Positions 1-64,000 of a stretch of DNA of 64,000 bases are shown here, piece by piece. Source of the stretch: Caulobacter sp. (lineage in GTDB: Bacteria > Pseudomonadota > Alphaproteobacteria > Caulobacterales > Caulobacteraceae); contig JAHBYC010000007.1 of the NCBI GenBank assembly GCA_019636175.1, forward strand, positions 1-64,000, written 5' to 3'. The translations under genes were made by a program, and so were the position numbers. Under the pieces are notes generated by a model. That model saw nothing but the letters and a program-made list of their open reading frames with translations. It was not told the origin of the DNA and searched no databases. Positions within the stretch are counted from its first letter, which is position 1. The number at the start of each line of letters is the position of its first letter.

Positions 1-31
1 ATAGCCCTGCGGGCTTCCGGGATGACGGAGG
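1..31. repeat. Right arm of a dispersed palindromic intergenic repeat (truncated by window edge)
   Basis: CCGGGATGACGG at 17-28 is the same arm that closes the inverted repeat at 63806-63922, so the window opens inside a copy of that intergenic element. It lies just beyond the stop of the leftward GAF gene. Only this end is visible. Confidence 0.6.
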
Positions 32-37
32 AAAGGG

Positions 38-535
38 TCAGATAGAAAAAGTAGCGGCGACGATGGCCTCGACGTTGGCCTGGTCGATATCGTCGAAGGC
101 GGCCGGGCGGTCGGAATCGATGTCGAGGACGGCCAGCAGGCGCCCGGCCCCGTCGAACACCGGGACCACGAGCTCGCTCTCGGTGCGGCCATCGCAGGCG
201 ATGTGGCCGGGGAAGGCGTGGACGTCGTCAACCCGCTGGGTCTTCCCGGTGCGGGCCGCCGCGCCGCAGACGCCGCGATCAAAGCTGATGCGCAGACAGC
301 CCAGCGTGCCCTGATAGGGCCCGACGACCAGTTCCCGCTCACGCTCCGGGTCGACGACGTAGAAGCCGGTCCAGAAATAGTGGTCGAAGCTGGCGGCCAG
401 CATCGCGCTGACCGTGGCCATGCGGGCGGTCAGATTGGGCTCGTCCTCGAGCACCGAGGCGATCTCCTGGGCCACCTCGGCGTAGCGGGCGGCCTTGTCG
501 GCGGAGAGGGTGAGATCGTTGAAGGCTTCGGCCAT
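38..535 (-). CDS. msrC: GAF-domain free methionine-(R)-sulfoxide reductase
   Basis: A 165-residue single GAF-domain protein that should reduce free methionine-(R)-sulfoxide in the cytoplasm (fRMsr, E. coli MsrC/YebR type). The family signature is clear: LGCLRI, GVCG, DVHAFPGHIACD and ESELVVPV occur in order, with the three redox cysteines at about residues 80, 90 and 114. Length matches the family. It lies downstream of two response regulators on the same strand but with a small gap, so co-transcription is possible and not shown. The function follows from family knowledge; the cysteines are seen directly. Confidence 0.9.
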   Translation of the reverse strand: MAEAFNDLTLSADKAARYAEVAQEIASVLEDEPNLTARMATVSAMLAASFDHYFWTGFYVVDPERERELVVGPYQGTLGCLRISFDRGVCGAAARTGKTQRVDDVHAFPGHIACDGRTESELVVPVFDGAGRLLAVLDIDSDRPAAFDDIDQANVEAIVAATFSI

Positions 536-559
536 GGCCGCGATATAGGCCGCCCCGGC

Positions 560-1465
560 TCAGGCCGCCACTGTCGCCAGATGGCTCTCGATGCGATGGG
601 TCACGGCGCGGTCGAGCTGGCGCAGGATGACGGCCGCCTTGGGGTCGTCCGGCTCCAGCAGCGACAGGACGCGCAGGGTGTCGAGGTGGGTCGTCACCAC
701 CTCCGGATCGGCCTTGCCGGCGCCCCCGACCGCGGTGACATAGCGGTTCAGCGAGGCGGCGGCCCGCTCCAGCCCCCGGTCGGCCACCGCATGGGCCCTC
801 TGGCGAAGGGTCTGCATGACCCGGCAGGCCATCTGGCGCAGGGGCCGGTCGAGGCCGCCGCGCGCCTCGATCAGCCGCTGGAAGGTGGTCATTTCCTGGA
901 GGATCTGGGCGCACAGCAGGGCCCGGGCGTCTACATCGACCGCGCGAGCAACGTCGGTGCTGCGGCGCAGGGGTCCGGCATAGGGCTCGTCCTCGCGGGC
1001 GCGGCGGCGGTCCGGGCCGACGTAGGTGGGGCTGACCACGAAATCGGCCTTGCGGCGGACGACGGTGGCCACCCGTTCCAGCACCCGGGCGGGGGTGAAG
1101 GGCTTGATCAGGAAGGCGTCGATGCCGGCGGCGCGGGAGCGTTCCACATCCATCCGGGTGCGACCGCTGCTGAGCATGATGATCGGCAGGCGCGGATCGG
1201 GAATGCGCGGATCCTCGGTGACGGCGGCCTGGCGGATGGTGCGGGCCAGGGTCGCTCCGTCCATCACCGGCATCATCCAGTCGGTGATCAGCACATCAGG
1301 CCGGACGGCGGCCAGGCTGGCCAGGGCCTCGGCGGCGCTGTCGACCACCACAACCTTGCGAAAGCCGCCCGCCCGAAGGACGTCGGCGACGAGGCGACGC
1401 GTGCTGACGTGATCATCGACCACCATCACGCAAATTCCGTCGGAGTCGATCGCGTCCTTGCCCAT
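560..1465 (-). CDS. Response regulator, CheY-like receiver plus unknown C-terminal region (paralogue 1)
   Basis: A 301-residue protein with an N-terminal receiver domain (about residues 12-130): acidic pair D17-D18, phospho-acceptor D62 in LITDWMMP, switch residues in MLSS and lysine K121 in LIKPF. The C-terminal half begins with a YVGPDRR motif and continues as a helical region of unknown function, with no recognisable DNA-binding or output domain. It is a close paralogue of the gene immediately upstream (1519-2433), colinear along its whole length. Receiver-only signalling, for example to a motility or stress phosphorelay, is likely but not demonstrable here. Confidence 0.82.
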   Translation of the reverse strand: MGKDAIDSDGICVMVVDDHVSTRRLVADVLRAGGFRKVVVVDSAAEALASLAAVRPDVLITDWMMPVMDGATLARTIRQAAVTEDPRIPDPRLPIIMLSSGRTRMDVERSRAAGIDAFLIKPFTPARVLERVATVVRRKADFVVSPTYVGPDRRRAREDEPYAGPLRRSTDVARAVDVDARALLCAQILQEMTTFQRLIEARGGLDRPLRQMACRVMQTLRQRAHAVADRGLERAAASLNRYVTAVGGAGKADPEVVTTHLDTLRVLSLLEPDDPKAAVILRQLDRAVTHRIESHLATVAA

Positions 1466-1518
1466 CGCCCACCGCTTTAGCCTGCAAGCCTTGAGGGGCG
1501 GTTACCGGGCCCCTTCGA

Positions 1519-2433
1519 TCAGGCCACCATGGCGACGGTGTGGGTCTTGATCCGGCGGGAGACCGCGCGGTCGAGTTGCTGAACGATCAGGGCGCTGGAG
1601 GCGATGTCGTCGTGCGGCAGCATCGCCAGGGCCCGGACCGTCTCCAGGTGAATCTGCATCACCTCCGGGTCGGCCTTGCCGGCGCCGCCGACCGCCGAAA
1701 CATAGCGCCCGAGCGAGGCCGCCGAGCGTTCAAGGGTGCGGTCGCCGATCTCACGGGCCCGCTGCCCCAGATCATGCATCACGCGGCAGGCCATCTGGCG
1801 CATCAGATGGTCAAGGCCTCGCGCCTCGACCAGGCGTTTGAACGTCGCCATCTCCTCGAGAATGTGCTGACACAGCCGCGCATAGGCCCCCTCGTCGACC
1901 AGCGGCGGCGAATCGCTTCGACGCCGCAGGGGGCCGCCATAGGGGTCATCATCCGCATGCTGTCGGCGGTCGGGCCCGACATAGGCCTCGCTGATCACGA
2001 AGTCGGACGGCCGACTGACCACCAGCGCCACCCTCTGCAGGACCATGGCCGGCGTAAACGGCTTGACCAGAAAGGCGTTGACGCCGGAGGCGCGGGACCG
2101 TTCGACATCCGCCCGGCGTCGCTCGCTGGTCAGCATGATGATCGGAAGCCGGGGATCGGGAATGCGTCGGTCGCCGTTGACCGCGGCCTGGCGGATGGTC
2201 CGAACCAGCTCCGCCCCGTCCATCCCCGGCATCAGCCAGTCGGTGATCAGGGCCCCCGGGCGCACCCGGGCCATCATCTCGAGCGCCTCGTCGCCGCTCT
2301 CGGCGGTGACCACCCGATCAACGCCGCCGGCCCGCAGCACATCGGCGACCAGCCGACGGGTGCTGGCGTGGTCGTCCACGACCAGGACGCAGAGATTGGC
2401 CAGGGGCGTGCGTTTGGAGCGGACGGCGTTCAT
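1519..2433 (-). CDS. Response regulator, CheY-like receiver plus unknown C-terminal region (paralogue 2)
   Basis: A 304-residue tandem paralogue of the gene at 560-1465. The receiver domain has D20-D21, phospho-acceptor D65 in LITDWLMP and K124 in LVKPF, followed by the same YVGPDRR motif and helical C-terminal region, including the shared sequence MRQMACRVM. An AGGAG ribosome binding site precedes the ATG. The two genes lie 53 bp apart and probably arose by duplication. The partner histidine kinase is not in the window. Confidence 0.82.
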   Translation of the reverse strand: MNAVRSKRTPLANLCVLVVDDHASTRRLVADVLRAGGVDRVVTAESGDEALEMMARVRPGALITDWLMPGMDGAELVRTIRQAAVNGDRRIPDPRLPIIMLTSERRRADVERSRASGVNAFLVKPFTPAMVLQRVALVVSRPSDFVISEAYVGPDRRQHADDDPYGGPLRRRSDSPPLVDEGAYARLCQHILEEMATFKRLVEARGLDHLMRQMACRVMHDLGQRAREIGDRTLERSAASLGRYVSAVGGAGKADPEVMQIHLETVRALAMLPHDDIASSALIVQQLDRAVSRRIKTHTVAMVA

Positions 2434-2506
2434 GGAACACTCCTACTGTCCCATGCCTTGAAACTCGGTTAGCGCGGCCGGGCCGATCTGGCCTTCGCGG
2501 CGATGC

Positions 2507-3337
2507 TCAGATCACCGTCCGCAGGCTCAGCAACTCCGGAAAGAACGGCCGCTCCAGCGCCTTGACCAGATAGGCCACTCCGGCCGAGCCGCCGGTTCCG
2601 CGCTTGTAGCCGATGATCCGCTCGACCGTCTTCATGTGCGAGAAGCGCCACTGCTGCAGGCGGTATTCGACATCGACCAGCTTCTCGCCCAGCTCATAGA
2701 GGTCCCACCACCTGTCCACGTCGCGATAGACAGCGGTCCAGGCGGCCTCGACGGCGGGGCTGGGTTCGTAGGGTTGCGTGAAGTCGCGGTCCAGATGGCT
2801 TTTCGGGATGTCGAAGCCGCGGCGGGCCAGCAGGGCGATGGCCTCGTCATAGAGGCTGGGCGTCGCCAGGGCCGCTTCCAGGTCCGAGAGGATGGCGGGG
2901 TCGGCGCGATGGACATCGAGGGTGCGGGCGTTCTTGGCCCCCAGCATGAACTCCATCAGCCGGTACTGATGGGACTGGAAGCCGCTGCTGGTCCCCAGGG
3001 CCTCGCGGAACCGGCTGTAGTCCGACGGGGTCATGGTGGCGAGGATTTCCCAGGCCTGGATCATCTGGGTCTGGATACGCCCCACCCGGCTGAGCATCTT
3101 GAAGGCGGGCTTCAGGTCGTCGCGCCGGACCTGCTCCAGCGCCGCCCTCAGTTCGTGAAGGCACAGCTTCATCCACAGCTCGCTGGACTGGTGGATGACG
3201 ATGAACAGCAGTTCGTCATGCTCACCCGAACGCGGGGACTGGGCGTCCAGAACCTTGTCGAGCTGCAGATACTGGCCGTAGCTGAGGGACTTCGACAGGT
3301 CCCAGGTTACGCCTTCATAGGGGTCTTTCTCGCTCAT
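2507..3337 (-). CDS. kynA: Tryptophan 2,3-dioxygenase
   Basis: A 276-residue haem dioxygenase that opens the indole ring of L-tryptophan to N-formylkynurenine, the first step of the kynurenine pathway. Family hallmarks are visible: SGEHDELLFIVIHQSSELW near the N-terminus with the conserved active-site H49, the haem-ligand histidine H234 in FSHMKTVER and the GTGGS loop at 247-251. Length fits bacterial homotetrameric enzymes. kynB and kynU are not adjacent, so the rest of the pathway is elsewhere or absent. It is divergent from the crotonase gene. Confidence 0.95.
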   Translation of the reverse strand: MSEKDPYEGVTWDLSKSLSYGQYLQLDKVLDAQSPRSGEHDELLFIVIHQSSELWMKLCLHELRAALEQVRRDDLKPAFKMLSRVGRIQTQMIQAWEILATMTPSDYSRFREALGTSSGFQSHQYRLMEFMLGAKNARTLDVHRADPAILSDLEAALATPSLYDEAIALLARRGFDIPKSHLDRDFTQPYEPSPAVEAAWTAVYRDVDRWWDLYELGEKLVDVEYRLQQWRFSHMKTVERIIGYKRGTGGSAGVAYLVKALERPFFPELLSLRTVI

Positions 3338-3463
3338 GTGAGGGGTTTAGCGCGGTTCGCCGCGTCGGTGTAGCGAACGGTGGCCGGCGGCGTCCGCGAG
3401 AGGGATTGCGCTGACCCGGCGTCGGGCTGCTAGGGTTCCACAAAATACGATGGGAGGACGAAG

Positions 3464-4219
3464 ATGGGCGATCTGGTGCTGCGCGAGGACGTCGGTCGGG
3501 CGACCACCCTGACTCTCAATCGGCCCGACAAGCTCAACGCCCTGAATGTCGAACTTTTCAGAGAGCTGGACGACCACGTCAGCGACATCGCCGCCGATCC
3601 GGAGGGCGTCGGAGTGGTGATCCTGCGCGGCGCAGGCCGCTGTTTCTCGGCCGGCCATGACCTGGGCGACATCGCCGCCGGCGAGAAATTGCCGCGCCCC
3701 AATTTCCAGGCCAGCGTCATCGAACGGCTGGCCGACCTGCCGCTGCCGGTGATCACCGCGGTTCACGGCCACTGCTACACCGGCGCCCTGGAGCTGGCCC
3801 TGGCCGGCGACATCATCATCGCCGCCGAGGGGGCGAAGTTCGGCGACACCCACGCCAAATGGGCCCTGACGCCGGTCTGGGGTCTGAGCCAGCGGCTGCC
3901 CCGCCGCGTGGGAACCTACAAGGCCCGCGAGATGATGTTCACCTGCCGCACCCTGTCGGGACGCGAGGCCGAGCGCATCGGCCTGGCCAACCTCTGTGCG
4001 CCGGACGCGGAATTCGAGACCGCCCTCGCCGATCTGACCGCCGACATCCTGGCCAACAGCAGCTTCAGCCACGCGGCCAACAAGCGGCTCCTGATGGAGA
4101 CCGACGGCCTGCCGCAGAAGGTCGGCCTGGCCCATGAGGTGTTCCGCGGCGAGGGTCGCGGCCCCGACATGGAGGCGCGCATCGGCGCCTTCCAGAACAA
4201 GACGGCGAAGGTGAAGTAG
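3464..4219 (+). CDS. Enoyl-CoA hydratase/isomerase (crotonase) family protein
   Basis: A 251-residue crotonase-fold protein. The oxyanion-hole region CFSAGHDLGDI (60-70) and the segment GHCYTGALELALAGDI are family features. The first catalytic glutamate position is kept (E110 in GALELAL), but the position of the second, normally the Glu in FGxPE, reads as histidine in FGDTHAKW. That argues against a classical beta-oxidation hydratase; isomerase, hydrolase or decarboxylase activity is possible. A GGGAGG site lies upstream of the ATG. The substrate cannot be told. Confidence 0.85.
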   Translation: MGDLVLREDVGRATTLTLNRPDKLNALNVELFRELDDHVSDIAADPEGVGVVILRGAGRCFSAGHDLGDIAAGEKLPRPNFQASVIERLADLPLPVITAVHGHCYTGALELALAGDIIIAAEGAKFGDTHAKWALTPVWGLSQRLPRRVGTYKAREMMFTCRTLSGREAERIGLANLCAPDAEFETALADLTADILANSSFSHAANKRLLMETDGLPQKVGLAHEVFRGEGRGPDMEARIGAFQNKTAKVK

Positions 4220-4237
4220 CCCGCCCCCAATCCGCTT

Positions 4238-4327
4238 CCCCGGCGAAGGCCGGGGTCCAGACTGACCAGATTGCGAGATCGTCTTCAGGCTTCGGTGAGT
4301 GAATCTGGGCCCCGGCCTTCGCCGGGG
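4238..4327. repeat. Inverted-repeat intergenic element, CCCCGGCGAAGGCCGGGG family
   Basis: An intergenic element of 90 bp bounded by an arm at 4238-4260 (core CCCCGGCGAAGGCCGGGG) and its inverted copy at 4305-4327. The same arms bound a second element at 9471-9564. It lies between the 3' ends of convergent genes (crotonase and COG4705 protein) and could fold as a cruciform or serve as a bidirectional terminator; neither role can be tested here. Confidence 0.75.
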
Positions 4328-4345
4328 AGGCGGGAGATGGGGCCT

Positions 4346-5116
4346 TCAGCCGTCAGTCGAGACATTGCGGCGGCGCAGCGTCGTCACCGCGATCATCATC
4401 ACCAGAATCCCCAGCAGCACGGCGGTCGAGCCGACCGTGCCGAAGCCGAGCCCGCCCTTGTCCGGCGTCTTGGTCAAAAGGTCGCCAAGCGTGGCGCCGA
4501 AGGGCCGGGTCAGGACGAAGGCGGCCCAGAACAGGGCTGTCCGCGAAATCCTGGTGAAGAAGAACAGCGCAGCGATCAGGGCGATGCCGCCGCCGATCAA
4601 CAGGTTGCTCAGCGCAAAGCCCAGGCCTGAGCTGTCGGCCAGATAGTCGCCCAGCGCCGTGCCAAGCGTGTTGGAGACCAGGATGGCGGTCCAGTAGAAG
4701 GCCTCGACCCGCCGGCTGCGGATGTGGTCGACGGCCAGGGCGCCGGTCGTCAGCCGCCAGACCACCAGCACCACGACCAGCAGGCTGACCAGGATGGCCG
4801 CGCCGGCGGCATAGCCCAGGCCAAGCGTGCGATCCATGTAGTCGGAGATGGTCGTCCCTGCGGTGCTGGTCGTCAGAATGACGCCCCAGTAGAGGACCGG
4901 ATGGAACCGCTTCGCGGTCAGTTGCAGCGCCAGGCTCAGCAGGAACAGGCTGATCAGGATCAGGGAGCTGATCGCATAGCCGACGTTCATCGTCATCGAC
5001 AGCAGATCGCCGCCGGTCTCGCCGACCGTGGTGGCGCAGATCTTCATCACCCAGAAGGCCAGGGTGACGGTGGCCACCTTGCTGGTCGTGTCGATGGGGT
5101 CTGTCGACTGGTTCAA
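4346..5116 (-). CDS. COG4705-type integral membrane protein with four internal repeats
   Basis: A hydrophobic protein of about 256 residues with seven or eight membrane segments. A motif recurs four times: TTVGETGGDLL, TTISDYMDRTLGLGY, TALGDYLADSSGLGF and ATLGDLLTKTPDKGGLGF, each following an aromatic/hydrophobic helix. This matches an uncharacterised membrane-anchored family (COG4705); its function is not known. I place the start at the TTG at 5116 because AGGTGA lies five bases upstream, whereas longer frames run into the divergent hydrolase gene. Transport of a small ligand is only a guess. Confidence 0.75.
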   Translation of the reverse strand: MNQSTDPIDTTSKVATVTLAFWVMKICATTVGETGGDLLSMTMNVGYAISSLILISLFLLSLALQLTAKRFHPVLYWGVILTTSTAGTTISDYMDRTLGLGYAAGAAILVSLLVVVLVVWRLTTGALAVDHIRSRRVEAFYWTAILVSNTLGTALGDYLADSSGLGFALSNLLIGGGIALIAALFFFTRISRTALFWAAFVLTRPFGATLGDLLTKTPDKGGLGFGTVGSTAVLLGILVMMIAVTTLRRRNVSTDG

Positions 5117-5144
5117 TGGATCACCTGACGCTGTTGGGCTCGTG

Positions 5145-5158
5145 TGGCCACGTGGCCA
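5145..5158. promoter_or_regulatory. Perfect 14-bp palindrome in a divergent promoter region
   Basis: TGGCCACGTGGCCA is self-complementary over its whole length and sits in the 106-bp space between the divergent membrane protein (start 5116) and serine hydrolase (start 5223). Position and symmetry suggest an operator for a dimeric regulator. No regulator gene is adjacent, so the binding protein is unknown. Confidence 0.4.
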
Positions 5159-5222
5159 GACCGGCGGGGCCACTTCAAGGCGGAGAGATGACATTGAACC
5201 GCCACCGGGCCAACATCGCCCC

Positions 5223-6245
5223 ATGACCCTGATGCCCCTACCCGCCCAGCCCGCCGACACCCCCTGGCCGACCGCCGCCTGGCCGGAGGGCGCGCCCCTG
5301 CCGCCGGCCATCGCGGCCCGTCTCGACGCCGCCTTCGCCGCCGAGGATCAGCTGGGACCGACAGACGCCCTGCTGATCGTGCAGGGCGGGCGGATCCGCT
5401 ACGAGCGCTACGGCCCGGGCAAGACAGCGGACGACACCTTCCCCTCCTGGTCCAAGGCCAAGAGCATCACCCAGGCCCTGGTCGGACTGGCGGTGGCCGA
5501 GGACAGGCTGGACATCCACGCCCCGGCGGCGGTGGCCGCCTGGAAGGGCGAGGGCGACCCGCGCGGGGCCATCACCCTCGATCACCTGCTGCGCATGTCG
5601 AGCGGTCTGGAGTTCGTCGAGGACTATGTGCCGGGCAGCATTTCCCACGTCATCGACATGCTGTTCGGCGCGGGTCAGGCCGACGTCGCCGCCTATGCCG
5701 CCGCCCTGCCGCTGATCCATCCGCCGGGCAGCCAGTGGGCCTACGCCAGCGGCACGACCAACATCATCGCCCGGGTGCTGCAGGATGCGCTGGGCCTGAA
5801 CGGCGCGGCCTTCGAGGCCCATATGCGGGCCGTCCTGTTCGAACCGTTGGGCATGAAGAGCCCCCTGCCGAAATTCGACGCCGCCGGCACCTTCATCGGC
5901 TCGTCCTTCTGCTTCGCCACCGCCCGGGACTTCGCCCGCTTCGGCCTGCTCTATCTGCGCGGCGGGATCTGGGAGAATCGCCAGTTCCTACCCGCCGCCT
6001 GGGTCGACTACGCCCGCACGCCCACGCCGGCGCCCCGCACCGAGGAACTGGGCTACGGCGCGCAATGGTGGCTGGGGCTGGGCGGCGAGGGCTCCTTTTC
6101 CGCCAACGGCTATGAGGGCCAGTACACCCTGCTGGTTCCCGACCTGGACCTGGTGCTGGTGCGCCATGGCCGCACGCCGCTGGACCTGAAGGACAATCTG
6201 GCCTCCTGGGTGCGGCAGACCGTGGAGGCGTTGCGCGGCGCCTGA
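5223..6245 (+). CDS. Beta-lactamase-fold serine hydrolase (class C / 6-aminohexanoate-dimer hydrolase-like)
   Basis: A 340-residue serine hydrolase of the penicillin-binding/beta-lactamase fold. The catalytic SxxK is S77-K-A-K80 in FPSWSKAKSITQ and the second motif is Y174-A-S176 in WAYASGTTN; the C-terminus contains HGRTP where the family has its third motif. No signal peptide is evident, so it is probably cytoplasmic. Family members hydrolyse esters, cyclic or linear amides, or beta-lactams; substrate is not predictable. The open frame extends upstream, but the ATG at 5223 gives the normal family N-terminus. Confidence 0.85.
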   Translation: MTLMPLPAQPADTPWPTAAWPEGAPLPPAIAARLDAAFAAEDQLGPTDALLIVQGGRIRYERYGPGKTADDTFPSWSKAKSITQALVGLAVAEDRLDIHAPAAVAAWKGEGDPRGAITLDHLLRMSSGLEFVEDYVPGSISHVIDMLFGAGQADVAAYAAALPLIHPPGSQWAYASGTTNIIARVLQDALGLNGAAFEAHMRAVLFEPLGMKSPLPKFDAAGTFIGSSFCFATARDFARFGLLYLRGGIWENRQFLPAAWVDYARTPTPAPRTEELGYGAQWWLGLGGEGSFSANGYEGQYTLLVPDLDLVLVRHGRTPLDLKDNLASWVRQTVEALRGA

Positions 6246-6287
6246 ACAGCGGGCATGGTGGGCGAAACAATTGGCACGGTGAATGTC

Positions 6288-7310
6288 ATGACCACGGAAA
6301 CGCCCCTGCCCCTCGAACTCTCCGGTGCGCCGGGTTCGCCCTATACCCGCAAGATGCTGGCGGTGCTGCGCTATCGGCGGCTGCCCTACCGGCTGTTCTA
6401 TCGCGGTCGCGAGCCGGCGGGATATCCGACCGCCAAGGTGCCGTTGCTGCCCACCTTCTATCTGCCCGGCCCAGACGGCGCCCTGCAGGCGGTGACCGAC
6501 TCCACGCCGCTGATCCGCCGCTTCGACGCCGCCTTCAACAATCGCCGGGTGCGGCCCGCCGACCCGGCCCTCGCCTTTCTCGACAGCCTGATCGAGGACT
6601 ATGCCGACGAGTGGCTGACCAAGGCGATGTTCCACTATCGCTGGGCCCATGAGGCCGACGCGGTCTTCGCCGGTCGCCTGCTCCCCAGCTGGGGCCCCGC
6701 CCCGCTCGATGAACCGACCCTGCAGGCCTCCGCGAAGATGTTCAGCGAGCGGCAGATCGGGCGGCTGGCCTATGTCGGCTCCAACCCGACCACCGGCCCG
6801 GTGATCGAGGACAGCTATGTTCGGCTGATCGAGGCGCTTGAGGCCCATCTGGCGACCCAGCCGTTCCTGCTGGGCGGCGCGCCCGGCGCCGGCGACTTTG
6901 GACTGTTCGGCCAGCTGACCCAGCTGGCCGGCGTCGATCCCACCCCGACGGACATCGCCCGGACGCGGGGCCATCGGGTGATGGGCTGGGTCGGGATGAT
7001 GGAGGACCTCTCAGGCCTGGAGCCCGGAGCGATGATCGACCCCGCTTCGCCGCCGCCGACCCTGAAGGCCCTGCTGGCCGAGATGGGCCGGGTCTATGCC
7101 CCGTTGCTGATCGCCAACGCCAGGGCGGTGATGAGCGGGGCGGCGATGGTCGAGACGCAGATCGACGGCAAGCCCTGGACCCAGAACCCCTTCACCTATC
7201 AGGCCAAGTGCCTTGGCTGGCTGCGGGAAGACTATGCCGCCCTGCCGGCCGCCTCGAAGGCGCAGGTCGACAAGGCGATCGACGGAACCGGCTGGACCAC
7301 GCTGTTCTGA
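6288..7310 (+). CDS. Glutathione S-transferase-like protein
   Basis: A protein of about 340 residues beginning with a thioredoxin-like GST N-terminal domain (LSGAPGSPYTRKMLAVLRYRRLPYR) and followed by a long helical region containing QPFLLGGAPGAGDFGLFGQL, which resembles the GST C-terminal domain. It is longer than a typical 200-220 residue GST. The SPYTRK segment occupies the position of the active-site Ser/Cys motif. I chose the ATG at 6288, preceded by GGTGA; an ATG at 6255 is an alternative. Substrate is unknown. Confidence 0.75.
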   Translation: MTTETPLPLELSGAPGSPYTRKMLAVLRYRRLPYRLFYRGREPAGYPTAKVPLLPTFYLPGPDGALQAVTDSTPLIRRFDAAFNNRRVRPADPALAFLDSLIEDYADEWLTKAMFHYRWAHEADAVFAGRLLPSWGPAPLDEPTLQASAKMFSERQIGRLAYVGSNPTTGPVIEDSYVRLIEALEAHLATQPFLLGGAPGAGDFGLFGQLTQLAGVDPTPTDIARTRGHRVMGWVGMMEDLSGLEPGAMIDPASPPPTLKALLAEMGRVYAPLLIANARAVMSGAAMVETQIDGKPWTQNPFTYQAKCLGWLREDYAALPAASKAQVDKAIDGTGWTTLF

Positions 7311-7369
7311 GCAAAGAGCGTGGGCGGCGCTGGCCGGGTGGCGGTGCGGTGGCGGCCCTGATGCAGTCG

Positions 7370-7549
7370 TCAGTCGTCGCGGCCCGAGCCGCCGGGTTTG
7401 TTGCCGCCGCCGTCCTGCTTGTTGACCGTCGCCCAGGCTCGCCGCTCGGCCTCCTTCTCGGAGACTCCCTTCTTCTCATAGCCCTCGGCGATATGGTCTG
7501 CCTTGCGCTCCTGCTTGTCGGTGTATTTGTCCTTGTCGCCCTGTGGCAT
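7370..7549 (-). CDS. Small, highly charged hydrophilic protein
   Basis: A 59-residue protein rich in Lys, Glu, Asp and Gly (DKDKYTDKQERKADHIAEGY, then EKEAERRAWATVNKQ and a Gly/Asn-rich tail). A strong AAAGGAG site lies upstream of the ATG at 7549, which decides this start over the longer frame. Similar small proteins are common in Alphaproteobacteria and are often labelled as plasmid-stabilisation-like without evidence. It looks partly disordered, perhaps stress-related, but function is unknown. Confidence 0.7.
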   Translation of the reverse strand: MPQGDKDKYTDKQERKADHIAEGYEKKGVSEKEAERRAWATVNKQDGGGNKPGGSGRDD

Positions 7550-7634
7550 GGCGCGTCTCCTTTCACAGGAAGACAACGACTGTCCCGGCCGCGCTGTTCC
7601 GGCGCTCCATTGCCGGGCGCTCGTTGACCCCTTC

Positions 7635-8801
7635 CTACAGCAGGTCCGCCGGGGTCGCCTCCAGGCCAAGGGCGATGCGGCCACCGATCTGGGCGGCGCG
7701 ATCCCAGTCGAACACCACATGGCCGCGGATCATCTGCACATCGCGCAGGTAGCGCTGCAGCGGCGAGCTCTGGAAGCCTGAGCTGGCCCCGGCGGCGGCG
7801 CACATGGTGTTCACCGCGATATTGGCCAGCCGCACCACATCGGCGGCGGCGAGGCGCACGGCGGCCAGGCTCTCAACCGGCATGGCCGCGCCCATCGGCC
7901 CCTCGCGCTCATAGAGGGCCACCGCATCGGCCCAGACCAGCCGCGCGGCCCGCACTGTCGCCAGGGCCTCTCCCAGGCGCAGATGAGTGGCCGGCGCATC
8001 GCTCTGTTTCGCCCCGCCGGAGTAGGCCTGGATCTTGGCCTTCATCCGGGCGGTGAAGGCGGCCAGCGCGCCCTCGGCGGCGCCCAGGGCCGGCGCGGCG
8101 GCGACCAGGGCCAGGGCCGGAGACATAGCGTAGCCGACCGTGCCGCCCGGATGCCGCGCCAGGCCCGGCATCGGTCCAAACTTCATCTGCATGGCCGACA
8201 GGGTGCGATGGGCCGGAACGAACACGTCCCTGGCCGTCACCAGATTGCTGCCGGTGGCGCACATCCCGGCGGTGCGCCAGACATCCTCGACCTCGACATC
8301 GGCGATCGGCAGGACGCAGAAGCGGGGCATCGGCCCGTCCATGGCGTTGACCATCACCCAGTCGGAATGATTGACGCCGGTCGCCCACTCCCAGCGGCCC
8401 GATATGCGATAGCCGCCGGGGACCGCCTCTGCGGTTCCGGTCGGGGCCAACGGCGCCGGCGCCAGGGGCATGGCCCCGCCGGCGAACAGCTCGTCCTGCA
8501 GCTGCGGCTCGAAGCGGCAGAGGAGCCAGACATGCATGGCCAGGAAGGACAGGGTCCAGGCGCTGGACGGACAGCCCGCCGCCAGCCGCCGGCCGACATC
8601 GAGGAAGTCGGCCATGGACGCGCCGGCGCCGCCCGCGGTGGTCGGCGCCAGCAAGGCGAAATAGCCGGCCTCCGCCGCCTCCCGGATGGTCTCTTCCGGG
8701 ACCGATCGCAGGGCTTCCGCGGCCGCCGCGCGGTCAGCCAGCCGCGGGGCGGCGGCCTCGGCCCATCGGGTCCATTCGCTGGGGGTGTTCGGCTTGGTCA
8801 T
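7635..8801 (-). CDS. Acyl-CoA dehydrogenase-like flavin-dependent enzyme
   Basis: A 388-residue protein of the acyl-CoA dehydrogenase superfamily. The N-terminal helical domain (LRSVPEETIREAAEAGYFALLAPTTAGGAGA) is followed by a central beta domain (GGYRISGRWEWATGVNHSDWVMV) and a C-terminal helical domain ending ASSGFQSSPLQRYLRDVQMIRGHVVFDWD. These features resemble the two-component flavin monooxygenases (HsaA/DszC/HpaH-type) at least as much as true dehydrogenases. It is transcribed away from a TetR gene with a palindromic operator between them, pointing to substrate-induced degradation of a small organic compound. Confidence 0.85.
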   Translation of the reverse strand: MTKPNTPSEWTRWAEAAAPRLADRAAAAEALRSVPEETIREAAEAGYFALLAPTTAGGAGASMADFLDVGRRLAAGCPSSAWTLSFLAMHVWLLCRFEPQLQDELFAGGAMPLAPAPLAPTGTAEAVPGGYRISGRWEWATGVNHSDWVMVNAMDGPMPRFCVLPIADVEVEDVWRTAGMCATGSNLVTARDVFVPAHRTLSAMQMKFGPMPGLARHPGGTVGYAMSPALALVAAAPALGAAEGALAAFTARMKAKIQAYSGGAKQSDAPATHLRLGEALATVRAARLVWADAVALYEREGPMGAAMPVESLAAVRLAAADVVRLANIAVNTMCAAAGASSGFQSSPLQRYLRDVQMIRGHVVFDWDRAAQIGGRIALGLEATPADLL

Positions 8802-8829
8802 GATGGCGTTCTCCCGCCGTGACGAATAA

Positions 8830-8845
8830 CATAACTTTTGTTATG
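8830..8845. promoter_or_regulatory. Candidate TetR operator between divergent genes
   Basis: CATAACTTTTGTTATG has perfect six-base arms around TTTT and lies in the 91-bp AT-rich gap between the acyl-CoA dehydrogenase-like gene (start 8801) and the divergent TetR gene (start 8893). This is the usual place and form of a TetR-family operator that controls both genes. Confidence 0.6.
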
Positions 8846-8892
8846 GTCAATTGGGTGATTGCCTTGAAGTGGGACCGGGCTAGAGCAGGGTG

Positions 8893-9447
8893 ATGGGCAA
8901 GACGCGCAAGGATCTGACGCGGGAAGACTGGCTGCTGGCCGGTCAGGCGGTGTTGCGGGACGAGGGGCTGAGGGCGTTGAAGCTACGCCCGCTGGCGGCG
9001 GCGCTCGGCATATCGACCGGCAGTTTCTATCATCATTTCAGCGACTTCGAGGACTACCTTGGTCAGCTGGCTGATTATTTCAGCGGCGCCCAGCTGACCG
9101 AGAATCTGGAACAGGTGAAGGCCAGCGCCCCGACGCCGATCCGCCGCATCCTGCTGGCCTCCGACCTGGCGCTGAACCAGGACCTGCCAAGGCTGGCCAT
9201 GGCCATGCGGGCCTGGGCGCGCAGCGACGACCGCGCCCGCGCCTCGGTGCAGAAGGTCGATGACGTCCTCACCGGCTTCTTCGCGGATTGCCTGGAGACC
9301 ATGGGTCACGGCCCGCAGCAGGCGCTGGCCCGGGCCTATCTGCTTGTCGCCTCGGCGACCGCCGACATGGAGCCGCCCGCCGGCCTGCCCCGAGGCCTGG
9401 AACTGCGGGACCTGATGCTGGAAGTGATCTGCGGCGGAGAGGACTGA
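8893..9447 (+). CDS. TetR/AcrR-family transcriptional regulator
   Basis: A 184-residue regulator. The N-terminal helix-turn-helix is LKLRPLAAALGISTGSFYHHFSDFEDYLGQL, the standard TetR recognition helix with YHHF; the rest is a variable ligand-binding helical domain. It is divergent from the flavin enzyme at 7635-8801 and probably represses it from the palindrome at 8830-8845. A GTG three bases upstream is an alternative start. The inducer is probably the enzyme's substrate. Confidence 0.88.
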   Translation: MGKTRKDLTREDWLLAGQAVLRDEGLRALKLRPLAAALGISTGSFYHHFSDFEDYLGQLADYFSGAQLTENLEQVKASAPTPIRRILLASDLALNQDLPRLAMAMRAWARSDDRARASVQKVDDVLTGFFADCLETMGHGPQQALARAYLLVASATADMEPPAGLPRGLELRDLMLEVICGGED

Positions 9448-9470
9448 GCGGCCGCCTCATTCTCCGCTCA

Positions 9471-9564
9471 CCCCGGCGAAGGCCGGGGCCCAGTTTCAAC
9501 CTCCGCGCCCGGGCGCCCCGGAAAGGATTGGGCTCTGGCGGATGGGCCCCGGCCTTCGCCGGGG
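9471..9564. repeat. Inverted-repeat intergenic element, CCCCGGCGAAGGCCGGGG family
   Basis: Second copy of the element at 4238-4327: the arm at 9471-9493 (CCCCGGCGAAGGCCGGGG then CCCAG) is matched by an inverted copy at 9544-9564. The sequence between the arms differs from the first copy. It lies directly after the TetR gene and before the 119-bp double-hairpin repeat. Confidence 0.75.
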
Positions 9565-9613
9565 CGAGCGGATGGGGGGGCTAGTGGACGCGGCGCGATG
9601 GGCGAAACGCCCC

Positions 9614-9732
9614 CCTAGACCCTTTCAGGTTTTGATGTACGCATCAAAACCTGATCAAAAGGGTCTAACATCAAACATTTAGAGCATGTCCGGGCGGGCG
9701 AACCGCGTACACTTCGCCCTGACATGCTCTAG
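9614..9732. repeat. 119-bp double-hairpin interspersed repeat, copy 1
   Basis: This element recurs at 55112-55230 with two mismatches in 119 bp. It holds two palindromes in tandem: TAGACCCTTT...AAAGGGTCTA with an inner GGTTTTGATG/CATCAAAACC stem, then TAGAGCATGTC...GACATGCTCTA. Its right edge, CTCTAG, provides the TAG stop codon of the leftward alpha/beta hydrolase gene. No coding capacity is visible, so it would be non-autonomous (MITE or REP-like). Confidence 0.85.
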
Positions 9733-10880
9733 AAACCCCGCGCCTCCAGCCAGTCGGTCACCGCCTTCACGGCGGTCGGCATCAGGTCCGGGCGCTCGAT
9801 GTAGTAATGGTCGGCCCCCTCGATATCGACATAGGTCTTGTCCTCCGGCCCAAGGGCCTCGAACAGCCGGCGGGCATGGCTGGGCGTGCAGGCGAGGTCG
9901 GCGGTGTTGTTGATCACCAGGCAGGGGACGCTGATGCGCGGGCCGTTGACCAGGCCATTGGCCTGGCTGTCGTCGTAGCTCCACTGCGACAGCCATGAGC
10001 GCAGGGTGGTGAAGCGGCCAAGGCCGATCGGCCCGTCGTTGGCAATGCGCGGATCGCCCATGTAGCAGGTGTGGGGCGCGCGGTCGGAGGGTTCCTGCGT
10101 CGGGTCTGTCCAGCGCACGTCGCTCATGGTGCCCTGGACCACGAAGCAGCGCTCGGCGTCCGGGTCGCCCGAGGCCTTGAGCTGGGCCAGTTGGTCCTTG
10201 ACCCAGGCGGTGATGCGCCGATTGCGGGCGATCTGGGCCGCGCGGAACTTCGCCACGAAGGCGTCGCTGTAGGGCGGCTGGTCCGGGCAGGCCGGGTCAT
10301 AGATGTTGAGGGCAGGGTCGCGGTCGAAGGGCCGGCTCTCGTCGGTGATCGAGGGATCGATCCACTCGGTCATGGTCACCGAACGCCCGATATGGGCGGC
10401 CAGCAGCATCACCGCATCGGCCGGTTGCAGACCGGCGCCGGCGAGATTGACCTCGTCGCCGGCCGGCGTGGCGGTAATGGTCGGGTGCTCGGCCTGATCC
10501 TGATAGAACAACGACAGCGAGCCGCCGCCCGACCAGCCGCCGAGAATGACCTTTTCATAGCCGAAGCGCGTCTTCAGGTCGGCGATGCAGGCGCCCAGAT
10601 CCAGGGCGCATTTTTCGAGGATCAGGGCGGTGTCGTTCCCCCGGTATCGGGTGTTGCAATAGATGACGTGGCGCCCCGCCCTGGCCAGGGCCGTGACCAG
10701 CGGCAGGAACGATCCGCCGCCGATCGGATGGCTGAACAGGATGACGCTCCTGGAGTCCGCGTCGGCCGGCCGGATGCGCATGCACTCGACGAACACCCGC
10801 CCCCCGGCGCCGCCATAGACCTCCTTGAGCCGGCTCTCCTCCTTGTAGGTGTAGCCATAGGGTTCGCGCAGGATGTCCAT
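9729..10880 (-). CDS. Alpha/beta hydrolase
   Basis: A 383-residue alpha/beta hydrolase. The nucleophile elbow is GWSGGG with the serine at residue 117, an oxyanion-type HPIGGG follows strand 3 at 51-56, and the C-terminal ADHYYIERPD supplies the likely catalytic histidine after PCLVINNTADLACTP (acid region). No signal peptide. Its stop codon lies in the end of the 119-bp repeat. It is divergent from a TetR gene (10960) and probably controlled by it. Esterase or C-C hydrolase of an aromatic/lactone pathway is likely; substrate unknown. Confidence 0.85.
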   Translation of the reverse strand: MDILREPYGYTYKEESRLKEVYGGAGGRVFVECMRIRPADADSRSVILFSHPIGGGSFLPLVTALARAGRHVIYCNTRYRGNDTALILEKCALDLGACIADLKTRFGYEKVILGGWSGGGSLSLFYQDQAEHPTITATPAGDEVNLAGAGLQPADAVMLLAAHIGRSVTMTEWIDPSITDESRPFDRDPALNIYDPACPDQPPYSDAFVAKFRAAQIARNRRITAWVKDQLAQLKASGDPDAERCFVVQGTMSDVRWTDPTQEPSDRAPHTCYMGDPRIANDGPIGLGRFTTLRSWLSQWSYDDSQANGLVNGPRISVPCLVINNTADLACTPSHARRLFEALGPEDKTYVDIEGADHYYIERPDLMPTAVKAVTDWLEARGF

Positions 10881-10914
10881 GGTCGTCTCCCTGTCGCCAG
10901 GTTGCGGCCCCGGC

Positions 10915-10940
10915 CATTTCTGATTACAAAGTCAGGAAAT
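10915..10940. promoter_or_regulatory. Candidate operator for the divergent hydrolase/TetR pair
   Basis: An imperfect inverted repeat, ATTTCTGA followed by TCAGGAAAT with eight bases between the CTGA/TCAG cores, lies in the 79-bp gap between the hydrolase start (10880) and the TetR start (10960). It is AT-rich against a GC-rich background, as expected for overlapping divergent promoters. Confidence 0.45.
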
Positions 10941-10959
10941 CGGGTCGAGGAGTCAAGGC

Positions 10960-11625
10960 ATGGCGGACGGCGCCGGGCCGATCATCAGCGGCAAGGGCGG
11001 ACGGACCGCGGCGAGGATTCGCCAGGCGGCGCTGGAACTGTTCAGCCGGCTGGGCTTCGAGCGGACCACCATGGGCGAGATCGCCGCCGCCGCAGGCGTG
11101 TCCCAGCCGACCCTGCACTATCACTTCGCCGACAAGGCCCAGCTGTGGCGGGAAGCCATGCTTGAGCTGGGCGCGGTGATCGCCGAGGAGGAGCGGCTGC
11201 TAGGCGCGGCCGCCGACGCCGGCCCGCTGGCCCAGCTGCGGATGGCCATGCGGCTGTTCCTGCAGATCAGCTGGAAACATCCGGCGCTCGGCCGCATCGT
11301 CGCCCTTGAAGGCATGGCCGGCGGCGAGCGGCTGGACTGGCTGGTGGACAATCTGATCGGCGCCCGCAACCGCCGGCTGGTCGGCCTGGCCCGCGGCGCC
11401 ATCGCGGCCGGAGACCTGAAGCCCTTTCCCCCCGAACAGCTGGTCGTCACCCTGCAGACGGCGGGGGCAGGACTGGTCAACATGACGCCGCTGATGGCGG
11501 CCAATTTCGGTGTCGACACGGCCCGGGCCGACCAGCGCCAGGCCCACGAACAGCTGATTCTTGACGCCCTGCTGGGCGGCCTGATCATCTCCAGACAACA
11601 AGACAAGAGCGGAGGACAGCCATGA
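10960..11625 (+). CDS. TetR/AcrR-family transcriptional regulator
   Basis: A 221-residue regulator with the helix-turn-helix ALELFSRLGFERTTMGEIAAAAGVSQPTLHYHF at about residues 25-60 and a C-terminal domain of the kind found in TetR_C-type regulators. It overlaps the following VOC gene by four bases (ATGA), so the two are translationally coupled. It probably controls its own operon and the divergent hydrolase at 9729-10880. Confidence 0.88.
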   Translation: MADGAGPIISGKGGRTAARIRQAALELFSRLGFERTTMGEIAAAAGVSQPTLHYHFADKAQLWREAMLELGAVIAEEERLLGAAADAGPLAQLRMAMRLFLQISWKHPALGRIVALEGMAGGERLDWLVDNLIGARNRRLVGLARGAIAAGDLKPFPPEQLVVTLQTAGAGLVNMTPLMAANFGVDTARADQRQAHEQLILDALLGGLIISRQQDKSGGQP

Positions 11626-12308
11626 CCCAACCGAGCGGCATTCACCACCTGGCCTTCATGGCTGGGGACATCAAGAAACACATCGCCTTCTTCAGCGAGG
11701 TCATGGGCTGTCCGCTGGTCGCGCTGTTCGACATGCATGGCGTGCCCGGCGGGCTGCACGCCTTCCTGCGGATGAACGACCACGGCTACTTCTCGATCGT
11801 GCAGTTGCCCGGCGTGGACGGCATCAAGATCGAGCTGGGCAAGACCCACGCCGGCAACGGCGCCCTGCCCTGCGCCCCCGGGACCCTGCAGCATCTGGCC
11901 TTCCGGGCCGACAGCGAAGCCGACCTGCTGGCCATGCGCGACCGCATCCGCGGCCATGGCGTCAACGTCATCGGCCCCATCGACCATGGCATGTGCAAGT
12001 CAATCTATTTCGCCGGCCCCGACCAGATGACGCTGGAGGTCGCCACCTCCGAGACGGCCATCGACCCGGCCCGCTGGATCGACCCGGCGGTTCTCGAAAA
12101 GGCCGGCATCAGCGCCGAGGAGGCGGCCCGCTTCAAGGCGCCGGCCCCCTACACCGGACCCTCGCCGGCGCCGCAGCCGGCGTTCGACCCGGACAAGCCC
12201 CACATGGCCTATCCGCGCGAGATGTATCTGCAGATGCTGAAAGCCCCCGACGAGGCGATCACCGCCGGAGCCTCCTATTCGCAGCCGCCCGTCCCCGAGC
12301 CGGCCTGA
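11622..12308 (+). CDS. VOC-superfamily (glyoxalase/bleomycin resistance fold) protein
   Basis: A 228-residue protein whose first 140 residues form a vicinal-oxygen-chelate module: GIHHLAFMAGDIKKHIAFFSEVMGCPLV and LQHLAFRADSEADL supply candidate metal ligands (His near residue 7 and His in LQHLAF), and FAGPDQMTLEVA supplies the glutamate. The C-terminal tail is proline-rich. GGAGGA precedes the start, which overlaps the TetR stop. Probably a dioxygenase- or lyase-like enzyme of the TetR-controlled catabolic unit; substrate unknown. Confidence 0.82.
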   Translation: MTQPSGIHHLAFMAGDIKKHIAFFSEVMGCPLVALFDMHGVPGGLHAFLRMNDHGYFSIVQLPGVDGIKIELGKTHAGNGALPCAPGTLQHLAFRADSEADLLAMRDRIRGHGVNVIGPIDHGMCKSIYFAGPDQMTLEVATSETAIDPARWIDPAVLEKAGISAEEAARFKAPAPYTGPSPAPQPAFDPDKPHMAYPREMYLQMLKAPDEAITAGASYSQPPVPEPA

Positions 12309-12721
12309 TGGCCTACTGGCTGCTCAAGTCCGAGCCTGACGTCTTTTCCTGGGCCGACCTGGTCGCGAAGGGCGATGAGGGCGAGCCCTGGAACGGGGTG
12401 CGCAATCACACCGCCAAGCTGAACATGATGGCGATGAAGACCGGCGACCGGGCCTTCTTCTACCATTCCCAGGAGGGCAAGGAGATCGTCGGGATCGCCG
12501 AGGTGATCGCCGAGGCCTATCCGGACCCGACCGATCCCAAGGGCAAGTTCGTCTGCGTCGACGTCAAGGCGGTGGAGCCCCTGCCCCGTCCTTTCACCCT
12601 GGCCCAGGCCAAGGCCGATCCTGCCCTTTCGGCGATGTCGCTGGTCACCTCGTTCCGGCTATCGGTACAGCCGGTGACGGCCGAGGAATGGAACCACATC
12701 TGCAAGGCGGGCGGGTTGTAG
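12308..12721 (+). CDS. EVE-domain protein
   Basis: A 137-residue single-domain EVE protein (PUA-like fold). The N-terminus MAYWLLKSEPDVFSWADL, the WNGVRNHTAKLNM segment, GDRAFFYHS and the final EEWNHI are diagnostic. EVE domains bind modified bases in nucleic acid; free-standing versions in Proteobacteria have no settled role. The ATG shares one base with the VOC stop codon (TGATG), so it belongs to the TetR-VOC operon, perhaps only through placement. Confidence 0.92.
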   Translation: MAYWLLKSEPDVFSWADLVAKGDEGEPWNGVRNHTAKLNMMAMKTGDRAFFYHSQEGKEIVGIAEVIAEAYPDPTDPKGKFVCVDVKAVEPLPRPFTLAQAKADPALSAMSLVTSFRLSVQPVTAEEWNHICKAGGL

Positions 12722-12839
12722 GCGCCGCTCAGCCGTCGACGGATTTGCGACGGGCGGCGCCGGTCCCGCGACGGACGGCGCAGCGCATCCAGGCGATCCG
12801 CGCTAGGATAGCCGATTGCCGCCGGCGTTCGGAGAAACC

Positions 12840-13943
12840 GTGAAGCGCGATTCAAAGCTGATGTTGCCGATGATCTTCGGCCCGTGGACCGCCTTCATGC
12901 TGTCCTACGCCCTGGCCTTCATCGCCCGCAGCGCGCCCAACACCAAACCCTTCATCGGCTACATCCTGCTGTGCTCGGCCATCGGCATCACGTTCAGCTG
13001 GCTGGCCTGGCGGTTCGTGCTGTCCGCCACCGTCCGGCGCGTGAAGGTCATCGGGGTAGCGGGGGTGCTGAGCCTGCTGCTGACGGCGGCGGTGATCGAC
13101 GTCGTCCACGCCGTGATCGTCACCCTGTCGCAGCCCTATTTCTTCGGCTCCGGCCCCGGCAACTTCTTCTCCGGCGTGCTGATGGAGTTCATCTCCTTCT
13201 ACTTCGTCTATTGCATGATCTTCTTCTTCGCCCTGACGCTGGAGCTGTCGCACCGCGACGCCGAGCGGCGCGAGCGGCTGAGCCAGGCCGAGAGCCGCGC
13301 TCATCAGGCCCAGGCCATGGCGCTGCGGCTGCAGATCAATCCGCACTTTCTGTTCAACGCCCTCAATGCGGTGGCCTCCCTGATCTCCGCGCGCCGCGAC
13401 CCCGAGGCCCTGGCCACCCTGCACCGGCTCAGCGGCTTCCTGCGCATCGTCACCGAGACCTCGCCGCACGAGTTCTCGCCGCTGTCCGACGAACTGGAGA
13501 TGGCCGAGGAGTATCTGTCGGTCGAGGCGATCCGCTTTCAGGACCGGCTGAGCATCGAGATCGAGGCGGCGCCGGAGACGGCCGGCGTGCTGACTCCCAA
13601 CTTCATCCTCCAGCCGCTGATCGAGAACGCCATCAAGCACGGCGTCGGCGCCACCGAACAGCCGACCGCGGTCAGCATCCGGGCGCGGATGATCGACGGC
13701 CTGGCCGAGATCACCGTCGGCAATCGCTCATGCGACCCCGCCGTTCGCGACTACCGGCCCGACGGCATGGGCGTGGGGCTGCGCAACGTCGCCGACCGGC
13801 TGAAGGCCATCTACGGCGGCGCGGCGACGATGGACAGCGGCCATGTCGACGGCGGCTTTCAGGTGGTTCTGCGCCTGCCCCCCTCCGGCGCCCGCGCCGG
13901 CGACGATCCGGCGCCGAGGGCCCTGGCGGCCGCTGACGCATGA
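12840..13943 (+). CDS. LytS/AlgZ-family sensor histidine kinase
   Basis: A 367-residue membrane kinase. About four hydrophobic segments span residues 8-135, followed by a short linker helix and the His_kinase region with the phospho-acceptor H169 in QINPHFLFNALN, the hallmark of the LytS/AlgZ type. The ATPase part shows LQPLIENAIKHG (N box) and MGVGLRNVADRL (G box). The GTG at 12840 is chosen because GGAG stands nine bases before it. It overlaps the response regulator gene by ATGA. No periplasmic sensor domain is present, so the signal is probably sensed in the membrane. Confidence 0.9.
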   Translation: MKRDSKLMLPMIFGPWTAFMLSYALAFIARSAPNTKPFIGYILLCSAIGITFSWLAWRFVLSATVRRVKVIGVAGVLSLLLTAAVIDVVHAVIVTLSQPYFFGSGPGNFFSGVLMEFISFYFVYCMIFFFALTLELSHRDAERRERLSQAESRAHQAQAMALRLQINPHFLFNALNAVASLISARRDPEALATLHRLSGFLRIVTETSPHEFSPLSDELEMAEEYLSVEAIRFQDRLSIEIEAAPETAGVLTPNFILQPLIENAIKHGVGATEQPTAVSIRARMIDGLAEITVGNRSCDPAVRDYRPDGMGVGLRNVADRLKAIYGGAATMDSGHVDGGFQVVLRLPPSGARAGDDPAPRALAAADA

Positions 13944-14725
13944 GGATCGTCATCGCCGATGATGAGCCCCTGGCGCTGGACCTGGTCGAGCGCAGCCTGG
14001 CCGAACGCGACGGGATAGAGATCGTCGGCCGGGCGCGGTCCGGCGACGAGGCGGCGGCGGCGATCATGAGCCAGAAGCCGGATCTGGCGATCCTCGACAT
14101 CGCCATGCCCAAGCTGACCGGCCTGGACGTCGCCCGCCTGGCCAGCCAGGCCCCCAGGCCGCCGCTGTTCGCCTTCCTGACCGCCTACTCCGATTTCGCC
14201 GTCAAGGCCTTCGAGCTGGACGCCATCGACTATGTGCTGAAGCCCTTCACTGTCGAGCGCCTCGGCGAGACGGTGCAGCGGGCGGCGCGGCGTCTGGCGC
14301 TGGGCGCCGCGCCGGTCGATGTTCTGGCCATGACCGCGCCGGAGCCCGGTCCCGCCGAGGAGGGCGGCTTCGACCGCGAGCTATGGGTGCCCACCCGGCT
14401 TGGCGCGCGGCGGCTGGCGACCAGCGACATCATCTGGATCGAGGCGGCCCGGGACTATGTCCTGCTGCACACCGCGATGCGCACCGAGATCATGCGGGCG
14501 CGGATGGCCGACCTGCAGGAACGGCTGGACCCGGCCGAACTGCTGCGGGTGCACCGGTCCTACTTCGTGCGCCCCGAGGCGGTGGTTGAACTGGAACAGA
14601 TCAGCCGCTCGCAGCTGGCCCTGGTGCTGGATACCGGGGCCCGGGTCGAGGTCGGCCGCACCTATGTCGACCAGGTGCGCCTGGCCCTGTCGGTCCAGAC
14701 CCTGAGAGCCCGCCGCGGCGCCTGA
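13940..14725 (+). CDS. LytTR-family response regulator
   Basis: A 261-residue regulator partnered with the kinase upstream. Receiver domain: D7-D8, phospho-acceptor D53 in LAILDIAMPK and K101 in YVLKPF. A linker of about 30 residues leads to the LytTR DNA-binding domain (about 150-255), with VPTRLGARRLATSDIIWIEAARDYVLLHT, LLRVHRSYFVRPEAV and GRTYVDQVR. LytTR domains bind paired direct repeats upstream of targets. The convergent neighbour is a TonB receptor, with a hairpin between them. Confidence 0.92.
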   Translation: MRIVIADDEPLALDLVERSLAERDGIEIVGRARSGDEAAAAIMSQKPDLAILDIAMPKLTGLDVARLASQAPRPPLFAFLTAYSDFAVKAFELDAIDYVLKPFTVERLGETVQRAARRLALGAAPVDVLAMTAPEPGPAEEGGFDRELWVPTRLGARRLATSDIIWIEAARDYVLLHTAMRTEIMRARMADLQERLDPAELLRVHRSYFVRPEAVVELEQISRSQLALVLDTGARVEVGRTYVDQVRLALSVQTLRARRGA

Positions 14726-14780
14726 AGGCCGGGCGGCGAGGGTCCGGTTCTTCCCCACAATCTGTCCTGCACAAACGAAT

Positions 14781-14806
14781 GAGGGGGCGTCTTGCGACGC
14801 CCCCTC
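14781..14806. terminator. Hairpin between convergent genes
   Basis: GAGGGGGCGTC and GACGCCCCCTC form a perfect 11-bp stem with a TTGC loop between the LytTR gene stop and the TonB receptor stop. It has no long T-tract on either side, so it may terminate weakly in both directions or mainly protect 3' ends. Confidence 0.6.
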
Positions 14807-14832
14807 ACCCACTCCGGATCCCGAGAGGTGGA

Positions 14833-17800
14833 TCAGAAGCTGTACTTCAGCCCGAAGCGGACCGAACGCGGCGACTGGTAGTTGCGCGGCAGTCCGTAGT
14901 AGGGCGCCGGCCGCGCGGCGTTGGCGCTGTTGCGGATGGCCCCCTGCTCGACGACCCGGGTGGTGGCCTCGGAGTCGAACAGGTTGAACACGTCCACGCT
15001 GGCCACCAGGCGGCCGCGCTCCTCGCTGTCCATCACCGTGTAGGACAGGTTCAGGTCGACCTGGTAGGTCCAGTCGGTGAAGCCGCCGCTGCCGCGCGGC
15101 GTCTTGGTCACCGCCCAGACGTCGTCCGTACCGGTGCCGGTCGCCTGACCGGCCGTCTGGCTGGTCGGGCAGAACCAGCCGGACGGGGTGCCGACCTGCG
15201 GCGCCAGCGGATCAACGCTCGCCGGAACCCGGCCGATACAGCCGTAGGGCCGGCCGGACTGGGCGGTGAAGTTGCCGCCGATGCTGAGGTTGCGGATCGG
15301 CGACCAGTTCCCGAACACCTTGAAGCTGTGCTCACGATGGTTGGGCAGGTAGCCGTAGGCGCCCAGCAGGTTGGCCGAGTGGTCGAAGTCCTGGGTGATC
15401 GAGGTGTCGGTCTGGCCGACATCGGACTTCACCGCCCCCTCGTAGTTCCCCCGCGACCGGGACCAGGTGTAGGAGCCCTGGATGCCCCAGACCCCGTCGA
15501 ACGGCCGCTGGAAGGTCAGCTCGATCGCCTTGTAGGTGCGCTCGGCCTTGGGCAGGTTCAGATCCGCGGCGGTGAAGTTGATCAGCTGCGGATCGTAGTC
15601 CGGGTTGGGGCTGCCGTCGGCGAGGGTGCGGGGATCGCCGTTGAGGTCGACCAGCACCCGGGCGCCGTCGCCGGGATTGACCAGCACATAGGCGAACAGG
15701 CTGGCGAAGTCGGAGTCGCCCGGACCAGACTGGCCGCAGGCCAGGCCCTTGCGCTCGCAGTAGCGAACCACCGCGTCGCCGATGACGGTGTCCTCGATGA
15801 CGCTTTCCAGGTTGCGGTAGATCAGCCGGCCGCCAAACGTCCAGTCGGCCAGGGGCCCTTCCTCGAAGGTGCGCTCATAGCCCAGCACGAACTCGCGCTC
15901 GTACATCGGCTTGAGGCCTTCCTCGGCGATGCCGCGGGGATCGGGCGCGCCGGGAGGGCTGTAGTAGAAGTTGGCGAACTGGGTTCCCAGCACCGGCGCG
16001 CCGTCCGCCCCGATGGTCAGGCCGCCGGCGGGCAGGTTGAAGTAGGTGTCGGTGTAGACCTCGCCCGAAGAGGCGCGGATCGAGGTGTTGGTCGCCAGCG
16101 GCAGGTAGTAGTCGCTGACCGAGCCGTAGATGCGTTGCAGCCCCTCGCCGGTCGGATCCCAGTTGAAGCCCAGGCGCGGCGCCCACTGGTCGTCAGTCGA
16201 GACATAGCTTTTGCCGCTGATGTTCTTGTAGTCGTAGATGTCGTTGCGAACGCCCAGCTGCAGAGTCAGGCGATCGTTGATGCGCCAGGAATCCTGGATG
16301 TAGAAGGCCGATTGTTCCGCCTCGAACTTGCCCACGTTCGAGAAGGTCAGGCGTTCGATACAGGTCGAGCCGGTCCCGCCGGGCGGGCAGTCGGCGGAGT
16401 CGGAGACATAGTAGTAGGCCCCGCCGTTCAGCGAGTTCTGGGCCACGCTGACCAGGTCTTCCCGGTCGTAGCCGGTCCGGACATGGTGGCTGCCGGCCAG
16501 GTCGAAGTAGAAGTCGGCGTCGATGCGGAAGGTCTCGCGGGTGTCGTCCCCGGACAGGTTGTAGGCCCCCGTCTGGCGGCCGTCGGTCAGCCAGGGCGAG
16601 GTGGCCGAGGCGCGGAAGTCGCGAACGCCGGGCACCACGACGGCCGGGCCGTAGTCGGTGTAGCTGCTCTCGGTGCGGCCATAGAGGGCCGACAGGGTGA
16701 ACCAGTCGGTGAACACGCCGGTGTATTTGACGATGGTGTTCAGGCCGCCGCTTTCGGCCCAGTAGCGGGCGTTCTCGCCGACCTTGGCGAAGCTGCGGTC
16801 ATAGCGATAGGTGCGGTAGTCGGTCGTCGCGGCGTCCGACAGGATGGTCGCCTCGAGCCGGTGGTCGTCGGTGATCACCAGGTCGAACTTGGCCGCCCAG
16901 CGCGGATCGTTGCTGCGGGTGGTGATCTGCGAGCCTTCAGGGGCGGCGGTGGTGTAGGGCAGACCCGAGGTCGGGGCCGAGCCCGGCGTCGTGGCGTCGT
17001 CGAAGGCGTTGTTGGTGTAGGTGTTGGCGAAGCTGACCGGACCCAGCGCCTCCTGGTCGCGGAAATTGTAGGCGCCGAAGAAGAACAGCCGGTCGGGGAT
17101 GATCGGACCGCCCGCCCAGATGGTGGTTTCCTTGCTCTCGGAGCCGGAGAACTTGTTGAACACCTCATAGCCCGAGATGTTGTTGCCGCCGGGGGCGTAG
17201 GCCTTGCCGGTCTCGCCGCGCAGGGAATCGGGCGAGACATAGGTGCTGATCCCGAAGTGGAACTCGTTGGTCCCCGAGCGGGAGACCATGTTCACCACCC
17301 CGCCGGTGGCCCGGCCGTATTCCGCCGAATAGCCGCCGGTCTTGGTCTCGATGGTCTGGATGAAGTCGAACGGCAGGTCGGTATAGCCCAGCAGGGTCCG
17401 CTGGTCGGTGACGTTGAGGCCGTTGAAGTAGTAGGCGCTCTCGGCCGCCGAGGTGCCCGACAGGGACACGGTCGACTGCTGGCGACGCACCCCGTTAGCG
17501 TTGATCGAGGCGTCGGTCGGGCTGGCGCCGGGGGTCAGCAGGGTCACGGAGGTGATGCTGCGGCCGATCGGCACCCGGGCGGCCACGTCCTGGACGTCGA
17601 CCGACAGGCCGGTGTCCTGGCGGCTGAAGTCGGAGACCCTGCGGCCGGTGACCACCAGCTCGTCGACCGAGCCGCTGCGGGCGGTGAAGACATAGGCCGA
17701 GCCCGAGGGCGAGACGCTGACCGTCTGGTCGATGGCGTTCAGGCCAGAGGCCTCGATGTGGATGGTGTAGGCGCCCACGGCCAGGGCCGGGATGCGGAAA

Positions 17801-18033
17801 CTGCCGTCGGCGGCGGTGGTGGTCGAACGGGTCACCCCCTGGCTCGAATGCAGGGTCACGGCGGCGCCGGCCACCGGCTGGCCGTCCTCGCCGACGACCG
17901 ATCCGGTCAGGATGCCGGAGGTGTAGTCCTGGGCCTGGGCGACCGCGCCGGGCAGGGCGACGATGGTCAGCGGCACGGCGCAGACCGCCGCCAGCATCGT
18001 CGTCGCCAGAAGGGATTTACGAGTGGTCTTCAT
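14833..18033 (-). CDS. TonB-dependent receptor with N-terminal carboxypeptidase-regulatory-like domain
   Basis: A 1066-residue outer-membrane receptor. A signal peptide (MKTTRKSLLATTMLAAVCAV...AVAQAQ) is followed by a beta-sandwich regulatory-like domain (about 35-120: SGILTGSVVGEDGQPVAGAAVTL), a plug domain (VVTGRRV, TLLTPGASPTDASINANGVR) and a C-terminal barrel ending VRFGLKYSF. This is the Oar/SusC-like group common in Caulobacterales that takes up large or complex substrates. The start at 18033 has GAAGGAG upstream. The winged-helix regulator directly upstream may control it. Substrate is unknown. Confidence 0.9.
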   Translation of the reverse strand: MKTTRKSLLATTMLAAVCAVPLTIVALPGAVAQAQDYTSGILTGSVVGEDGQPVAGAAVTLHSSQGVTRSTTTAADGSFRIPALAVGAYTIHIEASGLNAIDQTVSVSPSGSAYVFTARSGSVDELVVTGRRVSDFSRQDTGLSVDVQDVAARVPIGRSITSVTLLTPGASPTDASINANGVRRQQSTVSLSGTSAAESAYYFNGLNVTDQRTLLGYTDLPFDFIQTIETKTGGYSAEYGRATGGVVNMVSRSGTNEFHFGISTYVSPDSLRGETGKAYAPGGNNISGYEVFNKFSGSESKETTIWAGGPIIPDRLFFFGAYNFRDQEALGPVSFANTYTNNAFDDATTPGSAPTSGLPYTTAAPEGSQITTRSNDPRWAAKFDLVITDDHRLEATILSDAATTDYRTYRYDRSFAKVGENARYWAESGGLNTIVKYTGVFTDWFTLSALYGRTESSYTDYGPAVVVPGVRDFRASATSPWLTDGRQTGAYNLSGDDTRETFRIDADFYFDLAGSHHVRTGYDREDLVSVAQNSLNGGAYYYVSDSADCPPGGTGSTCIERLTFSNVGKFEAEQSAFYIQDSWRINDRLTLQLGVRNDIYDYKNISGKSYVSTDDQWAPRLGFNWDPTGEGLQRIYGSVSDYYLPLATNTSIRASSGEVYTDTYFNLPAGGLTIGADGAPVLGTQFANFYYSPPGAPDPRGIAEEGLKPMYEREFVLGYERTFEEGPLADWTFGGRLIYRNLESVIEDTVIGDAVVRYCERKGLACGQSGPGDSDFASLFAYVLVNPGDGARVLVDLNGDPRTLADGSPNPDYDPQLINFTAADLNLPKAERTYKAIELTFQRPFDGVWGIQGSYTWSRSRGNYEGAVKSDVGQTDTSITQDFDHSANLLGAYGYLPNHREHSFKVFGNWSPIRNLSIGGNFTAQSGRPYGCIGRVPASVDPLAPQVGTPSGWFCPTSQTAGQATGTGTDDVWAVTKTPRGSGGFTDWTYQVDLNLSYTVMDSEERGRLVASVDVFNLFDSEATTRVVEQGAIRNSANAARPAPYYGLPRNYQSPRSVRFGLKYSF

Positions 18034-18258
18034 AAGGTTGCTCTCCTTCGACCACGGGGTCGTCGGAGCGGCCGACTGCCGCGCCGCCCCCGCGGTCATC
18101 AGCAAAACCCTAGGCAGACCGCTCAATATATGAAGCATAAAAATGCCGTATATTCAGTATATAGGGGCCGATATGGTTTTTTAGATACGACAATATTGTA
18201 ATATGTTACGCCTGCGATGAAATAACGTCTTACGCTGCAGGATTGTTACATTCTCCGA
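18034..18258 (-). promoter_or_regulatory. AT-rich leader/promoter region of the TonB receptor gene
   Basis: A 225-bp gap, strongly AT-rich for this genome, between the winged-helix gene and the TonB receptor gene on the same strand. It contains the direct repeat GTATAT-TCA-GTATAT (18148-18162) and the palindrome ACAATATTGT (18190-18199). These are good candidates for binding sites of the neighbouring winged-helix regulator, whose OmpR-type domain would prefer direct repeats. No promoter hexamers are assigned with confidence. Confidence 0.45.
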
Positions 18259-18969
18259 TCAGTCGATCTCGATGGGGCAGTCGAAGTAGTAGCCGCCGCC
18301 CCTCAGGGTGCGGACCAGCGGCGGGTTGTAGCGGGCCAGCTTCTTGCGCAGCCGGCACAGCAGGGTGTCTGCGCTGCGGGTCTTGATCTGGCGACCGCTG
18401 TAAAGGGCGGCAATCATCTGCTCGCGGGTCACCACCCCGCCGCGCGCGCCGGCCAGGACCATGGCGGCCTGCACCTCGCCGTAGGTCAGGGCGATGGTCT
18501 CGCCATCCGGCGCGATCAGGGTGCGCAGCAGGGGCCGCAGCACCCAGCCGCGCTCGCCGCCGACGCTGGCCCGACTCTCGGTCAGTTCGACACGCCTGGC
18601 GATGGCGCGCAGCCGGGCGATCATCTCGCGGGGGTTCTGGTTGAGGCCAAAGACATCGTCGGCGCCCAGCTCCAGGGCGAGGATGCGGTCGATCTCCTCG
18701 ACCTCGTCGCACAGCAGAACGATCGGCTGCCGCAGGCTGCGCGAGAGCACCGCCTGCAGGGCGTCGCCCTGGACGGCCTTGCAGCAGAACAGGCTGATCG
18801 CCGCCGCCCCGCCCATGTCCATCGCCGGCGAGCGTTCGCACAGCAGCCCGGCGCCGGCGAAGCGTTCGGCCAACTGGCTGTGGCGCTGATCGGCGGCCTT
18901 GGCCACCATCTTGATGGTCACCGGCGACTGGCCGGATTCGAAGGCGGCGGCTGCGGCGGTCATTTGCAT
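18259..18969 (-). CDS. OmpR-type winged-helix regulator with a degenerate receiver domain
   Basis: A 236-residue protein. The C-terminal winged helix is intact (about 150-232: LTYGEVQAAMVLAGARGGVVTREQMIAALY, RSADTLLCRLRKKL, LVRTLRGGGYYFD). The N-terminal half keeps receiver-like sequence (VLLCDEVEEIDRILALELGADDVF, PREMIARLRAIARR), but the usual acidic pair is not evident, there is no convincing phospho-acceptor Asp, and the invariant Lys-Pro is replaced (GLNQNP). It is probably not controlled by phosphorylation. It lies upstream of, and colinear with, a TonB receptor gene. Confidence 0.8.
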   Translation of the reverse strand: MQMTAAAAAFESGQSPVTIKMVAKAADQRHSQLAERFAGAGLLCERSPAMDMGGAAAISLFCCKAVQGDALQAVLSRSLRQPIVLLCDEVEEIDRILALELGADDVFGLNQNPREMIARLRAIARRVELTESRASVGGERGWVLRPLLRTLIAPDGETIALTYGEVQAAMVLAGARGGVVTREQMIAALYSGRQIKTRSADTLLCRLRKKLARYNPPLVRTLRGGGYYFDCPIEID

Positions 18970-19193
18970 GGGATAGGGCCCCTGTGGGTTCTCAAGTTGC
19001 CCGCCAGTCTGGCCGCGTTTCTGTTTGGGGACAGTCGCTTTGCGCCCGGCGAACAGGGCCGCGACAGAACTCTGACATTCCGCGACGAACGCTGACGGCG
19101 GCGCGACGGGCGAAGCGCCCGCCAGGCCGGGAGCGGCCCGGTCTCTTCAAAAAATCCGCTGGCGTATTTTTCAAAGCGGCCTAGGAAACGCTG

Positions 19194-19850
19194 ATGCAGC
19201 CCGCTCCCCGCAGTCGCAAGGGCGTCCCCAAGGGCGACAAACGCCAGCGCACCCGCCGCGCCCTGGTGGCCGCCGCCGCCGAGGTGATCGCCGAAAAGGG
19301 TTTCGACCGCGCCTCCCTCGACGACATCGCCGCCCGCGCCGGCATGACCCGGGGCGCCATCCACGGCAACTTCGAGAGCCGGGACGCTCTGTTCCTGGCG
19401 GTGATGGACAGCCAGTGGACCCCGGTCGAGGCCGACTTCCGCCCCGGCGCGCCGCTGCGCGAGCAGATGGCGATTCTCGGACGGGCGGTGGCCGCCCAGG
19501 CCCGGTCGCGTCTGCCCATGGCGGCGGGGGCCGCGGCCATCCAGCTGTATCTCCTGACCCACGATGACCTGCGCCAACAGCAGGCCGAACGCGCCGCCGA
19601 GGGCTATCGCCGCATGGCCGAAGGGTTTGTCCGCATCCTTCCGCCCGGAGACCTGCCCATGCCGGCTGATCGGTTCGTCAAGGTTCTCGACGCCCTGATC
19701 ACCGGCCTGATGTTCACCTACTACCAGGCCCCCGACCTGCTCGCCGAAGACGACTTCATCGCCGCCTTCCAGGCGCTGGCCGGCCCGCCAAAACCGTCCC
19801 CCGCGCCATCGCCATGGCCGAAGCAAGGGACAATCACACGGCGCTGGTGA
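19194..19850 (+). CDS. TetR/AcrR-family transcriptional regulator
   Basis: A 218-residue regulator with the helix-turn-helix AAAAEVIAEKGFDRASLDDIAARAGMTRGAIHGNF near residues 25-60. AGGAAA lies upstream of the ATG. It is divergent from the winged-helix gene and has no adjacent obvious target on its own strand. It is the last left-flank gene: the island boundary repeat begins 15 bp after its stop codon, so its native downstream context has been replaced. Confidence 0.87.
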   Translation: MQPAPRSRKGVPKGDKRQRTRRALVAAAAEVIAEKGFDRASLDDIAARAGMTRGAIHGNFESRDALFLAVMDSQWTPVEADFRPGAPLREQMAILGRAVAAQARSRLPMAAGAAAIQLYLLTHDDLRQQQAERAAEGYRRMAEGFVRILPPGDLPMPADRFVKVLDALITGLMFTYYQAPDLLAEDDFIAAFQALAGPPKPSPAPSPWPKQGTITRRW

Positions 19851-19864
19851 GGTTTGGTCGAGCA

Positions 19865-19880
19865 AGTGGTAGGCGCGGCA
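19865..19880 (+). repeat. Island attachment repeat, left copy (att)
   Basis: AGTGGTAGGCGCGGCA is identical and in the same orientation as 51892-51907, which is the 3' end of the tRNA(CAT) gene including CCA. The copy is followed by CCTACCAC, making a small palindrome with GTGGTAGG. It marks the probable far boundary of the integrated element. Confidence 0.75.
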
Positions 19881-20023
19881 CCTACCACGATAACATAGAA
19901 GTTCTCTATATTTCTGATAGATAGATTTTTTGACACCAAAAATACCGTCAAAAATACCGTCAACCACACAGCTCTGCGCTTGGCGCGAGCGGCGATGTTC
20001 TCCAGTTAACCGCGTCCAAATTC

Positions 20024-20311
20024 CTAAAACAGGTCCCCCGAGCAGATAGTTAGGGCATGAGCCAGCGCAATCAACAACTTCGCTGAGGCGTTTCGCTCGC
20101 CCCGTTCCAATAGGCCCACGTAGTTTCGGTAAAGTCCCGCCTGGTCCGCCAGTACTTCCTGGCGAACTGCCGCACGCTCCCGACAGCGGCGTAGCCCGCG
20201 CCCCAGCCCAGCCCCAACGAATCGAGTCAACGACCACAAAGGAATGGTCGCGGGGGCCGCAGGTCGCTCTATCGCGTGCTCCTTTGCCCCGAGATGTCCG
20301 CTCGGCGCCAT
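20024..20311 (-). CDS. XRE-family helix-turn-helix protein
   Basis: A protein of about 95 residues whose C-terminal 60 residues form a Cro/CI-type helix-turn-helix: LGRGLRRCRERAAVRQEVLADQAGL, then RNYVGLLERGERNASAKLLIALAHAL. The N-terminal 35 residues are not recognisable and the start is uncertain (ATG at 20311 or TTG at 20338; neither has a strong ribosome binding site). It is the first gene inside the island's left boundary and may regulate element genes or be a remnant. Confidence 0.6.
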   Translation of the reverse strand: MAPSGHLGAKEHAIERPAAPATIPLWSLTRFVGAGLGRGLRRCRERAAVRQEVLADQAGLYRNYVGLLERGERNASAKLLIALAHALTICSGDLF

Positions 20312-20493
20312 AAGCTGACGTCCAATTAAAGCCTGCAATCAGACATTCGGGCCATGCTCCTGACGCCCGTCGAACCCGGCCAATAGCGAGCCCGTCAGAC
20401 AGGCGCGGGCGATTTGATAAGCGCGAAGTCTTCGTCTTCCTCGACCATCGCCGGGAGTTCGACGAACGCGTAAACGGAGCATTCACCGCCCCT

Positions 20494-21102
20494 TCATCCG
20501 ACGGGCAGCAACGCTTCCAGTTCTTCCGCAGTGTTGGCGTTGGCGAAAGGGTCGTGCGGGCCGGTCGGCCAAGGGACCGGGATCACGCCCAGAATGGCGG
20601 CCAGACCCTTGAGCGACCGGCGGCCGGACGCGACATAGGTCCGCAAGTCCGCGCCGGCGTCGGTTGGCCACAGTGCGCAGACAGGATGGAGCCGCCCGCC
20701 GCTCGTCGCCACCGCGACCCGCCCGCCCGCCGCTCCTCCCTCATCCAGCGCGGCCTGGAGGCGGAGCCTCAGGTTGTCGGGCAGAAGCGGCATGTCGCAG
20801 GGAAGCGTCAGCACATGATCGGCGCCCAAGCGGTCAGCGAAAGCGAGGGCCGCGGCGAGACCCGCCAGAGGCCCCTCGATGGCCGGATCGTCAAGCAAAA
20901 GGGATGTCCCCGGAAAGGTCGGCGCCTGGTCCGGCCGGCGGGCGGCAATGCCGACGACGGCCCCATAGCAGCGGGCCCTGGCCTCCGCCCTGGCGATCAG
21001 AGTGGTGTCGCCGAAGCGTCGGAACGGCTTGCGGCCGCCCATGCGTCGCCCCTCGCCCCCCGCCAGGATGACCGAGATGCGGAGCCGCGAGCCGCCGGTC
21101 AC
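20494..21102 (-). CDS. mobA: Molybdenum cofactor guanylyltransferase
   Basis: A 202-residue nucleotidyltransferase that attaches GMP to Mo-molybdopterin to give the bis-MGD cofactor needed by NarG. The GTP-binding signature ISVILAGGEGRRMGGRKPF, the segment EGPLAGLAAAL, LPCDMPLLP (metal-binding Asp) and the C-terminal DPFANANTAEEL are all characteristic. The GTG start overlaps the hemerythrin stop codon (GTGA). It is the last gene of the nar operon, an arrangement that couples cofactor supply to nitrate reductase synthesis. Confidence 0.93.
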   Translation of the reverse strand: MTGGSRLRISVILAGGEGRRMGGRKPFRRFGDTTLIARAEARARCYGAVVGIAARRPDQAPTFPGTSLLLDDPAIEGPLAGLAAALAFADRLGADHVLTLPCDMPLLPDNLRLRLQAALDEGGAAGGRVAVATSGGRLHPVCALWPTDAGADLRTYVASGRRSLKGLAAILGVIPVPWPTGPHDPFANANTAEELEALLPVG

Positions 21103-21650
21103 GCCGGCGCCTCACAGGCGCCTGGACCGCGACGCGCGGCCAGGCTCTGGCCCAGGTCGGCCAGGTCGCCGCGTGACAGCCGCAGCCGGGCGATTGGCAG
21201 GACCACCGCGTTCTCCAGAGCCAGATGTCGCAATTCCTGGCTGGCGAAGGCCTTGAGGCTGTCGCGGCAGGCCGGAACCAGCCCCGGGGCGATCCGCTGC
21301 TCAAGACAGGCTTCGAGGTGATCGGCCAGGCTGGCCGCCCGCCCGACGTCGAGCCGATGTTCGGCGGAAAGTTGCCCAAGCACGTCTTCGATATTGTCCT
21401 CCTTCCGGGCGCGGCGACGCAGAAGCGGAAACAGGAATTCTTCCTCGTCGGCGACATGCCATCCAAGTTCCCTGCGCACAAAGGCGACCAGACGGGCCAG
21501 AGGAGCCTGATCGAAGGCCGGGGCCTCCGACGCCTGGACCATCAGCCGGCAGATCTGGCGGTGTCGCTCATGCTGGTCGAAGAACCACGCCAGAGGGTCG
21601 GTCATCCCGGACCGCGCGACGTCCTCGATCACGGGACGGTTCGACCGCAT
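21099..21650 (-). CDS. Hemerythrin-domain protein
   Basis: A 183-residue four-helix protein with a spaced set of possible di-iron ligands: H27 in FFDQHERH, H65 and E69-E71 in WHVADEEEFLFPLL, H98 in SAEHRLD, and H142/E146 in LRHLALENAVVLP. These match the hemerythrin HHE pattern. Such domains bind O2 or NO, or help protect iron centres. It sits within the nar operon, 13-16 bp after the porin gene and overlapping mobA, so oxygen or NO handling during nitrate respiration is plausible. The ATG at 21650 follows a GGGGAG site. Confidence 0.82.
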   Translation of the reverse strand: MRSNRPVIEDVARSGMTDPLAWFFDQHERHRQICRLMVQASEAPAFDQAPLARLVAFVRRELGWHVADEEEFLFPLLRRRARKEDNIEDVLGQLSAEHRLDVGRAASLADHLEACLEQRIAPGLVPACRDSLKAFASQELRHLALENAVVLPIARLRLSRGDLADLGQSLAARRGPGACEAPA

Positions 21651-21666
21651 CAAGACTGCTCCCCCG

Positions 21667-22872
21667 TCAGTATCTGAATTCCAGCGTCAGCCAGATCTTG
21701 CCGCGATCGGCATAGGCCGGCTGGGCGCCGTCAAACCAGGCGCCCTTGATCTCGGCGCTGAGCTGGTCTGTCAGCGGCGCCGACACCACCAGGTCCAGTT
21801 CGCGCCCGTAGCGGTCGCCGCCGTCAGCCTGTGAAAAGTCGTGGACCGCCGCCTGGATCTTCACGCCCCTGGGCAGGACGGCGGGCTTGAGGGCCAGGCC
21901 GGCCCGAAGGTCGATATCCCTCACCCCGTCAGCCGGGGTGTTGAGGAAGACGTCGGCCCAGCCCTGGAAGGCGTGGAGGGTGGCCAGGGGCGTCCGAAAG
22001 CCCCGCACGCCATCGCCATCCAACCGCTCAAGATCGATGGCGACCCACCAGGGGTCCTTCTTGATCCCGCCGGAGAGGGCCAGATAGTCGAGGTCGAAGG
22101 CCGCCGGACTGTTGCGATAGTCCGTCTGTCGGGCGTACTCGACCGCGTAGGTCGCGAAATAGCCGTCGCCCAGCGGCCGCGCGCCCGCCAACCGTCCGCC
22201 CAGGGTGGCGTTCGACTGGGCCGGGGCGGATTCGAAGGCCATCAGATAGGCGTAGCCGGTGAGCTGGCCCGCCGGGGTCTTGGTCTCGAACTGCAGCAGG
22301 TGGGAATCGCTGTCCCATTCCCCCTGCGGGCTGTCCGGGCCGAACACCCGGTGAACCCGGTCGATATAGGCGTAGGTGAAGGTCGTGGCCGCGGACGACC
22401 TGAAGTCGAGGCGGACGGCGTCGAAGGTCTGTTCGTTCTGGCGAAAGCCGACATTGCCGACGAAGCGCGCATTGCCCAGGATGATCCGCTGGCGCCCGAC
22501 CACGGCCGCCGCGGACTCCCCGGTCCAGGAGATCTGGGCGCGGTTGATTTCCGTGCCCTCCGGATCGGCGACCACCGGATAGGCCCCCTTCAGATTGATC
22601 GTGCTGTTGTAATCATCGACGATGGCCGTGACGTTTTCGGCCTCGACCAGGGCTTTGAACCCGCTCCAGACCGGGGTTTCGTATCCCAGACGGGTTCGCA
22701 GGGTGAGGGCGTCGGCGTCCCGGGCGACTCCGTCCTGGGTCACCGCTTCGTAGCGCAACCGCGCATCGATGATGAAATGCCCCGCCGAGGGTTCGGCGGC
22801 CAGGGCCGTCGCCGGCGCGACAACGGCGACAGCGACGGCGAACAGGCTCAGAAGTGTCCTTCGAATCCGCAC
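21667..22872 (-). CDS. Outer-membrane porin, alginate-export-like family
   Basis: A 401-residue beta-barrel protein with a signal peptide (RRTLLSLFAVAVAVVAPATALAAE) and a C-terminal aromatic strand ending WLTLEFRY. Motifs such as RLRYE, RTRLGYETP, NRAQISWTG, GRQRIILGNARFVG and FRQNEQTFDAVRLDF are those of the alginate-export/OprE-like porin families. The GTG at 22872 is chosen for its AGGAG site. Four bases separate it from the PPIase gene, so it belongs to the nar operon; a role in nitrate or nitrite passage across the outer membrane is inferred. Confidence 0.8.
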   Translation of the reverse strand: MRIRRTLLSLFAVAVAVVAPATALAAEPSAGHFIIDARLRYEAVTQDGVARDADALTLRTRLGYETPVWSGFKALVEAENVTAIVDDYNSTINLKGAYPVVADPEGTEINRAQISWTGESAAAVVGRQRIILGNARFVGNVGFRQNEQTFDAVRLDFRSSAATTFTYAYIDRVHRVFGPDSPQGEWDSDSHLLQFETKTPAGQLTGYAYLMAFESAPAQSNATLGGRLAGARPLGDGYFATYAVEYARQTDYRNSPAAFDLDYLALSGGIKKDPWWVAIDLERLDGDGVRGFRTPLATLHAFQGWADVFLNTPADGVRDIDLRAGLALKPAVLPRGVKIQAAVHDFSQADGGDRYGRELDLVVSAPLTDQLSAEIKGAWFDGAQPAYADRGKIWLTLEFRY

Positions 22873-22876
22873 GCGA

Positions 22877-23986
22877 CTATCTCCTGCGAACAACGGTGTA
22901 GGTGCGCGTCGCCGGGGTGAGCCGCGACTTGAGAATTGAGGCCATCGCCGCGATCGCCGGGTCGTCGGCGCCCTGGGCGGCGGAGATCAGATGTGTCCAG
23001 CGCTCGTCGTCGGCGGTGTTGACGAAGGCGGTCACCGAGGCCCTGACAAGATCGGCGACCGCAACGCCGCCTTCCCTCGCCGCCTCGCGGACACGCGCCG
23101 CCAGATCGGGGTCGGCGGTATCCAGCCAGGCCTCCAGCCGTTCGGTCGAGACGCCTTCGGCCAGCATCTGGCCCAGGGACGGCGCGTCCGTGGCGAAGCG
23201 GCCGTCGCGGGTCAGGCTGAAGGCCACCCCCCTGGCCCGGGCCCGGTCAGCCAGATCGGCGACATATCGGATCGCCGCCGCGGTCCAGGCCCGGCTTTCC
23301 AGGTGCAGGCTGATGCGGTGGTGAACATAGGCGAAGGGCAGCAACTGACCCTCGATGCGGCGGTCGAGTTTCAGCAGATGCCACCCGAACCGCGACCGAA
23401 CCAGATGGTCCAGGATCTGACCGGCTTGAAGACCGCTCAGGGCGGCTTCGACTTCACCGACCAGATCGCCCGGCGCCAGCTGCCCAAGCGAGCCGCCAAC
23501 CTCCCGGGAGGTGCAGTCGGACACGGCCTTCGCCGTGGCGGCGAAACTGCCCGGCGCGGTGATCACGGCGCGCAGGATGTCCTCGCCCCGGCGGCGGGCG
23601 AGCTCCCAGCCCTCGGCGCTGTCATCGCGCGCCTCGATGAGAATATGGGCGGCCTCGACCAGGGCCGGCGAGGTGAACAGCTCGGGGCGCGCCTCATAGA
23701 CCCGCCGACATTCGGCCTCGCCCGGCGGATCGGTCTCGACCTCGGCGTCCAGCACGGCCCGGATCAGCGCGTCCTCTTCGGTTTCCTCCCGGCCGTCGTC
23801 GTCGGTTCGCGGCTCGGGGCGCAGACCAAGCTCGTCAGCCCGGTGCAGCAGCAACGCCTTCACCGCCAGCGCCTTGCCGGCCGCCTTGCGAGCCTCGGCG
23901 GCCGATGGACCGGGGTGGTTCTGGACCTCCGCGGCAATGAGGAATTCGGGAATCTCGACGCCGTCGACGACAAGGCTGTGCAACAT
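22877..23986 (-). CDS. Parvulin-type peptidyl-prolyl isomerase of the nar operon
   Basis: A 369-residue protein without a signal peptide. A parvulin domain occupies about residues 108-215 (VEAAHILIEARDD, DCTSREVGGSLGQLAPGDLVGEVEAAL, GQILDHLVRSRFGWHLLKLDRR). The flanking helical regions are unlike SurA or PpiD. Genes of this type follow narI in several denitrifier nar operons, where they are thought to help fold or mature nitrate reductase. Here it starts four bases after narI. The lack of an export signal points to cytoplasmic action on NarGHI assembly. Confidence 0.85.
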   Translation of the reverse strand: MLHSLVVDGVEIPEFLIAAEVQNHPGPSAAEARKAAGKALAVKALLLHRADELGLRPEPRTDDDGREETEEDALIRAVLDAEVETDPPGEAECRRVYEARPELFTSPALVEAAHILIEARDDSAEGWELARRRGEDILRAVITAPGSFAATAKAVSDCTSREVGGSLGQLAPGDLVGEVEAALSGLQAGQILDHLVRSRFGWHLLKLDRRIEGQLLPFAYVHHRISLHLESRAWTAAAIRYVADLADRARARGVAFSLTRDGRFATDAPSLGQMLAEGVSTERLEAWLDTADPDLAARVREAAREGGVAVADLVRASVTAFVNTADDERWTHLISAAQGADDPAIAAMASILKSRLTPATRTYTVVRRR

Positions 23987-23990
23987 CGGA

Positions 23991-24767
23991 CTACTCCGCG
24001 GGCGTCTGGGGCGAGGCCGGACGCTGTCCGGCCCTGGGCGTAGAGGGATAGATCGGCGCGGCGACCTCGGGTCGGCGCGGCAGGGTCCGGCGGGTCCGCA
24101 CCAGCTGCCAACCCCGGCGGTTGAGGTACCAGATCGGCGCCGAGAGCATGTGAACCAGCCGGGTGAAGGGGAAGACCAGCAGGATGGTCATGCCCAGCAC
24201 CAGATGCGCCTTGAAGATCGGATGCACGTCGGCGACCACATCGGCGATGCCCGGCCGGAAGGTGAAGACGCCCTGGGCCCAGGTCATGAACTTCAGCATT
24301 TCATGGCCGTCGAGGTGATGGGCCGAGATCGGGATGGTCGCCAGCCCCAGACAGAGCTGCAGGATGAGAACGATCAGGATGGCGCTGTCGCCGAAGCTGG
24401 AGGTCTTGCGAATCCGCGGATCGAAGAGCCGGCGGTGCAGCAGCAACAGCCCGCCCGCCAGGCAGAACAACCCGGCGACGCCGCCCGCGACCATGGCCAG
24501 AATCTGCTTGGCGCCGTGGGGGACGCCGAGGGCGTCGAACACCCAGATGGGGGTCAGCAGACCGACGAAGTGACCGGCGAAGATGGTCAGGACGCCGAGG
24601 TGAAACAGGATGGAGCCGAGCACCAGCTGCCGTCGCCGCAGGAGCTGGGATGAGCCGGTGCGCCAGGTGTATTGCTCGCGGTCGAACCGCAGGATCGACC
24701 CGAGCGCCAGCACCGACAGGCAGATGTAGGGATAGACGCCGAACAGGACCTGATTGAGAAACGACAT
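23991..24767 (-). CDS. narI: Respiratory nitrate reductase gamma subunit (cytochrome b)
   Basis: A 258-residue membrane subunit that takes electrons from quinol and passes them through two b haems to NarH. Five membrane helices are visible. The four haem ligands are H56 and H66 (LFHLGVLTIFAGHFVGL) and H188 and H206 (FKAHLVLG, RLVHML), which match the E. coli pattern. It begins 11 bp after narJ. The C-terminal tail is Pro/Arg-rich and cytoplasmic. Confidence 0.96.
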   Translation of the reverse strand: MSFLNQVLFGVYPYICLSVLALGSILRFDREQYTWRTGSSQLLRRRQLVLGSILFHLGVLTIFAGHFVGLLTPIWVFDALGVPHGAKQILAMVAGGVAGLFCLAGGLLLLHRRLFDPRIRKTSSFGDSAILIVLILQLCLGLATIPISAHHLDGHEMLKFMTWAQGVFTFRPGIADVVADVHPIFKAHLVLGMTILLVFPFTRLVHMLSAPIWYLNRRGWQLVRTRRTLPRRPEVAAPIYPSTPRAGQRPASPQTPAE

Positions 24768-24778
24768 GATCGGCCTCC

Positions 24779-25486
24779 CTAGATGGTTGCGCCGGCGCGC
24801 CGGGGCGCCGGCCGGGGGTCGGCGTTCATGGCCTCGACCAGGGCGCTGGCCTTGGGACAGTCGACATCGGAGGGACCGAAGGTGACGGCGGTTTCCTCCC
24901 AGGCCTTGTCGAGACTCTCCAGGTCGTTGGGGTCGACGTCCGGCTCGCTGAGCAGGGCGGCGAGGGCCGCCGGATCGGACCGGGCCGAGGCCAGTCTGGC
25001 TAGGGCGCCGAACACCGCCCGATAGGCGCTGCCGCGCTTCTTCAGTCGCTCGCCCATGGCTTCCAGCACATGGGCGGCCTCGCCCAGCAGGGACGCCGCC
25101 TCGGGCTCGGGAAGCGTCGACAGAAACTCCAGGAACACCGGCAGGAAGTCGGGCAGCTCATTGGCCGCCAGATCCAGGCCCCGGGTCCGGTAGAGTTCGA
25201 GCAGGGCGACCATCGCCTCGCCGCGGTCGCGGCTTTCGCCGTGCACATGCTCATAGAGGTTCAGCGACAGGGACCGGGTCCGGTCGAACAGTTCGGTATA
25301 GGCCTCCTGCAGATCATAGATGTCGCCGGCGGCGATATCCGCCGCCAGCCTGTCCAGCGCCTGGACGAGGGGGCGGGGGACCATGGCCTCGGCGGCGACC
25401 ACGGCGACCGCCTCCGGCGCCAGTCGCTGCAGGTCCGGATCCGGATAGGTCAGCAGGACGGCCAGGGCCTTGTAGGTGCGCGCCAT
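24779..25486 (-). CDS. narJ: Nitrate reductase assembly chaperone
   Basis: A 235-residue all-helical chaperone of the TorD/NarJ family, needed for insertion of the molybdenum cofactor into NarG and for membrane attachment of NarGH. Characteristic segments are KALAVLLTYPDPDLQ at the N-terminus, YVxLFDRTRSLSLNLYEHVHGESRDRGEAM (seen as YTELFDRTRSLSLNLYEHVH) and LPDFLPVFLEFLS. It lies three bases after narH and before narI in the canonical order. Confidence 0.95.
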   Translation of the reverse strand: MARTYKALAVLLTYPDPDLQRLAPEAVAVVAAEAMVPRPLVQALDRLAADIAAGDIYDLQEAYTELFDRTRSLSLNLYEHVHGESRDRGEAMVALLELYRTRGLDLAANELPDFLPVFLEFLSTLPEPEAASLLGEAAHVLEAMGERLKKRGSAYRAVFGALARLASARSDPAALAALLSEPDVDPNDLESLDKAWEETAVTFGPSDVDCPKASALVEAMNADPRPAPRRAGATI

Positions 25487-25489
25487 GTC

Positions 25490-27013
25490 TCAGGCCTCCA
25501 TCGGGGTTTTGGCGCGGGAGCGCTTGTTGGGACCGAACAGGCCCAGTTCGGTGCGACCGCCCGAACAGCCGTTGCCGAAGCTGAACCCGCAGGAGCCGCG
25601 CATGTCGTAGGCGTCCTCGGCGGTCTCGCGGTGGGCCGAGGGGATGACGAAGCGGTCCTCGTAGTTGGCGATCGCCATGTAGCGGTACATGTCGTCGATG
25701 GCGGCGGCCGTCAGGCCGACCCGCTCGGCGATCCGGTGATCGATACGGCCATCGACGGTCTTGGCGCGCATGAAGGCGCGCATCGCCATCATCCGCTCCA
25801 GGGCCAGGACGACCGGCGGTTCATTGCCGGCGGTGAGAAGGTTGGCCAGGTAGCGGACCGGGATGCGTAGGGCGCTGACGTCCGGCATCTCGCCGTCCAT
25901 CTCCAGCGCCCCGGAGGCCGCGGCCGACTGGATCGGCGACAGCGGCGGCACGTACCAGACCATCGGCAGGGTCCGGTATTCCGGGTGCAGGGGAAAGGCG
26001 ACCTTCCAGTCGATGGCCATCTTGTAGACCGGGCTGATCCGGGCGGATTCCAGCCAGGCTTCCGGCACGCCGTCGGCCCGGGCCTGGGCGATGACCGCGG
26101 GATCGTTGGGGTCGAGGAAGACGTCCAACTGGGCCTGATAGAGGTCCTTCTCATCGGGGGTCGAGGCGGCGGCCTCGATGCGGTCCGCGTCGTAGAGCAG
26201 GACGCCGAGATAGCGGATGCGCCCGACGCAGGTCTCGGAGCAGACCGTCGGCTGGCCCACCTCGATGCGCGGATAGCAGAAGGTGCACTTCTCCGACTTT
26301 CCGGATTCCCAGTTGTAGTAGATTTTCTTGTAGGGGCAGGCCGAAACGCACATCCGCCAACCGCGGCATTTGTCCTGGTCGATCAGGACGATGCCGTCTT
26401 CTTCCCGCTTGTAGATGGCGCCCGACGGGCAGGCGGCGACGCAGGTCGGATTGAGGCAGTGCTCGCAGAGCCTGGGCAGGTACATCATGAAGGTGTTTTC
26501 GAACTGGGCGTAGACCTCCTTCTCGATCCCTTCGAAGTTGACGTCGGCTGACCGCTTGCTGAACTCGCCGCCGAGGATCTCCTCCCAGTTGGGACCCCAT
26601 TCGATCTTTTCCATCCGCTGTCCGGTGATCTTCGAGCGGGGGCGAGCCGTGGGGAAGGCCTTCATCTCGGGCGCGGTCTGGAGGTGGGCGTAGTCGAAGT
26701 CGAAGGGTTCGTAATAGTCGTCGATCTCCGGCAGGTCGGGATTGGCGAAGATCTTCGCCAGGATCCGCCATTTGGCGCCCATGCGCGGTTCGATCTTGCC
26801 GTTGGGCTTGCGCACCCAGCCGCCGTTCCAGCGCTTCTGGTTCTCCCATTCCTTGGGAAAGCCGATGCCGGGCTTGGTTTCGACATTGTTGAACCAGGCG
26901 TATTCAACGCCCTCGCGATTGGTCCAGACGTTCTTGCAGGTCACCGAGCAGGTGTGACAGCCGATGCATTTGTCGAGATTCAGCACCATGCCGATCTGGG
27001 CGCGGACTTTCAT
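25490..27013 (-). CDS. narH: Respiratory nitrate reductase beta subunit (iron-sulfur)
   Basis: A 507-residue electron-transfer subunit. Four cysteine clusters are visible: CIGCHTCSVTCKNVW (from residue 17), CEHCLNPTCVAACPSGAI, CRGWRMCVSACPYKK, and CTFCYPRIEVGQPTVCSETCVGR. The tryptophan in CRGWRMC replaces a cysteine and marks the [3Fe-4S] centre typical of NarH. The start overlaps narG by ATGA. Length matches the family (about 510). Confidence 0.97.
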   Translation of the reverse strand: MKVRAQIGMVLNLDKCIGCHTCSVTCKNVWTNREGVEYAWFNNVETKPGIGFPKEWENQKRWNGGWVRKPNGKIEPRMGAKWRILAKIFANPDLPEIDDYYEPFDFDYAHLQTAPEMKAFPTARPRSKITGQRMEKIEWGPNWEEILGGEFSKRSADVNFEGIEKEVYAQFENTFMMYLPRLCEHCLNPTCVAACPSGAIYKREEDGIVLIDQDKCRGWRMCVSACPYKKIYYNWESGKSEKCTFCYPRIEVGQPTVCSETCVGRIRYLGVLLYDADRIEAAASTPDEKDLYQAQLDVFLDPNDPAVIAQARADGVPEAWLESARISPVYKMAIDWKVAFPLHPEYRTLPMVWYVPPLSPIQSAAASGALEMDGEMPDVSALRIPVRYLANLLTAGNEPPVVLALERMMAMRAFMRAKTVDGRIDHRIAERVGLTAAAIDDMYRYMAIANYEDRFVIPSAHRETAEDAYDMRGSCGFSFGNGCSGGRTELGLFGPNKRSRAKTPMEA

Positions 27014-30000
27014 CGGGCGGACTCCTTCTCATTGAGGGGGCTTTCCAGCCAGTCCACCTTGCTCATCTTGCGCAGGACCACGAACTCGTCGCGGTTGGAC
27101 CCGACAGTGCCGTAGTAGTTGAACCCGTAGGCGAGCTGGGCGTAGCCGCCGATCATGTGGGTGGGTTTGAGAACCGTGCGGGTCACCGAGTTGTGGATGC
27201 CGCCCCGCTTGCCGGTGATCTGCGACCCCGGCGTGTTCACGATCTTTTCCTGAGCGTGATACATGAAGATGGTGCCTTCACGGATCCGCTGGGAGACGAC
27301 CACCCGGGCGGTCAGGGCGCCGTTGACGTTGAAAGCCTCGACCCAGTCATTGTCGACAAGGCCGGCCTTTCTGGCGTCGACCTCGGACACCCAGACAACC
27401 GGCCCTCCCCGGTTCAGGGTCAGCATCATCAGATTGTCGCTGTAGGTGGAGTGGATTCCCCACTTCTGGTGCGGGGTGATGAAGTTGAGGACGATCTCGG
27501 TCTCGCCATTGGGCTTGAGCCCTTTGACGTGGGTGGTCTTGAGGTCGATCGGCGGGCGATAGACGCAGAGCGCCTCGCCGAAGGCCCGCATCCAGAGGTG
27601 ATCCTGATACAGTTGCTGGCGACCGGTCAGGGTCCGCCAGGGTATCCGTTCGTGGACGTTGGTGTAGCCGGCCGTGTAGCAGACGTGCTCGCTCTCGATG
27701 CCCGACCAGGTCGGCGACGAGATGATCTTGCGAGGCTGGGCGACCAGGTCGCGGAAGCGGATCTTTTCGTCCTCCTTGGGAAGCGCCAGATGGACGTGAT
27801 CGCGTCCCGTCTGCTTTTCCAGCGCGCCCCATGCCTTGACAGCCACCTCGCCGTTGGTTTCGGGAGCCAGCATCAGGATGGTCTCGCAGGCGTCGATGTC
27901 GGTCTCGATGCGGGCCATGCCCTGGGTCTGGCCGTCCTCGCGAACCTCGCCGTTCAAGGCTTTCAGCAGATCGACTTCATGACCGGTCTGCCAGGCGATG
28001 CCCTTGCCGCCGTTTCCGACCTTTTCCAGCAGGGGGCCAAGGGCGGTGAAGCGTTTGAAGGTGTTGGGGTAGTCCCGCTCGACCACGGTGATCTGCGGCA
28101 TGGTCTTGCCGGGAACCGCCTCGCATTCGCCCTTTGACCAGTCCCGGACATCGAACGGCTGGGCCATCTCCCCGGGGCTGTCATGCTGGATGGGCGTCAG
28201 CACGACATCCTGTTCGACGCCGAGGACCTCGGGCGCCACCTCGGAGAAGGTCCTGGCGATCGCCTTGAAGATCTCCCAGTCGGATTTCGACTCCCAGGCC
28301 GGATCCACGGCCGCGCTGAGCGGGTGGATGAAGGGGTGCATGTCGGAGGTGTTGAGGTCGTTCTTCTCATACCAGGTGGCGGTCGGCAGAACGATGTCGG
28401 AATAGACCGCCGTGGTCGACATCCGGAAGTCCAGCGTCACCAGCAGGTCCAGCTTTCCTTCGGGCGCCTCGTCTCGCCAGGTGACCTCGGTGGGCTTCTG
28501 TCCGCCGGTTTCCCCCAGATTCTTGCCCTGCACGCCGTTGGCCGCGCCCAGCAGATGCTTGAGGAAATACTCATGGCCCTTGCCGGACGAGCCCAGCAGA
28601 TTGGAGCGCCAGATGAACATGTTGCGCGGCCAGTTGGCCGGATCATCCGGGTCCATGCAGGACATCTTCAGATCGCCGCTCTTGAGCTGATCGAGGGCAT
28701 AGGCGCGCGGATCGGCGCCCGCCGCCGCCGCCGCCCTGGCCACCTCGAGGGGATTGGTCTGCAGCGCCGGCGCCGAGGGCAGCCAGCCCATGCGCTCGGC
28801 CTTGGCGTTGAAGTCGATCATCGTCCCGTTCCACACGCCCTGCGGCGCGGTCGGCGACAAAATCTCGCTCATCTCGACGGTCTCATACCGCCACTGGTCG
28901 CTGTGGGCGTAGAAGAAGGAGGTGGAGTTCTGCTGCCGCGGCGGCCGGATCCAGTCGGTGGCGAAGGCCAGCGGGGCCCAGCCGGTCTGTGGCCGCAGCT
29001 TTTCCTGGCCGACATAGTGGGACCACCCGCCGCCGGACTGGCCGACACAGCCGCACATCACCAGCATGTTGATGGCGGCGCGGTAGTTCATGTCCATGTG
29101 GTACCAGTGGTTCATCGCCGCGCCGATGATCACCATCGACTTGCCATTGGTCCGTTCGGCGTTGTCGGCGAAGCCGCGCGCCACGGCGATGATCTGCTCT
29201 TTCGGCACCGAGGTGATGGCTTCGGCCCAGGCCGGCGAATAGGGCTGCACGTCGTCGTGCGAGGTCGGCATGTGGTCGCCGCCAAAGCCCTGGTCGACGC
29301 CGTAGTTGGCCAGGAACAGGTCATAGACGCAGGCCACCAGGGTCTCGCCCTCCGGCAGCATCATGCGCTTGACCGGGACATTGCGGACCAGCACCTCGGG
29401 GTGATCGGTCATGGCGAAGCCGTTGGTGGCGGCGCCGCCGAAATAGGGGAACCGGACGCCGGCGACCTCGTCGTGGACGCCCTTCAGGCCCAGACGGAGC
29501 GTGGTCTCGCGACCGGCGCCGTCCCTTTCCTCGAGGTTCCACTTGCCGTCCTCGCCCCAGCGGAAGCCGATCGAGCCGTTGGGGACGACGACCTCGCCGG
29601 TCGCCTCGTCGATGGCGACGGTCTTCCAGTCGGGGTTGTTGGTCTCACCTAGGGCCTTGTCGAACTCGGCGGCCCGCAACAGGCGCTCGGGAATATAGCC
29701 GCCGTCCTGGGGAACCAGGCGAACCAGCATCGGCAGGTCGCTGTACTGGCGCAGGTAGTCGCGGAAGTAGGGCACCTGACGATCAACGTGAAACTCCTTG
29801 AGGATCACATGACCGAAGGCCAGGCCGAGCGCGGCGTCGGTACCCTGTTTCACGGCCAGCCACAGGTCGGAGAATTTCGAGGCTTCCGAATAGTCGGGAC
29901 AGATCACCACCGACTTGGCCCCCCGATAACGGGCCTCGGTGTAGAAATGGGCGTCCGGCGTGCGGGTCTGGGGAACGTTTGACCCCCAGAGGATCAGGAA

Positions 30001-30741
30001 GCTGGAGTTGAACCAGTCGGCGCTCTCGGCGACGTCGGTCTGCTCTCCCCAGGTCTGGGGCGAGGCCGGCGGCAGGTCGCAGTACCAGTCATAGAAGGAG
30101 CCGCAGACGCCGCCGATCAGCTGCAGATAGCGGGCGCCGGCCGCGTAGGAGACCATCGACATGGCCGGGATCGGCGAGAAGCCGAACACCCGGTCGGGCC
30201 CCCAGGTCTTGATCGTATAGGCGTTGGCCGCGGCGATGATCTCGGTGACCTCGTCCCAGGTCGCCCGGATCAGGCCGCCGGCCCCGCGCATCGAGGTATA
30301 GTCGGCGCGCTTGGCGGGATCGCTCTGGATCGAGGCCCAGGCCGCCACCGGAGTCATGGTCGCGCGCGCCGCCCGCCACAGCTTGAGCAGCCTTGACCGG
30401 ACCAGCGGATATTTCACCCGGTTGGCGGAGTAGAGGTACCAGCTGTAGCTGGCGCCGCGCGCGCAGCCCCGCGGCTCGTGGTTGGGCAGTTCGGCGCGGG
30501 TGCGGGGATAGTCGGTCTGCTGGGTCTCCCAGGTGACGATCCCGCCCTTGACGTAGATCTTCCAGGAACAGGACCCCGTGCAGTTGACCCCATGGGTCGA
30601 GCGCACGATCCGGTCATGCTGCCAGCGGCCCCGGTAGGCCTTCTCCCAGGTGCGGTCATCGTCATTCATCACCCCGTGGCCGTCGGAAAACAGCTCGGTC
30701 TTGCGGGTGAAAAACGCGAGGCGGTCGAGCGTATGGCTCAT
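27010..30741 (-). CDS. narG: Respiratory nitrate reductase alpha subunit (Mo-bisMGD catalytic)
   Basis: A 1243-residue catalytic subunit that reduces nitrate to nitrite on the cytoplasmic side. The FS0 [4Fe-4S] ligands H50, C54, C58 and C93 follow the NarG pattern (HGVNCTGSC ... RGCARG), and D222 in WYCDLPPASPQTWGEQTDV is the likely molybdenum ligand. The N-terminus MSHTLDRLAFF lacks a functional twin-arginine signal, as in NarG rather than NapA. It overlaps both narK2 upstream and narH downstream by four bases, showing tight translational coupling. Confidence 0.98.
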   Translation of the reverse strand: MSHTLDRLAFFTRKTELFSDGHGVMNDDDRTWEKAYRGRWQHDRIVRSTHGVNCTGSCSWKIYVKGGIVTWETQQTDYPRTRAELPNHEPRGCARGASYSWYLYSANRVKYPLVRSRLLKLWRAARATMTPVAAWASIQSDPAKRADYTSMRGAGGLIRATWDEVTEIIAAANAYTIKTWGPDRVFGFSPIPAMSMVSYAAGARYLQLIGGVCGSFYDWYCDLPPASPQTWGEQTDVAESADWFNSSFLILWGSNVPQTRTPDAHFYTEARYRGAKSVVICPDYSEASKFSDLWLAVKQGTDAALGLAFGHVILKEFHVDRQVPYFRDYLRQYSDLPMLVRLVPQDGGYIPERLLRAAEFDKALGETNNPDWKTVAIDEATGEVVVPNGSIGFRWGEDGKWNLEERDGAGRETTLRLGLKGVHDEVAGVRFPYFGGAATNGFAMTDHPEVLVRNVPVKRMMLPEGETLVACVYDLFLANYGVDQGFGGDHMPTSHDDVQPYSPAWAEAITSVPKEQIIAVARGFADNAERTNGKSMVIIGAAMNHWYHMDMNYRAAINMLVMCGCVGQSGGGWSHYVGQEKLRPQTGWAPLAFATDWIRPPRQQNSTSFFYAHSDQWRYETVEMSEILSPTAPQGVWNGTMIDFNAKAERMGWLPSAPALQTNPLEVARAAAAAGADPRAYALDQLKSGDLKMSCMDPDDPANWPRNMFIWRSNLLGSSGKGHEYFLKHLLGAANGVQGKNLGETGGQKPTEVTWRDEAPEGKLDLLVTLDFRMSTTAVYSDIVLPTATWYEKNDLNTSDMHPFIHPLSAAVDPAWESKSDWEIFKAIARTFSEVAPEVLGVEQDVVLTPIQHDSPGEMAQPFDVRDWSKGECEAVPGKTMPQITVVERDYPNTFKRFTALGPLLEKVGNGGKGIAWQTGHEVDLLKALNGEVREDGQTQGMARIETDIDACETILMLAPETNGEVAVKAWGALEKQTGRDHVHLALPKEDEKIRFRDLVAQPRKIISSPTWSGIESEHVCYTAGYTNVHERIPWRTLTGRQQLYQDHLWMRAFGEALCVYRPPIDLKTTHVKGLKPNGETEIVLNFITPHQKWGIHSTYSDNLMMLTLNRGGPVVWVSEVDARKAGLVDNDWVEAFNVNGALTARVVVSQRIREGTIFMYHAQEKIVNTPGSQITGKRGGIHNSVTRTVLKPTHMIGGYAQLAYGFNYYGTVGSNRDEFVVLRKMSKVDWLESPLNEKESAR

Positions 30742-32162
30742 AGGGCCGCTCCTTCACTGGCAATGGGCGCCTGGGTGCGCAGAAGCGAGGACTTGCGGGC
30801 GTAGAACACCCAGTTCACGGCCACGCAGCTCAGGTAGAAGACGAAGAAGACGAACAGCGCCATCTGCGGATCGCCCGTCGCCTTCAGGGAGTCGCCGAAG
30901 GCCTTGGGAATGAAGAAGCCGCCGAAGGCCCCGATGGCGGAGGTGAAGCCGACGATCGCCGCCGCCTCCATCTCGGCCGCGCGCAACCGGGCCTCGGGCG
31001 AGGCGGCGGGCATCAGCCGCGGCATGTCGCTACGGACGATGGCGGGGATCATCTGGAAGGTCGAGGCGTTACCGACGCCGGTCCAGAAGAACAGCCACAT
31101 GAAGCTGCCGAAGAACAGGCCGAAGGACTGGGCGGCGCCGAAGGCCCCCAGGGAATGGAGAACCGCGAGCACGCCCAGGGCCAGGGCCAGGAACACCCAG
31201 TGGGTGACCCGCTCGCCGCCCCATTTGTCGGAAACCCAGCCGGTGAGCGCCCGGGAGAGCGCGCCGGTCAGCGGACCGAGGAAGGCGAGCTGCAGGACAT
31301 TGACGTCCGGGAACAGGGTCTTGGTCAGCAGCGGAAAGGCCGCCGAAAAGCCGATGAAGGACCCGAAGGTGCCCAGATAGAGCCAGCACATGATCCAGTT
31401 GTGCAGGCGCTTGAAGACGATCGCCTGGGCGCGGAACGACGCCTTGGCCGAGGCCACGTCATTCATCCCGAACCAGGACGCCAGGGCGGCGACGAGGATG
31501 AAGGGCGCCCAGACGAAGCCGGCGTTCTGAAGCCAGATGTGACTGGTGACGCCGTGGTCCACCGCCACCTGGGGCGCCCCGACGATGGGGGCGAACATGC
31601 CAAGGCCGACAACCATCGGCACCAGGAACTGCATCACGCTGACGCCGATGTTGCCGAAACCGGCGTTGATCGCCAGGGCGTTGCCCTTCTCGCGCTTGGG
31701 ATAGAAGAAAGAGATATTGGCCATCGACGAGGCGAAGTTGCCCCCGCCAAGGCCGCAGAGCAGCGCCAGGATGACGAACGTCAGGTAGGGCGTCTGGGGA
31801 TTTTGCACCGCGACGCCGATGCCGATCGCCGGAATCAGCAGGGAAATGGTGGTCAGGGTGGTCCACAGGCGACCGCCCAGCACCGGAACCATGAAGCTGT
31901 AGAATATCCGCAAGGTCGCGCCAGACAGGGCCGGAAGCGCCGCCAGCCAGAACAGCTGTTCGGTGGTGAACTTGAAGCCGATCAGTTTCAGCTTGGCGAC
32001 CACCATCGACCACACCATCCAGACCGAAAAGGCCAGCAGCAGGTTCGGGACCGAAATCCACAGATTGCGACTGGCGATCCGCTTGCCGGTCGCCCGCCAG
32101 AATTCCGGATCTTCCGGACGCCAGTCGGTCAGGACGGGGCCGGTTCTGTCATGGGAAGACAT
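30738..32162 (-). CDS. narK2: NarK2-type nitrate/nitrite transporter (MFS)
   Basis: A 474-residue MFS protein with 12 predicted membrane helices. The nitrate signature is LCGLGGGNFASSMANISFFYPKREKGNALAINAGFGNIGVSVMQ, very close to E. coli NarK, the nitrate/nitrite antiporter; a second glycine-rich copy occurs near the C-terminal half (FTSAIGAFGGFFIPKAFG). It should exchange product nitrite for nitrate. It overlaps narG by ATGA and follows the other transporter by 13 bp. Confidence 0.93.
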   Translation of the reverse strand: MSSHDRTGPVLTDWRPEDPEFWRATGKRIASRNLWISVPNLLLAFSVWMVWSMVVAKLKLIGFKFTTEQLFWLAALPALSGATLRIFYSFMVPVLGGRLWTTLTTISLLIPAIGIGVAVQNPQTPYLTFVILALLCGLGGGNFASSMANISFFYPKREKGNALAINAGFGNIGVSVMQFLVPMVVGLGMFAPIVGAPQVAVDHGVTSHIWLQNAGFVWAPFILVAALASWFGMNDVASAKASFRAQAIVFKRLHNWIMCWLYLGTFGSFIGFSAAFPLLTKTLFPDVNVLQLAFLGPLTGALSRALTGWVSDKWGGERVTHWVFLALALGVLAVLHSLGAFGAAQSFGLFFGSFMWLFFWTGVGNASTFQMIPAIVRSDMPRLMPAASPEARLRAAEMEAAAIVGFTSAIGAFGGFFIPKAFGDSLKATGDPQMALFVFFVFYLSCVAVNWVFYARKSSLLRTQAPIASEGAAL

Positions 32163-32175
32163 CGGGAGGTTCCTT

Positions 32176-33537
32176 TCAGAGGGTCGGCCGCGGGCCGGCC
32201 TGGGCCGGGCCCGGCTGACGGCTGTCGGCGATCGATTGCAGACCGGCCATTTCCGGAAGTTCCGGCAGGTCGTCGAGGGCGGGGATCCGGCTGCGTTCCA
32301 TCCTGCGGATGGCGAGGTGCATCCAGGCGAGAGCGCCGCCGACGAGCACGAACAGCAGCATGAAGCAGCTGGTCCAGACGCCGGTCAGGTCATTAAGCAG
32401 GCCGAAGGCGATGGGCAGGAAGAAGCCGCCCAGCCCGCCGATCATCCCGACAAGGCCGCCGACGGCGCCGATGTTGTCGGGGTAGTAGACGGGGATGTGC
32501 TTGTAGACCGCGGCCTTGCCGAGACTCATGGCGAAGCCGAGGCCGAACAACAGGACGACAAAGGGAACCAGCCCGATGGCGATGCGGAAGGAGATCGGCC
32601 CCTCGATGCCGTCGATGACATAGCTGGTCGCCGGATAGGACAGCAGGAAGGTGCAGACGGTGCAGATGCCGAAGGTCAGGTACATAACCTTGCGGGCCCC
32701 GACCCGGTCGGAGAGCCAGCCGCCAAAAATCCGGAACAGCGAGCCCGGGATCGAGTAGGCGGCCGCCAGCATGCCGGCGGCGACGATGTTCAGATCGAAG
32801 GCCCCGACCAGGTAGTGGGGCAGCCACAGGGCGAGGGCGACAAACCCCCCGAAAACGAAGAAGTAGTAGAGGGAAAACCGCCAGACCTGAAGCTTGGCCA
32901 GCGGCGCGAACTGCCGGGCCATGGACTGCGGTTTGGCGCCCGACTTGCGCCGCTCGATCAGGTCGGGCTCGTCGCGGGTGGTCAGGTAGAAGATGACCGC
33001 CAGCACGGCCAGAACCCCGGCCCAGATCTGGGCGACCGACTGCCAGCCGAGGGCCAGCATCACGAAGGGCGCGGCGAACTTGGTCACGGCCGCCCCGACA
33101 TTGCCGGCCCCGAAAATACCGAGGGCCGCGCCCTGCTTCTCCCGGGGGAAGAACTTGGAGACATAGGCGACCCCGACGGCGAAGGAGCCGCCGGCCAGGC
33201 CGACGCCAAGGGCGGCGATCAGGAACTGGATGTAGGTGGAGGCGTGGGACAGCAGGAAGGTCGCCAGCGCCGCCGTCAGCATGACCAGCAGGTTGACCAG
33301 CCGGCCGCCGTACTGGTCGGTCCAGACGCCGAGGAACAGCCGCGACAACGATCCGGTCAGAATGGGCGTGCCGGCCAGCAGGCCGAACTCGGCTTCGGTC
33401 AACCCCAGATCCTGTTTGATCTGGACTCCCAGGATCGAAAAGATCGTCCAGACCGCGAAGCTGGCCGTAAAGGCCGCGGTGCTCATGGTCAGTGCGGTCT
33501 GACCACCCGCGCCGGTCTGGGTCACGCCTCTCCCCAT
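32176..33537 (-). CDS. narK1: NarK1-type nitrate transporter (MFS)
   Basis: A 453-residue MFS protein with 12 membrane helices and the nitrate-porter motif GVGLAGGSFAVGVAYVSKFFPREKQGAALGIFGAGNVGAAVTKF, plus VGGLVGMIGGLGGFFLPIAFG in the second half. The sequence type corresponds to NarK1 proton/nitrate symporters of Paracoccus and Pseudomonas rather than NarK2. It is the promoter-proximal gene of the operon, with an FNR-type box centred about 85 bp upstream of its ATG. NarK1 would bring in the first nitrate before antiport begins. Confidence 0.92.
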   Translation of the reverse strand: MGRGVTQTGAGGQTALTMSTAAFTASFAVWTIFSILGVQIKQDLGLTEAEFGLLAGTPILTGSLSRLFLGVWTDQYGGRLVNLLVMLTAALATFLLSHASTYIQFLIAALGVGLAGGSFAVGVAYVSKFFPREKQGAALGIFGAGNVGAAVTKFAAPFVMLALGWQSVAQIWAGVLAVLAVIFYLTTRDEPDLIERRKSGAKPQSMARQFAPLAKLQVWRFSLYYFFVFGGFVALALWLPHYLVGAFDLNIVAAGMLAAAYSIPGSLFRIFGGWLSDRVGARKVMYLTFGICTVCTFLLSYPATSYVIDGIEGPISFRIAIGLVPFVVLLFGLGFAMSLGKAAVYKHIPVYYPDNIGAVGGLVGMIGGLGGFFLPIAFGLLNDLTGVWTSCFMLLFVLVGGALAWMHLAIRRMERSRIPALDDLPELPEMAGLQSIADSRQPGPAQAGPRPTL

Positions 33538-33614
33538 TTCAAATCCACCCTCAATCAGGACGAGCCATTGCCGTCGCCTGGAAGGATGTTTGATAGGGAG
33601 ATGGTCAGGGAGAA

Positions 33615-33628
33615 TTGACCAGGATCAA
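33615..33628. promoter_or_regulatory. FNR/DNR-type box upstream of the nar operon
   Basis: TTGACCAGGATCAA matches TTGAT-N4-ATCAA with one change. A TATCAA hexamer on the minus strand (33595-33590) lies at the right distance to be a -10 element with the box near -40, the class II activating position. This is the likely promoter for narK1 through mobA. Confidence 0.65.
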
Positions 33629-33706
33629 ATCATGGGATTCGCTTGACTGTTCATCTCATGTTTTGTCGACAGCAACGTCATGAGATGATGGAGTTACATT
33701 TAATTG

Positions 33707-33720
33707 TTGCTTGAGATCAA
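33707..33720. promoter_or_regulatory. FNR/DNR-type box, divergent regulator region
   Basis: TTGCTTGAGATCAA keeps a perfect right half-site (ATCAA) and a TTGCT left half. It lies between the nar operon and the Crp/Fnr gene, upstream of two perfect boxes, and could serve either side. Confidence 0.45.
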
Positions 33721-33728
33721 CTATACAC

Positions 33729-33742
33729 TTGATATTCATCAA
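33729..33742. promoter_or_regulatory. Perfect FNR/DNR-type box upstream of the Crp/Fnr gene
   Basis: TTGATATTCATCAA is an exact TTGAT-N4-ATCAA palindrome centred 78 bp upstream of the regulator's ATG (33814). A TATATC/CTATAT hexamer about 35 bp downstream could be the -10, which would put this box near -41. Confidence 0.68.
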
Positions 33743-33765
33743 GTACGGGAATTTACATATCCCGG

Positions 33766-33779
33766 TTGATCTATATCAA
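33766..33779. promoter_or_regulatory. Second perfect FNR/DNR-type box overlapping the probable -10
   Basis: TTGATCTATATCAA is a second exact palindrome, 37 bp centre to centre from the first. It covers the likely -10/start region of the regulator gene, a position that usually represses. Together the two boxes suggest activation followed by negative autoregulation. Confidence 0.65.
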
Positions 33780-33813
33780 GGTGGCGGGCGCCCGGGCCAT
33801 CCAACAAGACGCC

Positions 33814-34599
33814 ATGCCGATGAGAAGTTCAGATATCGATCGGGTCAAGGCGCTGCCGCTGTTCAGCGCGGCGTCCGACGCGACCTTCCGTGATCTGACC
33901 GCGGGCGGCTTCCTGCAAAAATTTCCGGCCGGCACCACGCTGCTGACCGAAGGCGATACGGTCGACTTTCTGTATGTCCTGCTCAGCGGCAGCGTCGAAC
34001 TCGGCGCCAGCTGGAACGACAAGGAAACGACCCTGGCGATCCTGCAGCCGGTCTCGACCTTCATCCTGGCGGCGGTCGTTCTGGACGCCGACGCGCTGAT
34101 GAGCGCGCGAACCGTCGAACGCTCAGACATTCTGATGCTGTCGGGCGAGGCCCTGAGGCGGGGAATGCGCGAGGACGCGCAGTTCGGCTTCGCCGTGTCG
34201 CGGGAACTCGCCGGCTGCTACCGGGGCATTGTCCGCTCGGTCAAGAACCAGCGCCTTCGCGGCGGCATGGAGCGGTTGGCCAACTATCTGATCCAGCAGC
34301 AGGCCCATCACGGCGGCGGCAAGTCCTTCTCCCTGCCGCATGAGAAGCGGCTGCTGGCCTCCTTGCTGGGAATGACCCCCGAAAACCTCTCGCGGGCCTT
34401 CGCGACAATGTCGGAATACGGCGTGACCGTGAGCGGGCCGCTGGTGACGATCGCCTGGCCGGGGGCCTTGGAGCGGCTGGCCAAGCCTGACCCGCTGATC
34501 GACAATCACCGCCGACTGGGCGAGATCCCGTCCGGCGAGGCGCAACGCGAACAGCGGCCCATGGCCGGCGAGTTCCACGAAGGCGGCCAGTCCTACTGA
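33814..34599 (+). CDS. Crp/Fnr-family regulator (DNR/NarR-like) of the nitrate-respiration island
   Basis: A 261-residue regulator. A cyclic-nucleotide-binding-like sensor domain (about 10-125: LPLFSAASDATFRDL, FPAGTTLLTEGDTVDFLYVLLSGSVEL) leads through a dimer helix to a winged helix with LLASLLGMTPENLSRAFATM. The E-x-x-S-R of the recognition helix is that of FNR/DNR and matches the TTGAT boxes around it. It has no N-terminal cysteine set, so it is not an oxygen-sensing [4Fe-4S] FNR; NO (DNR-type) or nitrate/nitrite (NarR-type) sensing is inferred. Start chosen downstream of the FNR box; an ATG at 33820 is an alternative. Confidence 0.88.
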   Translation: MPMRSSDIDRVKALPLFSAASDATFRDLTAGGFLQKFPAGTTLLTEGDTVDFLYVLLSGSVELGASWNDKETTLAILQPVSTFILAAVVLDADALMSARTVERSDILMLSGEALRRGMREDAQFGFAVSRELAGCYRGIVRSVKNQRLRGGMERLANYLIQQQAHHGGGKSFSLPHEKRLLASLLGMTPENLSRAFATMSEYGVTVSGPLVTIAWPGALERLAKPDPLIDNHRRLGEIPSGEAQREQRPMAGEFHEGGQSY

Positions 34600-34618
34600 G
34601 CCGGACGGTCCGCCGAAT

Positions 34619-35794
34619 TCAGGCCGGACCCTGGCGCTTCGGCCCGGCCAGCATGGGGCCGTAGGCCACGGCGAAGCCGCCGAACGCCATCGTCCACAAG
34701 GCGGCCGACAGCATCAGAAGCGCCGGCTGTGACGGCCCGAAGAACGGGGCGGCGACACGGATCATGGCCGCCAGATTTATGGCGATAAAGATGGCCAGAC
34801 TGGCGGCGTCGGCCGTCAACGGCCGCCCGGAGTGCCCCCGCGTGGCCCGGGTCATGACCGCCAGGGTCATGACCCCGACCGCCCCGGCGGTGACGGCGTG
34901 AAGCCCCGCCGAGCGCGGCACGGCGGGCCAGAGCACCGACAGGCCAAGGAGCAGCAGGCCGATTCCCAGCCAAGCGTATCCGAGGTGAAGGATGGCCACG
35001 AGCGGCTCGGCCCAGGCCCGCCATCCGCGCCAGCGAACAAGCCGGACGAGATGGCCAAGGCCGGCGACCATCAAAGCCGGTCCGGCGACGGACGCCGCGG
35101 GGAACAGGACCCAGACGCCGACGGCGATCACCGTCCCACCGAGCACCACCCGGTCAAGCACGCCAAAGGGCGCGGGCGGAACCGGCATCGCCCGGGTCCG
35201 CATCCAGTTGCCGGTGAAGCTGGGCACAATGCGGCCTCCGATCAGGGCGATCAGCACCATCACGGCGGCAAGGGCGGTCCGCTCGCCCAGGCGAAAATCT
35301 CCACTTGCCCAGCCCAGATGAAAGGCCACATTGCCAAGGGCGAAAAGGCTGATCAGCCCGCAGACCGGCAGGTTTCGCCAGTTCCGGCCGGTCAGGACCT
35401 CTCGCCAGATAACTGCGGCGAAGACCAGCAGGAAGGCGCAGTCGGCCACCGCCCCGACCCATCCAAGCTGGGTCTGGAACAACATCGCCAACCGGCCGAC
35501 GACCCAGAGTCCGAAGAGTCCGGCGAGGGGCGCGCCGATGATCGGCATCCGCCCCGTCCAGTTGGGAACCGCCGTGGTCAGAAAGCCGGCGATGACCGCC
35601 GCCAGAAACCCGAACAGCATTTCATGCACGTGCCAGTCGAGCGTAAGGCTGTCGACGCCGCCGTCCAGGAAGCTCAGCAGCCAGATCGGCGCGGCGACCG
35701 CCGACCAGACTGCGCCGAACAGAAAGAACGGACGAAAGCCGAAGCTGAAGAGAACCGGGCCTTTGTAGGCGCGACGCGTGGCGGCTGTGGACAT
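34619..35794 (-). CDS. nnrS: NnrS-family membrane protein (nitric oxide stress)
   Basis: A 391-residue protein with about 12 membrane helices. Family marks are GPVLFSFGFRPFFLFGAVWSAVAAPIW, LDWHVHEMLFGFLAAVIAGFLTTAVPNWTG, FHLGWASGD and GRIVPSFTGNWM, with conserved histidines in WHVHEM. NnrS is a haem/copper-containing membrane protein that protects against nitrosative stress in denitrifiers. The ATG at 35794 follows AGGGTGG. A perfect FNR-type box stands 35 bp upstream. It is convergent with the regulator gene. Confidence 0.92.
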   Translation of the reverse strand: MSTAATRRAYKGPVLFSFGFRPFFLFGAVWSAVAAPIWLLSFLDGGVDSLTLDWHVHEMLFGFLAAVIAGFLTTAVPNWTGRMPIIGAPLAGLFGLWVVGRLAMLFQTQLGWVGAVADCAFLLVFAAVIWREVLTGRNWRNLPVCGLISLFALGNVAFHLGWASGDFRLGERTALAAVMVLIALIGGRIVPSFTGNWMRTRAMPVPPAPFGVLDRVVLGGTVIAVGVWVLFPAASVAGPALMVAGLGHLVRLVRWRGWRAWAEPLVAILHLGYAWLGIGLLLLGLSVLWPAVPRSAGLHAVTAGAVGVMTLAVMTRATRGHSGRPLTADAASLAIFIAINLAAMIRVAAPFFGPSQPALLMLSAALWTMAFGGFAVAYGPMLAGPKRQGPA

Positions 35795-35828
35795 GTCGCC
35801 ACCCTGCACCGCGTTGGCCGGCAACGCC

Positions 35829-35842
35829 TTGATGAGAATCAA
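35829..35842. promoter_or_regulatory. Perfect FNR/DNR-type box upstream of nnrS
   Basis: TTGATGAGAATCAA is an exact TTGAT-N4-ATCAA palindrome between divergent nnrS and the Ric-like gene. Its centre is 41-42 bp from the nnrS ATG, so if it activates nnrS from -41.5 the transcript would be nearly leaderless; it could instead act on the divergent gene. Confidence 0.65.
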
Positions 35843-35932
35843 GCGCAAGGACGGTTTCTCAGGGACCGATTGCGCCGGACCGACAACAGGCGGGTCTCCG
35901 CCGCAAGTCAGGTCCGGCAAACCGTCGGCGAC

Positions 35933-35946
35933 TTGCCAAATATCAA
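35933..35946. promoter_or_regulatory. FNR/DNR-type box upstream of the Ric-like gene
   Basis: TTGCCAAATATCAA has a perfect right half-site and lies about 150 bp upstream of the Ric-like start, consistent with a promoter reading rightwards with a leader of roughly 100 bases. Confidence 0.5.
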
Positions 35947-36095
35947 GGCGCGGGCCCCCCGTCCGGTCTAGGGCGGTGGTCGTCCCGGTCGAGACGGCGA
36001 CGGCTCAGGGCCTCATCCCTGGTCGCGCACGCCAATCGATCAACCGGGCCCGATTGACCGGGGACATTTCAATATGTCGCCGGATGGAGACGATA

Positions 36096-36659
36096 ATGGC
36101 GGTAGCCCTGAGACATGCGGATACGGACAGCGCCTCGGTCCTTGGCATGGCGACGATCACGGACGGCCCGGCCGAGCTGATCGCCCACATTCTGGAACGC
36201 TACCATCGCATCCATCTGCGTGAATTTCCCGTGGCCATCCGTCTGGCTCGCGCCGTGGAGATTGATCACGCGCGGGCCCCGGATTGTCCAGCCGGCCTGG
36301 CTGATCACCTCGCCCTGATGGCCGACGAGCTTGCCGGGCATCAACGCAAGGAGGAAACCCTCCTCTTTCCGCTGCTGCTGCGCGGCGACGGGGCGCGGGC
36401 GGAACCGGCCATTCGCCGGATGATGTCCGAACATGATGATGTTGATGACCAGCTGACCCGGCTGGCGGCCTTGACGCGGGACTTCATCGCCCCACCCGGC
36501 GCCTGCGAGAGATGGCGCGCCCTGTACCGGGCCTGTCACAAGATCGACCGCGACCTTCGCGACCATATGCGGCTGGAAGATCAGGTGCTCTTTCCAATGT
36601 TCCTGTCGCGCAACGTCCCCGGGTCGTCCCCCTCAGAGCCGCAGCACCTCGACCTCTGA
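36096..36659 (+). CDS. Ric/YtfE-like di-iron hemerythrin protein
   Basis: A 187-residue hemerythrin-fold protein resembling the core of Ric (YtfE/ScdA), which repairs iron-sulfur clusters damaged by NO. Segment LIAHILERYHRIHLREFPVAIRLARAVE and the ligand set H31, H82-E86 (AGHQRKEETLLFP), H113 (SEHD), H148, H157 and E161 (DHMRLEDQVLFPMF) are visible. The usual N-terminal DUF542 domain with its Cys-Pro motif is absent. The ATG at 36096 has GGAG six bases before it. Divergent from nnrS with two FNR-type boxes between, so NO defence is the likely role. Confidence 0.85.
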   Translation: MAVALRHADTDSASVLGMATITDGPAELIAHILERYHRIHLREFPVAIRLARAVEIDHARAPDCPAGLADHLALMADELAGHQRKEETLLFPLLLRGDGARAEPAIRRMMSEHDDVDDQLTRLAALTRDFIAPPGACERWRALYRACHKIDRDLRDHMRLEDQVLFPMFLSRNVPGSSPSEPQHLDL

Positions 36660-37820
36660 CCCGGCAAGACCCGTGGCTTGGCCCGGACGACGGCGGATCA
36701 GCAGGTCCGAAAGCGCCAGGACCTTCTGGGCCGAGGAGTCCTGATTTTGCAGCGGCTCGACCGTTTCATCCTGCCGTCGGCCGCGAACAAAGGTCTCGCG
36801 ATCGCCGCAGGCCTCGATATCCCGGCTCAGCGGGCGGCGGCGCCAGTGCAGGGCAGTGTCAGCGCCACGGCCCGCCAGACCCGCCACCAACGGGGCCAGC
36901 AGAAGTCGAGCCGTGACCATCGCCGAGCTCGGGTTTCCGGGCAGGCCGACAATCAGGACCCCGGAGGCCCGTCCAAGCCACACCGGCTTGCCCGGCTTAA
37001 TGGCCACTCTGGAAAAGACCAGATCGAGATCGAGCGGCGCGAACATCGCCTTTCCGAAGTCCCGCTCACCAACCGAAGCGCCGCCGATCACGACGACAAG
37101 GTCAGCCCGGGCGACCGCCGCCCGCGCCGCCGCCTCCAGCGCTGGAAGGCGGTCGACGATCTGTTGGCGGTCAATCACGTCGCCGCCCCATTGCCTCACC
37201 AGGGCGGCGACGCCGTGGGAAACACTTTCGGGAATGGATTGCGGCGACGCGGTCGCCGATCCCGGCGCCCGCAGTTCGTCACCCGTGCCAAGAATCACCA
37301 CCCGGGGCCGGCGGACCACCTCCAGCGTCGCCAGGTCGGCGGCGGCGGCGGCGACCAGCCGCTGTGGATTGAGCCGCGCCCCGGGCTCGACCAGCAGGTC
37401 TCCGACCTCGAAGTCCGACCCGGCGGCGCGCAGATGACGTCCGCCCGACGGCGCCGCGGCGAAGAAGGCCGTGTCGCCGTCGGTTGTCACGGTCTCCTGC
37501 ACAATGACCCGGTCGGCACCCGGCGGCGCGGGCGCCCCGGTGAAAATGCGGACACAGGTCCCCGGCGCCAGAACCCCGTCAAAACCCTGGCCGGCGAAGG
37601 CCGCGCCGATCACCGGCAGGCGGACCGGCGCCCGGGCGACATCGCTGTCGCGAACAGCATAGCCATCCATCGCCGACACCGCGCAGGAAGGAGCCGTCCG
37701 GCGGGCGATCACCGGCGCGGCGAGCACCCGGTCCTGAGCCTCGGCCAGAGCGACCCGCTCGGCCGCCAGCGGCCGCGCCAGATCGGCGACCCGGCGAACG
37801 GCCTCGTCGAACAGGATCAA
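36633..37820 (-). CDS. moeA: Molybdopterin molybdenumtransferase
   Basis: A 395-residue MoeA that inserts molybdate into adenylylated molybdopterin. Motifs include APSCAVSAMDGYAVRDSD, GTCVRIFTGAPAPPGAD, RVVILGTGDEL, GGASVGERDFGK, AIKPGKPVWLG and VGLPGNPSSAMVT. The probable start is a TTG at 37820 whose last two bases open the moaB stop codon (TTGA overlap), so the pair is translationally coupled. Its 3' end overlaps the convergent Ric-like gene by 27 bp. Together with mobA it equips the island to finish the nitrate reductase cofactor. Confidence 0.93.
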   Translation of the reverse strand: MILFDEAVRRVADLARPLAAERVALAEAQDRVLAAPVIARRTAPSCAVSAMDGYAVRDSDVARAPVRLPVIGAAFAGQGFDGVLAPGTCVRIFTGAPAPPGADRVIVQETVTTDGDTAFFAAAPSGGRHLRAAGSDFEVGDLLVEPGARLNPQRLVAAAAADLATLEVVRRPRVVILGTGDELRAPGSATASPQSIPESVSHGVAALVRQWGGDVIDRQQIVDRLPALEAAARAAVARADLVVVIGGASVGERDFGKAMFAPLDLDLVFSRVAIKPGKPVWLGRASGVLIVGLPGNPSSAMVTARLLLAPLVAGLAGRGADTALHWRRRPLSRDIEACGDRETFVRGRRQDETVEPLQNQDSSAQKVLALSDLLIRRRPGQATGLAGSEVEVLRL

Positions 37821-38389
37821 TTGCAGATGTCCCGGTAGCGGGGAATCTGGCCGACCAGCGAACAAGGGCGGAAACGACTGTCCAGTTCCTCGGCCAGCAC
37901 CAGATCCCAGGCGTCGCGGCAGGCCCCCGTCGAGCCCGGAATACAGAAGATGAAGGCGTCGTCGATCTGCCCGGCAAGGGCCCGCGACTGCAGGGTCGAG
38001 ACCCCGACCGTTTCCCGGCTGGCCTGATGAAAGACCACGCCGAAGCCGTCCATGGCCCGTCGGAGCAGCGGCTGGACCGCCTCGGGGGTGACATCGCGCG
38101 GGGAAAACCCGGTGCCGCCGGTGGTCAGGATGACGTCGACCCCCGGATCGGCGACCCAGGAAAGCACCTGCTGCTGGATAGCCGGAACCTCGTCCGGCAC
38201 GATGCGCCGCGCCGCCAGGACGTGGCCGGCCATCGTCAATCGATCCGCCAGCAGAGAGCCGGAGGTGTCGGTCTCGGCGGTGCGGCTGTCGGAGATGGTC
38301 AGAACGGCGATGTTCAGCGGATAGAAGGGCCGCCGCTCGTCGATGCCGGTTCTTCGCCCGATCGCGGGGCGGGAGGATGCGTCTGTCAT
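37817..38389 (-). CDS. moaB: Molybdenum cofactor biosynthesis protein B (molybdopterin adenylyltransferase family)
   Basis: A 190-residue MogA/MoaB-fold protein that adenylylates molybdopterin before molybdate insertion. The signatures NIAVLTISDSRTAETDTSG and ILTTGGTGFSPRDVTPEAV are diagnostic, and the C-terminal FCIPGSTGACRDAWD matches MoaB. AGGA lies upstream of the ATG. It is co-transcribed with moeA. The genes for precursor Z and molybdopterin synthesis (moaA, C, D, E) are not in the island and must come from the host. Confidence 0.93.
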   Translation of the reverse strand: MTDASSRPAIGRRTGIDERRPFYPLNIAVLTISDSRTAETDTSGSLLADRLTMAGHVLAARRIVPDEVPAIQQQVLSWVADPGVDVILTTGGTGFSPRDVTPEAVQPLLRRAMDGFGVVFHQASRETVGVSTLQSRALAGQIDDAFIFCIPGSTGACRDAWDLVLAEELDSRFRPCSLVGQIPRYRDICN

Positions 38390-38469
38390 GGGAATCCTGG
38401 GTGGTCGGGCTGTCCTGGCCGATCGATCGATCCGCCTCGGGACTCTATCGCCGCCGCTCCAGTCTGGAT

Positions 38470-38483
38470 TTGTGCTGGATCAA
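38470..38483. promoter_or_regulatory. FNR/DNR-like box upstream of moaB-moeA
   Basis: TTGTGCTGGATCAA has a perfect right half (ATCAA) and a TTG left half. Its centre is about 87 bp upstream of the moaB ATG, the same geometry as the box before narK1, suggesting co-regulation of cofactor synthesis with nitrate reductase. Confidence 0.45.
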
Positions 38484-39015
38484 TTGATTTCGGCGACTAG
38501 CCAGTAAGGTGGGGATGGAAGTTTGATCGGAGCATGACAAGAGAAGTTTTGGACTCTGTCGGTCCAAACTCTCGCGACAGGTGACCGCAGCCCGATTGCC
38601 TGGCCACAGGGTCAAATCGACCAATCCAGTCCGTTGGTTTGACAGATCTCCTGAGGGGATCAGCCGGGACGACGGCAACGCCCGCCGGCCGAGGAACGAG
38701 CGCCTGGCCCGAACTGCGCATGGTGGGGGCAAGTTGGCGTCGGACTGCCTCCACCCCACTCAGACGAGCCAATCTCTGCAGTCAGGTTTCGAGCATCCGG
38801 GAGACAGTTGGCGGTGTTCTTCGTCTGCCTGGCGGACCAATCAACAAACTGTCGCCATGGCCGCGCGGCCGTCCCCCACAGTGGAGACGCCTTCGCGTAT
38901 GACAGCTCCGGCGAAGAACCGAGCCCCTCCCCCGGATCATCACACTACAGAGACCAAGTGACCCGGCTCTAGGTCTGCGGCGTTTCGGCGGGGGGGCGGG
39001 GCACCGGCTAAGATG
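38484..39015. other. Intergenic stretch without a recognisable gene
   Basis: About 530 bp at the junction between the nitrate-respiration module and the element-specific genes. Short open frames exist on both strands, but none resembles a known protein, has a good ribosome binding site or shows convincing composition. It may be the scar of an earlier insertion or recombination that joined the two parts of the island. Confidence 0.5.
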
Positions 39016-39555
39016 TCAACGCCCATCGCGATTCAGCTGGCCTTCTCCTATGAGGTCCAGCGCTTCAAAATCTGCGCAAAGCCTTGACGACCAGATTTCG
39101 CCAGCAAACGAGATATAATGGCTGAACTTGGTCGCCAAGGACTCAGCTAGACTGATCTTTTTGCCGGGCTCGAAAGTCAATTGTTCCGACAGCATTTCTT
39201 GGCGCATCACGTCGATGAAGAGCTCAGGACCGAAGCCCAAAACCGCAATGAGCTCTTTCCGCAGCAAGTCAATACATTCTGCACGGTCTGAAGATTCGGG
39301 CGGCAAACAGCGCATCACCTGGCAAAGGCCGATCGCTGCAGCGATCTTCAACTTCTCTCCCAACTCGATGCGATTGGTTGGCCGAGTATCTCGGACTTTT
39401 CGGTAGCAAGCCTCATATTGCTCAGCGGTCTTCTCGCTACGAAAGCAGAACGGGCTGACCGATCCGGGGTCATGAATCTGGAACACGTTCCAGAACCGCC
39501 GAGCTGGGGACCACATCGGAATGACGACTTTTGTTGCCACAAAAGCGAGGTTCAT
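39016..39555 (-). CDS. Hypothetical protein of the island
   Basis: A 179-residue soluble protein with no family that I recognise. It begins MNLAFVATKVVIPMWSPARRFWNVFQIHDPG and continues as a mostly helical domain with four or five cysteines (CFRSE, ACYRKV, GLCQVMRCLPPE, ECIDLL, RLCADF). It lies 82 bp downstream of the P-loop ATPase gene on the same strand and is probably in the same transcription unit. Codon use is less GC-biased than in the flanks, consistent with foreign origin. Confidence 0.65.
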   Translation of the reverse strand: MNLAFVATKVVIPMWSPARRFWNVFQIHDPGSVSPFCFRSEKTAEQYEACYRKVRDTRPTNRIELGEKLKIAAAIGLCQVMRCLPPESSDRAECIDLLRKELIAVLGFGPELFIDVMRQEMLSEQLTFEPGKKISLAESLATKFSHYISFAGEIWSSRLCADFEALDLIGEGQLNRDGR

Positions 39556-39637
39556 TGTTCATAATCCTTAAGTTGCTGGCGGTCAGAACCCGCCTGTCGA
39601 AACAGAAAAACATCGGTGCGGCAGAGACCGCCGATTC

Positions 39638-41344
39638 TTATGGCGGAGGTCCTGAAGAGCTGTCTGTTCCTTCGAATTTTGTTTTTTTGTTTTGGAGAGC
39701 CTCTGTAGGCGGAAGCCCAGCGATCAAGCACAGCGGCACAGCCGTCGCCCGGGTCACCACTCCAGTGAAGGTTTGGGGGGTCGGCCAGCGCTCCGCCCCC
39801 GGAAGGCGTTCGAACAACTTGGCCGGACTGCTGCGGTAAGGCGTGTCCCGCAAGAGAGTGTGGACCCGCGTATTCCGACCGACCAAGAGAATTGGCTTCG
39901 GCTTGAGCCAGACAATCATGCCAAGATTTCTGAGGTGGCGGTCGGCTTCCTTATAATCTCCGGAACTCGATGCCCCCGACTTTCCCACCACGACCTCGGC
40001 GATAAGGTCAAAGACGCTGCAGTCGCGGGCGCCAAGCCGCAGGGGCGCCTGAAGAAGCGCACCAAGCGCCTGCTGCGGGTCGTCATTGTCCCGTTCGGGC
40101 CGGCGGCCGGACCAATCCCAGCTGCTCATGAAGTCCGTTGCCGCCACATCTGTCGCAATGCCGTCGTTTGACATGACCCACGCGGCAGTAATGAGCAAGC
40201 CGTACTGGTCGGCATAGCGCGGTGACCCGAGTTCGCTCAGGCAAACCCGTCTAAAGGCCGGCAGGCTCCGGAGGAAATGGTCGAAATTATCGATCATCCT
40301 TCGGTGCAGTTTCGCCGGCAGGTCTTGGCTACGCATATTATTCAGGTCTTCGAGATGCTGGGCCCATGAGCTTTGCTCAGAAGGCTCACGCTTGCCTTGC
40401 TTCAACTCGAGCACGGCAAATCGCTCAATATCGGCCTGATTTTGCAAGCCGATCTGAATGGACGCGATGCAGGCCATCGACCGGACCATGAAATCCATCG
40501 CCTTGCCGCCCGCGGTTCCTCTCAATGTGCGCGCGCCTGTCTCTGACGACGATTGCCGCAGCAGGGTCACCACATCCTGGACCCGACCACGCTCGCGATC
40601 ATCGGACTGCTCGCCCTCGTCCATGACAATCGGCAGCGCATCGTGGCCGAGCTTTTGTCGGAGGCCTGCTTCGGTCGTGTTGCCCTGCACAAAGAGTGCG
40701 CTTCCGTTCAAAAGCGGCAGAACAAACTCGTTCAGCACCGTCGTCTTTCCGGAGCCCGCCCCGCCCGTAATCCAGAGGTGAGGCCGCCAGCCCAAACCGC
40801 CACAAAGGGGCGCCAAGGCGCACCAACCGGCGAGCAGAAGGCCCGAGGTCGGATCATCCCATGGAAAGGCAGTCGCCATCTTCACGAGCAGCGCGCCTTC
40901 CGCCGTGCTGGCGCCCTCGGTGGCCGGAAGAGGCAAGGAGGCGCCTTGGGGATAGACGCCCACATCGACGTCCTCCAGGTCACGAATTTCGCCGCCGACC
41001 ACCAGGCGATCGCCGGCGTGATAGATCAGTTGGTTTTCGACGTTGGACGCTCCCCTTCCCTTAATCTGGGACTCGTCGAAATGGCCGAGGCGGTTGGCCT
41101 CCTTGTTGAACCAATCGGCGGCTGCGAGGTGATCAAACCCGTTCACGCCCTTCCCTGGAAATCGCTGCACAAGCCACTCAAGCCCAGCGACCGACACAAG
41201 CACCCCGGCGCGAAGGTCGCCGTCCCTGAGACTGCGAACAATTTTCCGCTGCCGATCGTAGATGACGATGCTGTCAGCGCTGAAGCCCAGCACCCGAAAC
41301 CGGGTGGGTTGGTCGGATCGGGCCGACTTCTCCAGGGCGCTCAT
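39638..41344 (-). CDS. P-loop ATPase of the integrated element (DUF927-like, putative helicase/replication protein)
   Basis: A 568-residue protein. The N-terminal 150 residues are unassigned; then Walker A GGAGSGKTT (194-202) follows HLWITG, and a Walker B-like LPIVMDEGE is at 237-245. The context W-x-P-H-L-W-I-T-G-x-x-G-S-G-K-T resembles DUF927/superfamily III-type ATPases carried by phages and integrative elements, usually linked to primase or helicase functions. No primase or relaxase motif is visible. The start overlaps the AlpA gene by ATGA, so it is under the same control. Confidence 0.72.
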   Translation of the reverse strand: MSALEKSARSDQPTRFRVLGFSADSIVIYDRQRKIVRSLRDGDLRAGVLVSVAGLEWLVQRFPGKGVNGFDHLAAADWFNKEANRLGHFDESQIKGRGASNVENQLIYHAGDRLVVGGEIRDLEDVDVGVYPQGASLPLPATEGASTAEGALLVKMATAFPWDDPTSGLLLAGWCALAPLCGGLGWRPHLWITGGAGSGKTTVLNEFVLPLLNGSALFVQGNTTEAGLRQKLGHDALPIVMDEGEQSDDRERGRVQDVVTLLRQSSSETGARTLRGTAGGKAMDFMVRSMACIASIQIGLQNQADIERFAVLELKQGKREPSEQSSWAQHLEDLNNMRSQDLPAKLHRRMIDNFDHFLRSLPAFRRVCLSELGSPRYADQYGLLITAAWVMSNDGIATDVAATDFMSSWDWSGRRPERDNDDPQQALGALLQAPLRLGARDCSVFDLIAEVVVGKSGASSSGDYKEADRHLRNLGMIVWLKPKPILLVGRNTRVHTLLRDTPYRSSPAKLFERLPGAERWPTPQTFTGVVTRATAVPLCLIAGLPPTEALQNKKTKFEGTDSSSGPPP

Positions 41345-41538
41345 TTCGAATTTCCCGAACGGGCATTGATCCAGGCGTCGATATCATTCGACCGCCAGCC
41401 GACGGCACGCCGCCCGAGTTTCAGTGGTTTGGGAAAGTCACCGGCTGCCACGGCGGCAAAGAGCCACGAGCGACCCATGCCGATACGGGTAAGAACGGCG
41501 GGCAGCCGTTCGATGGAAGGTTTGGAAACGTCGTCCAC
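41341..41538 (-). CDS. AlpA-family helix-turn-helix regulator / excisionase-like
   Basis: A 65-residue protein of the AlpA/phage excisionase group: ERLPAVLTRIGMGRSWLFAAVAAGDFPKPLKLGRRAVGWRSNDIDAWI is the typical motif (R-x-G-x-S-x-x-x-x-x-x-x-G-x-F-P-x-P-x-x-L-G-x-R-x-x-x-W). AlpA proteins activate integrase genes or act as directionality factors. The GTG start at 41538 follows AAGGAG, which decides it over a longer frame. It overlaps the ATPase gene. Confidence 0.85.
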   Translation of the reverse strand: MDDVSKPSIERLPAVLTRIGMGRSWLFAAVAAGDFPKPLKLGRRAVGWRSNDIDAWINARSGNSK

Positions 41539-41611
41539 GAGAGTTCTCCTTACGTCAAAGCGATCCGGAAACTCTGGCGTCACGACAAAAGTGCGAAATG
41601 ATCGAGATGAT

Positions 41612-42157
41612 TTATTTCGCGATTATCTTACTGTTTTTTATCTCTATTATTTTTTTTCGTAGATTTTTCCGTAGGGCTTCGATTCGTGTCTGCAGGTCTC
41701 GACCCGCGTTGCGGTGACCAAACATGTCAGGTTGGCCGGGCTGATTTAGAGCGAGATCTTTGGCCAGCCTGGAAGCCATCAGATGCAGTTCGCCGAGCGC
41801 CTCCTCCAACGTAATCAGGTGCGCCGCAATCTCCTCTCGGCCGGCCTCAATTTCCCCCAATGAGACACCGACTGAAACATCGGAGCCGCCTTCGCTTTCC
41901 GGAAGAACCCTTGCTCGCCTTGGTCGGGCGCCGTTGCCGATTTGCTGGATGCGACGCTCTGTCAGCTGAAACTGCCGGGCCAGAGCCTGGACTTGTTTTC
42001 GCTTGCCCCGTGCGACCTGGTAGGCCTCCCAGATTTCGAGATTGTCGGAGCGCTTTCGAGCCGCTCCGCTCGCACGACCACCTGCTCGACCTCGCTGGGT
42101 CTTCGCGGCCTTCGGCGTTTTGGGGTTTGGAGAGCGGGGCATTGATGCGGCAGGCAT
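41612..42157 (-). CDS. Hypothetical basic protein with possible helix-turn-helix
   Basis: A 181-residue protein, Lys/Arg-rich at both ends. Residues about 45-72 (AYQVARGKRKQVQALARQFQLTERRIQQI) look like a homeodomain-like helix-turn-helix; the C-terminal part is helical and may form a coiled coil (ITLEEALGELHLMASRLAKDLAL, RIEALRKNLRKKIIEIK). The final codons lie in an unusually AT-rich stretch. It precedes the AlpA and ATPase genes on the same strand, 73 bp away. A DNA-binding role is inferred; family is not recognised. Confidence 0.55.
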   Translation of the reverse strand: MPAASMPRSPNPKTPKAAKTQRGRAGGRASGAARKRSDNLEIWEAYQVARGKRKQVQALARQFQLTERRIQQIGNGARPRRARVLPESEGGSDVSVGVSLGEIEAGREEIAAHLITLEEALGELHLMASRLAKDLALNQPGQPDMFGHRNAGRDLQTRIEALRKNLRKKIIEIKNSKIIAK

Positions 42158-42548
42158 CCTCGATGCGCGAGTGTTTGGAAGAAACCCACTGCGGATTCGC
42201 CAACCTTGCCGCCCGTCCTGTCAAAATGGAACAGGCCCTCGTCAGAGCCTGACATCATCCCGCCCGTTTGGCCCATGTGGGACAATTGGCGGGCTTCGCT
42301 GGCGGTGCGGATTTGGCCACAACGCCCGACCGGCCAAGCCCTCTTGCTCCGGCCTCTCCCAGCAGCCCGCCCACGCTCTGTCAGCGCGACCTGTCACCAA
42401 CTGTCAAAGTTAGCACGGGCCTGACATCACTGACTGACAGGCCGATAACAGGACCCTGTCAGCACCCGTTTCAACCAACGCGAATGCAACCTCCGCTTCC
42501 ACTTGGCCGCCAGACTTGCCAAAGTGCGTTCCGGGAGGGTTGGGGGCA
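42158..42548. promoter_or_regulatory. Intergenic region upstream of the R-M operon with a CTGTCA/CTGACA array
   Basis: This 391-bp gap separates the leftward HTH-like gene from the rightward hsdR. CTG(T/A)CA occurs six times in 85 bp, at 42378, 42391, 42401, 42421, 42434 and 42456, with further CTGTCA and CTGACA at 42218 and 42249. Some copies extend to CTGACAG or CTGTCAG, so the motif is partly symmetrical. It could be an operator array for restriction control, a site set for the AlpA/HTH proteins or an iteron-like origin. Confidence 0.5.
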
Positions 42549-45500
42549 TTGCAGTCGTCGAATTTCGGATTTCTTGAAACCCACGACACGCGGCTGCCGA
42601 AGCTCGCCGCGCTGGCGGAGCGCTATTTCAGCGATGACCCGCCGACCACTCTGATTAAACTTCGACAATACGCCGAAGTCCTGTGCGGACTTGTCGCCGC
42701 CAATGCGGGCCTGCTGGGCTTGCCTAATGAAACCTTCGCCGACCGACTTCGCCGCCTCCAATACGAACGCGTGGCGCCGAGGGAGGCCAGCGAGCTATTC
42801 CACCAACTTCGAACGCTCGGCAACCGCGCCGCCCACGAGGGGCTCGGCACCCATGCGGAGGCGCTTTCGGCACTCAAAATCGCCCGGGAACTGGGGATCT
42901 GGTTTCATCGCTCGTTTGGCGGAGAGGCCCGATTCAGTCCTGGCGCCTTCATTCCGCCCCGCCCTCCCGTAGACCCGACCCTCGAATTGAGAGCGGAGCT
43001 GGACCGTCTGCGCACGGAACTGGCCATGAGCCAGACCGAGAGCGAACGGGCCATGGCCGAAGCCGCCATGGAGGCCGAAGCGCGACTATCGGCCGAGATG
43101 CGGGCGGCCAGAGAAGCCGAGGAGAAGGCGGACTGGTCCCGGCTGGCCGAAGAGACGGACGCTCAGCTTCGCGAGCTCAGCGCCCGTCTTGCGGTTATCC
43201 AGGCAGCCTCCGAAGCCGACCCGGCGAAAACGCTGGCCTTCGTGGAGCGCAGCCAGGAGGGCGCCAGCAACATTCGCCTGGACGAGGCCGCGACCCGGAC
43301 CATCATCGACCAGCAGCTTCGCGACGCGGGCTGGGACGCCGACACCCAGCTTCTGCGCCACGCAAAGGGCAGCAGGCCGACCAAGGGCAAGAACCTCGCC
43401 ATCGCAGAATGGCCTACTGACAGCGGCCCTGCCGACTACGCTCTGTTCGTCGGGCTCAAACTGGTGGGTGTGATCGAGGCCAAGCGATCGAACCGCAATG
43501 TCATGACCGCCCTGCGTCAGGCGGAGCGCTATTCGGCCGGAATCAAGCTTTCCGAGGACCAGCTCTCCGAGGGAGCCCCATGGGGAGAGTTCCGAGCGCC
43601 CTTCGCTTTTTCGACCAACGGCCGGCCCTATCTACGCCAGCTGGAGACCGCATCGGGGATCTGGCGGCGAGATCTGCGCCGCGGGATCAATCCCGCCGGG
43701 GCGCTTCTCGGCTGGCCGACGCCACAGGGCCTGCTTGAGCGCCTCGAGGTCGACCGGGACGCCGCCGAGAGCTCGCTCAAAACTCAGGGTTTCGACTTTG
43801 GCTTTCCCCTGCGCCCCTACCAGCGCAAGGCCATCGAGGCCGTCGAGACGGGGCTGGCGGCCGACAGGCCGCACATGCTGATCGGCATGGCGACCGGGAC
43901 CGGCAAGACCAAGCTTGCCATCGCCATGCTCTACCGCCTGATCGCGGCCAAGCGGTTCCGGCGGGTCTGCTTTGTCGTGGACCGCAGCGCCCTCGGCGAC
44001 CAGACCGAGAAGGAATTCACCACGACCAAGGTGGTGAGCGGCAAGAGTTTCGCCGAAATCTTCGGCCTGAAGGGGCTGTCAGACGCCACGCCCGATCCTG
44101 AGACCCGAATTCACATCTGCACCATTCAAGGCCTGGTGAAGCGAGTGCTCTATGCCGACACCCCGGCTGACGCTCCGCCGGTGGATCAGTATGACTTGAT
44201 CGTCGTCGATGAATGCCACCGCGGCTACCTGCTTGATCGCGAGATGTCGGACGCGGAACTGAGCTTCCGCAGCCAGGACGACTACGTCTCCAAATACCGC
44301 CGGGTGCTTGACTATTTTGATGCGACCAAGATCGGTCTGACCGCCACCCCCGCGCTGCACACCGTCCAGATTTTCGGCGAACCTGTCTTCACCTATTCGT
44401 ACCGCGAAGCCGTGGTGGACGGCTTTCTGATCGACCATGAGCCGCCGGTCCGGATCACGACCGCCCTGGCGAAGGACGGCATCCACTTCATCGCCGAGGA
44501 GGAGGTCACCTTCATCCACGCGCCGACTGGCCAGACCGAACTCTTCAAATTGCCGGACGCCCTCGACTTCGAGGTCGAGGCCTTCAACAAGACCGTCATT
44601 ACCCCGCCCTTCAATCGGGCTGTGGCCGATGAACTGACCCGCCACATCGACCTTTCCGAACCGGACAAGACGCTGGTGTTTGCCGCATCCGATGCGCACG
44701 CCGACATCGTGGTGCAGTCATTGCGCGATGCGTTTCGTGCGGCCTATGGGGAGCTTGAGGACGCGGCGATCGAAAAGATCACCGGCAGCGTGGACAGGGT
44801 CGGAAAGCTCATTCTCAGCTACCGGAACGACACCTTCCCCAAGATCGCCGTGACGGTCGACCTCTTGACCACCGGCATCGATGTGCCGAAGATCACCAAT
44901 CTGGTTTTCCTGCGCCGGGTGAACAGCCGGATCCTCTATGAACAGATGCTGGGCCGGGCGACACGGCTGTGCCCCGAGATCGGCAAGGAGACCTTCCGGA
45001 TCTTTGACGCGGTGGACCTCTACAGCCGGCTCCAGAACCTGACCGAGATGAGGCCGGTGGCGTCGGACCCGGCCATCTCGCTGAGCCAGCTCCTGAACGA
45101 ACTCGCGGAGGTCGAAGACGCCCGGCACCGCGCCGACGTCCGCGATCAGATTATCGTCAAGCTCAGCCGGCGACTGAAGCGAATGACCCAGGAGGCTCGC
45201 GCCAAGGCACAGCTCGCCGCCGGTGAAACACCGGAGGACACGCTCGTTCGGTTCCGGACCGGATCAGTCGAAGAGCTGGTGAATTGGGTAAAGGCCCGCC
45301 CCGGCCTTGGTCCCGCCCTCGACTGGCAGACTGACGGTGGCGTGCCGGCCCTGATGCCGATCTCTGAGCATCCCGATGAAGTCGTAGACGTCAGCCACGG
45401 CTATGGCGGCGCCGACAAACCGGAGGATTACCTCAATTCGTTCGCCGCCTTCATCAAAGCCAACCTCAACCAGATCGCCGCCCTCACCACCGTTGTTCAG

Positions 45501-45923
45501 CGACCTCGAGACCTCACCCGCGCCGCGCTTCGGGACCTGAGACTGCAGTTGGACGCGCAAGGCTTCACTGACGCCAAGATTCGCCGAGCCTGGTCGGAGG
45601 CGAAGAATGAGGACATCGCCGCTTCGATCATCGGCTTCGTCCGCCAGGCCGCTCTTGGGGACCCGCTTGTTCCCTACGCCGACCGGGTCAAGCGGGCGGT
45701 CGAAAAGGTGAGCAGCCAGGGCGGCTGGTCGCCGGTCCAGAAGCGGTGGCTTCACCGCATCGGCGAACAGTTGGAGAAGGAGATCGTCGTCGATCGCACG
45801 TCTCTGGACGAGGAGCCCTTCCTGGCTGACGGGGGCTTCCGGATCCTCAACAAGCGGTTCGACGGACAGTTGGAGAAGGTCCTGTCGGACCTCAGTGAGG
45901 AAGTATGGCGAACGGCGAGCTGA
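42549..45923 (+). CDS. hsdR: Type I restriction endonuclease subunit R
   Basis: A 1124-residue translocase/nuclease subunit of the EcoEI type. A DUF4145 domain (about 30-120) is followed by a coiled-coil (145-220), the PD-(D/E)xK nuclease core with D296, E310 and K312 (PADYALFVGLKLVGVIEAK), helicase motif I ATGTGKT (448-454), motif II DECH (554-557), and an EcoEI_R_C-like C-terminus. The TTG at 42549 is preferred because GGGAGGG lies nine bases upstream and the protein then begins MQSSNFGFL as in relatives. It overlaps hsdM by 19 bp. Confidence 0.93.
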   Translation: MQSSNFGFLETHDTRLPKLAALAERYFSDDPPTTLIKLRQYAEVLCGLVAANAGLLGLPNETFADRLRRLQYERVAPREASELFHQLRTLGNRAAHEGLGTHAEALSALKIARELGIWFHRSFGGEARFSPGAFIPPRPPVDPTLELRAELDRLRTELAMSQTESERAMAEAAMEAEARLSAEMRAAREAEEKADWSRLAEETDAQLRELSARLAVIQAASEADPAKTLAFVERSQEGASNIRLDEAATRTIIDQQLRDAGWDADTQLLRHAKGSRPTKGKNLAIAEWPTDSGPADYALFVGLKLVGVIEAKRSNRNVMTALRQAERYSAGIKLSEDQLSEGAPWGEFRAPFAFSTNGRPYLRQLETASGIWRRDLRRGINPAGALLGWPTPQGLLERLEVDRDAAESSLKTQGFDFGFPLRPYQRKAIEAVETGLAADRPHMLIGMATGTGKTKLAIAMLYRLIAAKRFRRVCFVVDRSALGDQTEKEFTTTKVVSGKSFAEIFGLKGLSDATPDPETRIHICTIQGLVKRVLYADTPADAPPVDQYDLIVVDECHRGYLLDREMSDAELSFRSQDDYVSKYRRVLDYFDATKIGLTATPALHTVQIFGEPVFTYSYREAVVDGFLIDHEPPVRITTALAKDGIHFIAEEEVTFIHAPTGQTELFKLPDALDFEVEAFNKTVITPPFNRAVADELTRHIDLSEPDKTLVFAASDAHADIVVQSLRDAFRAAYGELEDAAIEKITGSVDRVGKLILSYRNDTFPKIAVTVDLLTTGIDVPKITNLVFLRRVNSRILYEQMLGRATRLCPEIGKETFRIFDAVDLYSRLQNLTEMRPVASDPAISLSQLLNELAEVEDARHRADVRDQIIVKLSRRLKRMTQEARAKAQLAAGETPEDTLVRFRTGSVEELVNWVKARPGLGPALDWQTDGGVPALMPISEHPDEVVDVSHGYGGADKPEDYLNSFAAFIKANLNQIAALTTVVQRPRDLTRAALRDLRLQLDAQGFTDAKIRRAWSEAKNEDIAASIIGFVRQAALGDPLVPYADRVKRAVEKVSSQGGWSPVQKRWLHRIGEQLEKEIVVDRTSLDEEPFLADGGFRILNKRFDGQLEKVLSDLSEEVWRTAS

Positions 45924-47386
45924 CCCGGGGACGGGTCACCACCCAGGACATTGTCAGCAAGCTCTGGAGCCTCTGCCACGTCCTGCGCGACGACGGCGTG
46001 AGCTATCAGGAGTACGTCACTGAGCTGACCTTCCTGCTATTCCTCAAGATGCTGGAGGAGACCGGCCGGGAGGAGCGTCTTCCTGAAGCTTACCGCTGGA
46101 ACCAGATCGCCCGGCGCGAGGGCGTCGATCAGCTCGACCACTACAAGCGCGCCCTGCTGGATCTCGGGCAAGCTCCTGATCCCACGGTGCAGGCCATCTT
46201 CACCGACGCCCAGACCAAGCTGCGCAAGCCGGCCAACCTCAAGACACTGACCACGGCTATCGACGGCCTGGACTGGTTCTCGGCGCGGGAGGAGGGGCTC
46301 GGCGAGCTCTATGAAGGACTGCTGGAAAAGAACGCGGCGGAGAAGAAGTCTGGCGCGGGCCAGTACTTCACACCCCGCCCCCTGATCGATTGCATCGTGC
46401 GGCTGATGAAGCCTCAGCCGGGGGAGGTAATCCAGGACCCGGCCGCTGGGACGGGCGGCTTCCTCGTCGCCGCCGACCGCTACATCAAGGACGCCACCGA
46501 CGACCTGTACGGCCTGCCCCAGGCCCAGGTCTTCTTCCAGCGGCACAACGCCTTCACCGGCGTCGAACTGGTCCCTGACACCCACCGCCTCGCCCTGATG
46601 AATCTGATGCTGCACGGCATCGAGGGTCCGATCGTTCTGGGCGACAGCCTTTCGCCGGATGGAGAAGCGCTGGGCAAGGCGGACCTGATCCTCACCAACC
46701 CGCCCTTCGGCACCAAGAAGGGCGGCGGGCGGCCCAGCCGCTCGGACTTCTCGATCACCGCCGACACCTCGAACAAGCAGCTGGCCTTCGTCGAGCACAT
46801 CGTCCGCGCCCTCAAGCCGGGCGGCCGCGCGGCGGTGGTCCTGCCGGACAATGTGCTGTTCGAGGACAACACCGGCCGCCGCCTGCGCCAGTGGGTGATG
46901 GAGTTGGCCGACCTGCACACGATCCTGAGGCTGCCGACGGGCATCTTCTACGCCCAAGGGGTCAAGACCAACGTCTTGTTCCTGCGCCGGGGCGCGAAGG
47001 ACCGAGCCAACACCCAGGCCGTCTGGGTCTACGACATGCGCGCCAACATGGCCGCGTTCGGCAAGACGCGACCACTCACGCTGGCTGACTTCGCGGCATT
47101 CGAGACCGCCTACGGCGAGGATTCGAACGGCGCTTCACCGCGCACGGAAGAGGGCCCGGATGGTCGCTTCCGCCGCTTCAGCCGCGAGGACATCGCCGCC
47201 CGCAACGACAACCTCGACATCGCCTGGCTGCGCGATGACAGCGCGGAAGCCGAGGACGACCTGGTCGAGCCGGAGGACATCGCTGCGGCGATTATGGGCC
47301 ATCTACGGGCGGCGCTAGCCGAGGTGGAGGCGGTGGAGGAGGAATTGGCTGCCGAAGGGGTGGCGCTGGTTGAGGTGGACGGATGA
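45905..47386 (+). CDS. hsdM: Type I restriction-modification DNA adenine methyltransferase subunit M
   Basis: A 493-residue N6-adenine methyltransferase. An N-terminal HsdM_N helical domain (QDIVSKLWSLCHVLRDDGVSYQEYVTELTFLLFLKML) is followed by the SAM-binding motif I DPAAGTGGF (178-186) and catalytic motif IV NPPF (265-268). GAGGAAGT stands before the ATG inside the end of hsdR, and the stop overlaps hsdS (ATGA). It modifies host DNA together with HsdS and is needed by HsdR. Confidence 0.96.
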   Translation: MANGELTRGRVTTQDIVSKLWSLCHVLRDDGVSYQEYVTELTFLLFLKMLEETGREERLPEAYRWNQIARREGVDQLDHYKRALLDLGQAPDPTVQAIFTDAQTKLRKPANLKTLTTAIDGLDWFSAREEGLGELYEGLLEKNAAEKKSGAGQYFTPRPLIDCIVRLMKPQPGEVIQDPAAGTGGFLVAADRYIKDATDDLYGLPQAQVFFQRHNAFTGVELVPDTHRLALMNLMLHGIEGPIVLGDSLSPDGEALGKADLILTNPPFGTKKGGGRPSRSDFSITADTSNKQLAFVEHIVRALKPGGRAAVVLPDNVLFEDNTGRRLRQWVMELADLHTILRLPTGIFYAQGVKTNVLFLRRGAKDRANTQAVWVYDMRANMAAFGKTRPLTLADFAAFETAYGEDSNGASPRTEEGPDGRFRRFSREDIAARNDNLDIAWLRDDSAEAEDDLVEPEDIAAAIMGHLRAALAEVEAVEEELAAEGVALVEVDG

Positions 47387-48822
47387 AGCCGCCGGGTTGG
47401 GCGGAAACGCCGCTTGCCGCCGTTGCGACTAAGATCGGTAGTGGGGCCACCCCTAGGGGCGGGAGCGAATCGTACACTAGAGAGGGTGTGCCCCTCATTC
47501 GCTCCATGAATGTGCATTTCGATGGTGTGCGCCTCGAAGGCTTAGCTCATCTGGACGACACCCAAGCGGCGGCATTGGCCAATGTCGAAGTTGCGGCAGG
47601 AGACGTCCTGCTGAATATCACCGGTGCATCAATCGGTCGGGTTGCTGTTGCGCCCGCCATCCTTGCTGGTGCCCGGGTCAATCAGCACGTCTCGATCATT
47701 CGACTGGCGGCCGGATTGGAACCACAGTTTGTCCGGGCTTATCTTGCCTCCCCCGTCGCCCAAGCAATCATCGGTGGTGAGAACTATGGGGTGACACGTC
47801 CGGCCCTAACGAAGGGCCTGATCGAGGAAATGAGGATCCCTGTTGCCCCTCTCGCAGAGCAGCGAAGGATCGTGGCGAAGCTCGACGGCCTGATCACCAG
47901 CACGGCGCGCGCGCGCGCTGAACTCGATCGCGTGCCGGCGCTGGCCACGCGTTACAAGCAGTCGGTGCTGGGGAGAGCGTTTAGCGGGCAGTTGACGGCG
48001 GCGTGGCGTGCTGCCCAGTCTGCCTTCGAGCCTATCTCACCCCGTAGCGAAGGCGACATCCGAGCGAAATACCGGACGGCCGGCGCTTCTACCGGCTTCA
48101 CGCCGCCATATGGAATTCCCAAAAGCTGGCGCTGGCTGCGGCTGCCGGAACTTGGAGACATGGATCGCGGCAAGTCGCGCCATCGGCCTCGTGACGACCC
48201 CCGGCTTTTCGGTGGCCTCTTCCCATTTGTGCAGACTGGAGAGGTGCGTGCGGCCGACCGTTACCTGACCAGCTATGCTAAGACATACAGCCCCTTCGGT
48301 CTCGAGCAGAGCAGGCTTTGGCCCGCCGGGACCGTGTGCATCACTATTGCAGCGAATATCGCCGAGACTGCGATCCTGGGAATCGATGCGTGCTTTCCAG
48401 ACAGCGTTGTAGGCTTCAGCGCTGATCAGGCGCGCTGCCTGCCCGAATACGTCGAGTATTTTATCCGAACGGCAAAGGCCGACCTGGAGCAGTTCGCGCC
48501 GGCGACCGCGCAGAAGAACATCAACTTGGAGGTCCTTGGAGCTATCCGCCTGCCGGTTCCGCCTCTGGGTGAACAAGCCGAAATTGTCCGCAAGATCGAC
48601 GTCGCCTTCGCCGAAATTGACCGTCTCTCCGCCGAAACCTCAGCCGCGCGCAAGCTCCTCGACCGTCTCGACCAAGCTGTTCTCGCCAAGGCCTTCCGTG
48701 GCGACCTTGTGCCGCAAGACCCGGCCGACGAGCCGGCCAGCGTCCTGCTTGACCTCATCCGCGCCGAACGGGCCGGCGCGCCCAAGGGCAAGCGAGAGCG
48801 AAGACCTCGAGAAGCAGCGTGA
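47383..48822 (+). CDS. hsdS: Type I restriction-modification specificity subunit S
   Basis: A 479-residue specificity subunit with two target-recognition domains. TRD1 begins GWAETPLAAVATKIGSGATPRGGS and TRD2 begins SWRWLRLPELGDMDRGKSRHRP; each is followed by a conserved helix (LAEQRRIVAKLDGLITSTARARAELDRV and LGEQAEIVRKIDVAFAEIDRLS). The two halves imply a bipartite recognition sequence, which cannot be read from the protein. The stop codon overlaps the next gene (GTGA). Confidence 0.95.
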   Translation: MKPPGWAETPLAAVATKIGSGATPRGGSESYTREGVPLIRSMNVHFDGVRLEGLAHLDDTQAAALANVEVAAGDVLLNITGASIGRVAVAPAILAGARVNQHVSIIRLAAGLEPQFVRAYLASPVAQAIIGGENYGVTRPALTKGLIEEMRIPVAPLAEQRRIVAKLDGLITSTARARAELDRVPALATRYKQSVLGRAFSGQLTAAWRAAQSAFEPISPRSEGDIRAKYRTAGASTGFTPPYGIPKSWRWLRLPELGDMDRGKSRHRPRDDPRLFGGLFPFVQTGEVRAADRYLTSYAKTYSPFGLEQSRLWPAGTVCITIAANIAETAILGIDACFPDSVVGFSADQARCLPEYVEYFIRTAKADLEQFAPATAQKNINLEVLGAIRLPVPPLGEQAEIVRKIDVAFAEIDRLSAETSAARKLLDRLDQAVLAKAFRGDLVPQDPADEPASVLLDLIRAERAGAPKGKRERRPREAA

Positions 48823-49796
48823 GGGTCTTCATCGTCAATGTAGGCCAGCAAAACTACCTCTGGCCGGACTGCCTTGCGCGGAACACCGTCGCGACCGTCG
48901 ACAACGTCGCCGTCCATCACTTCTGGGATCAGCGAGACCGCAAGGGGTACATTGAGCACGCGCTCGCGCACCTGAAGACAGCGCGCAACGAGACGCCGAC
49001 ACGAGCGGTCGCATCCCGCTGGTACGGGCTGATGGAGGCGATCACCGAGACGGGCGGCGACATCTGGATCCACCGGGAAAAGGAACAGCTATGGTGGACG
49101 ACCTCCCTCGGCGATCCCGTCCAGACCGAGCGCCGACCGTCCTTCAACGCCGTGCGCGACGGGCCGGAGATCTTTGAACTCCACAAGCCCTGCGAGCCGT
49201 GGTCGGACCGAAACCGGAAGGGTGGAAAGCTCTCCTGGGACGGGCTGCATCCCAAGGCCAAGGACTTCCTGTTCACGGAGGGGACGCTCCAGCAGCTTGC
49301 TCCTGACAACGCCGCCTATGCTCTGGCGCTGATCGCCGGTGACGACCTTTCTGGATGGCACAACCAGCCGACCTGGCAGGCGAAGTCCGACCGCGCCGGG
49401 CGGTCCGCCGTAACGTCATTCAGCCCCGCCCAACGGGCGGCCTGGCGCATGGCCGATACGGCGCTGGCCACGGTGGCACAGTCCAACGGACAGCAAGCGC
49501 TCCGAACGATCAAGAACAAGGACTGTCTGTTCACTCGTGAGGAACTGCGGGAGTATATCCAGTCACTGATCCTCGATCAGGATGAGCTCTGCGCGATTAC
49601 GGGCATCCCGCTCCAGTTCGATGGCGCGCAGGAGGACTCCGAACTGTTGGCCTCACTGGACCGGATCGACAGCAACGGCCATTACGAGCGCGGAAACCTC
49701 CAGGTCGTCTGTCGCTTCGTGAACCGCTGGAAGAGCGACGCCAGGGATGAGGAGTTTCGGCGGCTGATCGAGCTGGTGCGGACCTCGCGGTTCTAG
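48819..49796 (+). CDS. HNH-type nuclease-like protein coupled to the type I R-M operon
   Basis: A 325-residue protein whose GTG start overlaps the hsdS stop. The C-terminal 75 residues read as an HNH-type nuclease domain: C258-A-I-T-G (DELCAITGIPLQF), D281-RID (SLLDRID-like, seen as LASLDRIDSNGHYERGNLQVVCRFVNRWKSD) with H288, N293, C298 and N302. The N-terminal 105 residues (FIVNVGQQNYLWPDCLARNTVA, GGDIWIHREKEQLWWTTSL) look like a beta-rich reader module, possibly PUA/EVE-like, though this is only an impression. A modification-dependent nuclease that accompanies the R-M system is a reasonable hypothesis. Confidence 0.72.
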   Translation: MRVFIVNVGQQNYLWPDCLARNTVATVDNVAVHHFWDQRDRKGYIEHALAHLKTARNETPTRAVASRWYGLMEAITETGGDIWIHREKEQLWWTTSLGDPVQTERRPSFNAVRDGPEIFELHKPCEPWSDRNRKGGKLSWDGLHPKAKDFLFTEGTLQQLAPDNAAYALALIAGDDLSGWHNQPTWQAKSDRAGRSAVTSFSPAQRAAWRMADTALATVAQSNGQQALRTIKNKDCLFTREELREYIQSLILDQDELCAITGIPLQFDGAQEDSELLASLDRIDSNGHYERGNLQVVCRFVNRWKSDARDEEFRRLIELVRTSRF

Positions 49797-49809
49797 GTCA
49801 CGGTCGACC

Positions 49810-50412
49810 TCAGTAGGCCGACACCAGCGAAGGCGGGTCGCCGGTCGCCCAGGCCTGTCCGAAACTGTTCGCATCCTCCATTTGCTTGCCAAGCACCCCA
49901 AGCCACCCGCCTTCCCAGGTCCCGAACGCTGATCGGCCATCGGGCAGGGTCAGTTTTTGCGGAAGGGTGCGGATCAGGTAGACGGGATTCTGGCCGGCGC
50001 CGTACTCGGCGCCCAGTTCCGCGAAATCTTCTCCCGCCATGACGAATACCGCCTTGCCACCCCGTGACAGGGTGACCTTTCCGAACTTCCGATCCTTCAG
50101 GGCCTCGGCCGTCTGAAACAACTCACGGGTCAGATCGATGGTCGCCGCATCGCCGAGAGTCACAAGGTTCACCGTGATGTCGCGCGGGTGAACGAACCAG
50201 GCCCGGTAGACATGGATGCCGGCCGCATGATTGCGCTCATCTTTCGCCAGCGCCGCCGCGACCGGCGCCCAGGCGGTAAGATTGAACACCAAAATCAGAG
50301 CCAGGGCGGTGGCGGCGCCGATCGCCCATTTACGTCGATGCGTATCGACTGGAGGCGGGGTTTGAGGAGGCGCGACCGCCTCGCCTTCAGGCTCGCTGTC
50401 CGGTTCTTCCAT
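49810..50412 (-). CDS. Hypothetical membrane-anchored protein
   Basis: A 200-residue protein: an acidic, proline-rich N-terminal tail (about 1-25), one membrane helix (WAIGAATALALILVFNLTAW) and a 145-residue extracytoplasmic domain with TVNLVTLGDAATIDLTRELFQTA and GKAVFVMAGEDFAELG. Topology suggests an inner-membrane protein with a periplasmic domain. It is convergent with the HNH gene, 13 bp apart, and precedes the integrase gene on the same strand. I recognise no family. Confidence 0.65.
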   Translation of the reverse strand: MEEPDSEPEGEAVAPPQTPPPVDTHRRKWAIGAATALALILVFNLTAWAPVAAALAKDERNHAAGIHVYRAWFVHPRDITVNLVTLGDAATIDLTRELFQTAEALKDRKFGKVTLSRGGKAVFVMAGEDFAELGAEYGAGQNPVYLIRTLPQKLTLPDGRSAFGTWEGGWLGVLGKQMEDANSFGQAWATGDPPSLVSAY

Positions 50413-50504
50413 GGCGCTTATTCCCCCAGTGCGTGAAACCTATGGTTCACCACCGAAGGAGTCCCTCCCTCGAGAAGTCGGACGTGAGGCCGACCGATTT
50501 CGTC

Positions 50505-51731
50505 CTATGCCACGATGAAATCCATAGGGGCGCGGGGGGCGCGTTCCATCGTCCGGGCGGCGTCAAGATAGTCGGCCCACCAGCCCATCATCTTGCGTCG
50601 CTGCGGCAACCACTCCGCGGCGTTGTAGGCCGCCCGGACCTCGTCCCGTTCGGCGTGGGCCAACTGACGCTCCACCCAGTCACGATTGAAGCCATGCTCA
50701 TTGAGGATCGTTGACGCGGTCGACCGGAAGCCATGCACCGTGGCCCGGCTGTGGTAGCCCATGCGATAGAGTGCATAGATCATGGTGTTTTCGGAGATTG
50801 CTCCGGTCGTCGTGGCGGCCGGGAACAACAGGTCGTCGGCCGGCCATCCGGCGCGAAGGTCCTTAAGGACGGCCACGGCCTGTTTCGACAGCGGGACCAC
50901 GTGCTCGGTCCGCATCTTCATGCGCTCGGCGGGGATCCGCCACAACGGTTCCGCCCCATCAAGCCCTTCAAATTCGCACCAGGCTGCAAATCGCGTTTCC
51001 GAGGTACGCACGAAGGTCAGCAGGGTCAACTTCAACGCCAGTTGGGTCTGCAAATCACCGCTGTACCCCTCCAGAGCGACGAGGAAATCAGGCAAGTCCC
51101 TGGCCTTCAGGGATGCGCGGCGTTTCGGGGGCGGCCGGGTGCTCAGGGCCGGCGCGAGGTCTGCCGCCGGATTCGAGGTCACCAGTCGCTCCGCCTTGGC
51201 GAACCGGAAGATGTCCTGAAGATAGTTTCCCACCCGACGCGCTGTCTCGACTGCGCCTCGCGCCTCGATCGCTCGCAGGGCTGCCAGAACGTCATCCGAC
51301 GTGACGTCATCAATAGCCGCGTCCCCGAAGGCGCCGAAGGTGTCGTCCTCGATCCGTCGCCAGACCCGCTCGGCGTATCCGGCCACCCAGCGGGATTTGC
51401 GCGCTTCGAACCAGCGTGCCGCCACGCTGCGGAATTGAGCCCTGGCGGTTTCGTCAACCTTGCGCTTCTCCCGCGCCTTCAATTCGCACGGGTCCTGGCC
51501 TTCCCTCAGGCGCTTTCTGGCGTCGTCGCGGAGGTTGCGCGCCTCGACCAGCGTCACCTCGGCGCCGCTGCCGAGCGCCAGGGTCTTGCGCTTGCCATCG
51601 AACCGGTAGTCGACCCGCCAAAGCCTTGAACCCTTTGGGGTCACCAGAAGATAGAGCCCGCCGCTGTCAGCCATCTTGTACGGCTTGGCCTGAGGCTTGG
51701 CGTTCCTGACTCCGACGGCAGTGAGGCTCAT
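50505..51731 (-). CDS. int: P4-type tyrosine recombinase (island integrase)
   Basis: A 408-residue integrase. An N-terminal DUF4102/arm-binding domain (LTAVGVRNAKPQAKPYKMADSGGLYLLV) is followed by a SAM-like core-binding domain and the catalytic domain with R242 (TFVRTSETR), H333-x-x-R336 (VHGFRSTASTIL), H359 (QLAHAERD) and the nucleophile Y369 (AAYNAAEW). All catalytic residues are present, so it should be active. It reads away from the tRNA gene 162 bp to its right, the typical arrangement for tRNA-integrating islands. Confidence 0.94.
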   Translation of the reverse strand: MSLTAVGVRNAKPQAKPYKMADSGGLYLLVTPKGSRLWRVDYRFDGKRKTLALGSGAEVTLVEARNLRDDARKRLREGQDPCELKAREKRKVDETARAQFRSVAARWFEARKSRWVAGYAERVWRRIEDDTFGAFGDAAIDDVTSDDVLAALRAIEARGAVETARRVGNYLQDIFRFAKAERLVTSNPAADLAPALSTRPPPKRRASLKARDLPDFLVALEGYSGDLQTQLALKLTLLTFVRTSETRFAAWCEFEGLDGAEPLWRIPAERMKMRTEHVVPLSKQAVAVLKDLRAGWPADDLLFPAATTTGAISENTMIYALYRMGYHSRATVHGFRSTASTILNEHGFNRDWVERQLAHAERDEVRAAYNAAEWLPQRRKMMGWWADYLDAARTMERAPRAPMDFIVA

Positions 51732-51782
51732 TGACGGTATCCTGAGAGCCGAGCGGCTCCGATACCGCCTTGGATACCGTCA
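51732..51782. promoter_or_regulatory. Inverted repeat directly upstream of the integrase gene
   Basis: TGACGGTATCC (51732-51742) and GGATACCGTCA (51772-51782) are perfect inverted 11-bp arms; a third GATACCG core lies between them at 51761-51767 beside GAGCCG/CGGCTC. The position, touching the integrase start codon, fits integrase arm sites or an operator for autoregulation or an excisionase. Confidence 0.55.
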
Positions 51783-51891
51783 CGATTGATCGGATGCAAC
51801 TGGACGCCGCCGGATCACTTTAAACAATAGTTTATATAAATCGGTGCCTTGTGGCCCCTTAGCGAACTTCTCCGGAACCTCCCGGACGCAG

Positions 51892-51907
51892 AGTGGTAGG
51901 CGCGGCA
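51892..51907 (+). repeat. Island attachment repeat, tRNA copy (att)
   Basis: AGTGGTAGGCGCGGCA covers, on the opposite strand, the last bases of the tRNA T-stem, the 3' acceptor strand, the discriminator, CCA and two further bases. It is identical to 19865-19880 in the same orientation. Confidence 0.78.
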
Positions 51908-51969
51908 GGACTCGAACCTGCAACCAGACCGTTATGAGCGGACGGCTCTAACCATTGAGCTACGCGCCC
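51894..51969 (-). tRNA. tRNA with anticodon CAT (tRNA-Ile2-like, or Met)
   Basis: A 76-base cloverleaf: acceptor GGGCGCG with CGCGCCT, D-stem GCTC/GAGC, anticodon loop CTCATAA, T-arm GCAGG-TTCGAGT-CCTGC, discriminator A and an encoded CCA. The anticodon CAT can serve Met or, after lysidine modification, Ile (ATA). The D-arm AGCTCAATGGTTAGAGC and the CTCATAA loop resemble E. coli ileX-type tRNA-Ile2, which I favour. The anticodon stem has one T-T mismatch. The 3' end is the island integration site. Confidence 0.88.
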
Positions 51970-52074
51970 CCGACTTGGGAGGAACAGCGCGCCTAGCATG
52001 GGGCCTTAAGGAAGGCGATACCCCGAGCGGCTACAACCGGCGACAGGCAGGACGCCGCGCGGGTCAACGGCACG

Positions 52075-53142
52075 ATGAATCTTTCCAGCGGTCAGCATCT
52101 GGCGGACCTGGCGCTCGGCGCCGCCCAGGGTCTGACCCAAGGTCTGGGCCTGCGCGTCGCCGGGCTGTTGCTGGGTCCAGGCTCGGCCGCCTCCCTCGCC
52201 TCCCTCCTCAGCGCCATGGTGATCGGCGGCCTGTTCCTGCTGCTGCGCCGCGGGCCGGGCAAGCGCGCGGTGCCGGTGCGGGTGCTGCTGAGGGCGCTGG
52301 CGCCGCGGCGGATCTTCAGTAGCCGGTCAGGCAAAACGGATCTGGCCTTTCTGTTGTTCAATACCCTGGCTTTCGGCCTGCTGTTCGGCTGGGCCCTGGT
52401 CTCCCAGGCGGTGGTCAGCGGCTGGCTGCTGAACGGACTGGAGACGGCGTTCGGGCCTGGACCCGGCCCGCTGTTCGGCCCTGTCGCCGGGCCGGCCATC
52501 GCCCTGGTCGCCGGAACCCTGGTGCTCTTCCTGGCCGGAGAGCTGGGCTACTGGGTCGATCACTGGCTCAGCCACCGGATCCCCTTCTTCTGGGAGTTCC
52601 ACAAGGTTCATCACAGCGCCGAACACCTCTCGCCGCTGACCAATTTCCGCGTGCACCCCATCGAGGGGCTGAAGTTCGCCTGGATCCTGGCCCTGTTCAT
52701 GGGAACGGCGGGGGCGGTGCTGACCTGGCTGCTGGGTCGCCCGGCCGGGGCCTTCACCGTGTTCGACCGCAATGTGCTGGCCCTGGCGGGGCTCTATCTG
52801 GTGCAGCATCTGCAGCATTCGCACCTGTGGATCCGCTTCACCGGACCTGTCGGCCGCTGGATCTACAGCCCGGCCCATCACCAGATCCATCACTCCAGCG
52901 CCCCCGAGCATTTCGACCGCAACTTCGGCAGCCTGCTGACCCTCTGGGACCGCCTGTTCGGCAGCCACTATGAGCCGCCGGCGACCAGGCCGCCCCTGAC
53001 CTTCGGCCTCGGCCCGGAGGAATCGACCCATCACAGCCTGTGGGAGGGTTATCTGGCCCCCGTCGGCAAGGCCCTGGCCACCCTCGCGCCCCGGCCCGAG
53101 ACTCCGCTTGGCGAAGCGGCCCGCGACAAGGCGGCGGGATGA
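52075..53142 (+). CDS. Sterol desaturase / fatty acid hydroxylase family membrane enzyme
   Basis: A 355-residue membrane di-iron oxygenase. Histidine boxes are visible in order: HWLSHR (WVDHWLSHRIPF), HKVHHSAEH, H in QHLQHSHLW and HHQIHHSSAPEH, the set of the fatty-acid-hydroxylase superfamily. Four or more hydrophobic helices surround them. Members hydroxylate or desaturate sterols, carotenoids or lipids; the substrate is not clear. It overlaps the acyltransferase gene by ATGA, so the pair may modify the same lipid or surface polymer. First gene right of the tRNA. Confidence 0.88.
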   Translation: MNLSSGQHLADLALGAAQGLTQGLGLRVAGLLLGPGSAASLASLLSAMVIGGLFLLLRRGPGKRAVPVRVLLRALAPRRIFSSRSGKTDLAFLLFNTLAFGLLFGWALVSQAVVSGWLLNGLETAFGPGPGPLFGPVAGPAIALVAGTLVLFLAGELGYWVDHWLSHRIPFFWEFHKVHHSAEHLSPLTNFRVHPIEGLKFAWILALFMGTAGAVLTWLLGRPAGAFTVFDRNVLALAGLYLVQHLQHSHLWIRFTGPVGRWIYSPAHHQIHHSSAPEHFDRNFGSLLTLWDRLFGSHYEPPATRPPLTFGLGPEESTHHSLWEGYLAPVGKALATLAPRPETPLGEAARDKAAG

Positions 53143-54272
53143 CCGCCCCGGCCCCCTCCGCCTCGGCCCCCTCCGCTGCGGCCAGACTCGACGCCCTCGA
53201 CGGCGTGCGGGGCGCGGCGGCCCTGATCGTCATGGGCCTGCATATCGCCGGCTGTCTGAATGTCGGGCTGCTGGGCCACGGCTATCTGATGGTCGATCTG
53301 TTCTTCCTGATGAGCGGGTTCGTGCTCTCCGCCGGCTACGGCGCGCGGTTGTCCCGGGGCGGCGCCGGCCTGTGGTTCGGCGCCAGACGTCTCATCCGGC
53401 TGTATCCCCTGGCCCTGCTGGGGCTGTTGGCGGGCGCCGCCGCGGCCTTCGCCCTGGCGGCCGGCGGCCTTCGCCCGCTTGAGGATCGGCCGGCGCTCTA
53501 TCTGGTCCTGGGGGCCCTGTTCCTGCCCTGGCTGGGCGGCGGGCTGATCTCGCCGTTCAACGGTCCGGCCTGGTCGTTGCAGCTCGAGCTGTGGATCAAC
53601 CTCGCCTACGGCTTTGTCGCCCGCTGGCTTACCGACCGGCGACTGGCGGTCATCGTCGCGATCGCCGGCGCCGGCCTGCTCGCGGTCAGCCTGGTCAACG
53701 GCCAGTTCGACGGCGGCTTCGCCAACAACGATCCCGGCCGCTCTGCAGGTCCATGGAGCTATCTGGTCGGCTGGCTGCGGGTCGGGTTCTCCTTCCCCCT
53801 GGGCATCCTGCTGCATCGGCGTTGGGCCGCCGGACGGCTGCACAGGATCGCCAGCGGCATGACCCTGTGGCTGGCGCCGGCGGCCTTGCTGCTTGTCGCC
53901 CTGCCGCCGCCCGGCCTCACCCCGCTGTATGACCTGGCGATGGTGGGACTTCTGTTTCCGCTGCTGGTGGTGCTCTGCGCCAACGCCGCGGTCGGCGGCG
54001 CGGCGCGGACCGTCAGCGGGCTGATGGGGCGGCTGTCCTACGGCCTCTATGTTCTGCACGGACCGATCCTGGTCGGCTTCCGCGAGCTCGAACCGGCGGG
54101 AATGTCGCCGGCCGGACGGCTGGGCTGGTACGGCCTGGCCGCCCTCTGCGCCATCGTCGCGGCCGCCCTGGCCGAGCGCTGGATCGACCGCCCGGCCCGG
54201 CGCTGGGCCGCCCGGCGGGATGTCGGCGCGACAACGCCGATCTCAGGAACCGTTCAGGTTCAATCGGCTTAG
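53139..54272 (+). CDS. OafA/YrhL-type acyltransferase (acyltransferase 3 family)
   Basis: A 377-residue membrane protein with about ten helices. The N-terminal LDALDGVRGAAALIVMGLHIAG and LLGHGYLMVDLFFLMSGFVLS carry the conserved R-G and H of the family, and FNGPAWSLQLELWINLAYG is the second signature. Such proteins acylate exported carbohydrates or lipids. Translation is coupled to the upstream hydroxylase-like gene. Confidence 0.9.
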   Translation: MTAPAPSASAPSAAARLDALDGVRGAAALIVMGLHIAGCLNVGLLGHGYLMVDLFFLMSGFVLSAGYGARLSRGGAGLWFGARRLIRLYPLALLGLLAGAAAAFALAAGGLRPLEDRPALYLVLGALFLPWLGGGLISPFNGPAWSLQLELWINLAYGFVARWLTDRRLAVIVAIAGAGLLAVSLVNGQFDGGFANNDPGRSAGPWSYLVGWLRVGFSFPLGILLHRRWAAGRLHRIASGMTLWLAPAALLLVALPPPGLTPLYDLAMVGLLFPLLVVLCANAAVGGAARTVSGLMGRLSYGLYVLHGPILVGFRELEPAGMSPAGRLGWYGLAALCAIVAAALAERWIDRPARRWAARRDVGATTPISGTVQVQSA

Positions 54273-54323
54273 ACTGGTCTGGAAGTCGCCGATCAACGGC
54301 GTCTCTTGAGCGGGACCTTTGCC

Positions 54324-55061
54324 ATGAAAACCCTGATGCGCGCCGCCGCTGTCGGCGCCCTGATCCTCGCCGGTTCGGCCGGCGCCTCCACCGCCGCCCT
54401 GGCCCAGACCGCCCCGGCGGCCGACGCCGCCTTCCGGGCCACCACCCTCAACCTGTCGGCCCGGGGCGAGGTGCGTCAGGCGCCCGACATGGCCACCATC
54501 ACCCTCGGGGTGCAGACCGAGGCCCCGACCGCCGGCGAGGCGATGAAGGCCAACGCCGCCCAGATGACCAAGGTGATCGCCAGCCTGAAGAAGAGCGGCG
54601 TCGCGGCCAGGGACATCCAGACCTCGGGCCTCAACCTCAATCCGCAATATGTCTATCAGGAGAACCTGCCGCCCCGGCTGACCGGCTACCAGGCCGCCAA
54701 TCAGGTGACCATCGTGGTGCGCGACCTGTCGAAGCTGGGTCAGGTGGTCGACGCCACGGTCGCCTCGGGCGCCACCAATGTCGGCGGCATCAGCTTTGGC
54801 ATCGACAACAGCAAGGCCGCCGAGGACGCCGCCAGGCTGGAAGCCGTCAAGGCCCTGCAGGCCAAGGCCAACCTCTACGCCAACGCCCTCGGCTACCGCG
54901 TGGCGCGGCTGGTGACCTTCAACGAGTCGGGCGGCTATGCGCCGCAGCCGCCGGTGATGATGGCCAGCTTCGCCAAGGCCAGCGACGAATCCAGCCCCGT
55001 CGAGGGCGGCGAACTGAATGTGACGATCAACGTCAGCGCCACCTTCGAACTGGTGAAATAG
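54324..55061 (+). CDS. SIMPL-domain (DUF541) secreted protein
   Basis: A 245-residue protein with a signal peptide (LMRAAAVGALILAGSAGASTAALAQ) and a SIMPL domain: LNLSARGEVRQAPDMATITLGVQTEAPTAGEAMKANA, IQTSGLNLNPQYVYQ, GYQAANQVTIVVRDLSKLGQVVD and GGISFGIDNSKAAEDAARLEAV. These periplasmic or outer-membrane proteins of unknown mechanism are linked to stress tolerance. The ATG at 54324 is taken because it gives a normal signal peptide. A GC-rich hairpin follows the stop (55072-55101). Confidence 0.9.
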   Translation: MKTLMRAAAVGALILAGSAGASTAALAQTAPAADAAFRATTLNLSARGEVRQAPDMATITLGVQTEAPTAGEAMKANAAQMTKVIASLKKSGVAARDIQTSGLNLNPQYVYQENLPPRLTGYQAANQVTIVVRDLSKLGQVVDATVASGATNVGGISFGIDNSKAAEDAARLEAVKALQAKANLYANALGYRVARLVTFNESGGYAPQPPVMMASFAKASDESSPVEGGELNVTINVSATFELVK

Positions 55062-55071
55062 CCGTCTCCCG

Positions 55072-55101
55072 CACCCTTCTCCCCGCAGGGGGAGAGGGGT
55101 G
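55072..55101 (+). terminator. Hairpin after the SIMPL gene
   Basis: CACCCTTCTCCCC and GGGGAGAGGGGTG form a 13-bp stem with one wobble, 11 bp after the SIMPL gene stop. It lacks a U-tract and resembles the TTCTCCCC-type dispersed repeats seen again at 59237-59392, so its role as a terminator is tentative. Confidence 0.45.
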
Positions 55102-55111
55102 CTCCGGCGGG

Positions 55112-55230
55112 CCTAGACCCTTTCAGGTTTTGTTGTACGCATCAAAACCTGATCAAAAGGGTCTAAAATCAAACATTTAGAGCATGTCCGGGCGGGCGAA
55201 CCGCGTACACTTCGCCCTGACATGCTCTAG
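55112..55230. repeat. 119-bp double-hairpin interspersed repeat, copy 2
   Basis: Identical in length to 9614-9732 and matching at 117 of 119 positions. It has the same two tandem palindromes, and its right edge CTCTAG again supplies the TAG stop codon of the adjacent leftward gene (lipoprotein 55227-55691). Confidence 0.85.
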
Positions 55231-55691
55231 AGTCCCCCGCGGCGGAAGGCGGGCCCGAGGCGCGCCTTGATTTCCCGGCCGGGCAACGCCCGCTCACCCT
55301 CCATCATCGCGGCATAGGCCAGCTTGCCCGCGCTGGAGCCCGGGCTGGTTTCGACCGGCCCGGTCGCCCAGGCCACGGTGCGGGCGCCTTCAGGGGCGCT
55401 GTCGCAGCTGATCGCCCGGTCATCCCCCTTGGCGGCCAGTTCGGCCAGGTCGGTGGTGTTCAGCGTCCCGCCGTTGCAGTCGGGCAGCTTGCGGATGCAG
55501 GCGGAGGGATCGCCGTACTGGAAGGTCTTCTTGCCGGTCTCCTGTTCGACGATCAGGACACAGGTGTTGGGATCGCCGACCACCCGGGCGACCTCGTCAA
55601 GCAGGGTCTGGCCGTTGACGCCCTTGGGCGTCGGCTCGCAGGCCGCCAGCATCACGGCGGTCAGTCCGAGACAGGGAAGCAGCGGGCGCAT
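55227..55691 (-). CDS. Hypothetical lipoprotein
   Basis: A 154-residue protein with a lipoprotein signal peptide: MRPLLPCLGLTAVMLAAC places the lipidated cysteine at residue 18. The mature part has four more cysteines (NTCVLIV, SACIRKLPDCNG, ISCDSAP), which may form disulfides. No known domain. The last codon and stop lie in the end of the 119-bp repeat, so the C-terminus (PAFRRGGL) may have been altered by the insertion. Confidence 0.72.
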   Translation of the reverse strand: MRPLLPCLGLTAVMLAACEPTPKGVNGQTLLDEVARVVGDPNTCVLIVEQETGKKTFQYGDPSACIRKLPDCNGGTLNTTDLAELAAKGDDRAISCDSAPEGARTVAWATGPVETSPGSSAGKLAYAAMMEGERALPGREIKARLGPAFRRGGL

Positions 55692-55774
55692 GGGAACCTC
55701 CGGTCAAAGGAGGCCAGTGTGCGCCATCGCGGACGCCGCCGAAACCCCCGGCCAACCGGCCGGGGCGCGGACCG

Positions 55775-56131
55775 TCAGGCGGCGCGCTTTACGTGGTTGC
55801 CCTCGTCGAGCAGCACCACGGCGGGATTGTAGTTGCGGGCTTCCTCGGCCGGCAGCTGGCAGTAGGTCACGACGATGACCTTGTCGCCCTTCTGCACCAG
55901 ACGCGCGGCGGCGCCGTTGACCCCGATCACCTTAGACCCGCGCGGGGCCTCGATGGCGTAGGTGGTGAAACGGGCGCCGTTGGTGATGTTCAGCACATCG
56001 ACCTGTTCGTGCGGCAGGATTCCGGACGCATCCAGCAGATCGCGATCGATGGCGATCGAGCCCTCGTAGTCGAGATCGGCCTGGGTGACCGTGGCGCGGT
56101 GCAGCTTGGCCTTCATCATGGTCAGCAGCAT
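55775..56131 (-). CDS. panD: Aspartate 1-decarboxylase precursor
   Basis: A 118-residue pyruvoyl enzyme that makes beta-alanine for pantothenate and coenzyme A. The self-cleavage site G24-S25 in DYEGSIAID is present, as are [14 protein letters not shown] at the N-terminus, [13 protein letters not shown] and the VIVVTYCQL core. The start at 56131 gives the standard N-terminus [13 protein letters not shown]; the open frame continues upstream without meaning. It is a single gene here, with panB and panC elsewhere. Confidence 0.95.
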
Positions 56132-56275
56132 GGTGTCGAAAACCCTCGCAAGGATCGAAACACGGGGCCGCCACACACAAGGCCCCTTGGGGAGGAGGTG
56201 CATATACGCACCTTGAGGGGCCTCTTCAATGCAGTGCAATATGAACGTTGATAAGATAGCCGGGACCACGGAACC

Positions 56276-57145
56276 TCAGGCGAGGCCGGATTCCCGCTTG
56301 AGGAAGGCCATCATGTCGTCATGCAGGGTGGAGCGACGGCGGAAGGTCCGCGACAGATCCAGCAGCACATCAGCATGGCTGAGGCCGGGATAGATGTGGC
56401 TTTCCACCTCCACCCCCTGTTCCCTCAGGGCGGCGGCCAGGCGCTCGGTATTGCGCGGACGCACGGTCTTGTCGGCGCTGCCCGCGGCCAGGAAGGCGGG
56501 AGGCGAACCCGGGCGGGCGTAGTCGAGGGTCTGGTAGGCCCCGCCCTCCGCCGCCGGCCCGAAGGTGCGGCTCAGCACCGGACCGCTGAGATCGGGGAAA
56601 TAATAGGGGCCGGCGAGGCCGGCGAAGGCCTTGATCAGGGCGCGATCGACCCCGACGGCCTTGAGGTAGCGGGGGTCGAGGGCGACCATGGCGGCGTTGT
56701 AGGCGCCGGCCGAATGGCCGACCAGCACGATGCGCGAGGGATCGCCGCCCTGGGCCGCGATATTGTCGACGGTCCATTTCACCGCCAGGGCCACATCCTG
56801 CAGGAAGGCGGGAAAGGCCACCTCGGGCACCAGCCGATAGTCGGGCACCACGGTGACGAAGCCCTCGGCGGCCATGGCCTTGCCGGCCCAGGCGTATTCG
56901 CCCCGCGCGCCGCTGTCCCAGCCGCCGCCGTAGATGAAGATGCAGACCGGGGCGTTCGTCGCGCCGCCGACCGGGGCGTAGACGTCCAGCCTGTTGCGCT
57001 CCAGCGGCCCGAAACTCACCCCCTTCAGGGGCTGGCGCGCCGGATCGGTCAGGGTGACGGTGTTGAAGAAGCGGGCCGGGGTGCAGGCGGCGGCCAGGGC
57101 CCCGGCCAGTCCGATCAGGCCAAGGCGGCGGGTCATTTCAGTCAT
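56276..57145 (-). CDS. Alpha/beta hydrolase (lipoprotein esterase, carboxylesterase-like)
   Basis: A 289-residue hydrolase of the hormone-sensitive-lipase/kynurenine-formamidase-like group. A short lipoprotein-type signal ends at C21 (LAGALAAACTP); the oxyanion motif is IYGGGWDSG and the nucleophile S145 lies in VGHSAGAYN, with AGSADKTVRPRN (acid) and YPGLSHADVL (His) downstream. The ATG at 57145 overlaps the VOC gene stop (ATGA). It is probably lipid-anchored in the periplasm; substrate unknown. Confidence 0.85.
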   Translation of the reverse strand: MTEMTRRLGLIGLAGALAAACTPARFFNTVTLTDPARQPLKGVSFGPLERNRLDVYAPVGGATNAPVCIFIYGGGWDSGARGEYAWAGKAMAAEGFVTVVPDYRLVPEVAFPAFLQDVALAVKWTVDNIAAQGGDPSRIVLVGHSAGAYNAAMVALDPRYLKAVGVDRALIKAFAGLAGPYYFPDLSGPVLSRTFGPAAEGGAYQTLDYARPGSPPAFLAAGSADKTVRPRNTERLAAALREQGVEVESHIYPGLSHADVLLDLSRTFRRRSTLHDDMMAFLKRESGLA

Positions 57146-57549
57146 CCTGCGGGGGTCTCCGACTTGCTGGACAGTCGCCACGGCGGGTGGCGGCGATTGG
57201 CGCCGGCGCGATAGAGGCAGACGCGGTTTCCCGCCGGATCGCTGGTCCAGGCCTCGCGCCACAGCCAGGTCTGGTCGTCCGGCCCGGAATCGAAATTGAG
57301 CCCGGTGTCGATCAGATGCTCGACGGTGGCGTCCAGATCATCGTCCTCGAAATAGACGCAGGCCGCGCCCGGCACGGCGTCCGGATCGAGGTGAAGCGAG
57401 AAGGTCGGCGGGTCGCCGCCGTCTGAATCGGGACATTCAAAACGGGCGTAGTGATCGTTGCGGACGATCAGGATCAGTCCGAGCGACTCATAGAACTGGA
57501 CGGAGGCGGCCATATCGAGGGCGGGAACGGTCACTTGGTTGAGGCGCAT
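57142..57549 (-). CDS. VOC-superfamily protein
   Basis: A 135-residue glyoxalase-fold protein beginning MRLNQVTVPALDMAASVQFYESLGLILIV, with FSLHLDPDAVPGAACVYFEDDDLDATVEHLID and the C-terminal LWREAWTSDPAGNRVCLYRAG. The usual histidine ligand of the first strand is replaced (NQVTVPA), so metal binding is uncertain. AGGTGA precedes the ATG at 57549. It is translationally coupled to the lipoprotein hydrolase. Confidence 0.82.
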   Translation of the reverse strand: MRLNQVTVPALDMAASVQFYESLGLILIVRNDHYARFECPDSDGGDPPTFSLHLDPDAVPGAACVYFEDDDLDATVEHLIDTGLNFDSGPDDQTWLWREAWTSDPAGNRVCLYRAGANRRHPPWRLSSKSETPAG

Positions 57550-57635
57550 GAGGTTCACCTAGGCGGGCGATTGGCCGGGACAAGGCAGGGTAACCGGATT
57601 TATGGCCGACTGTTCCGGCCTTCTGGGAGATTCGC

Positions 57636-57857
57636 ATGCCGCCGCTCGAGATATTCGGCCTGTTCACGGCGGTGTTGATGCTCACCTTCTATGGCCTCGA
57701 ACGCCGGGGGCGGATCTTCATCCTGCTGTTCGCCCTCTCCTGCACCCTGGGGGCGGTCTATCTGTTCCTGCAGGGCGCCTGGCCCTACGGCCTGGTCGAA
57801 CTGGCCTGGACGGCGGTGGCCGGGTGGCGCTGGTGGAAGGCCGTCAATCCGGATTGA
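57636..57857 (+). CDS. Small integral membrane protein
   Basis: A 73-residue protein with two or three membrane segments (LEIFGLFTAVLMLTFYGL, IFILLFALSCTLGAVYLFL and YGLVELAWTAVAGWRWW). GGGAGA precedes the ATG. Small proteins of this kind are common in Alphaproteobacteria and have no known function. It is divergent from the VOC gene and convergent with the GFA gene. Confidence 0.75.
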   Translation: MPPLEIFGLFTAVLMLTFYGLERRGRIFILLFALSCTLGAVYLFLQGAWPYGLVELAWTAVAGWRWWKAVNPD

Positions 57858-57870
57858 GCCAGGGCCCCGG

Positions 57871-58317
57871 TCAGGTCCGGGTCCGGTATTCCGCCATCAG
57901 GCGCGGATAGTCCTCCGGGGCCGGGAACTGCTCAAAGCTGTGGACGGCCGGGGTCGTGGCCCAGGGCAGGCGCTCGCTGGTGTAGCTTTCGATGAAGGGC
58001 GGAAATCCGGAAGGATCGTCCAGCATCGTGGTCCGCACATTGACGAAGGGCCTAGGCAGGCGGGTGAACATCCAGCTGAGGCAATGGGGGCAATGGTTGT
58101 GGCGGATCTCGCCATGCAGCCCGCCGATCACCGGCTCGCCGGCGGTGACCGCGAAGCCCTCGGCAGGAACCATGACGCTCAGCGAATAGGCGCTGGCGCT
58201 CATCTTCTGGCAGCCGGTGCAGTGGCAGGCCATGGTGATCATCGGCGCCGCCGCGATGCGGAACCGCACCTGGCCGCAGCGGCATCCGCCTTCGAGGGGG
58301 AGGGTCGGACTGGGCAT
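57871..58317 (-). CDS. GFA-family (Gfa-like, zinc-binding) protein
   Basis: A 148-residue protein of the glutathione-dependent formaldehyde-activating (GFA/CENP-V) fold. Zinc-ligand cysteines occur in GGCRCGQVRF, CHCTGCQK and NHCPHC, in the expected order. The start at 58317 (MPSPTLPLEGGC) leaves only a few residues before the first cysteine motif, as usual. True Gfa activity is not established for most members; function here is unknown. Confidence 0.88.
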   Translation of the reverse strand: MPSPTLPLEGGCRCGQVRFRIAAAPMITMACHCTGCQKMSASAYSLSVMVPAEGFAVTAGEPVIGGLHGEIRHNHCPHCLSWMFTRLPRPFVNVRTTMLDDPSGFPPFIESYTSERLPWATTPAVHSFEQFPAPEDYPRLMAEYRTRT

Positions 58318-58516
58318 GGGCGGGCTCCTTGGACGGCCTGGACCGGCAAGGGTCGGCGGTTTGGCGCGGCGGCGCAACGGGGGGAACGCGGCGACTCCGC
58401 TTGCCTTCGCGCCCCTTTTCCCCTATCAGCCCCCTCTTTCCGCGACTGCCGGGCCCAATGGCATGCCTTGGCGGTCCAGTTGCTACTCTTAGAGGACAGG
58501 GTTCGCCCTGAGCAAA

Positions 58517-58717
58517 ATGCCGAAACTGAAGACCAAGTCGGGCGCCAAGAAGCGCTTCAAACTGACGGCGACGGGCAAGCTCAAGGCCGGTGTGGCCGGC
58601 AAGCGCCACCGCCTGATCAGCCACAACGGCAAGTACATCCGCCAGCAGCGGGGCACCAAGGTGATGAGCGAGGCTGACGCCAAGATCATCAAGACCTACC
58701 TGCCCTACGGCCTTTAA
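58517..58717 (+). CDS. rpmI: 50S ribosomal protein L35
   Basis: A 66-residue very basic ribosomal protein: [23 protein letters not shown] and the C-terminal half [20 protein letters not shown] match L35. It is followed after 15 bp by rplT, the conserved order. infC, often the first gene of this operon, is not upstream; a 199-bp gap precedes rpmI and should hold the promoter. Confidence 0.97.
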
Positions 58718-58732
58718 GAGGAGCGCTGACAG

Positions 58733-59089
58733 ATGGCTCGCGTTAAACGGGGCGTTGTCGCCCACGCCAAGCACAAGAAGGTTCTCGAGCAGGCCAAGGG
58801 TTTCTATGGCCGCCGCAAGAACACCATCCGCGCCGCCAAGGCCGCGGTGGACAAGGCCGGACAGTACGCCTACCGCGACCGCAAGGTCCGCAAGCGCAGC
58901 TTCCGCAGCCTCTGGATCCAGCGCATCAACGCCGCCGCCCGTCTGGAAGGCTTCACCTACTCGCAGTTTATCCACGGCCTTGACGAGGCCGGGGTCGAGA
59001 TCGACCGCAAGGTTCTGGCGGACATCGCCGGCCAGGACCCGACCGCGTTCAAGGCCATCGCCGACAAGGTTCGCGCCGCGCTGGCTTGA
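58733..59089 (+). CDS. rplT: 50S ribosomal protein L20
   Basis: A 118-residue ribosomal protein essential for 50S assembly: [39 protein letters not shown] and [16 protein letters not shown] are the family signature. GAGGAG lies upstream of the ATG. L20 represses its own operon in many bacteria by binding the rpmI leader; no such structure is assigned here. A strong terminator follows. Confidence 0.98.
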
Positions 59090-59120
59090 TGGCTTGAGGC
59101 TGACCGCCTCCAAGACCTGA

Positions 59121-59154
59121 AAAAGGCCCTCCGGTGTGAGCCGGGGGGCCTTTT
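59121..59154 (+). terminator. Rho-independent terminator of rpmI-rplT
   Basis: AAAAGGCCCTCCGG and CCGGGGGGCCTTTT form a 14-bp stem with one wobble and a TGTGAG loop, ending in TTTT, 31 bp after the rplT stop. Confidence 0.88.
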
Positions 59155-59236
59155 GCTTGCGCCCTCGCCTTCGCCAATTCCCGTTGAGGACGCCGTGACC
59201 GACCCCGCCCCGCACCCGACCAAGCCGCCAGGTCTT

Positions 59237-59392
59237 CCTTCTCCCCTTGCGGGAGAAGGTGGCGCGGAGCGCCGGATGAGGGGTCGAAGACTCTTCAAGC
59301 CGCGGAAGAGGCCCAAAGCGCCAACCCCTTCCCGCCGGAGCGACCCCTCATCCGTCGGCTTCGCCGACACCTTCTACCGCAAGGGGAGAAGG
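59237..59392. repeat. Long imperfect inverted repeat (TTCTCCCC family)
   Basis: An arm at 59237-59286 (from CCTTCTCCCCTTGCGG to GGATGAGGGGTCG) is matched by an inverted arm at 59341-59392, with the two about 54 bp apart. The arms differ by a small internal GC insertion (CGGCTTCGCCG). It fills the gap between rplT and pheS. Elements of this type are widespread in alphaproteobacterial intergenic DNA. Confidence 0.7.
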
Positions 59393-59460
59393 GCGCCCCG
59401 AAGCGAAGCCCTCTCTCAGTGGATGACGAACCGCGCCAACCTCGCTAGACGAACCCAGCC

Positions 59461-60573
59461 ATGACCGACCTCACCCAACTGCAAGCCGACCTCACCGGCC
59501 AGATCGCCGCCGCGCCGGACGCCGCTGCCCTGGAGGCCATTCGCGTGGCCGCCCTGGGCAAGGCCGGCTCCGTCTCCGCCCTGCTCAAGACCCTGGGCTC
59601 GATGAGCCCCGAGGAGCGCAAGGAGCAGGGGCCAAGGATCAACGCCCTGCGCGACGCCGTCGCCGCCGCCATCGCCGAACGCAAGGCGGCCCTGGAAAGC
59701 GCCGAACTGGACGCCCGGCTGGCGCGCGAAACCCTTGACCTGACCCTGCCGGCGCCGCCGCGCCGCAAGGGCAGCGTGCATCCGACCATGCAGACCATGG
59801 ACGAGATGGTCGCCATCTTCGCCGAGATGGGCTTCGCCGTGGCCGAGGGCCCGGACATCGAGGACGACTTCCACAACTTCACCGCCCTCAACTTCCCGCC
59901 CAAGCATCCGGCGCGGGAGATGCACGACACCTTCTTCTTCAACGAAGGCCCCGACGGCGAGCGCAAGCTCCTGCGCACCCACACCAGCCCGGTGCAGGTG
60001 CGGGCCATGCGGGTGGGCAACACCACCCCGCCCGCGCCGTGGATCGCCGCCGGTCAGGAGCCGCCGATCCGCATTGTCGTGCCGGGCCGCACCTACCGCA
60101 TGGACAGCGACGCCACCCACACCCCGATGTTCCACCAGATCGAGGGCCTGGTGATCGACAAGGGCATCCACATGGGCCACCTGAAGTGGACCCTGGAGAC
60201 CTTCATCGCCCGGTTCTTCGAGACCGACGCGGTGACCACGCGCTTCCGCCCCCACCACTTCCCCTTCACCGAGCCCTCGGCGGAGATGGATGTCGGCTGC
60301 GACCGCTCCGGCGGCGAGGTGCGTATCGGCACGGGCGAGGACTGGCTTGAAATTCTGGGTTGTGGGATGGTGCATCCCAATGTCCTGCGTCACTGCGGCA
60401 TCGACCCCGACGTCTACCAGGGCTTTGCCTTCGGCATGGGCGTGGACCGGCTTGGCACCCTCAAGTACGGCATGCCCGACCTGCGCGACATGTTCGCCAG
60501 CGATACGCGCTGGCTGGCCCACTACGGCTTTTCGGCCTTCCAGGCCCCCAACCCTGTTTCCGGACTGAGCTGA
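59461..60573 (+). CDS. pheS: Phenylalanyl-tRNA synthetase alpha subunit
   Basis: A 370-residue class II synthetase subunit. An N-terminal helical tRNA-binding coiled coil (1-85) is followed by the catalytic core with motif 1 ([21 protein letters not shown]), motif 2 ([25 protein letters not shown]) and motif 3 ([17 protein letters not shown]). The stop shares one base with the next start (TGATG), which begins an overlapping series that leads to pheT. Confidence 0.98.
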
Positions 60574-60968
60574 TGACCGAGATCTACGCCCCCATCCCCG
60601 ACGCCATGAGCCGCGCCGACGACTTTCTGGCGAAATCCTACGAGATGAAGGTGGTCTCGCTGGTCGACCTGGCCCGCGCCCGCATGACCAACGGCAAGGC
60701 GGTCATCGACGGCGTCACCTTCACCAACTGCCGCATCGAAGGGCCGGCGGTCATGCTGCCGCTCGGCTGCCACTTCCAGAACAGCGACTTCGGCAATCCG
60801 TCGGGCGACATCCGCAACCTGGTGCTCAGGCCCGCCTCTCCGACGGCGGTGGTCGGCGCCATTCCGGTCGACAACTGCACCTTCACCGGCTGCCAGTTCG
60901 TCGGCATCGGCTACACCGGCGCCGACGCCTTCCTCGACCAGATCCTGGCCCTGGGTCAGCCCCAATGA
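60573..60968 (+). CDS. Small conserved-looking protein inserted between pheS and pheT (paralogue 1)
   Basis: A 131-residue soluble protein of unknown function. It has beta-helix-like spacing of F/C/N positions: [25 protein letters not shown] and [15 protein letters not shown], reminiscent of pentapeptide-repeat proteins. It is clearly homologous to the next gene through the shared core SLVDL...[11 protein letters not shown]...DFG...LVLRPASP...VVGAIP...FxGIGYTGxDAFLxQILALGQ. It overlaps pheS by one base and the next gene by four. A link to translation is suggested only by position. Confidence 0.78.
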
Positions 60969-61369
60969 CCGGCGCGCCGCAGGGCGGTCAGGCCGGCGGC
61001 TGGGCCCTGGCCGAGGACCTGAGCGCCAGCCACTTCGAGAACGTCGCCCTGTCTCTGGTCGACCTGCACCGGGTGCGCCTGCGCAACGGCGAGAACCTGA
61101 TTTCCGGCGTCACCTTCCGCAACTGCCGCATCGAAGGCCCGGCGGTGATGCTGGTGGTCGCCGGCTGCAGCTTCGAATCGACCGACTTCGGCTATGCCGG
61201 CGGCGACATCGCCACCCTGGTGCTGCGCCCCGCCTCGCCGCGCGGCGTGGTCGGCGCCATCCCCATGCGGGAGTGCCACTTCGTCGGCGTGCAGTTCTTC
61301 GGCATCGGCTACACCGGCCCCGACGCCTTCCTCAATCAGATCCTGGCCCTGGGACAGACCCCCCAATGA
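60965..61369 (+). CDS. Small conserved-looking protein inserted between pheS and pheT (paralogue 2)
   Basis: A 134-residue homologue of the preceding gene with the same core ([71 protein letters not shown]). It differs mainly in the N-terminal 25 residues. It overlaps the upstream paralogue (ATGA) and pheT (ATGA), so all four genes of the pheS-X-Y-pheT set are translationally coupled. Function unknown; tandem duplication is the likely origin. Confidence 0.78.
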
Positions 61370-63801
61370 AGTTCACCCTCTCCTGGCTGAAGGATCATCT
61401 GGAGACCGATGCCTCGGTCCAGCAGATCGTCGACGCCATGACCATGGCCGGCCTTGAGGTCGAACACGTCATCGATCCGGCCGCCAGGCTGGCGCCCTTC
61501 ACCGTGGCCAAGATCGCCTCCGCCGCCCGTCACCCCGACGCGGACCGCCTGCAGGTCTGCCAGGTCGAGACGGTCGACGGGGTCAAGGAGATCGTCTGCG
61601 GCGCGCCCAACGCCCGGGCCGGACTGACGACCATCTACGCCCCCATCGGCGCCTATGTGCCCGGCCTCGGCGTTACCCTGGTGGAAAAGCCGGTGCGGGG
61701 CGTGGTCTCCAACGGCATGCTCTGCTCCGCCGCCGAGCTGGAAGCGGCCGAGGAAAGCGACGGCATCATGGAGCTGCCGGACGCCCTGGCGGTCGGGACC
61801 CCGGCGGTTGAGGCCCTGGGCCTGGAGGCGGTCATCGACTTCGAGGTCACCCCCAATCGCCCCGACTGGCTGGGCGTGGCCGGCATCGCCCGCGACCTGG
61901 CCGCCGCCGGTCTCGGCAAGCTGAAGACCGGGGCCGTCGCCGCCGTGCCCGGCAAGTTCCCCTGCCCGATCCGCGTCGAGGTGGATGGAGAGGCCTGCCC
62001 GGTGTTCGCCGGCCGACTGATCCGGGGCGTCAGGAACGGTCCTTCCCCGCAGTGGCTGCAGGACCGGCTGCGGGCCATCGGCCTGCGCCCGATCAACACC
62101 CTGGTCGATATCACCAACCTGATTTCCTACGACCGGTGCCGGCCGCTGCATGTCTATGACGCGGCTCTTCTGGTCGGTGATGTGATCAGCGCCCGTCTGG
62201 GACGCGGCCCGCTGGAACAGAGCGGCGACCAGCCTTCGCCCGCGCCGCACAGGGACGAGCAGTTGATCGCCCTGGACGGCAAGACCTATGACCTCGGTCC
62301 GGAAATGTGCGTTATCGCCGACGCGAACGGCGAGCGCCCCATCGGCCTGGGCGGGGTCATGGGCGGCGAGAGCACCGGCTGCTCGGAAACCACCACCGAC
62401 GTCTTCGTCGAAAGCGCCTGGTTCGATCCGATCCGCACCGCCCAGACCGGCCGCGCCACCGGCATCACCAGCGACGCGCAGTACCGGTTCGCCCGCGGGG
62501 TTGACCCCGGCTTCGTCGTCGACGGCCTGGAACTGGCCACCGCCCTGATCCTCGAACTGTGCGGCGGCGAGCCGTCGCAGGTCGTGGTGGCGGGCCAGGC
62601 GCCGGCCGCCCCGGCCGCCTTCGCCTTCGACCCGGCCTATGTGAAGGCCCTGGCCGGGCTGGACATTCCGACCGGCAAGACCATCGCCATTCTCGAGGCC
62701 CTGGGCTTCGCCGTCGCCGGCGCCGAGCCGTCCCTGGCGGTCACCCCGCCCAGCTGGCGGCGCGATGTCGACGGCAAGGCCGACCTGGTCGAGGAAGTCG
62801 CCCGCATCGCCGGCTATGACGCCCTCCCCTCCACGCCCCTGCCGGAGACGCCCCGCGCCGTCGGCGGCGTGCTGACGGCCCGCCAGAGCCGCGCCCGCAC
62901 CGGTCGTCGCTATCTGGCCGCCAACGGCTATGCCGAGGCTGTGACCTGGAGCTTCACCTCGCGCGATACCGCCCGCCTGTTCGGCGGCGGGGCCGAGGCC
63001 CTGGTGCTGGCCAATCCGATCGCGGCCGAGCTGGACTGCATGCGGCCCTCGATCCTGCCCAACCTGGTCGAGGCGGCGGCGCGCAACGCCCGGCGCGGTT
63101 TTGCCGACGCGGCGCTGTTCGAGATCGGCCCGGTGTTCGCCGGCGACGCGCCGCAGGACCAGAAGCTGGTCATCGCCGCCCTGCTGGCTCCGCATGCGCC
63201 GCGCGACTGGGGCAAGCACAGCGACGGCGACCTGTTCACCCTCAAGGGCGACCTGCTGGGTCTTCTGGAAGAGCTGGGCGCGCCGGTCGGCTCGCTTCAG
63301 ACCGCCCAGGGATCGGCTTCACCCTGGTTCCACCCCGGTCGCTCGGCCCGGCTGCAGCTGGGTCCCAAGGCGGTTCTGGCCGAGTTTGGCGAACTGCATC
63401 CGGCGGTGCTGAAGGCGCTGGACGCGGCCGGGCCGATGCTGGCCTTCGAGGTCTTCGTCGAGGCGATCCCCGAGCCGAAGAAGAAGGCGGTCAAGACCCG
63501 CGGCGCCCTCGATCTGTCGCCCCTGATGCCGCTGAACCGCGACTTCGCCTTCCTGATCGCGGCCGACCGGCCCGCGGCGGACCTGGTCAAGGCGGTCGCC
63601 GGCGCCGACAAGGCCCTGATCGCCGCGGCGCGGGTGTTCGACGTCTATCAGGGCGTCGGCGTGCCGGAGGGTCAGAAGTCGCTGGCCATCGAGGTCACGG
63701 TTCAGCCGCGTGAAAAGACCCTCGCCGACGCCGAGATCGAGGCCCTGTCCGCCCGCGTGGTGGCGGCCGCCGAAAAGGTCGGAGCCAAGCTGAGGGCCTG
63801 A
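61366..63801 (+). CDS. pheT: Phenylalanyl-tRNA synthetase beta subunit
   Basis: An 811-residue subunit. Domains in order: N-terminal [33 protein letters not shown], tRNA-binding OB fold (about 40-150; [28 protein letters not shown]), B3/B4 editing domain ([35 protein letters not shown]), B5 domain, catalytic-like core ([32 protein letters not shown]) and a C-terminal ferredoxin-fold anticodon-binding domain ([18 protein letters not shown]). The ATG at 61366 overlaps the upstream paralogue gene. Confidence 0.98.
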
Positions 63802-63805
63802 TTTC

Positions 63806-63922
63806 CCGTCATCCCGGACGGCCCACCGGGCCGATCCGGGACCCAGGGGTGAAAGAGAACCGACGCCGCCTCTGGGTCCCGGCGCTCCGGCCCGCTTCGC
63901 GGGCCTGCGGCCGGGATGACGG
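63806..63922. repeat. Inverted-repeat intergenic element, CCGTCATCCCGG family
   Basis: CCGTCATCCCGG (63806-63817) and CCGGGATGACGG (63911-63922) are perfect 12-bp inverted arms of an element of about 117 bp, with inner matching GGGACCCAG/CTGGGTCCC segments. The right arm also occurs at 17-28. It fills the gap between pheT and the last gene. Confidence 0.75.
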
Positions 63923-63939
63923 ATAGAAAGGTTAGCGCC

Positions 63940-64000
63940 ATGCCCGCCCACATCGCCGCCCTGACCCTGGTCGTCAAAAACTACGATGACGCCATCGCCT
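63940..64000 (+). CDS. VOC-superfamily protein (partial, runs off the window)
   Basis: The first 20 codons read MPAHIAALTLVVKNYDDAIA, the typical first strand and helix of a glyoxalase/VOC protein (VVxxYDxAIxFY). AAAGG precedes the ATG. The remainder lies beyond the window edge. Confidence 0.6.
   Translation, partial: MPAHIAALTLVVKNYDDAIA

Follow-up and report, generated by a model that had tools for sequence, protein, structure and literature searches.

Gene content of a 32-kb region in a tRNA gene

A 64,000-nucleotide stretch of DNA (hereinafter the window) from a Phenylobacterium genome (G000; a draft assembly of 3,172,269 bases [3.17 Mb] in 91 contigs, 87% complete) contains a 32-kb region, positions 19865–51907, that lies in a tRNA gene and is bounded by 16-bp direct repeats. 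It carries a block of nitrate-respiration genes (the nar block):

20494..21102, minus: mobA, molybdenum cofactor guanylyltransferase (130 bits, below the cut-off of 151.85)
21099..21653, minus: hemerythrin-domain protein (domain match)
21667..22893, minus: beta-barrel-like protein (weak Alginate_exp match under the cut-off; also in relatives' nar blocks)
22877..23986, minus: NifM/PpiC-like peptidyl-prolyl isomerase (profile match)
23991..24767, minus: narI (above curated cut-off)
24779..25486, minus: narJ (above curated cut-off)
25490..27013, minus: narH (above curated cut-off)
27010..30741, minus: narG, 1243 aa (2121 bits, cut-off 1084)
30738..32162, minus: narK2 (above curated cut-off)
32176..33537, minus: narK1 (204 bits, below the cut-off of 311.7 of the model matched)
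33615..33779, plus: FNR-type box TTGAYNNNNRTCAA, three perfect copies in the stretch separating narK1 from the regulator (motif search)
33766..34599, plus: CRP/FNR-family regulator, divergent from narK1 (profile match)
34619..35920, minus: NnrS (profile match)
35921..36068: 148-bp gap (comparison with nar blocks of other genomes)
36069..36566, minus: frame without assignment (30–39% identical frames in the nar blocks of eight other genomes)
36633..37865, minus: moeA (matches fall short of the respective model cut-offs)
37817..38389, minus: moaB (above curated cut-off)

All four subunits of the respiratory nitrate reductase NarGHJI exceed their curated cut-offs. The TTGAYNNNNRTCAA boxes follow the FNR-box consensus, and the true start of the regulator is probably downstream of 33766. 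At the position of the 148-bp gap, 10 of the 12 nar-bearing genomes searched code for a ribonucleotide reductase, presumably of the class II type. The remaining genes of the region include those of a type I restriction-modification (R-M) system and of a mobile core:

20024..20338, minus: XRE-type HTH protein, resembling R-M control proteins (profile match)
39016..39555, minus: frame without match in the profile searches run
39638..41344, minus: phage-type primase/helicase, helicase part only (phrog_35358, E=3.5e-113, profile positions 407–952 of 968)
41341..41583, minus: AlpA-family excisionase/regulator (PF05930, E=1.4e-13)
41612..42157, minus: possible Mor/late-activator-like regulator (weak profile matches)
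42516..45923, plus: hsdR, type I R-M (profile match)
45905..47386, plus: hsdM, type I R-M (profile match)
47383..48822, plus: hsdS, type I R-M (profile match)
48819..49796, plus: endonuclease VII/HNH-like protein, last in the R-M operon (a homologue also adjoins R-M in G001)
49810..50412, minus: frame without match in the profile searches run
50505..51731, minus: P4-type tyrosine integrase, 408 aa (profile matches)

The integrase adjoins the 3′ end of the tRNA gene, and a domain search recovered all three of its domains (Arm, central and catalytic); the catalytic motif of such integrases, R, HxxR, H and Y, is readable in its sequence, in agreement with a first-pass annotation of the window that had considered it catalytically complete. 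All the genes named in that annotation (narK1K2GHJI, moaB/moeA/mobA, nnrS, a Ric-like gene corresponding to the hemerythrin-domain protein, the regulator and the type I R-M system) are present, with narK1, moeA and mobA scoring below cut-offs. Its description of the nitrate respiration as complete goes too far: nar, moaB, moeA and mobA are present, but scanning the island proteins revealed no moaA/C/D/E, molybdate uptake or nitrite reductase gene. The same set of proteins yielded neither a relaxase nor type IV secretion genes, as might mark an integrative conjugative or mobilizable element, no capsid gene, and no RadC, YqaJ or Gp2-like gene, the frames at 36069, 39016 and 49810 lacking assignment.

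Island ends and the empty site in the closest relative

The two ends of the region show the following features:

19865..19880, minus: distal att site, which with 19881–19888 forms the perfect inverted-repeat core GTGGTAGG-TGCCGCG-CCTACCAC on the minus strand (empty-site breakpoint)
19942..19962, plus: ATACCGTCA twice in direct orientation near the distal end, as candidate arm-type sites for the integrase (four in the window against 0.13 expected)
51732..51782: ATACCGTCA at 51732 (minus) and 51774 (plus), the candidate arm-type sites on the integrase side (site count in the window)
51892..51907, minus: tRNA-side att site, comprising the last 14 tRNA bases and two more (empty-site comparison)
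51894..51969, minus: tRNA(CAT), matching the empty-site tRNA of G038 at 76 of 76 bases

A pattern search of the window recovered the exact 16-mer on the plus strand at both att sites; the far boundary, just beyond the end of a TetR gene at 19850, repeats the 3′ end of the tRNA in direct orientation. The whole G000 assembly holds only these two copies, as against none of the reversed control pattern, and from base composition about 2 × 10–5 copies would be expected by chance in 33 kb of one strand, rising to 0.005 for the complete genome. The palindromic core at the distal copy, with its arms around a 7-bp spacer, occurs once in the window and in none of 100 shuffles. These copy numbers, the expected counts and the core together rule out a chance repeat. 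The four ATACCGTCA sites of the window are all no farther than about 160 bp from one island end or the other. Both the core and these terminal sites fit site-specific recombination.

In the closest relative found (G038), the TetR gene, a single identical tRNA and a hydroxylase gene are contiguous, with the breakpoint inside the repeat; its flanks align with those of G000 in four long matches at 86.6–91.3% nucleotide identity. This genome has no match to narG, hsdR or the helicase, and no close integrase (best match 36% identical). Read exactly in this one relative, the comparison establishes both island ends and the empty site. It supplies what the first-pass annotation had proposed to look for, namely a nar-less relative with contiguous flanks and one att copy, and the contrary case that it had named, breakpoints lying off the repeats, did not occur. 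The empty site, the palindromic core and the arm-like sites likewise support its proposal of one integrated unit bounded by the repeats, and we consider it very probable that 19865–51907 constitutes a single integrated genomic island with horizontally acquired nar genes.

The draft state of the genome, with its 91 contigs, might raise the suspicion that the nar region was misjoined to the tRNA contig and that the 16-mer is accidental; however, one 99-kb contig (C67) holds both junctions together with both syntenic flanks, and the breakpoint coincides with the repeat and the palindromic core, which makes such a chimera extremely improbable. An ancestor that carried the island, followed by precise excision in G038, would have produced the same empty site. 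Against such a loss, narG is also missing from the next relatives in the PheT tree (G060, G014, G019 and G040); further, G060, G110 and G019 still have the tRNA beside the hydroxylase gene, with no match to the island integrase in the 16-kb stretches read around it, and the Nar proteins group with the distant G052 instead of the host lineage. Loss rather than gain is hence a very unlikely explanation of the empty site.

Ancestry and mosaic make-up of the island

A tree of concatenated Nar proteins unites G000 with G052 (support 100/99), whereas the PheT tree unites the host with the nar-less G038 (100/100). PheT alone served as the species marker; rpoB was dropped since a contig end cuts it short in G000 and the search did not recover it from 2 of 27 genomes. 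By AU test, the grouping G000+G052 is rejected for PheT (p=9.6 × 10–7), as is G052+G026+G028 for Nar (p=5.5 × 10–60). Because of this discordance, the phylogenies establish that the nar block was acquired horizontally, from a lineage near G052. With the island, a host that previously lacked nar can probably reduce nitrate to nitrite when oxygen is low, with regulation of the FNR type, as long as it makes the molybdenum cofactor precursor itself.

Nar gain and loss amount to at least six changes among 21 genomes, a count confined to genomes searched for narG and hence made with G109, G110, G111 and G113 left out. Because the block is found at other places in 12 other genomes, in largely the same gene order and with no such integrase or R-M system nearby, nar also moves or is reshuffled by other routes; the suggestion that islands of this kind explain patchy nitrate respiration is, on the same observation, unsupported. 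Within Phenylobacterium, a conserved nar block is reshuffled between species and places.

As judged from its sequence, the island is a mosaic of an integrase, AlpA and phage-type helicase core, the type I R-M genes and the nar block. G+C is 0.667 in the nar block and lower on both sides of it, with 0.576 for the distal end and 0.595 for the helicase/AlpA stretch, which counts in favor of the integrated unit. GC3 of the nar block is host-like (0.859 versus 0.865 for the backbone), with 0.700 for the mobile core genes and 0.793 for R-M. These GC3 values and the 12 nar blocks with neither this integrase nor R-M nearby speak for a two-step history, in which a smaller P4-type element (integrase, AlpA, helicase and R-M) entered the tRNA first and nar was added inside it later, without being brought by the integrase; the mosaic composition also fits such an entry into a resident island. 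However, scanning the proteins at the nar-block edges revealed no transposase, no direct repeat among the 20 of 30 repeat families listed pairs the two edges, the sister genome G038 lacks both parts, and nar and the mobile core today lie between one pair of ends. We view later addition as possible though doubtful, and lean modestly toward nar having travelled inside the element.

Among 50 related integrase loci, 41 have a CAT tRNA ahead of the integrase. G052 harbors a 68-kb island at tRNA(CAT), marked by an integrase of 57% identity; there the tRNA end recurs as a 15-bp repeat at C9:363044, with inverted arms TGGTAG/CTACCA, and the core at the far end of this island is similar but not identical to that of G000, with 6 of 8 arm positions pairing. 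Of 21 other window proteins, none matches the 50 loci at E 1e-8 or better, but the flanks of these loci span at most 10 kb and cannot reach a nar block 20 kb off; a separate search (E 1e-3) recovered weak relatives of AlpA in two of them (L130, 31%; L155, 38%). Full-length narG (70–91% identity) is present in 7 of the 39 genomes searched, which correspond to 40 of the 50 loci (all but L161–L170). The 39-kb nar places of G115, G120 and G122 have no match to the island integrase; this reading left out G129, G144 and G152, and the nar contig of G117 spans only 6.5 kb. The integrase-tRNA-nar arrangement, sought in other genomes as the first-pass annotation had advised, is known from G000 only and was seen in none of the 50 loci within these flanks. 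A nar block in G037 ends beside a tRNA-Ser but was rejected as a second such island, as 48 kb hold no repeat of the tRNA 3′ end. A viral origin was also set aside: viral contigs gave one distant integrase relative (41%) and none of the helicase.

Proposed integration and known counterparts

We propose that the island's own P4-type integrase acts on a 7-bp overlap, TGCCGCG, which in the element lies between the inverted arms GTGGTAGG and CCTACCAC, and recombines it with the tRNA(CAT) gene at its 3′ end, so that the tRNA is restored upon integration. The nar block would be carried by the element core (integrase, AlpA and helicase part) and the type I R-M operon. The crossover position, the arm-site role of ATACCGTCA and the action of AlpA in excision are inferred from sequence, and the att core with its candidate arm sites makes integration and excision directly testable. 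Because the scanned proteins include no identified gene for a relaxase, type IV secretion or a capsid, the island probably moves with a helper. More speculatively, and with little likelihood in our estimate, a phage-satellite-like integrase/AlpA/helicase island may have captured a whole anaerobic-respiration block, with R-M as its own maintenance and defence cargo, such that helper phages would package nitrate respiration and move it between Phenylobacterium species.

The island offers a base-exact case of a Phenylobacterium lineage, with near relatives lacking narG, that gained a nitrate-respiration set sitting on a site-specific element. Its type had been called non-standard, which goes too far: respiration islands that are mobile are on record (PMC5748679; PMC3146451), as are islands combining integrase, AlpA and R-M (PMC12595487). 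The available text on the Pseudomonas islands I23, I44 and I55 places these jumbo-phage-carried integrase/AlpA elements at tmRNA with a 14-bp direct repeat; they contain a tyrosine integrase, alpA and defence genes such as R-M, one of them also a 14-kb metabolic operon, and their class uses tmRNA or tRNA genes and is said to be without autonomous-transfer genes (PMC12595487). The G000 island shares the RNA-gene site with a short direct repeat, tyrosine integrase, AlpA and R-M; unlike them, it has AlpA at an internal position (41341–41583, with the nar block beyond) rather than integrase and AlpA near opposite ends, has no identified RadC or YqaJ and carries nar as cargo (PMC12595487).

The nitrate respiration conjugative element (NCE) of Thermus thermophilus is likewise a unit of 30 kb gained by horizontal transfer, in which nar genes are accompanied by nitrate/nitrite transporters and dedicated regulators; however, it resides on a megaplasmid, the accessible portions of its reports describe no tRNA integration, and its content differs (NarC, a dedicated NADH dehydrogenase, DnrS/DnrT and DrpA/DrpB) (PMC5748679; PMC7694296). 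Closer in phylogeny, the alphaproteobacterium Sphingopyxis granuli TFA has narUGHJI exclusive to one strain of its genus, a divergent CRP/FNR-type ftrB and no nirS or nirK, but no tRNA island with ends is described in the text available (PMC4741004). The nar/molybdopterin locus of the actinobacterium Propionibacterium freudenreichii also joins nar to cofactor genes and includes a stretch missing from nitrate-negative strains, which a legend calls a genomic island, though the accessible text names no integrase or att site (PMC4437456). For Cupriavidus CH34, nar genes are reported, with no island claim for them in the portion available (PMC2864759). The vinyl-chloride respiration islands of Dehalococcoides, although built on another enzyme and another integration module and only about 12 kb long, resemble the G000 island in having a respiratory reductase as cargo, site-specific integration at a small-RNA gene (ssrA) and discordant phylogenies of integration module and cargo (PMC3146451).

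The repeat-bounded unit and its empty site

The sequence AGTGGTAGGCGCGGCA is found by exact matching on the same strand of the window at 19865-19880 and 51892-51907, the right copy covering the tRNA(CAT) gene's final 14 bases and two more. The 3.17-Mb assembly holds no third exact copy. With only ~0.005 copies expected genome-wide from base composition, the direct repeat proposed in the first-pass annotation, one copy at the tRNA 3' end and one distal, is real. On the minus strand the distal copy, with adjoining bases, makes up a perfect inverted repeat, GTGGTAGG-TGCCGCG-CCTACCAC; two 7-base arms nine bases apart (≤2 mismatches) occur once in the window and never in 100 shuffles. Lambda-type integrases act on inverted core sites with overlaps of this length (7 bp), and this core points to the integration mechanism. 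We further infer that the four copies of ATACCGTCA in the window (19942, 19954, 51732 and 51774; 0.13 expected) are arm-type sites of the integrase.

A flank-gene search of 75 same-genus genomes, the host Phenylobacterium genome (G000) among them, recovered the best relatives of both the hydroxylase right of the tRNA (92% identity) and the TetR gene left of the distal repeat (91%) in a single genome, G038. There the two relatives are 203 bases apart, in the order TetR, a single tRNA, hydroxylase (locus L101). Identity between the window and G038 is 89.8% as far as 19852 and 88.2% onward from 51893; further matches right of the site have 86.6% and 91.3%, and another three, all short, 77.5-86.0%. 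The tRNAs are identical at 76/76 bases. In local alignment the left match runs through the repeat to 19880 and the right match begins at 51893, which places the empty-site breakpoint inside the shared 15-16 bases. The G038 genome contains no narG, no hsdR and no relative of the island helicase, and its integrase relative, of only 36% identity, is located elsewhere. This empty site settles the island as one integrated unit, as had been claimed from the sequence, and equally bears out the expectation that a relative lacking nar would have its flanks joined at the 16-bp repeat.

Gene content of the island

Island genes in order from the distal end
20024-20338: XRE-type protein, first gene
mobA, hemerythrin-domain protein, beta-barrel-like protein, NifM-like isomerase
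narI, narJ, narH, narG, narK2, narK1
CRP/FNR-type regulator, divergent, after narK1
NnrS, frame without assignment, moeA, moaB
frame without assignment, phage-type primase/helicase
AlpA-type protein, overlapping the primase/helicase by four bases
weakly Mor-like protein
last section: hsdR, hsdM, hsdS, endonuclease-VII-like gene, frame without assignment, integrase

Protein scans thus recovered every component first listed for the island: nar, moaB/moeA/mobA, nnrS, the Ric-like gene (the hemerythrin-domain protein), the regulator and the type I R-M system. Full nitrate-respiration function needs cofactor precursor genes. The primase/helicase matches the helicase half of its family only, and no relaxase, secretion or capsid genes were identified among the island proteins scanned. 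The window has four perfect FNR-type boxes, three between narK1 and the regulator and one ~80 bases within the nnrS frame as listed. The composition of the nar block is host-like (GC3 0.859 vs 0.865 in the backbone), whereas that of the mobile core is not (0.700) and that of the R-M genes is intermediate (0.793).

The HTH gene at the distal end is R-M control-protein-like and lies 22 kb from the R-M genes, at the opposite island end. The nearest HsdR relatives (69-74%) are in G001 (L214 5504-12862), G002 and G054 (L212, L213). Because in G001 an endonuclease-VII-like gene keeps the same position after hsdS, this gene probably belongs with the R-M operon.

Of 12 nar-bearing genomes searched, 10 (G052:C23:124931-127165 and nine further genomes) carry a class II type ribonucleotide reductase inside the nar block, between nnrS and moeA; it is missing from the other two, G000 and G054, and from 4/4 nar-less relatives searched. 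At this position the window has 148 bp (35921-36068) before the next frame. The enzyme's absence from the island, together with only a 33% relative in the G000 assembly (87% complete), raises the question of the host's oxygen-free source of DNA building blocks.

Among the matches listed for the terms used in open-licence literature, titles and abstract openings describe neither a nar island in Phenylobacterium nor an island integrated at a tRNA that combines nar, AlpA and R-M. Each half separately has precedents (PMC5748679, PMC3146451, PMC12595487, PMC4741004 and PMC4437456).

Ancestry and settings of the nar block

Of 101 genomes, 20 have a narG match at E up to 0.001; 19 of these are genuine by length and identity, and nine of the 19, G000 counted, are inside the genus. 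A tree of NarG, NarH, NarK1 and NarK2 from 11 genomes (the fragmentary or short G025, G059 and G117 excluded) groups G000 with G052 (support 100/99). The tree of PheT, a single-gene species marker, groups G000 with G038 (100/100), followed by G060, G040, G014 and G019, none of which has narG. G000 and G052 share 93.1% identity in NarG and 77.4% in PheT; G052 and G026 share 87.1% and 84.7%. AU tests, on groups picked after the trees had been seen, rejected G000+G052 in PheT and G052+G026+G028 in Nar, and nar presence requires at least six changes on the PheT tree among the 21 genomes tested, a non-random sample. These comparisons show that nar was acquired horizontally, either inside the element or by later addition to it. 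G026:C25 and G028:C23 are 98.2% identical in NarG and 81.9% in PheT, an apparent second recent transfer of the nar block.

The nar block is also found apart from the island: in 14 nar stretches from 13 genomes, the integrase, R-M, helicase, TetR and hydroxylase genes had no match (E 1e-6). The nar block is recognisable with its order largely kept in 12 of the 13, the exception being a 6.5-kb contig (G117); contig ends interrupt it in G028, G059 and G025. Rearrangements place nnrS, the regulator and the beta-barrel gene away from the block (G054), the regulator beyond mobA (G115, G120, G122), the beta-barrel gene between narJ and narI (G077) or mobA on the moaB side (G028). Flanks of 4-14 kb agree among G115, G120 and G122; those of the other genomes have isolated matching stretches only, often on opposite sides of the block. 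In G037, 46 bases separate the end of the block's hemerythrin-gene match from a tRNA-Ser 3' end (L109 10985-11292 / L260 2156-2292), with no PF00589 match on the contig and no repeat found.

The integrase family

Among 50 integrase relatives, whose named genomes are Phenylobacterium, other Caulobacteraceae and mainly sphingomonads, 41 have tRNA(CAT) just upstream; some of the nine without are at contig ends. The nearest full-length relative in the genus (G052, 57% identity) is likewise at tRNA(CAT). Within the 88 kb read there, the tRNA end recurs only once, as a 15-base copy 68 kb off at C9:363044, where the core GTGGTAGC-TGCCGGG-CCTACCAG resembles that of the island, with 6/8 arm positions pairing; other window genes gave only two weak family-level matches. 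The stretch from tRNA(CAT) and integrase to this second copy spans G052:C9:295160-363058 (L118, L263-L265).

Since weak AlpA relatives occur in two of the 50 integrase loci (L155 9325-9516, 38%; L130 14178-14402, 31%), the pairing of integrase with AlpA may be recurrent in this element family. A broken integrase in G014:C163 (L092 / L259 10196-10845), its pieces 66-77% identical to that of the island, adjoins tRNA-Leu(TAA) and not tRNA(CAT).
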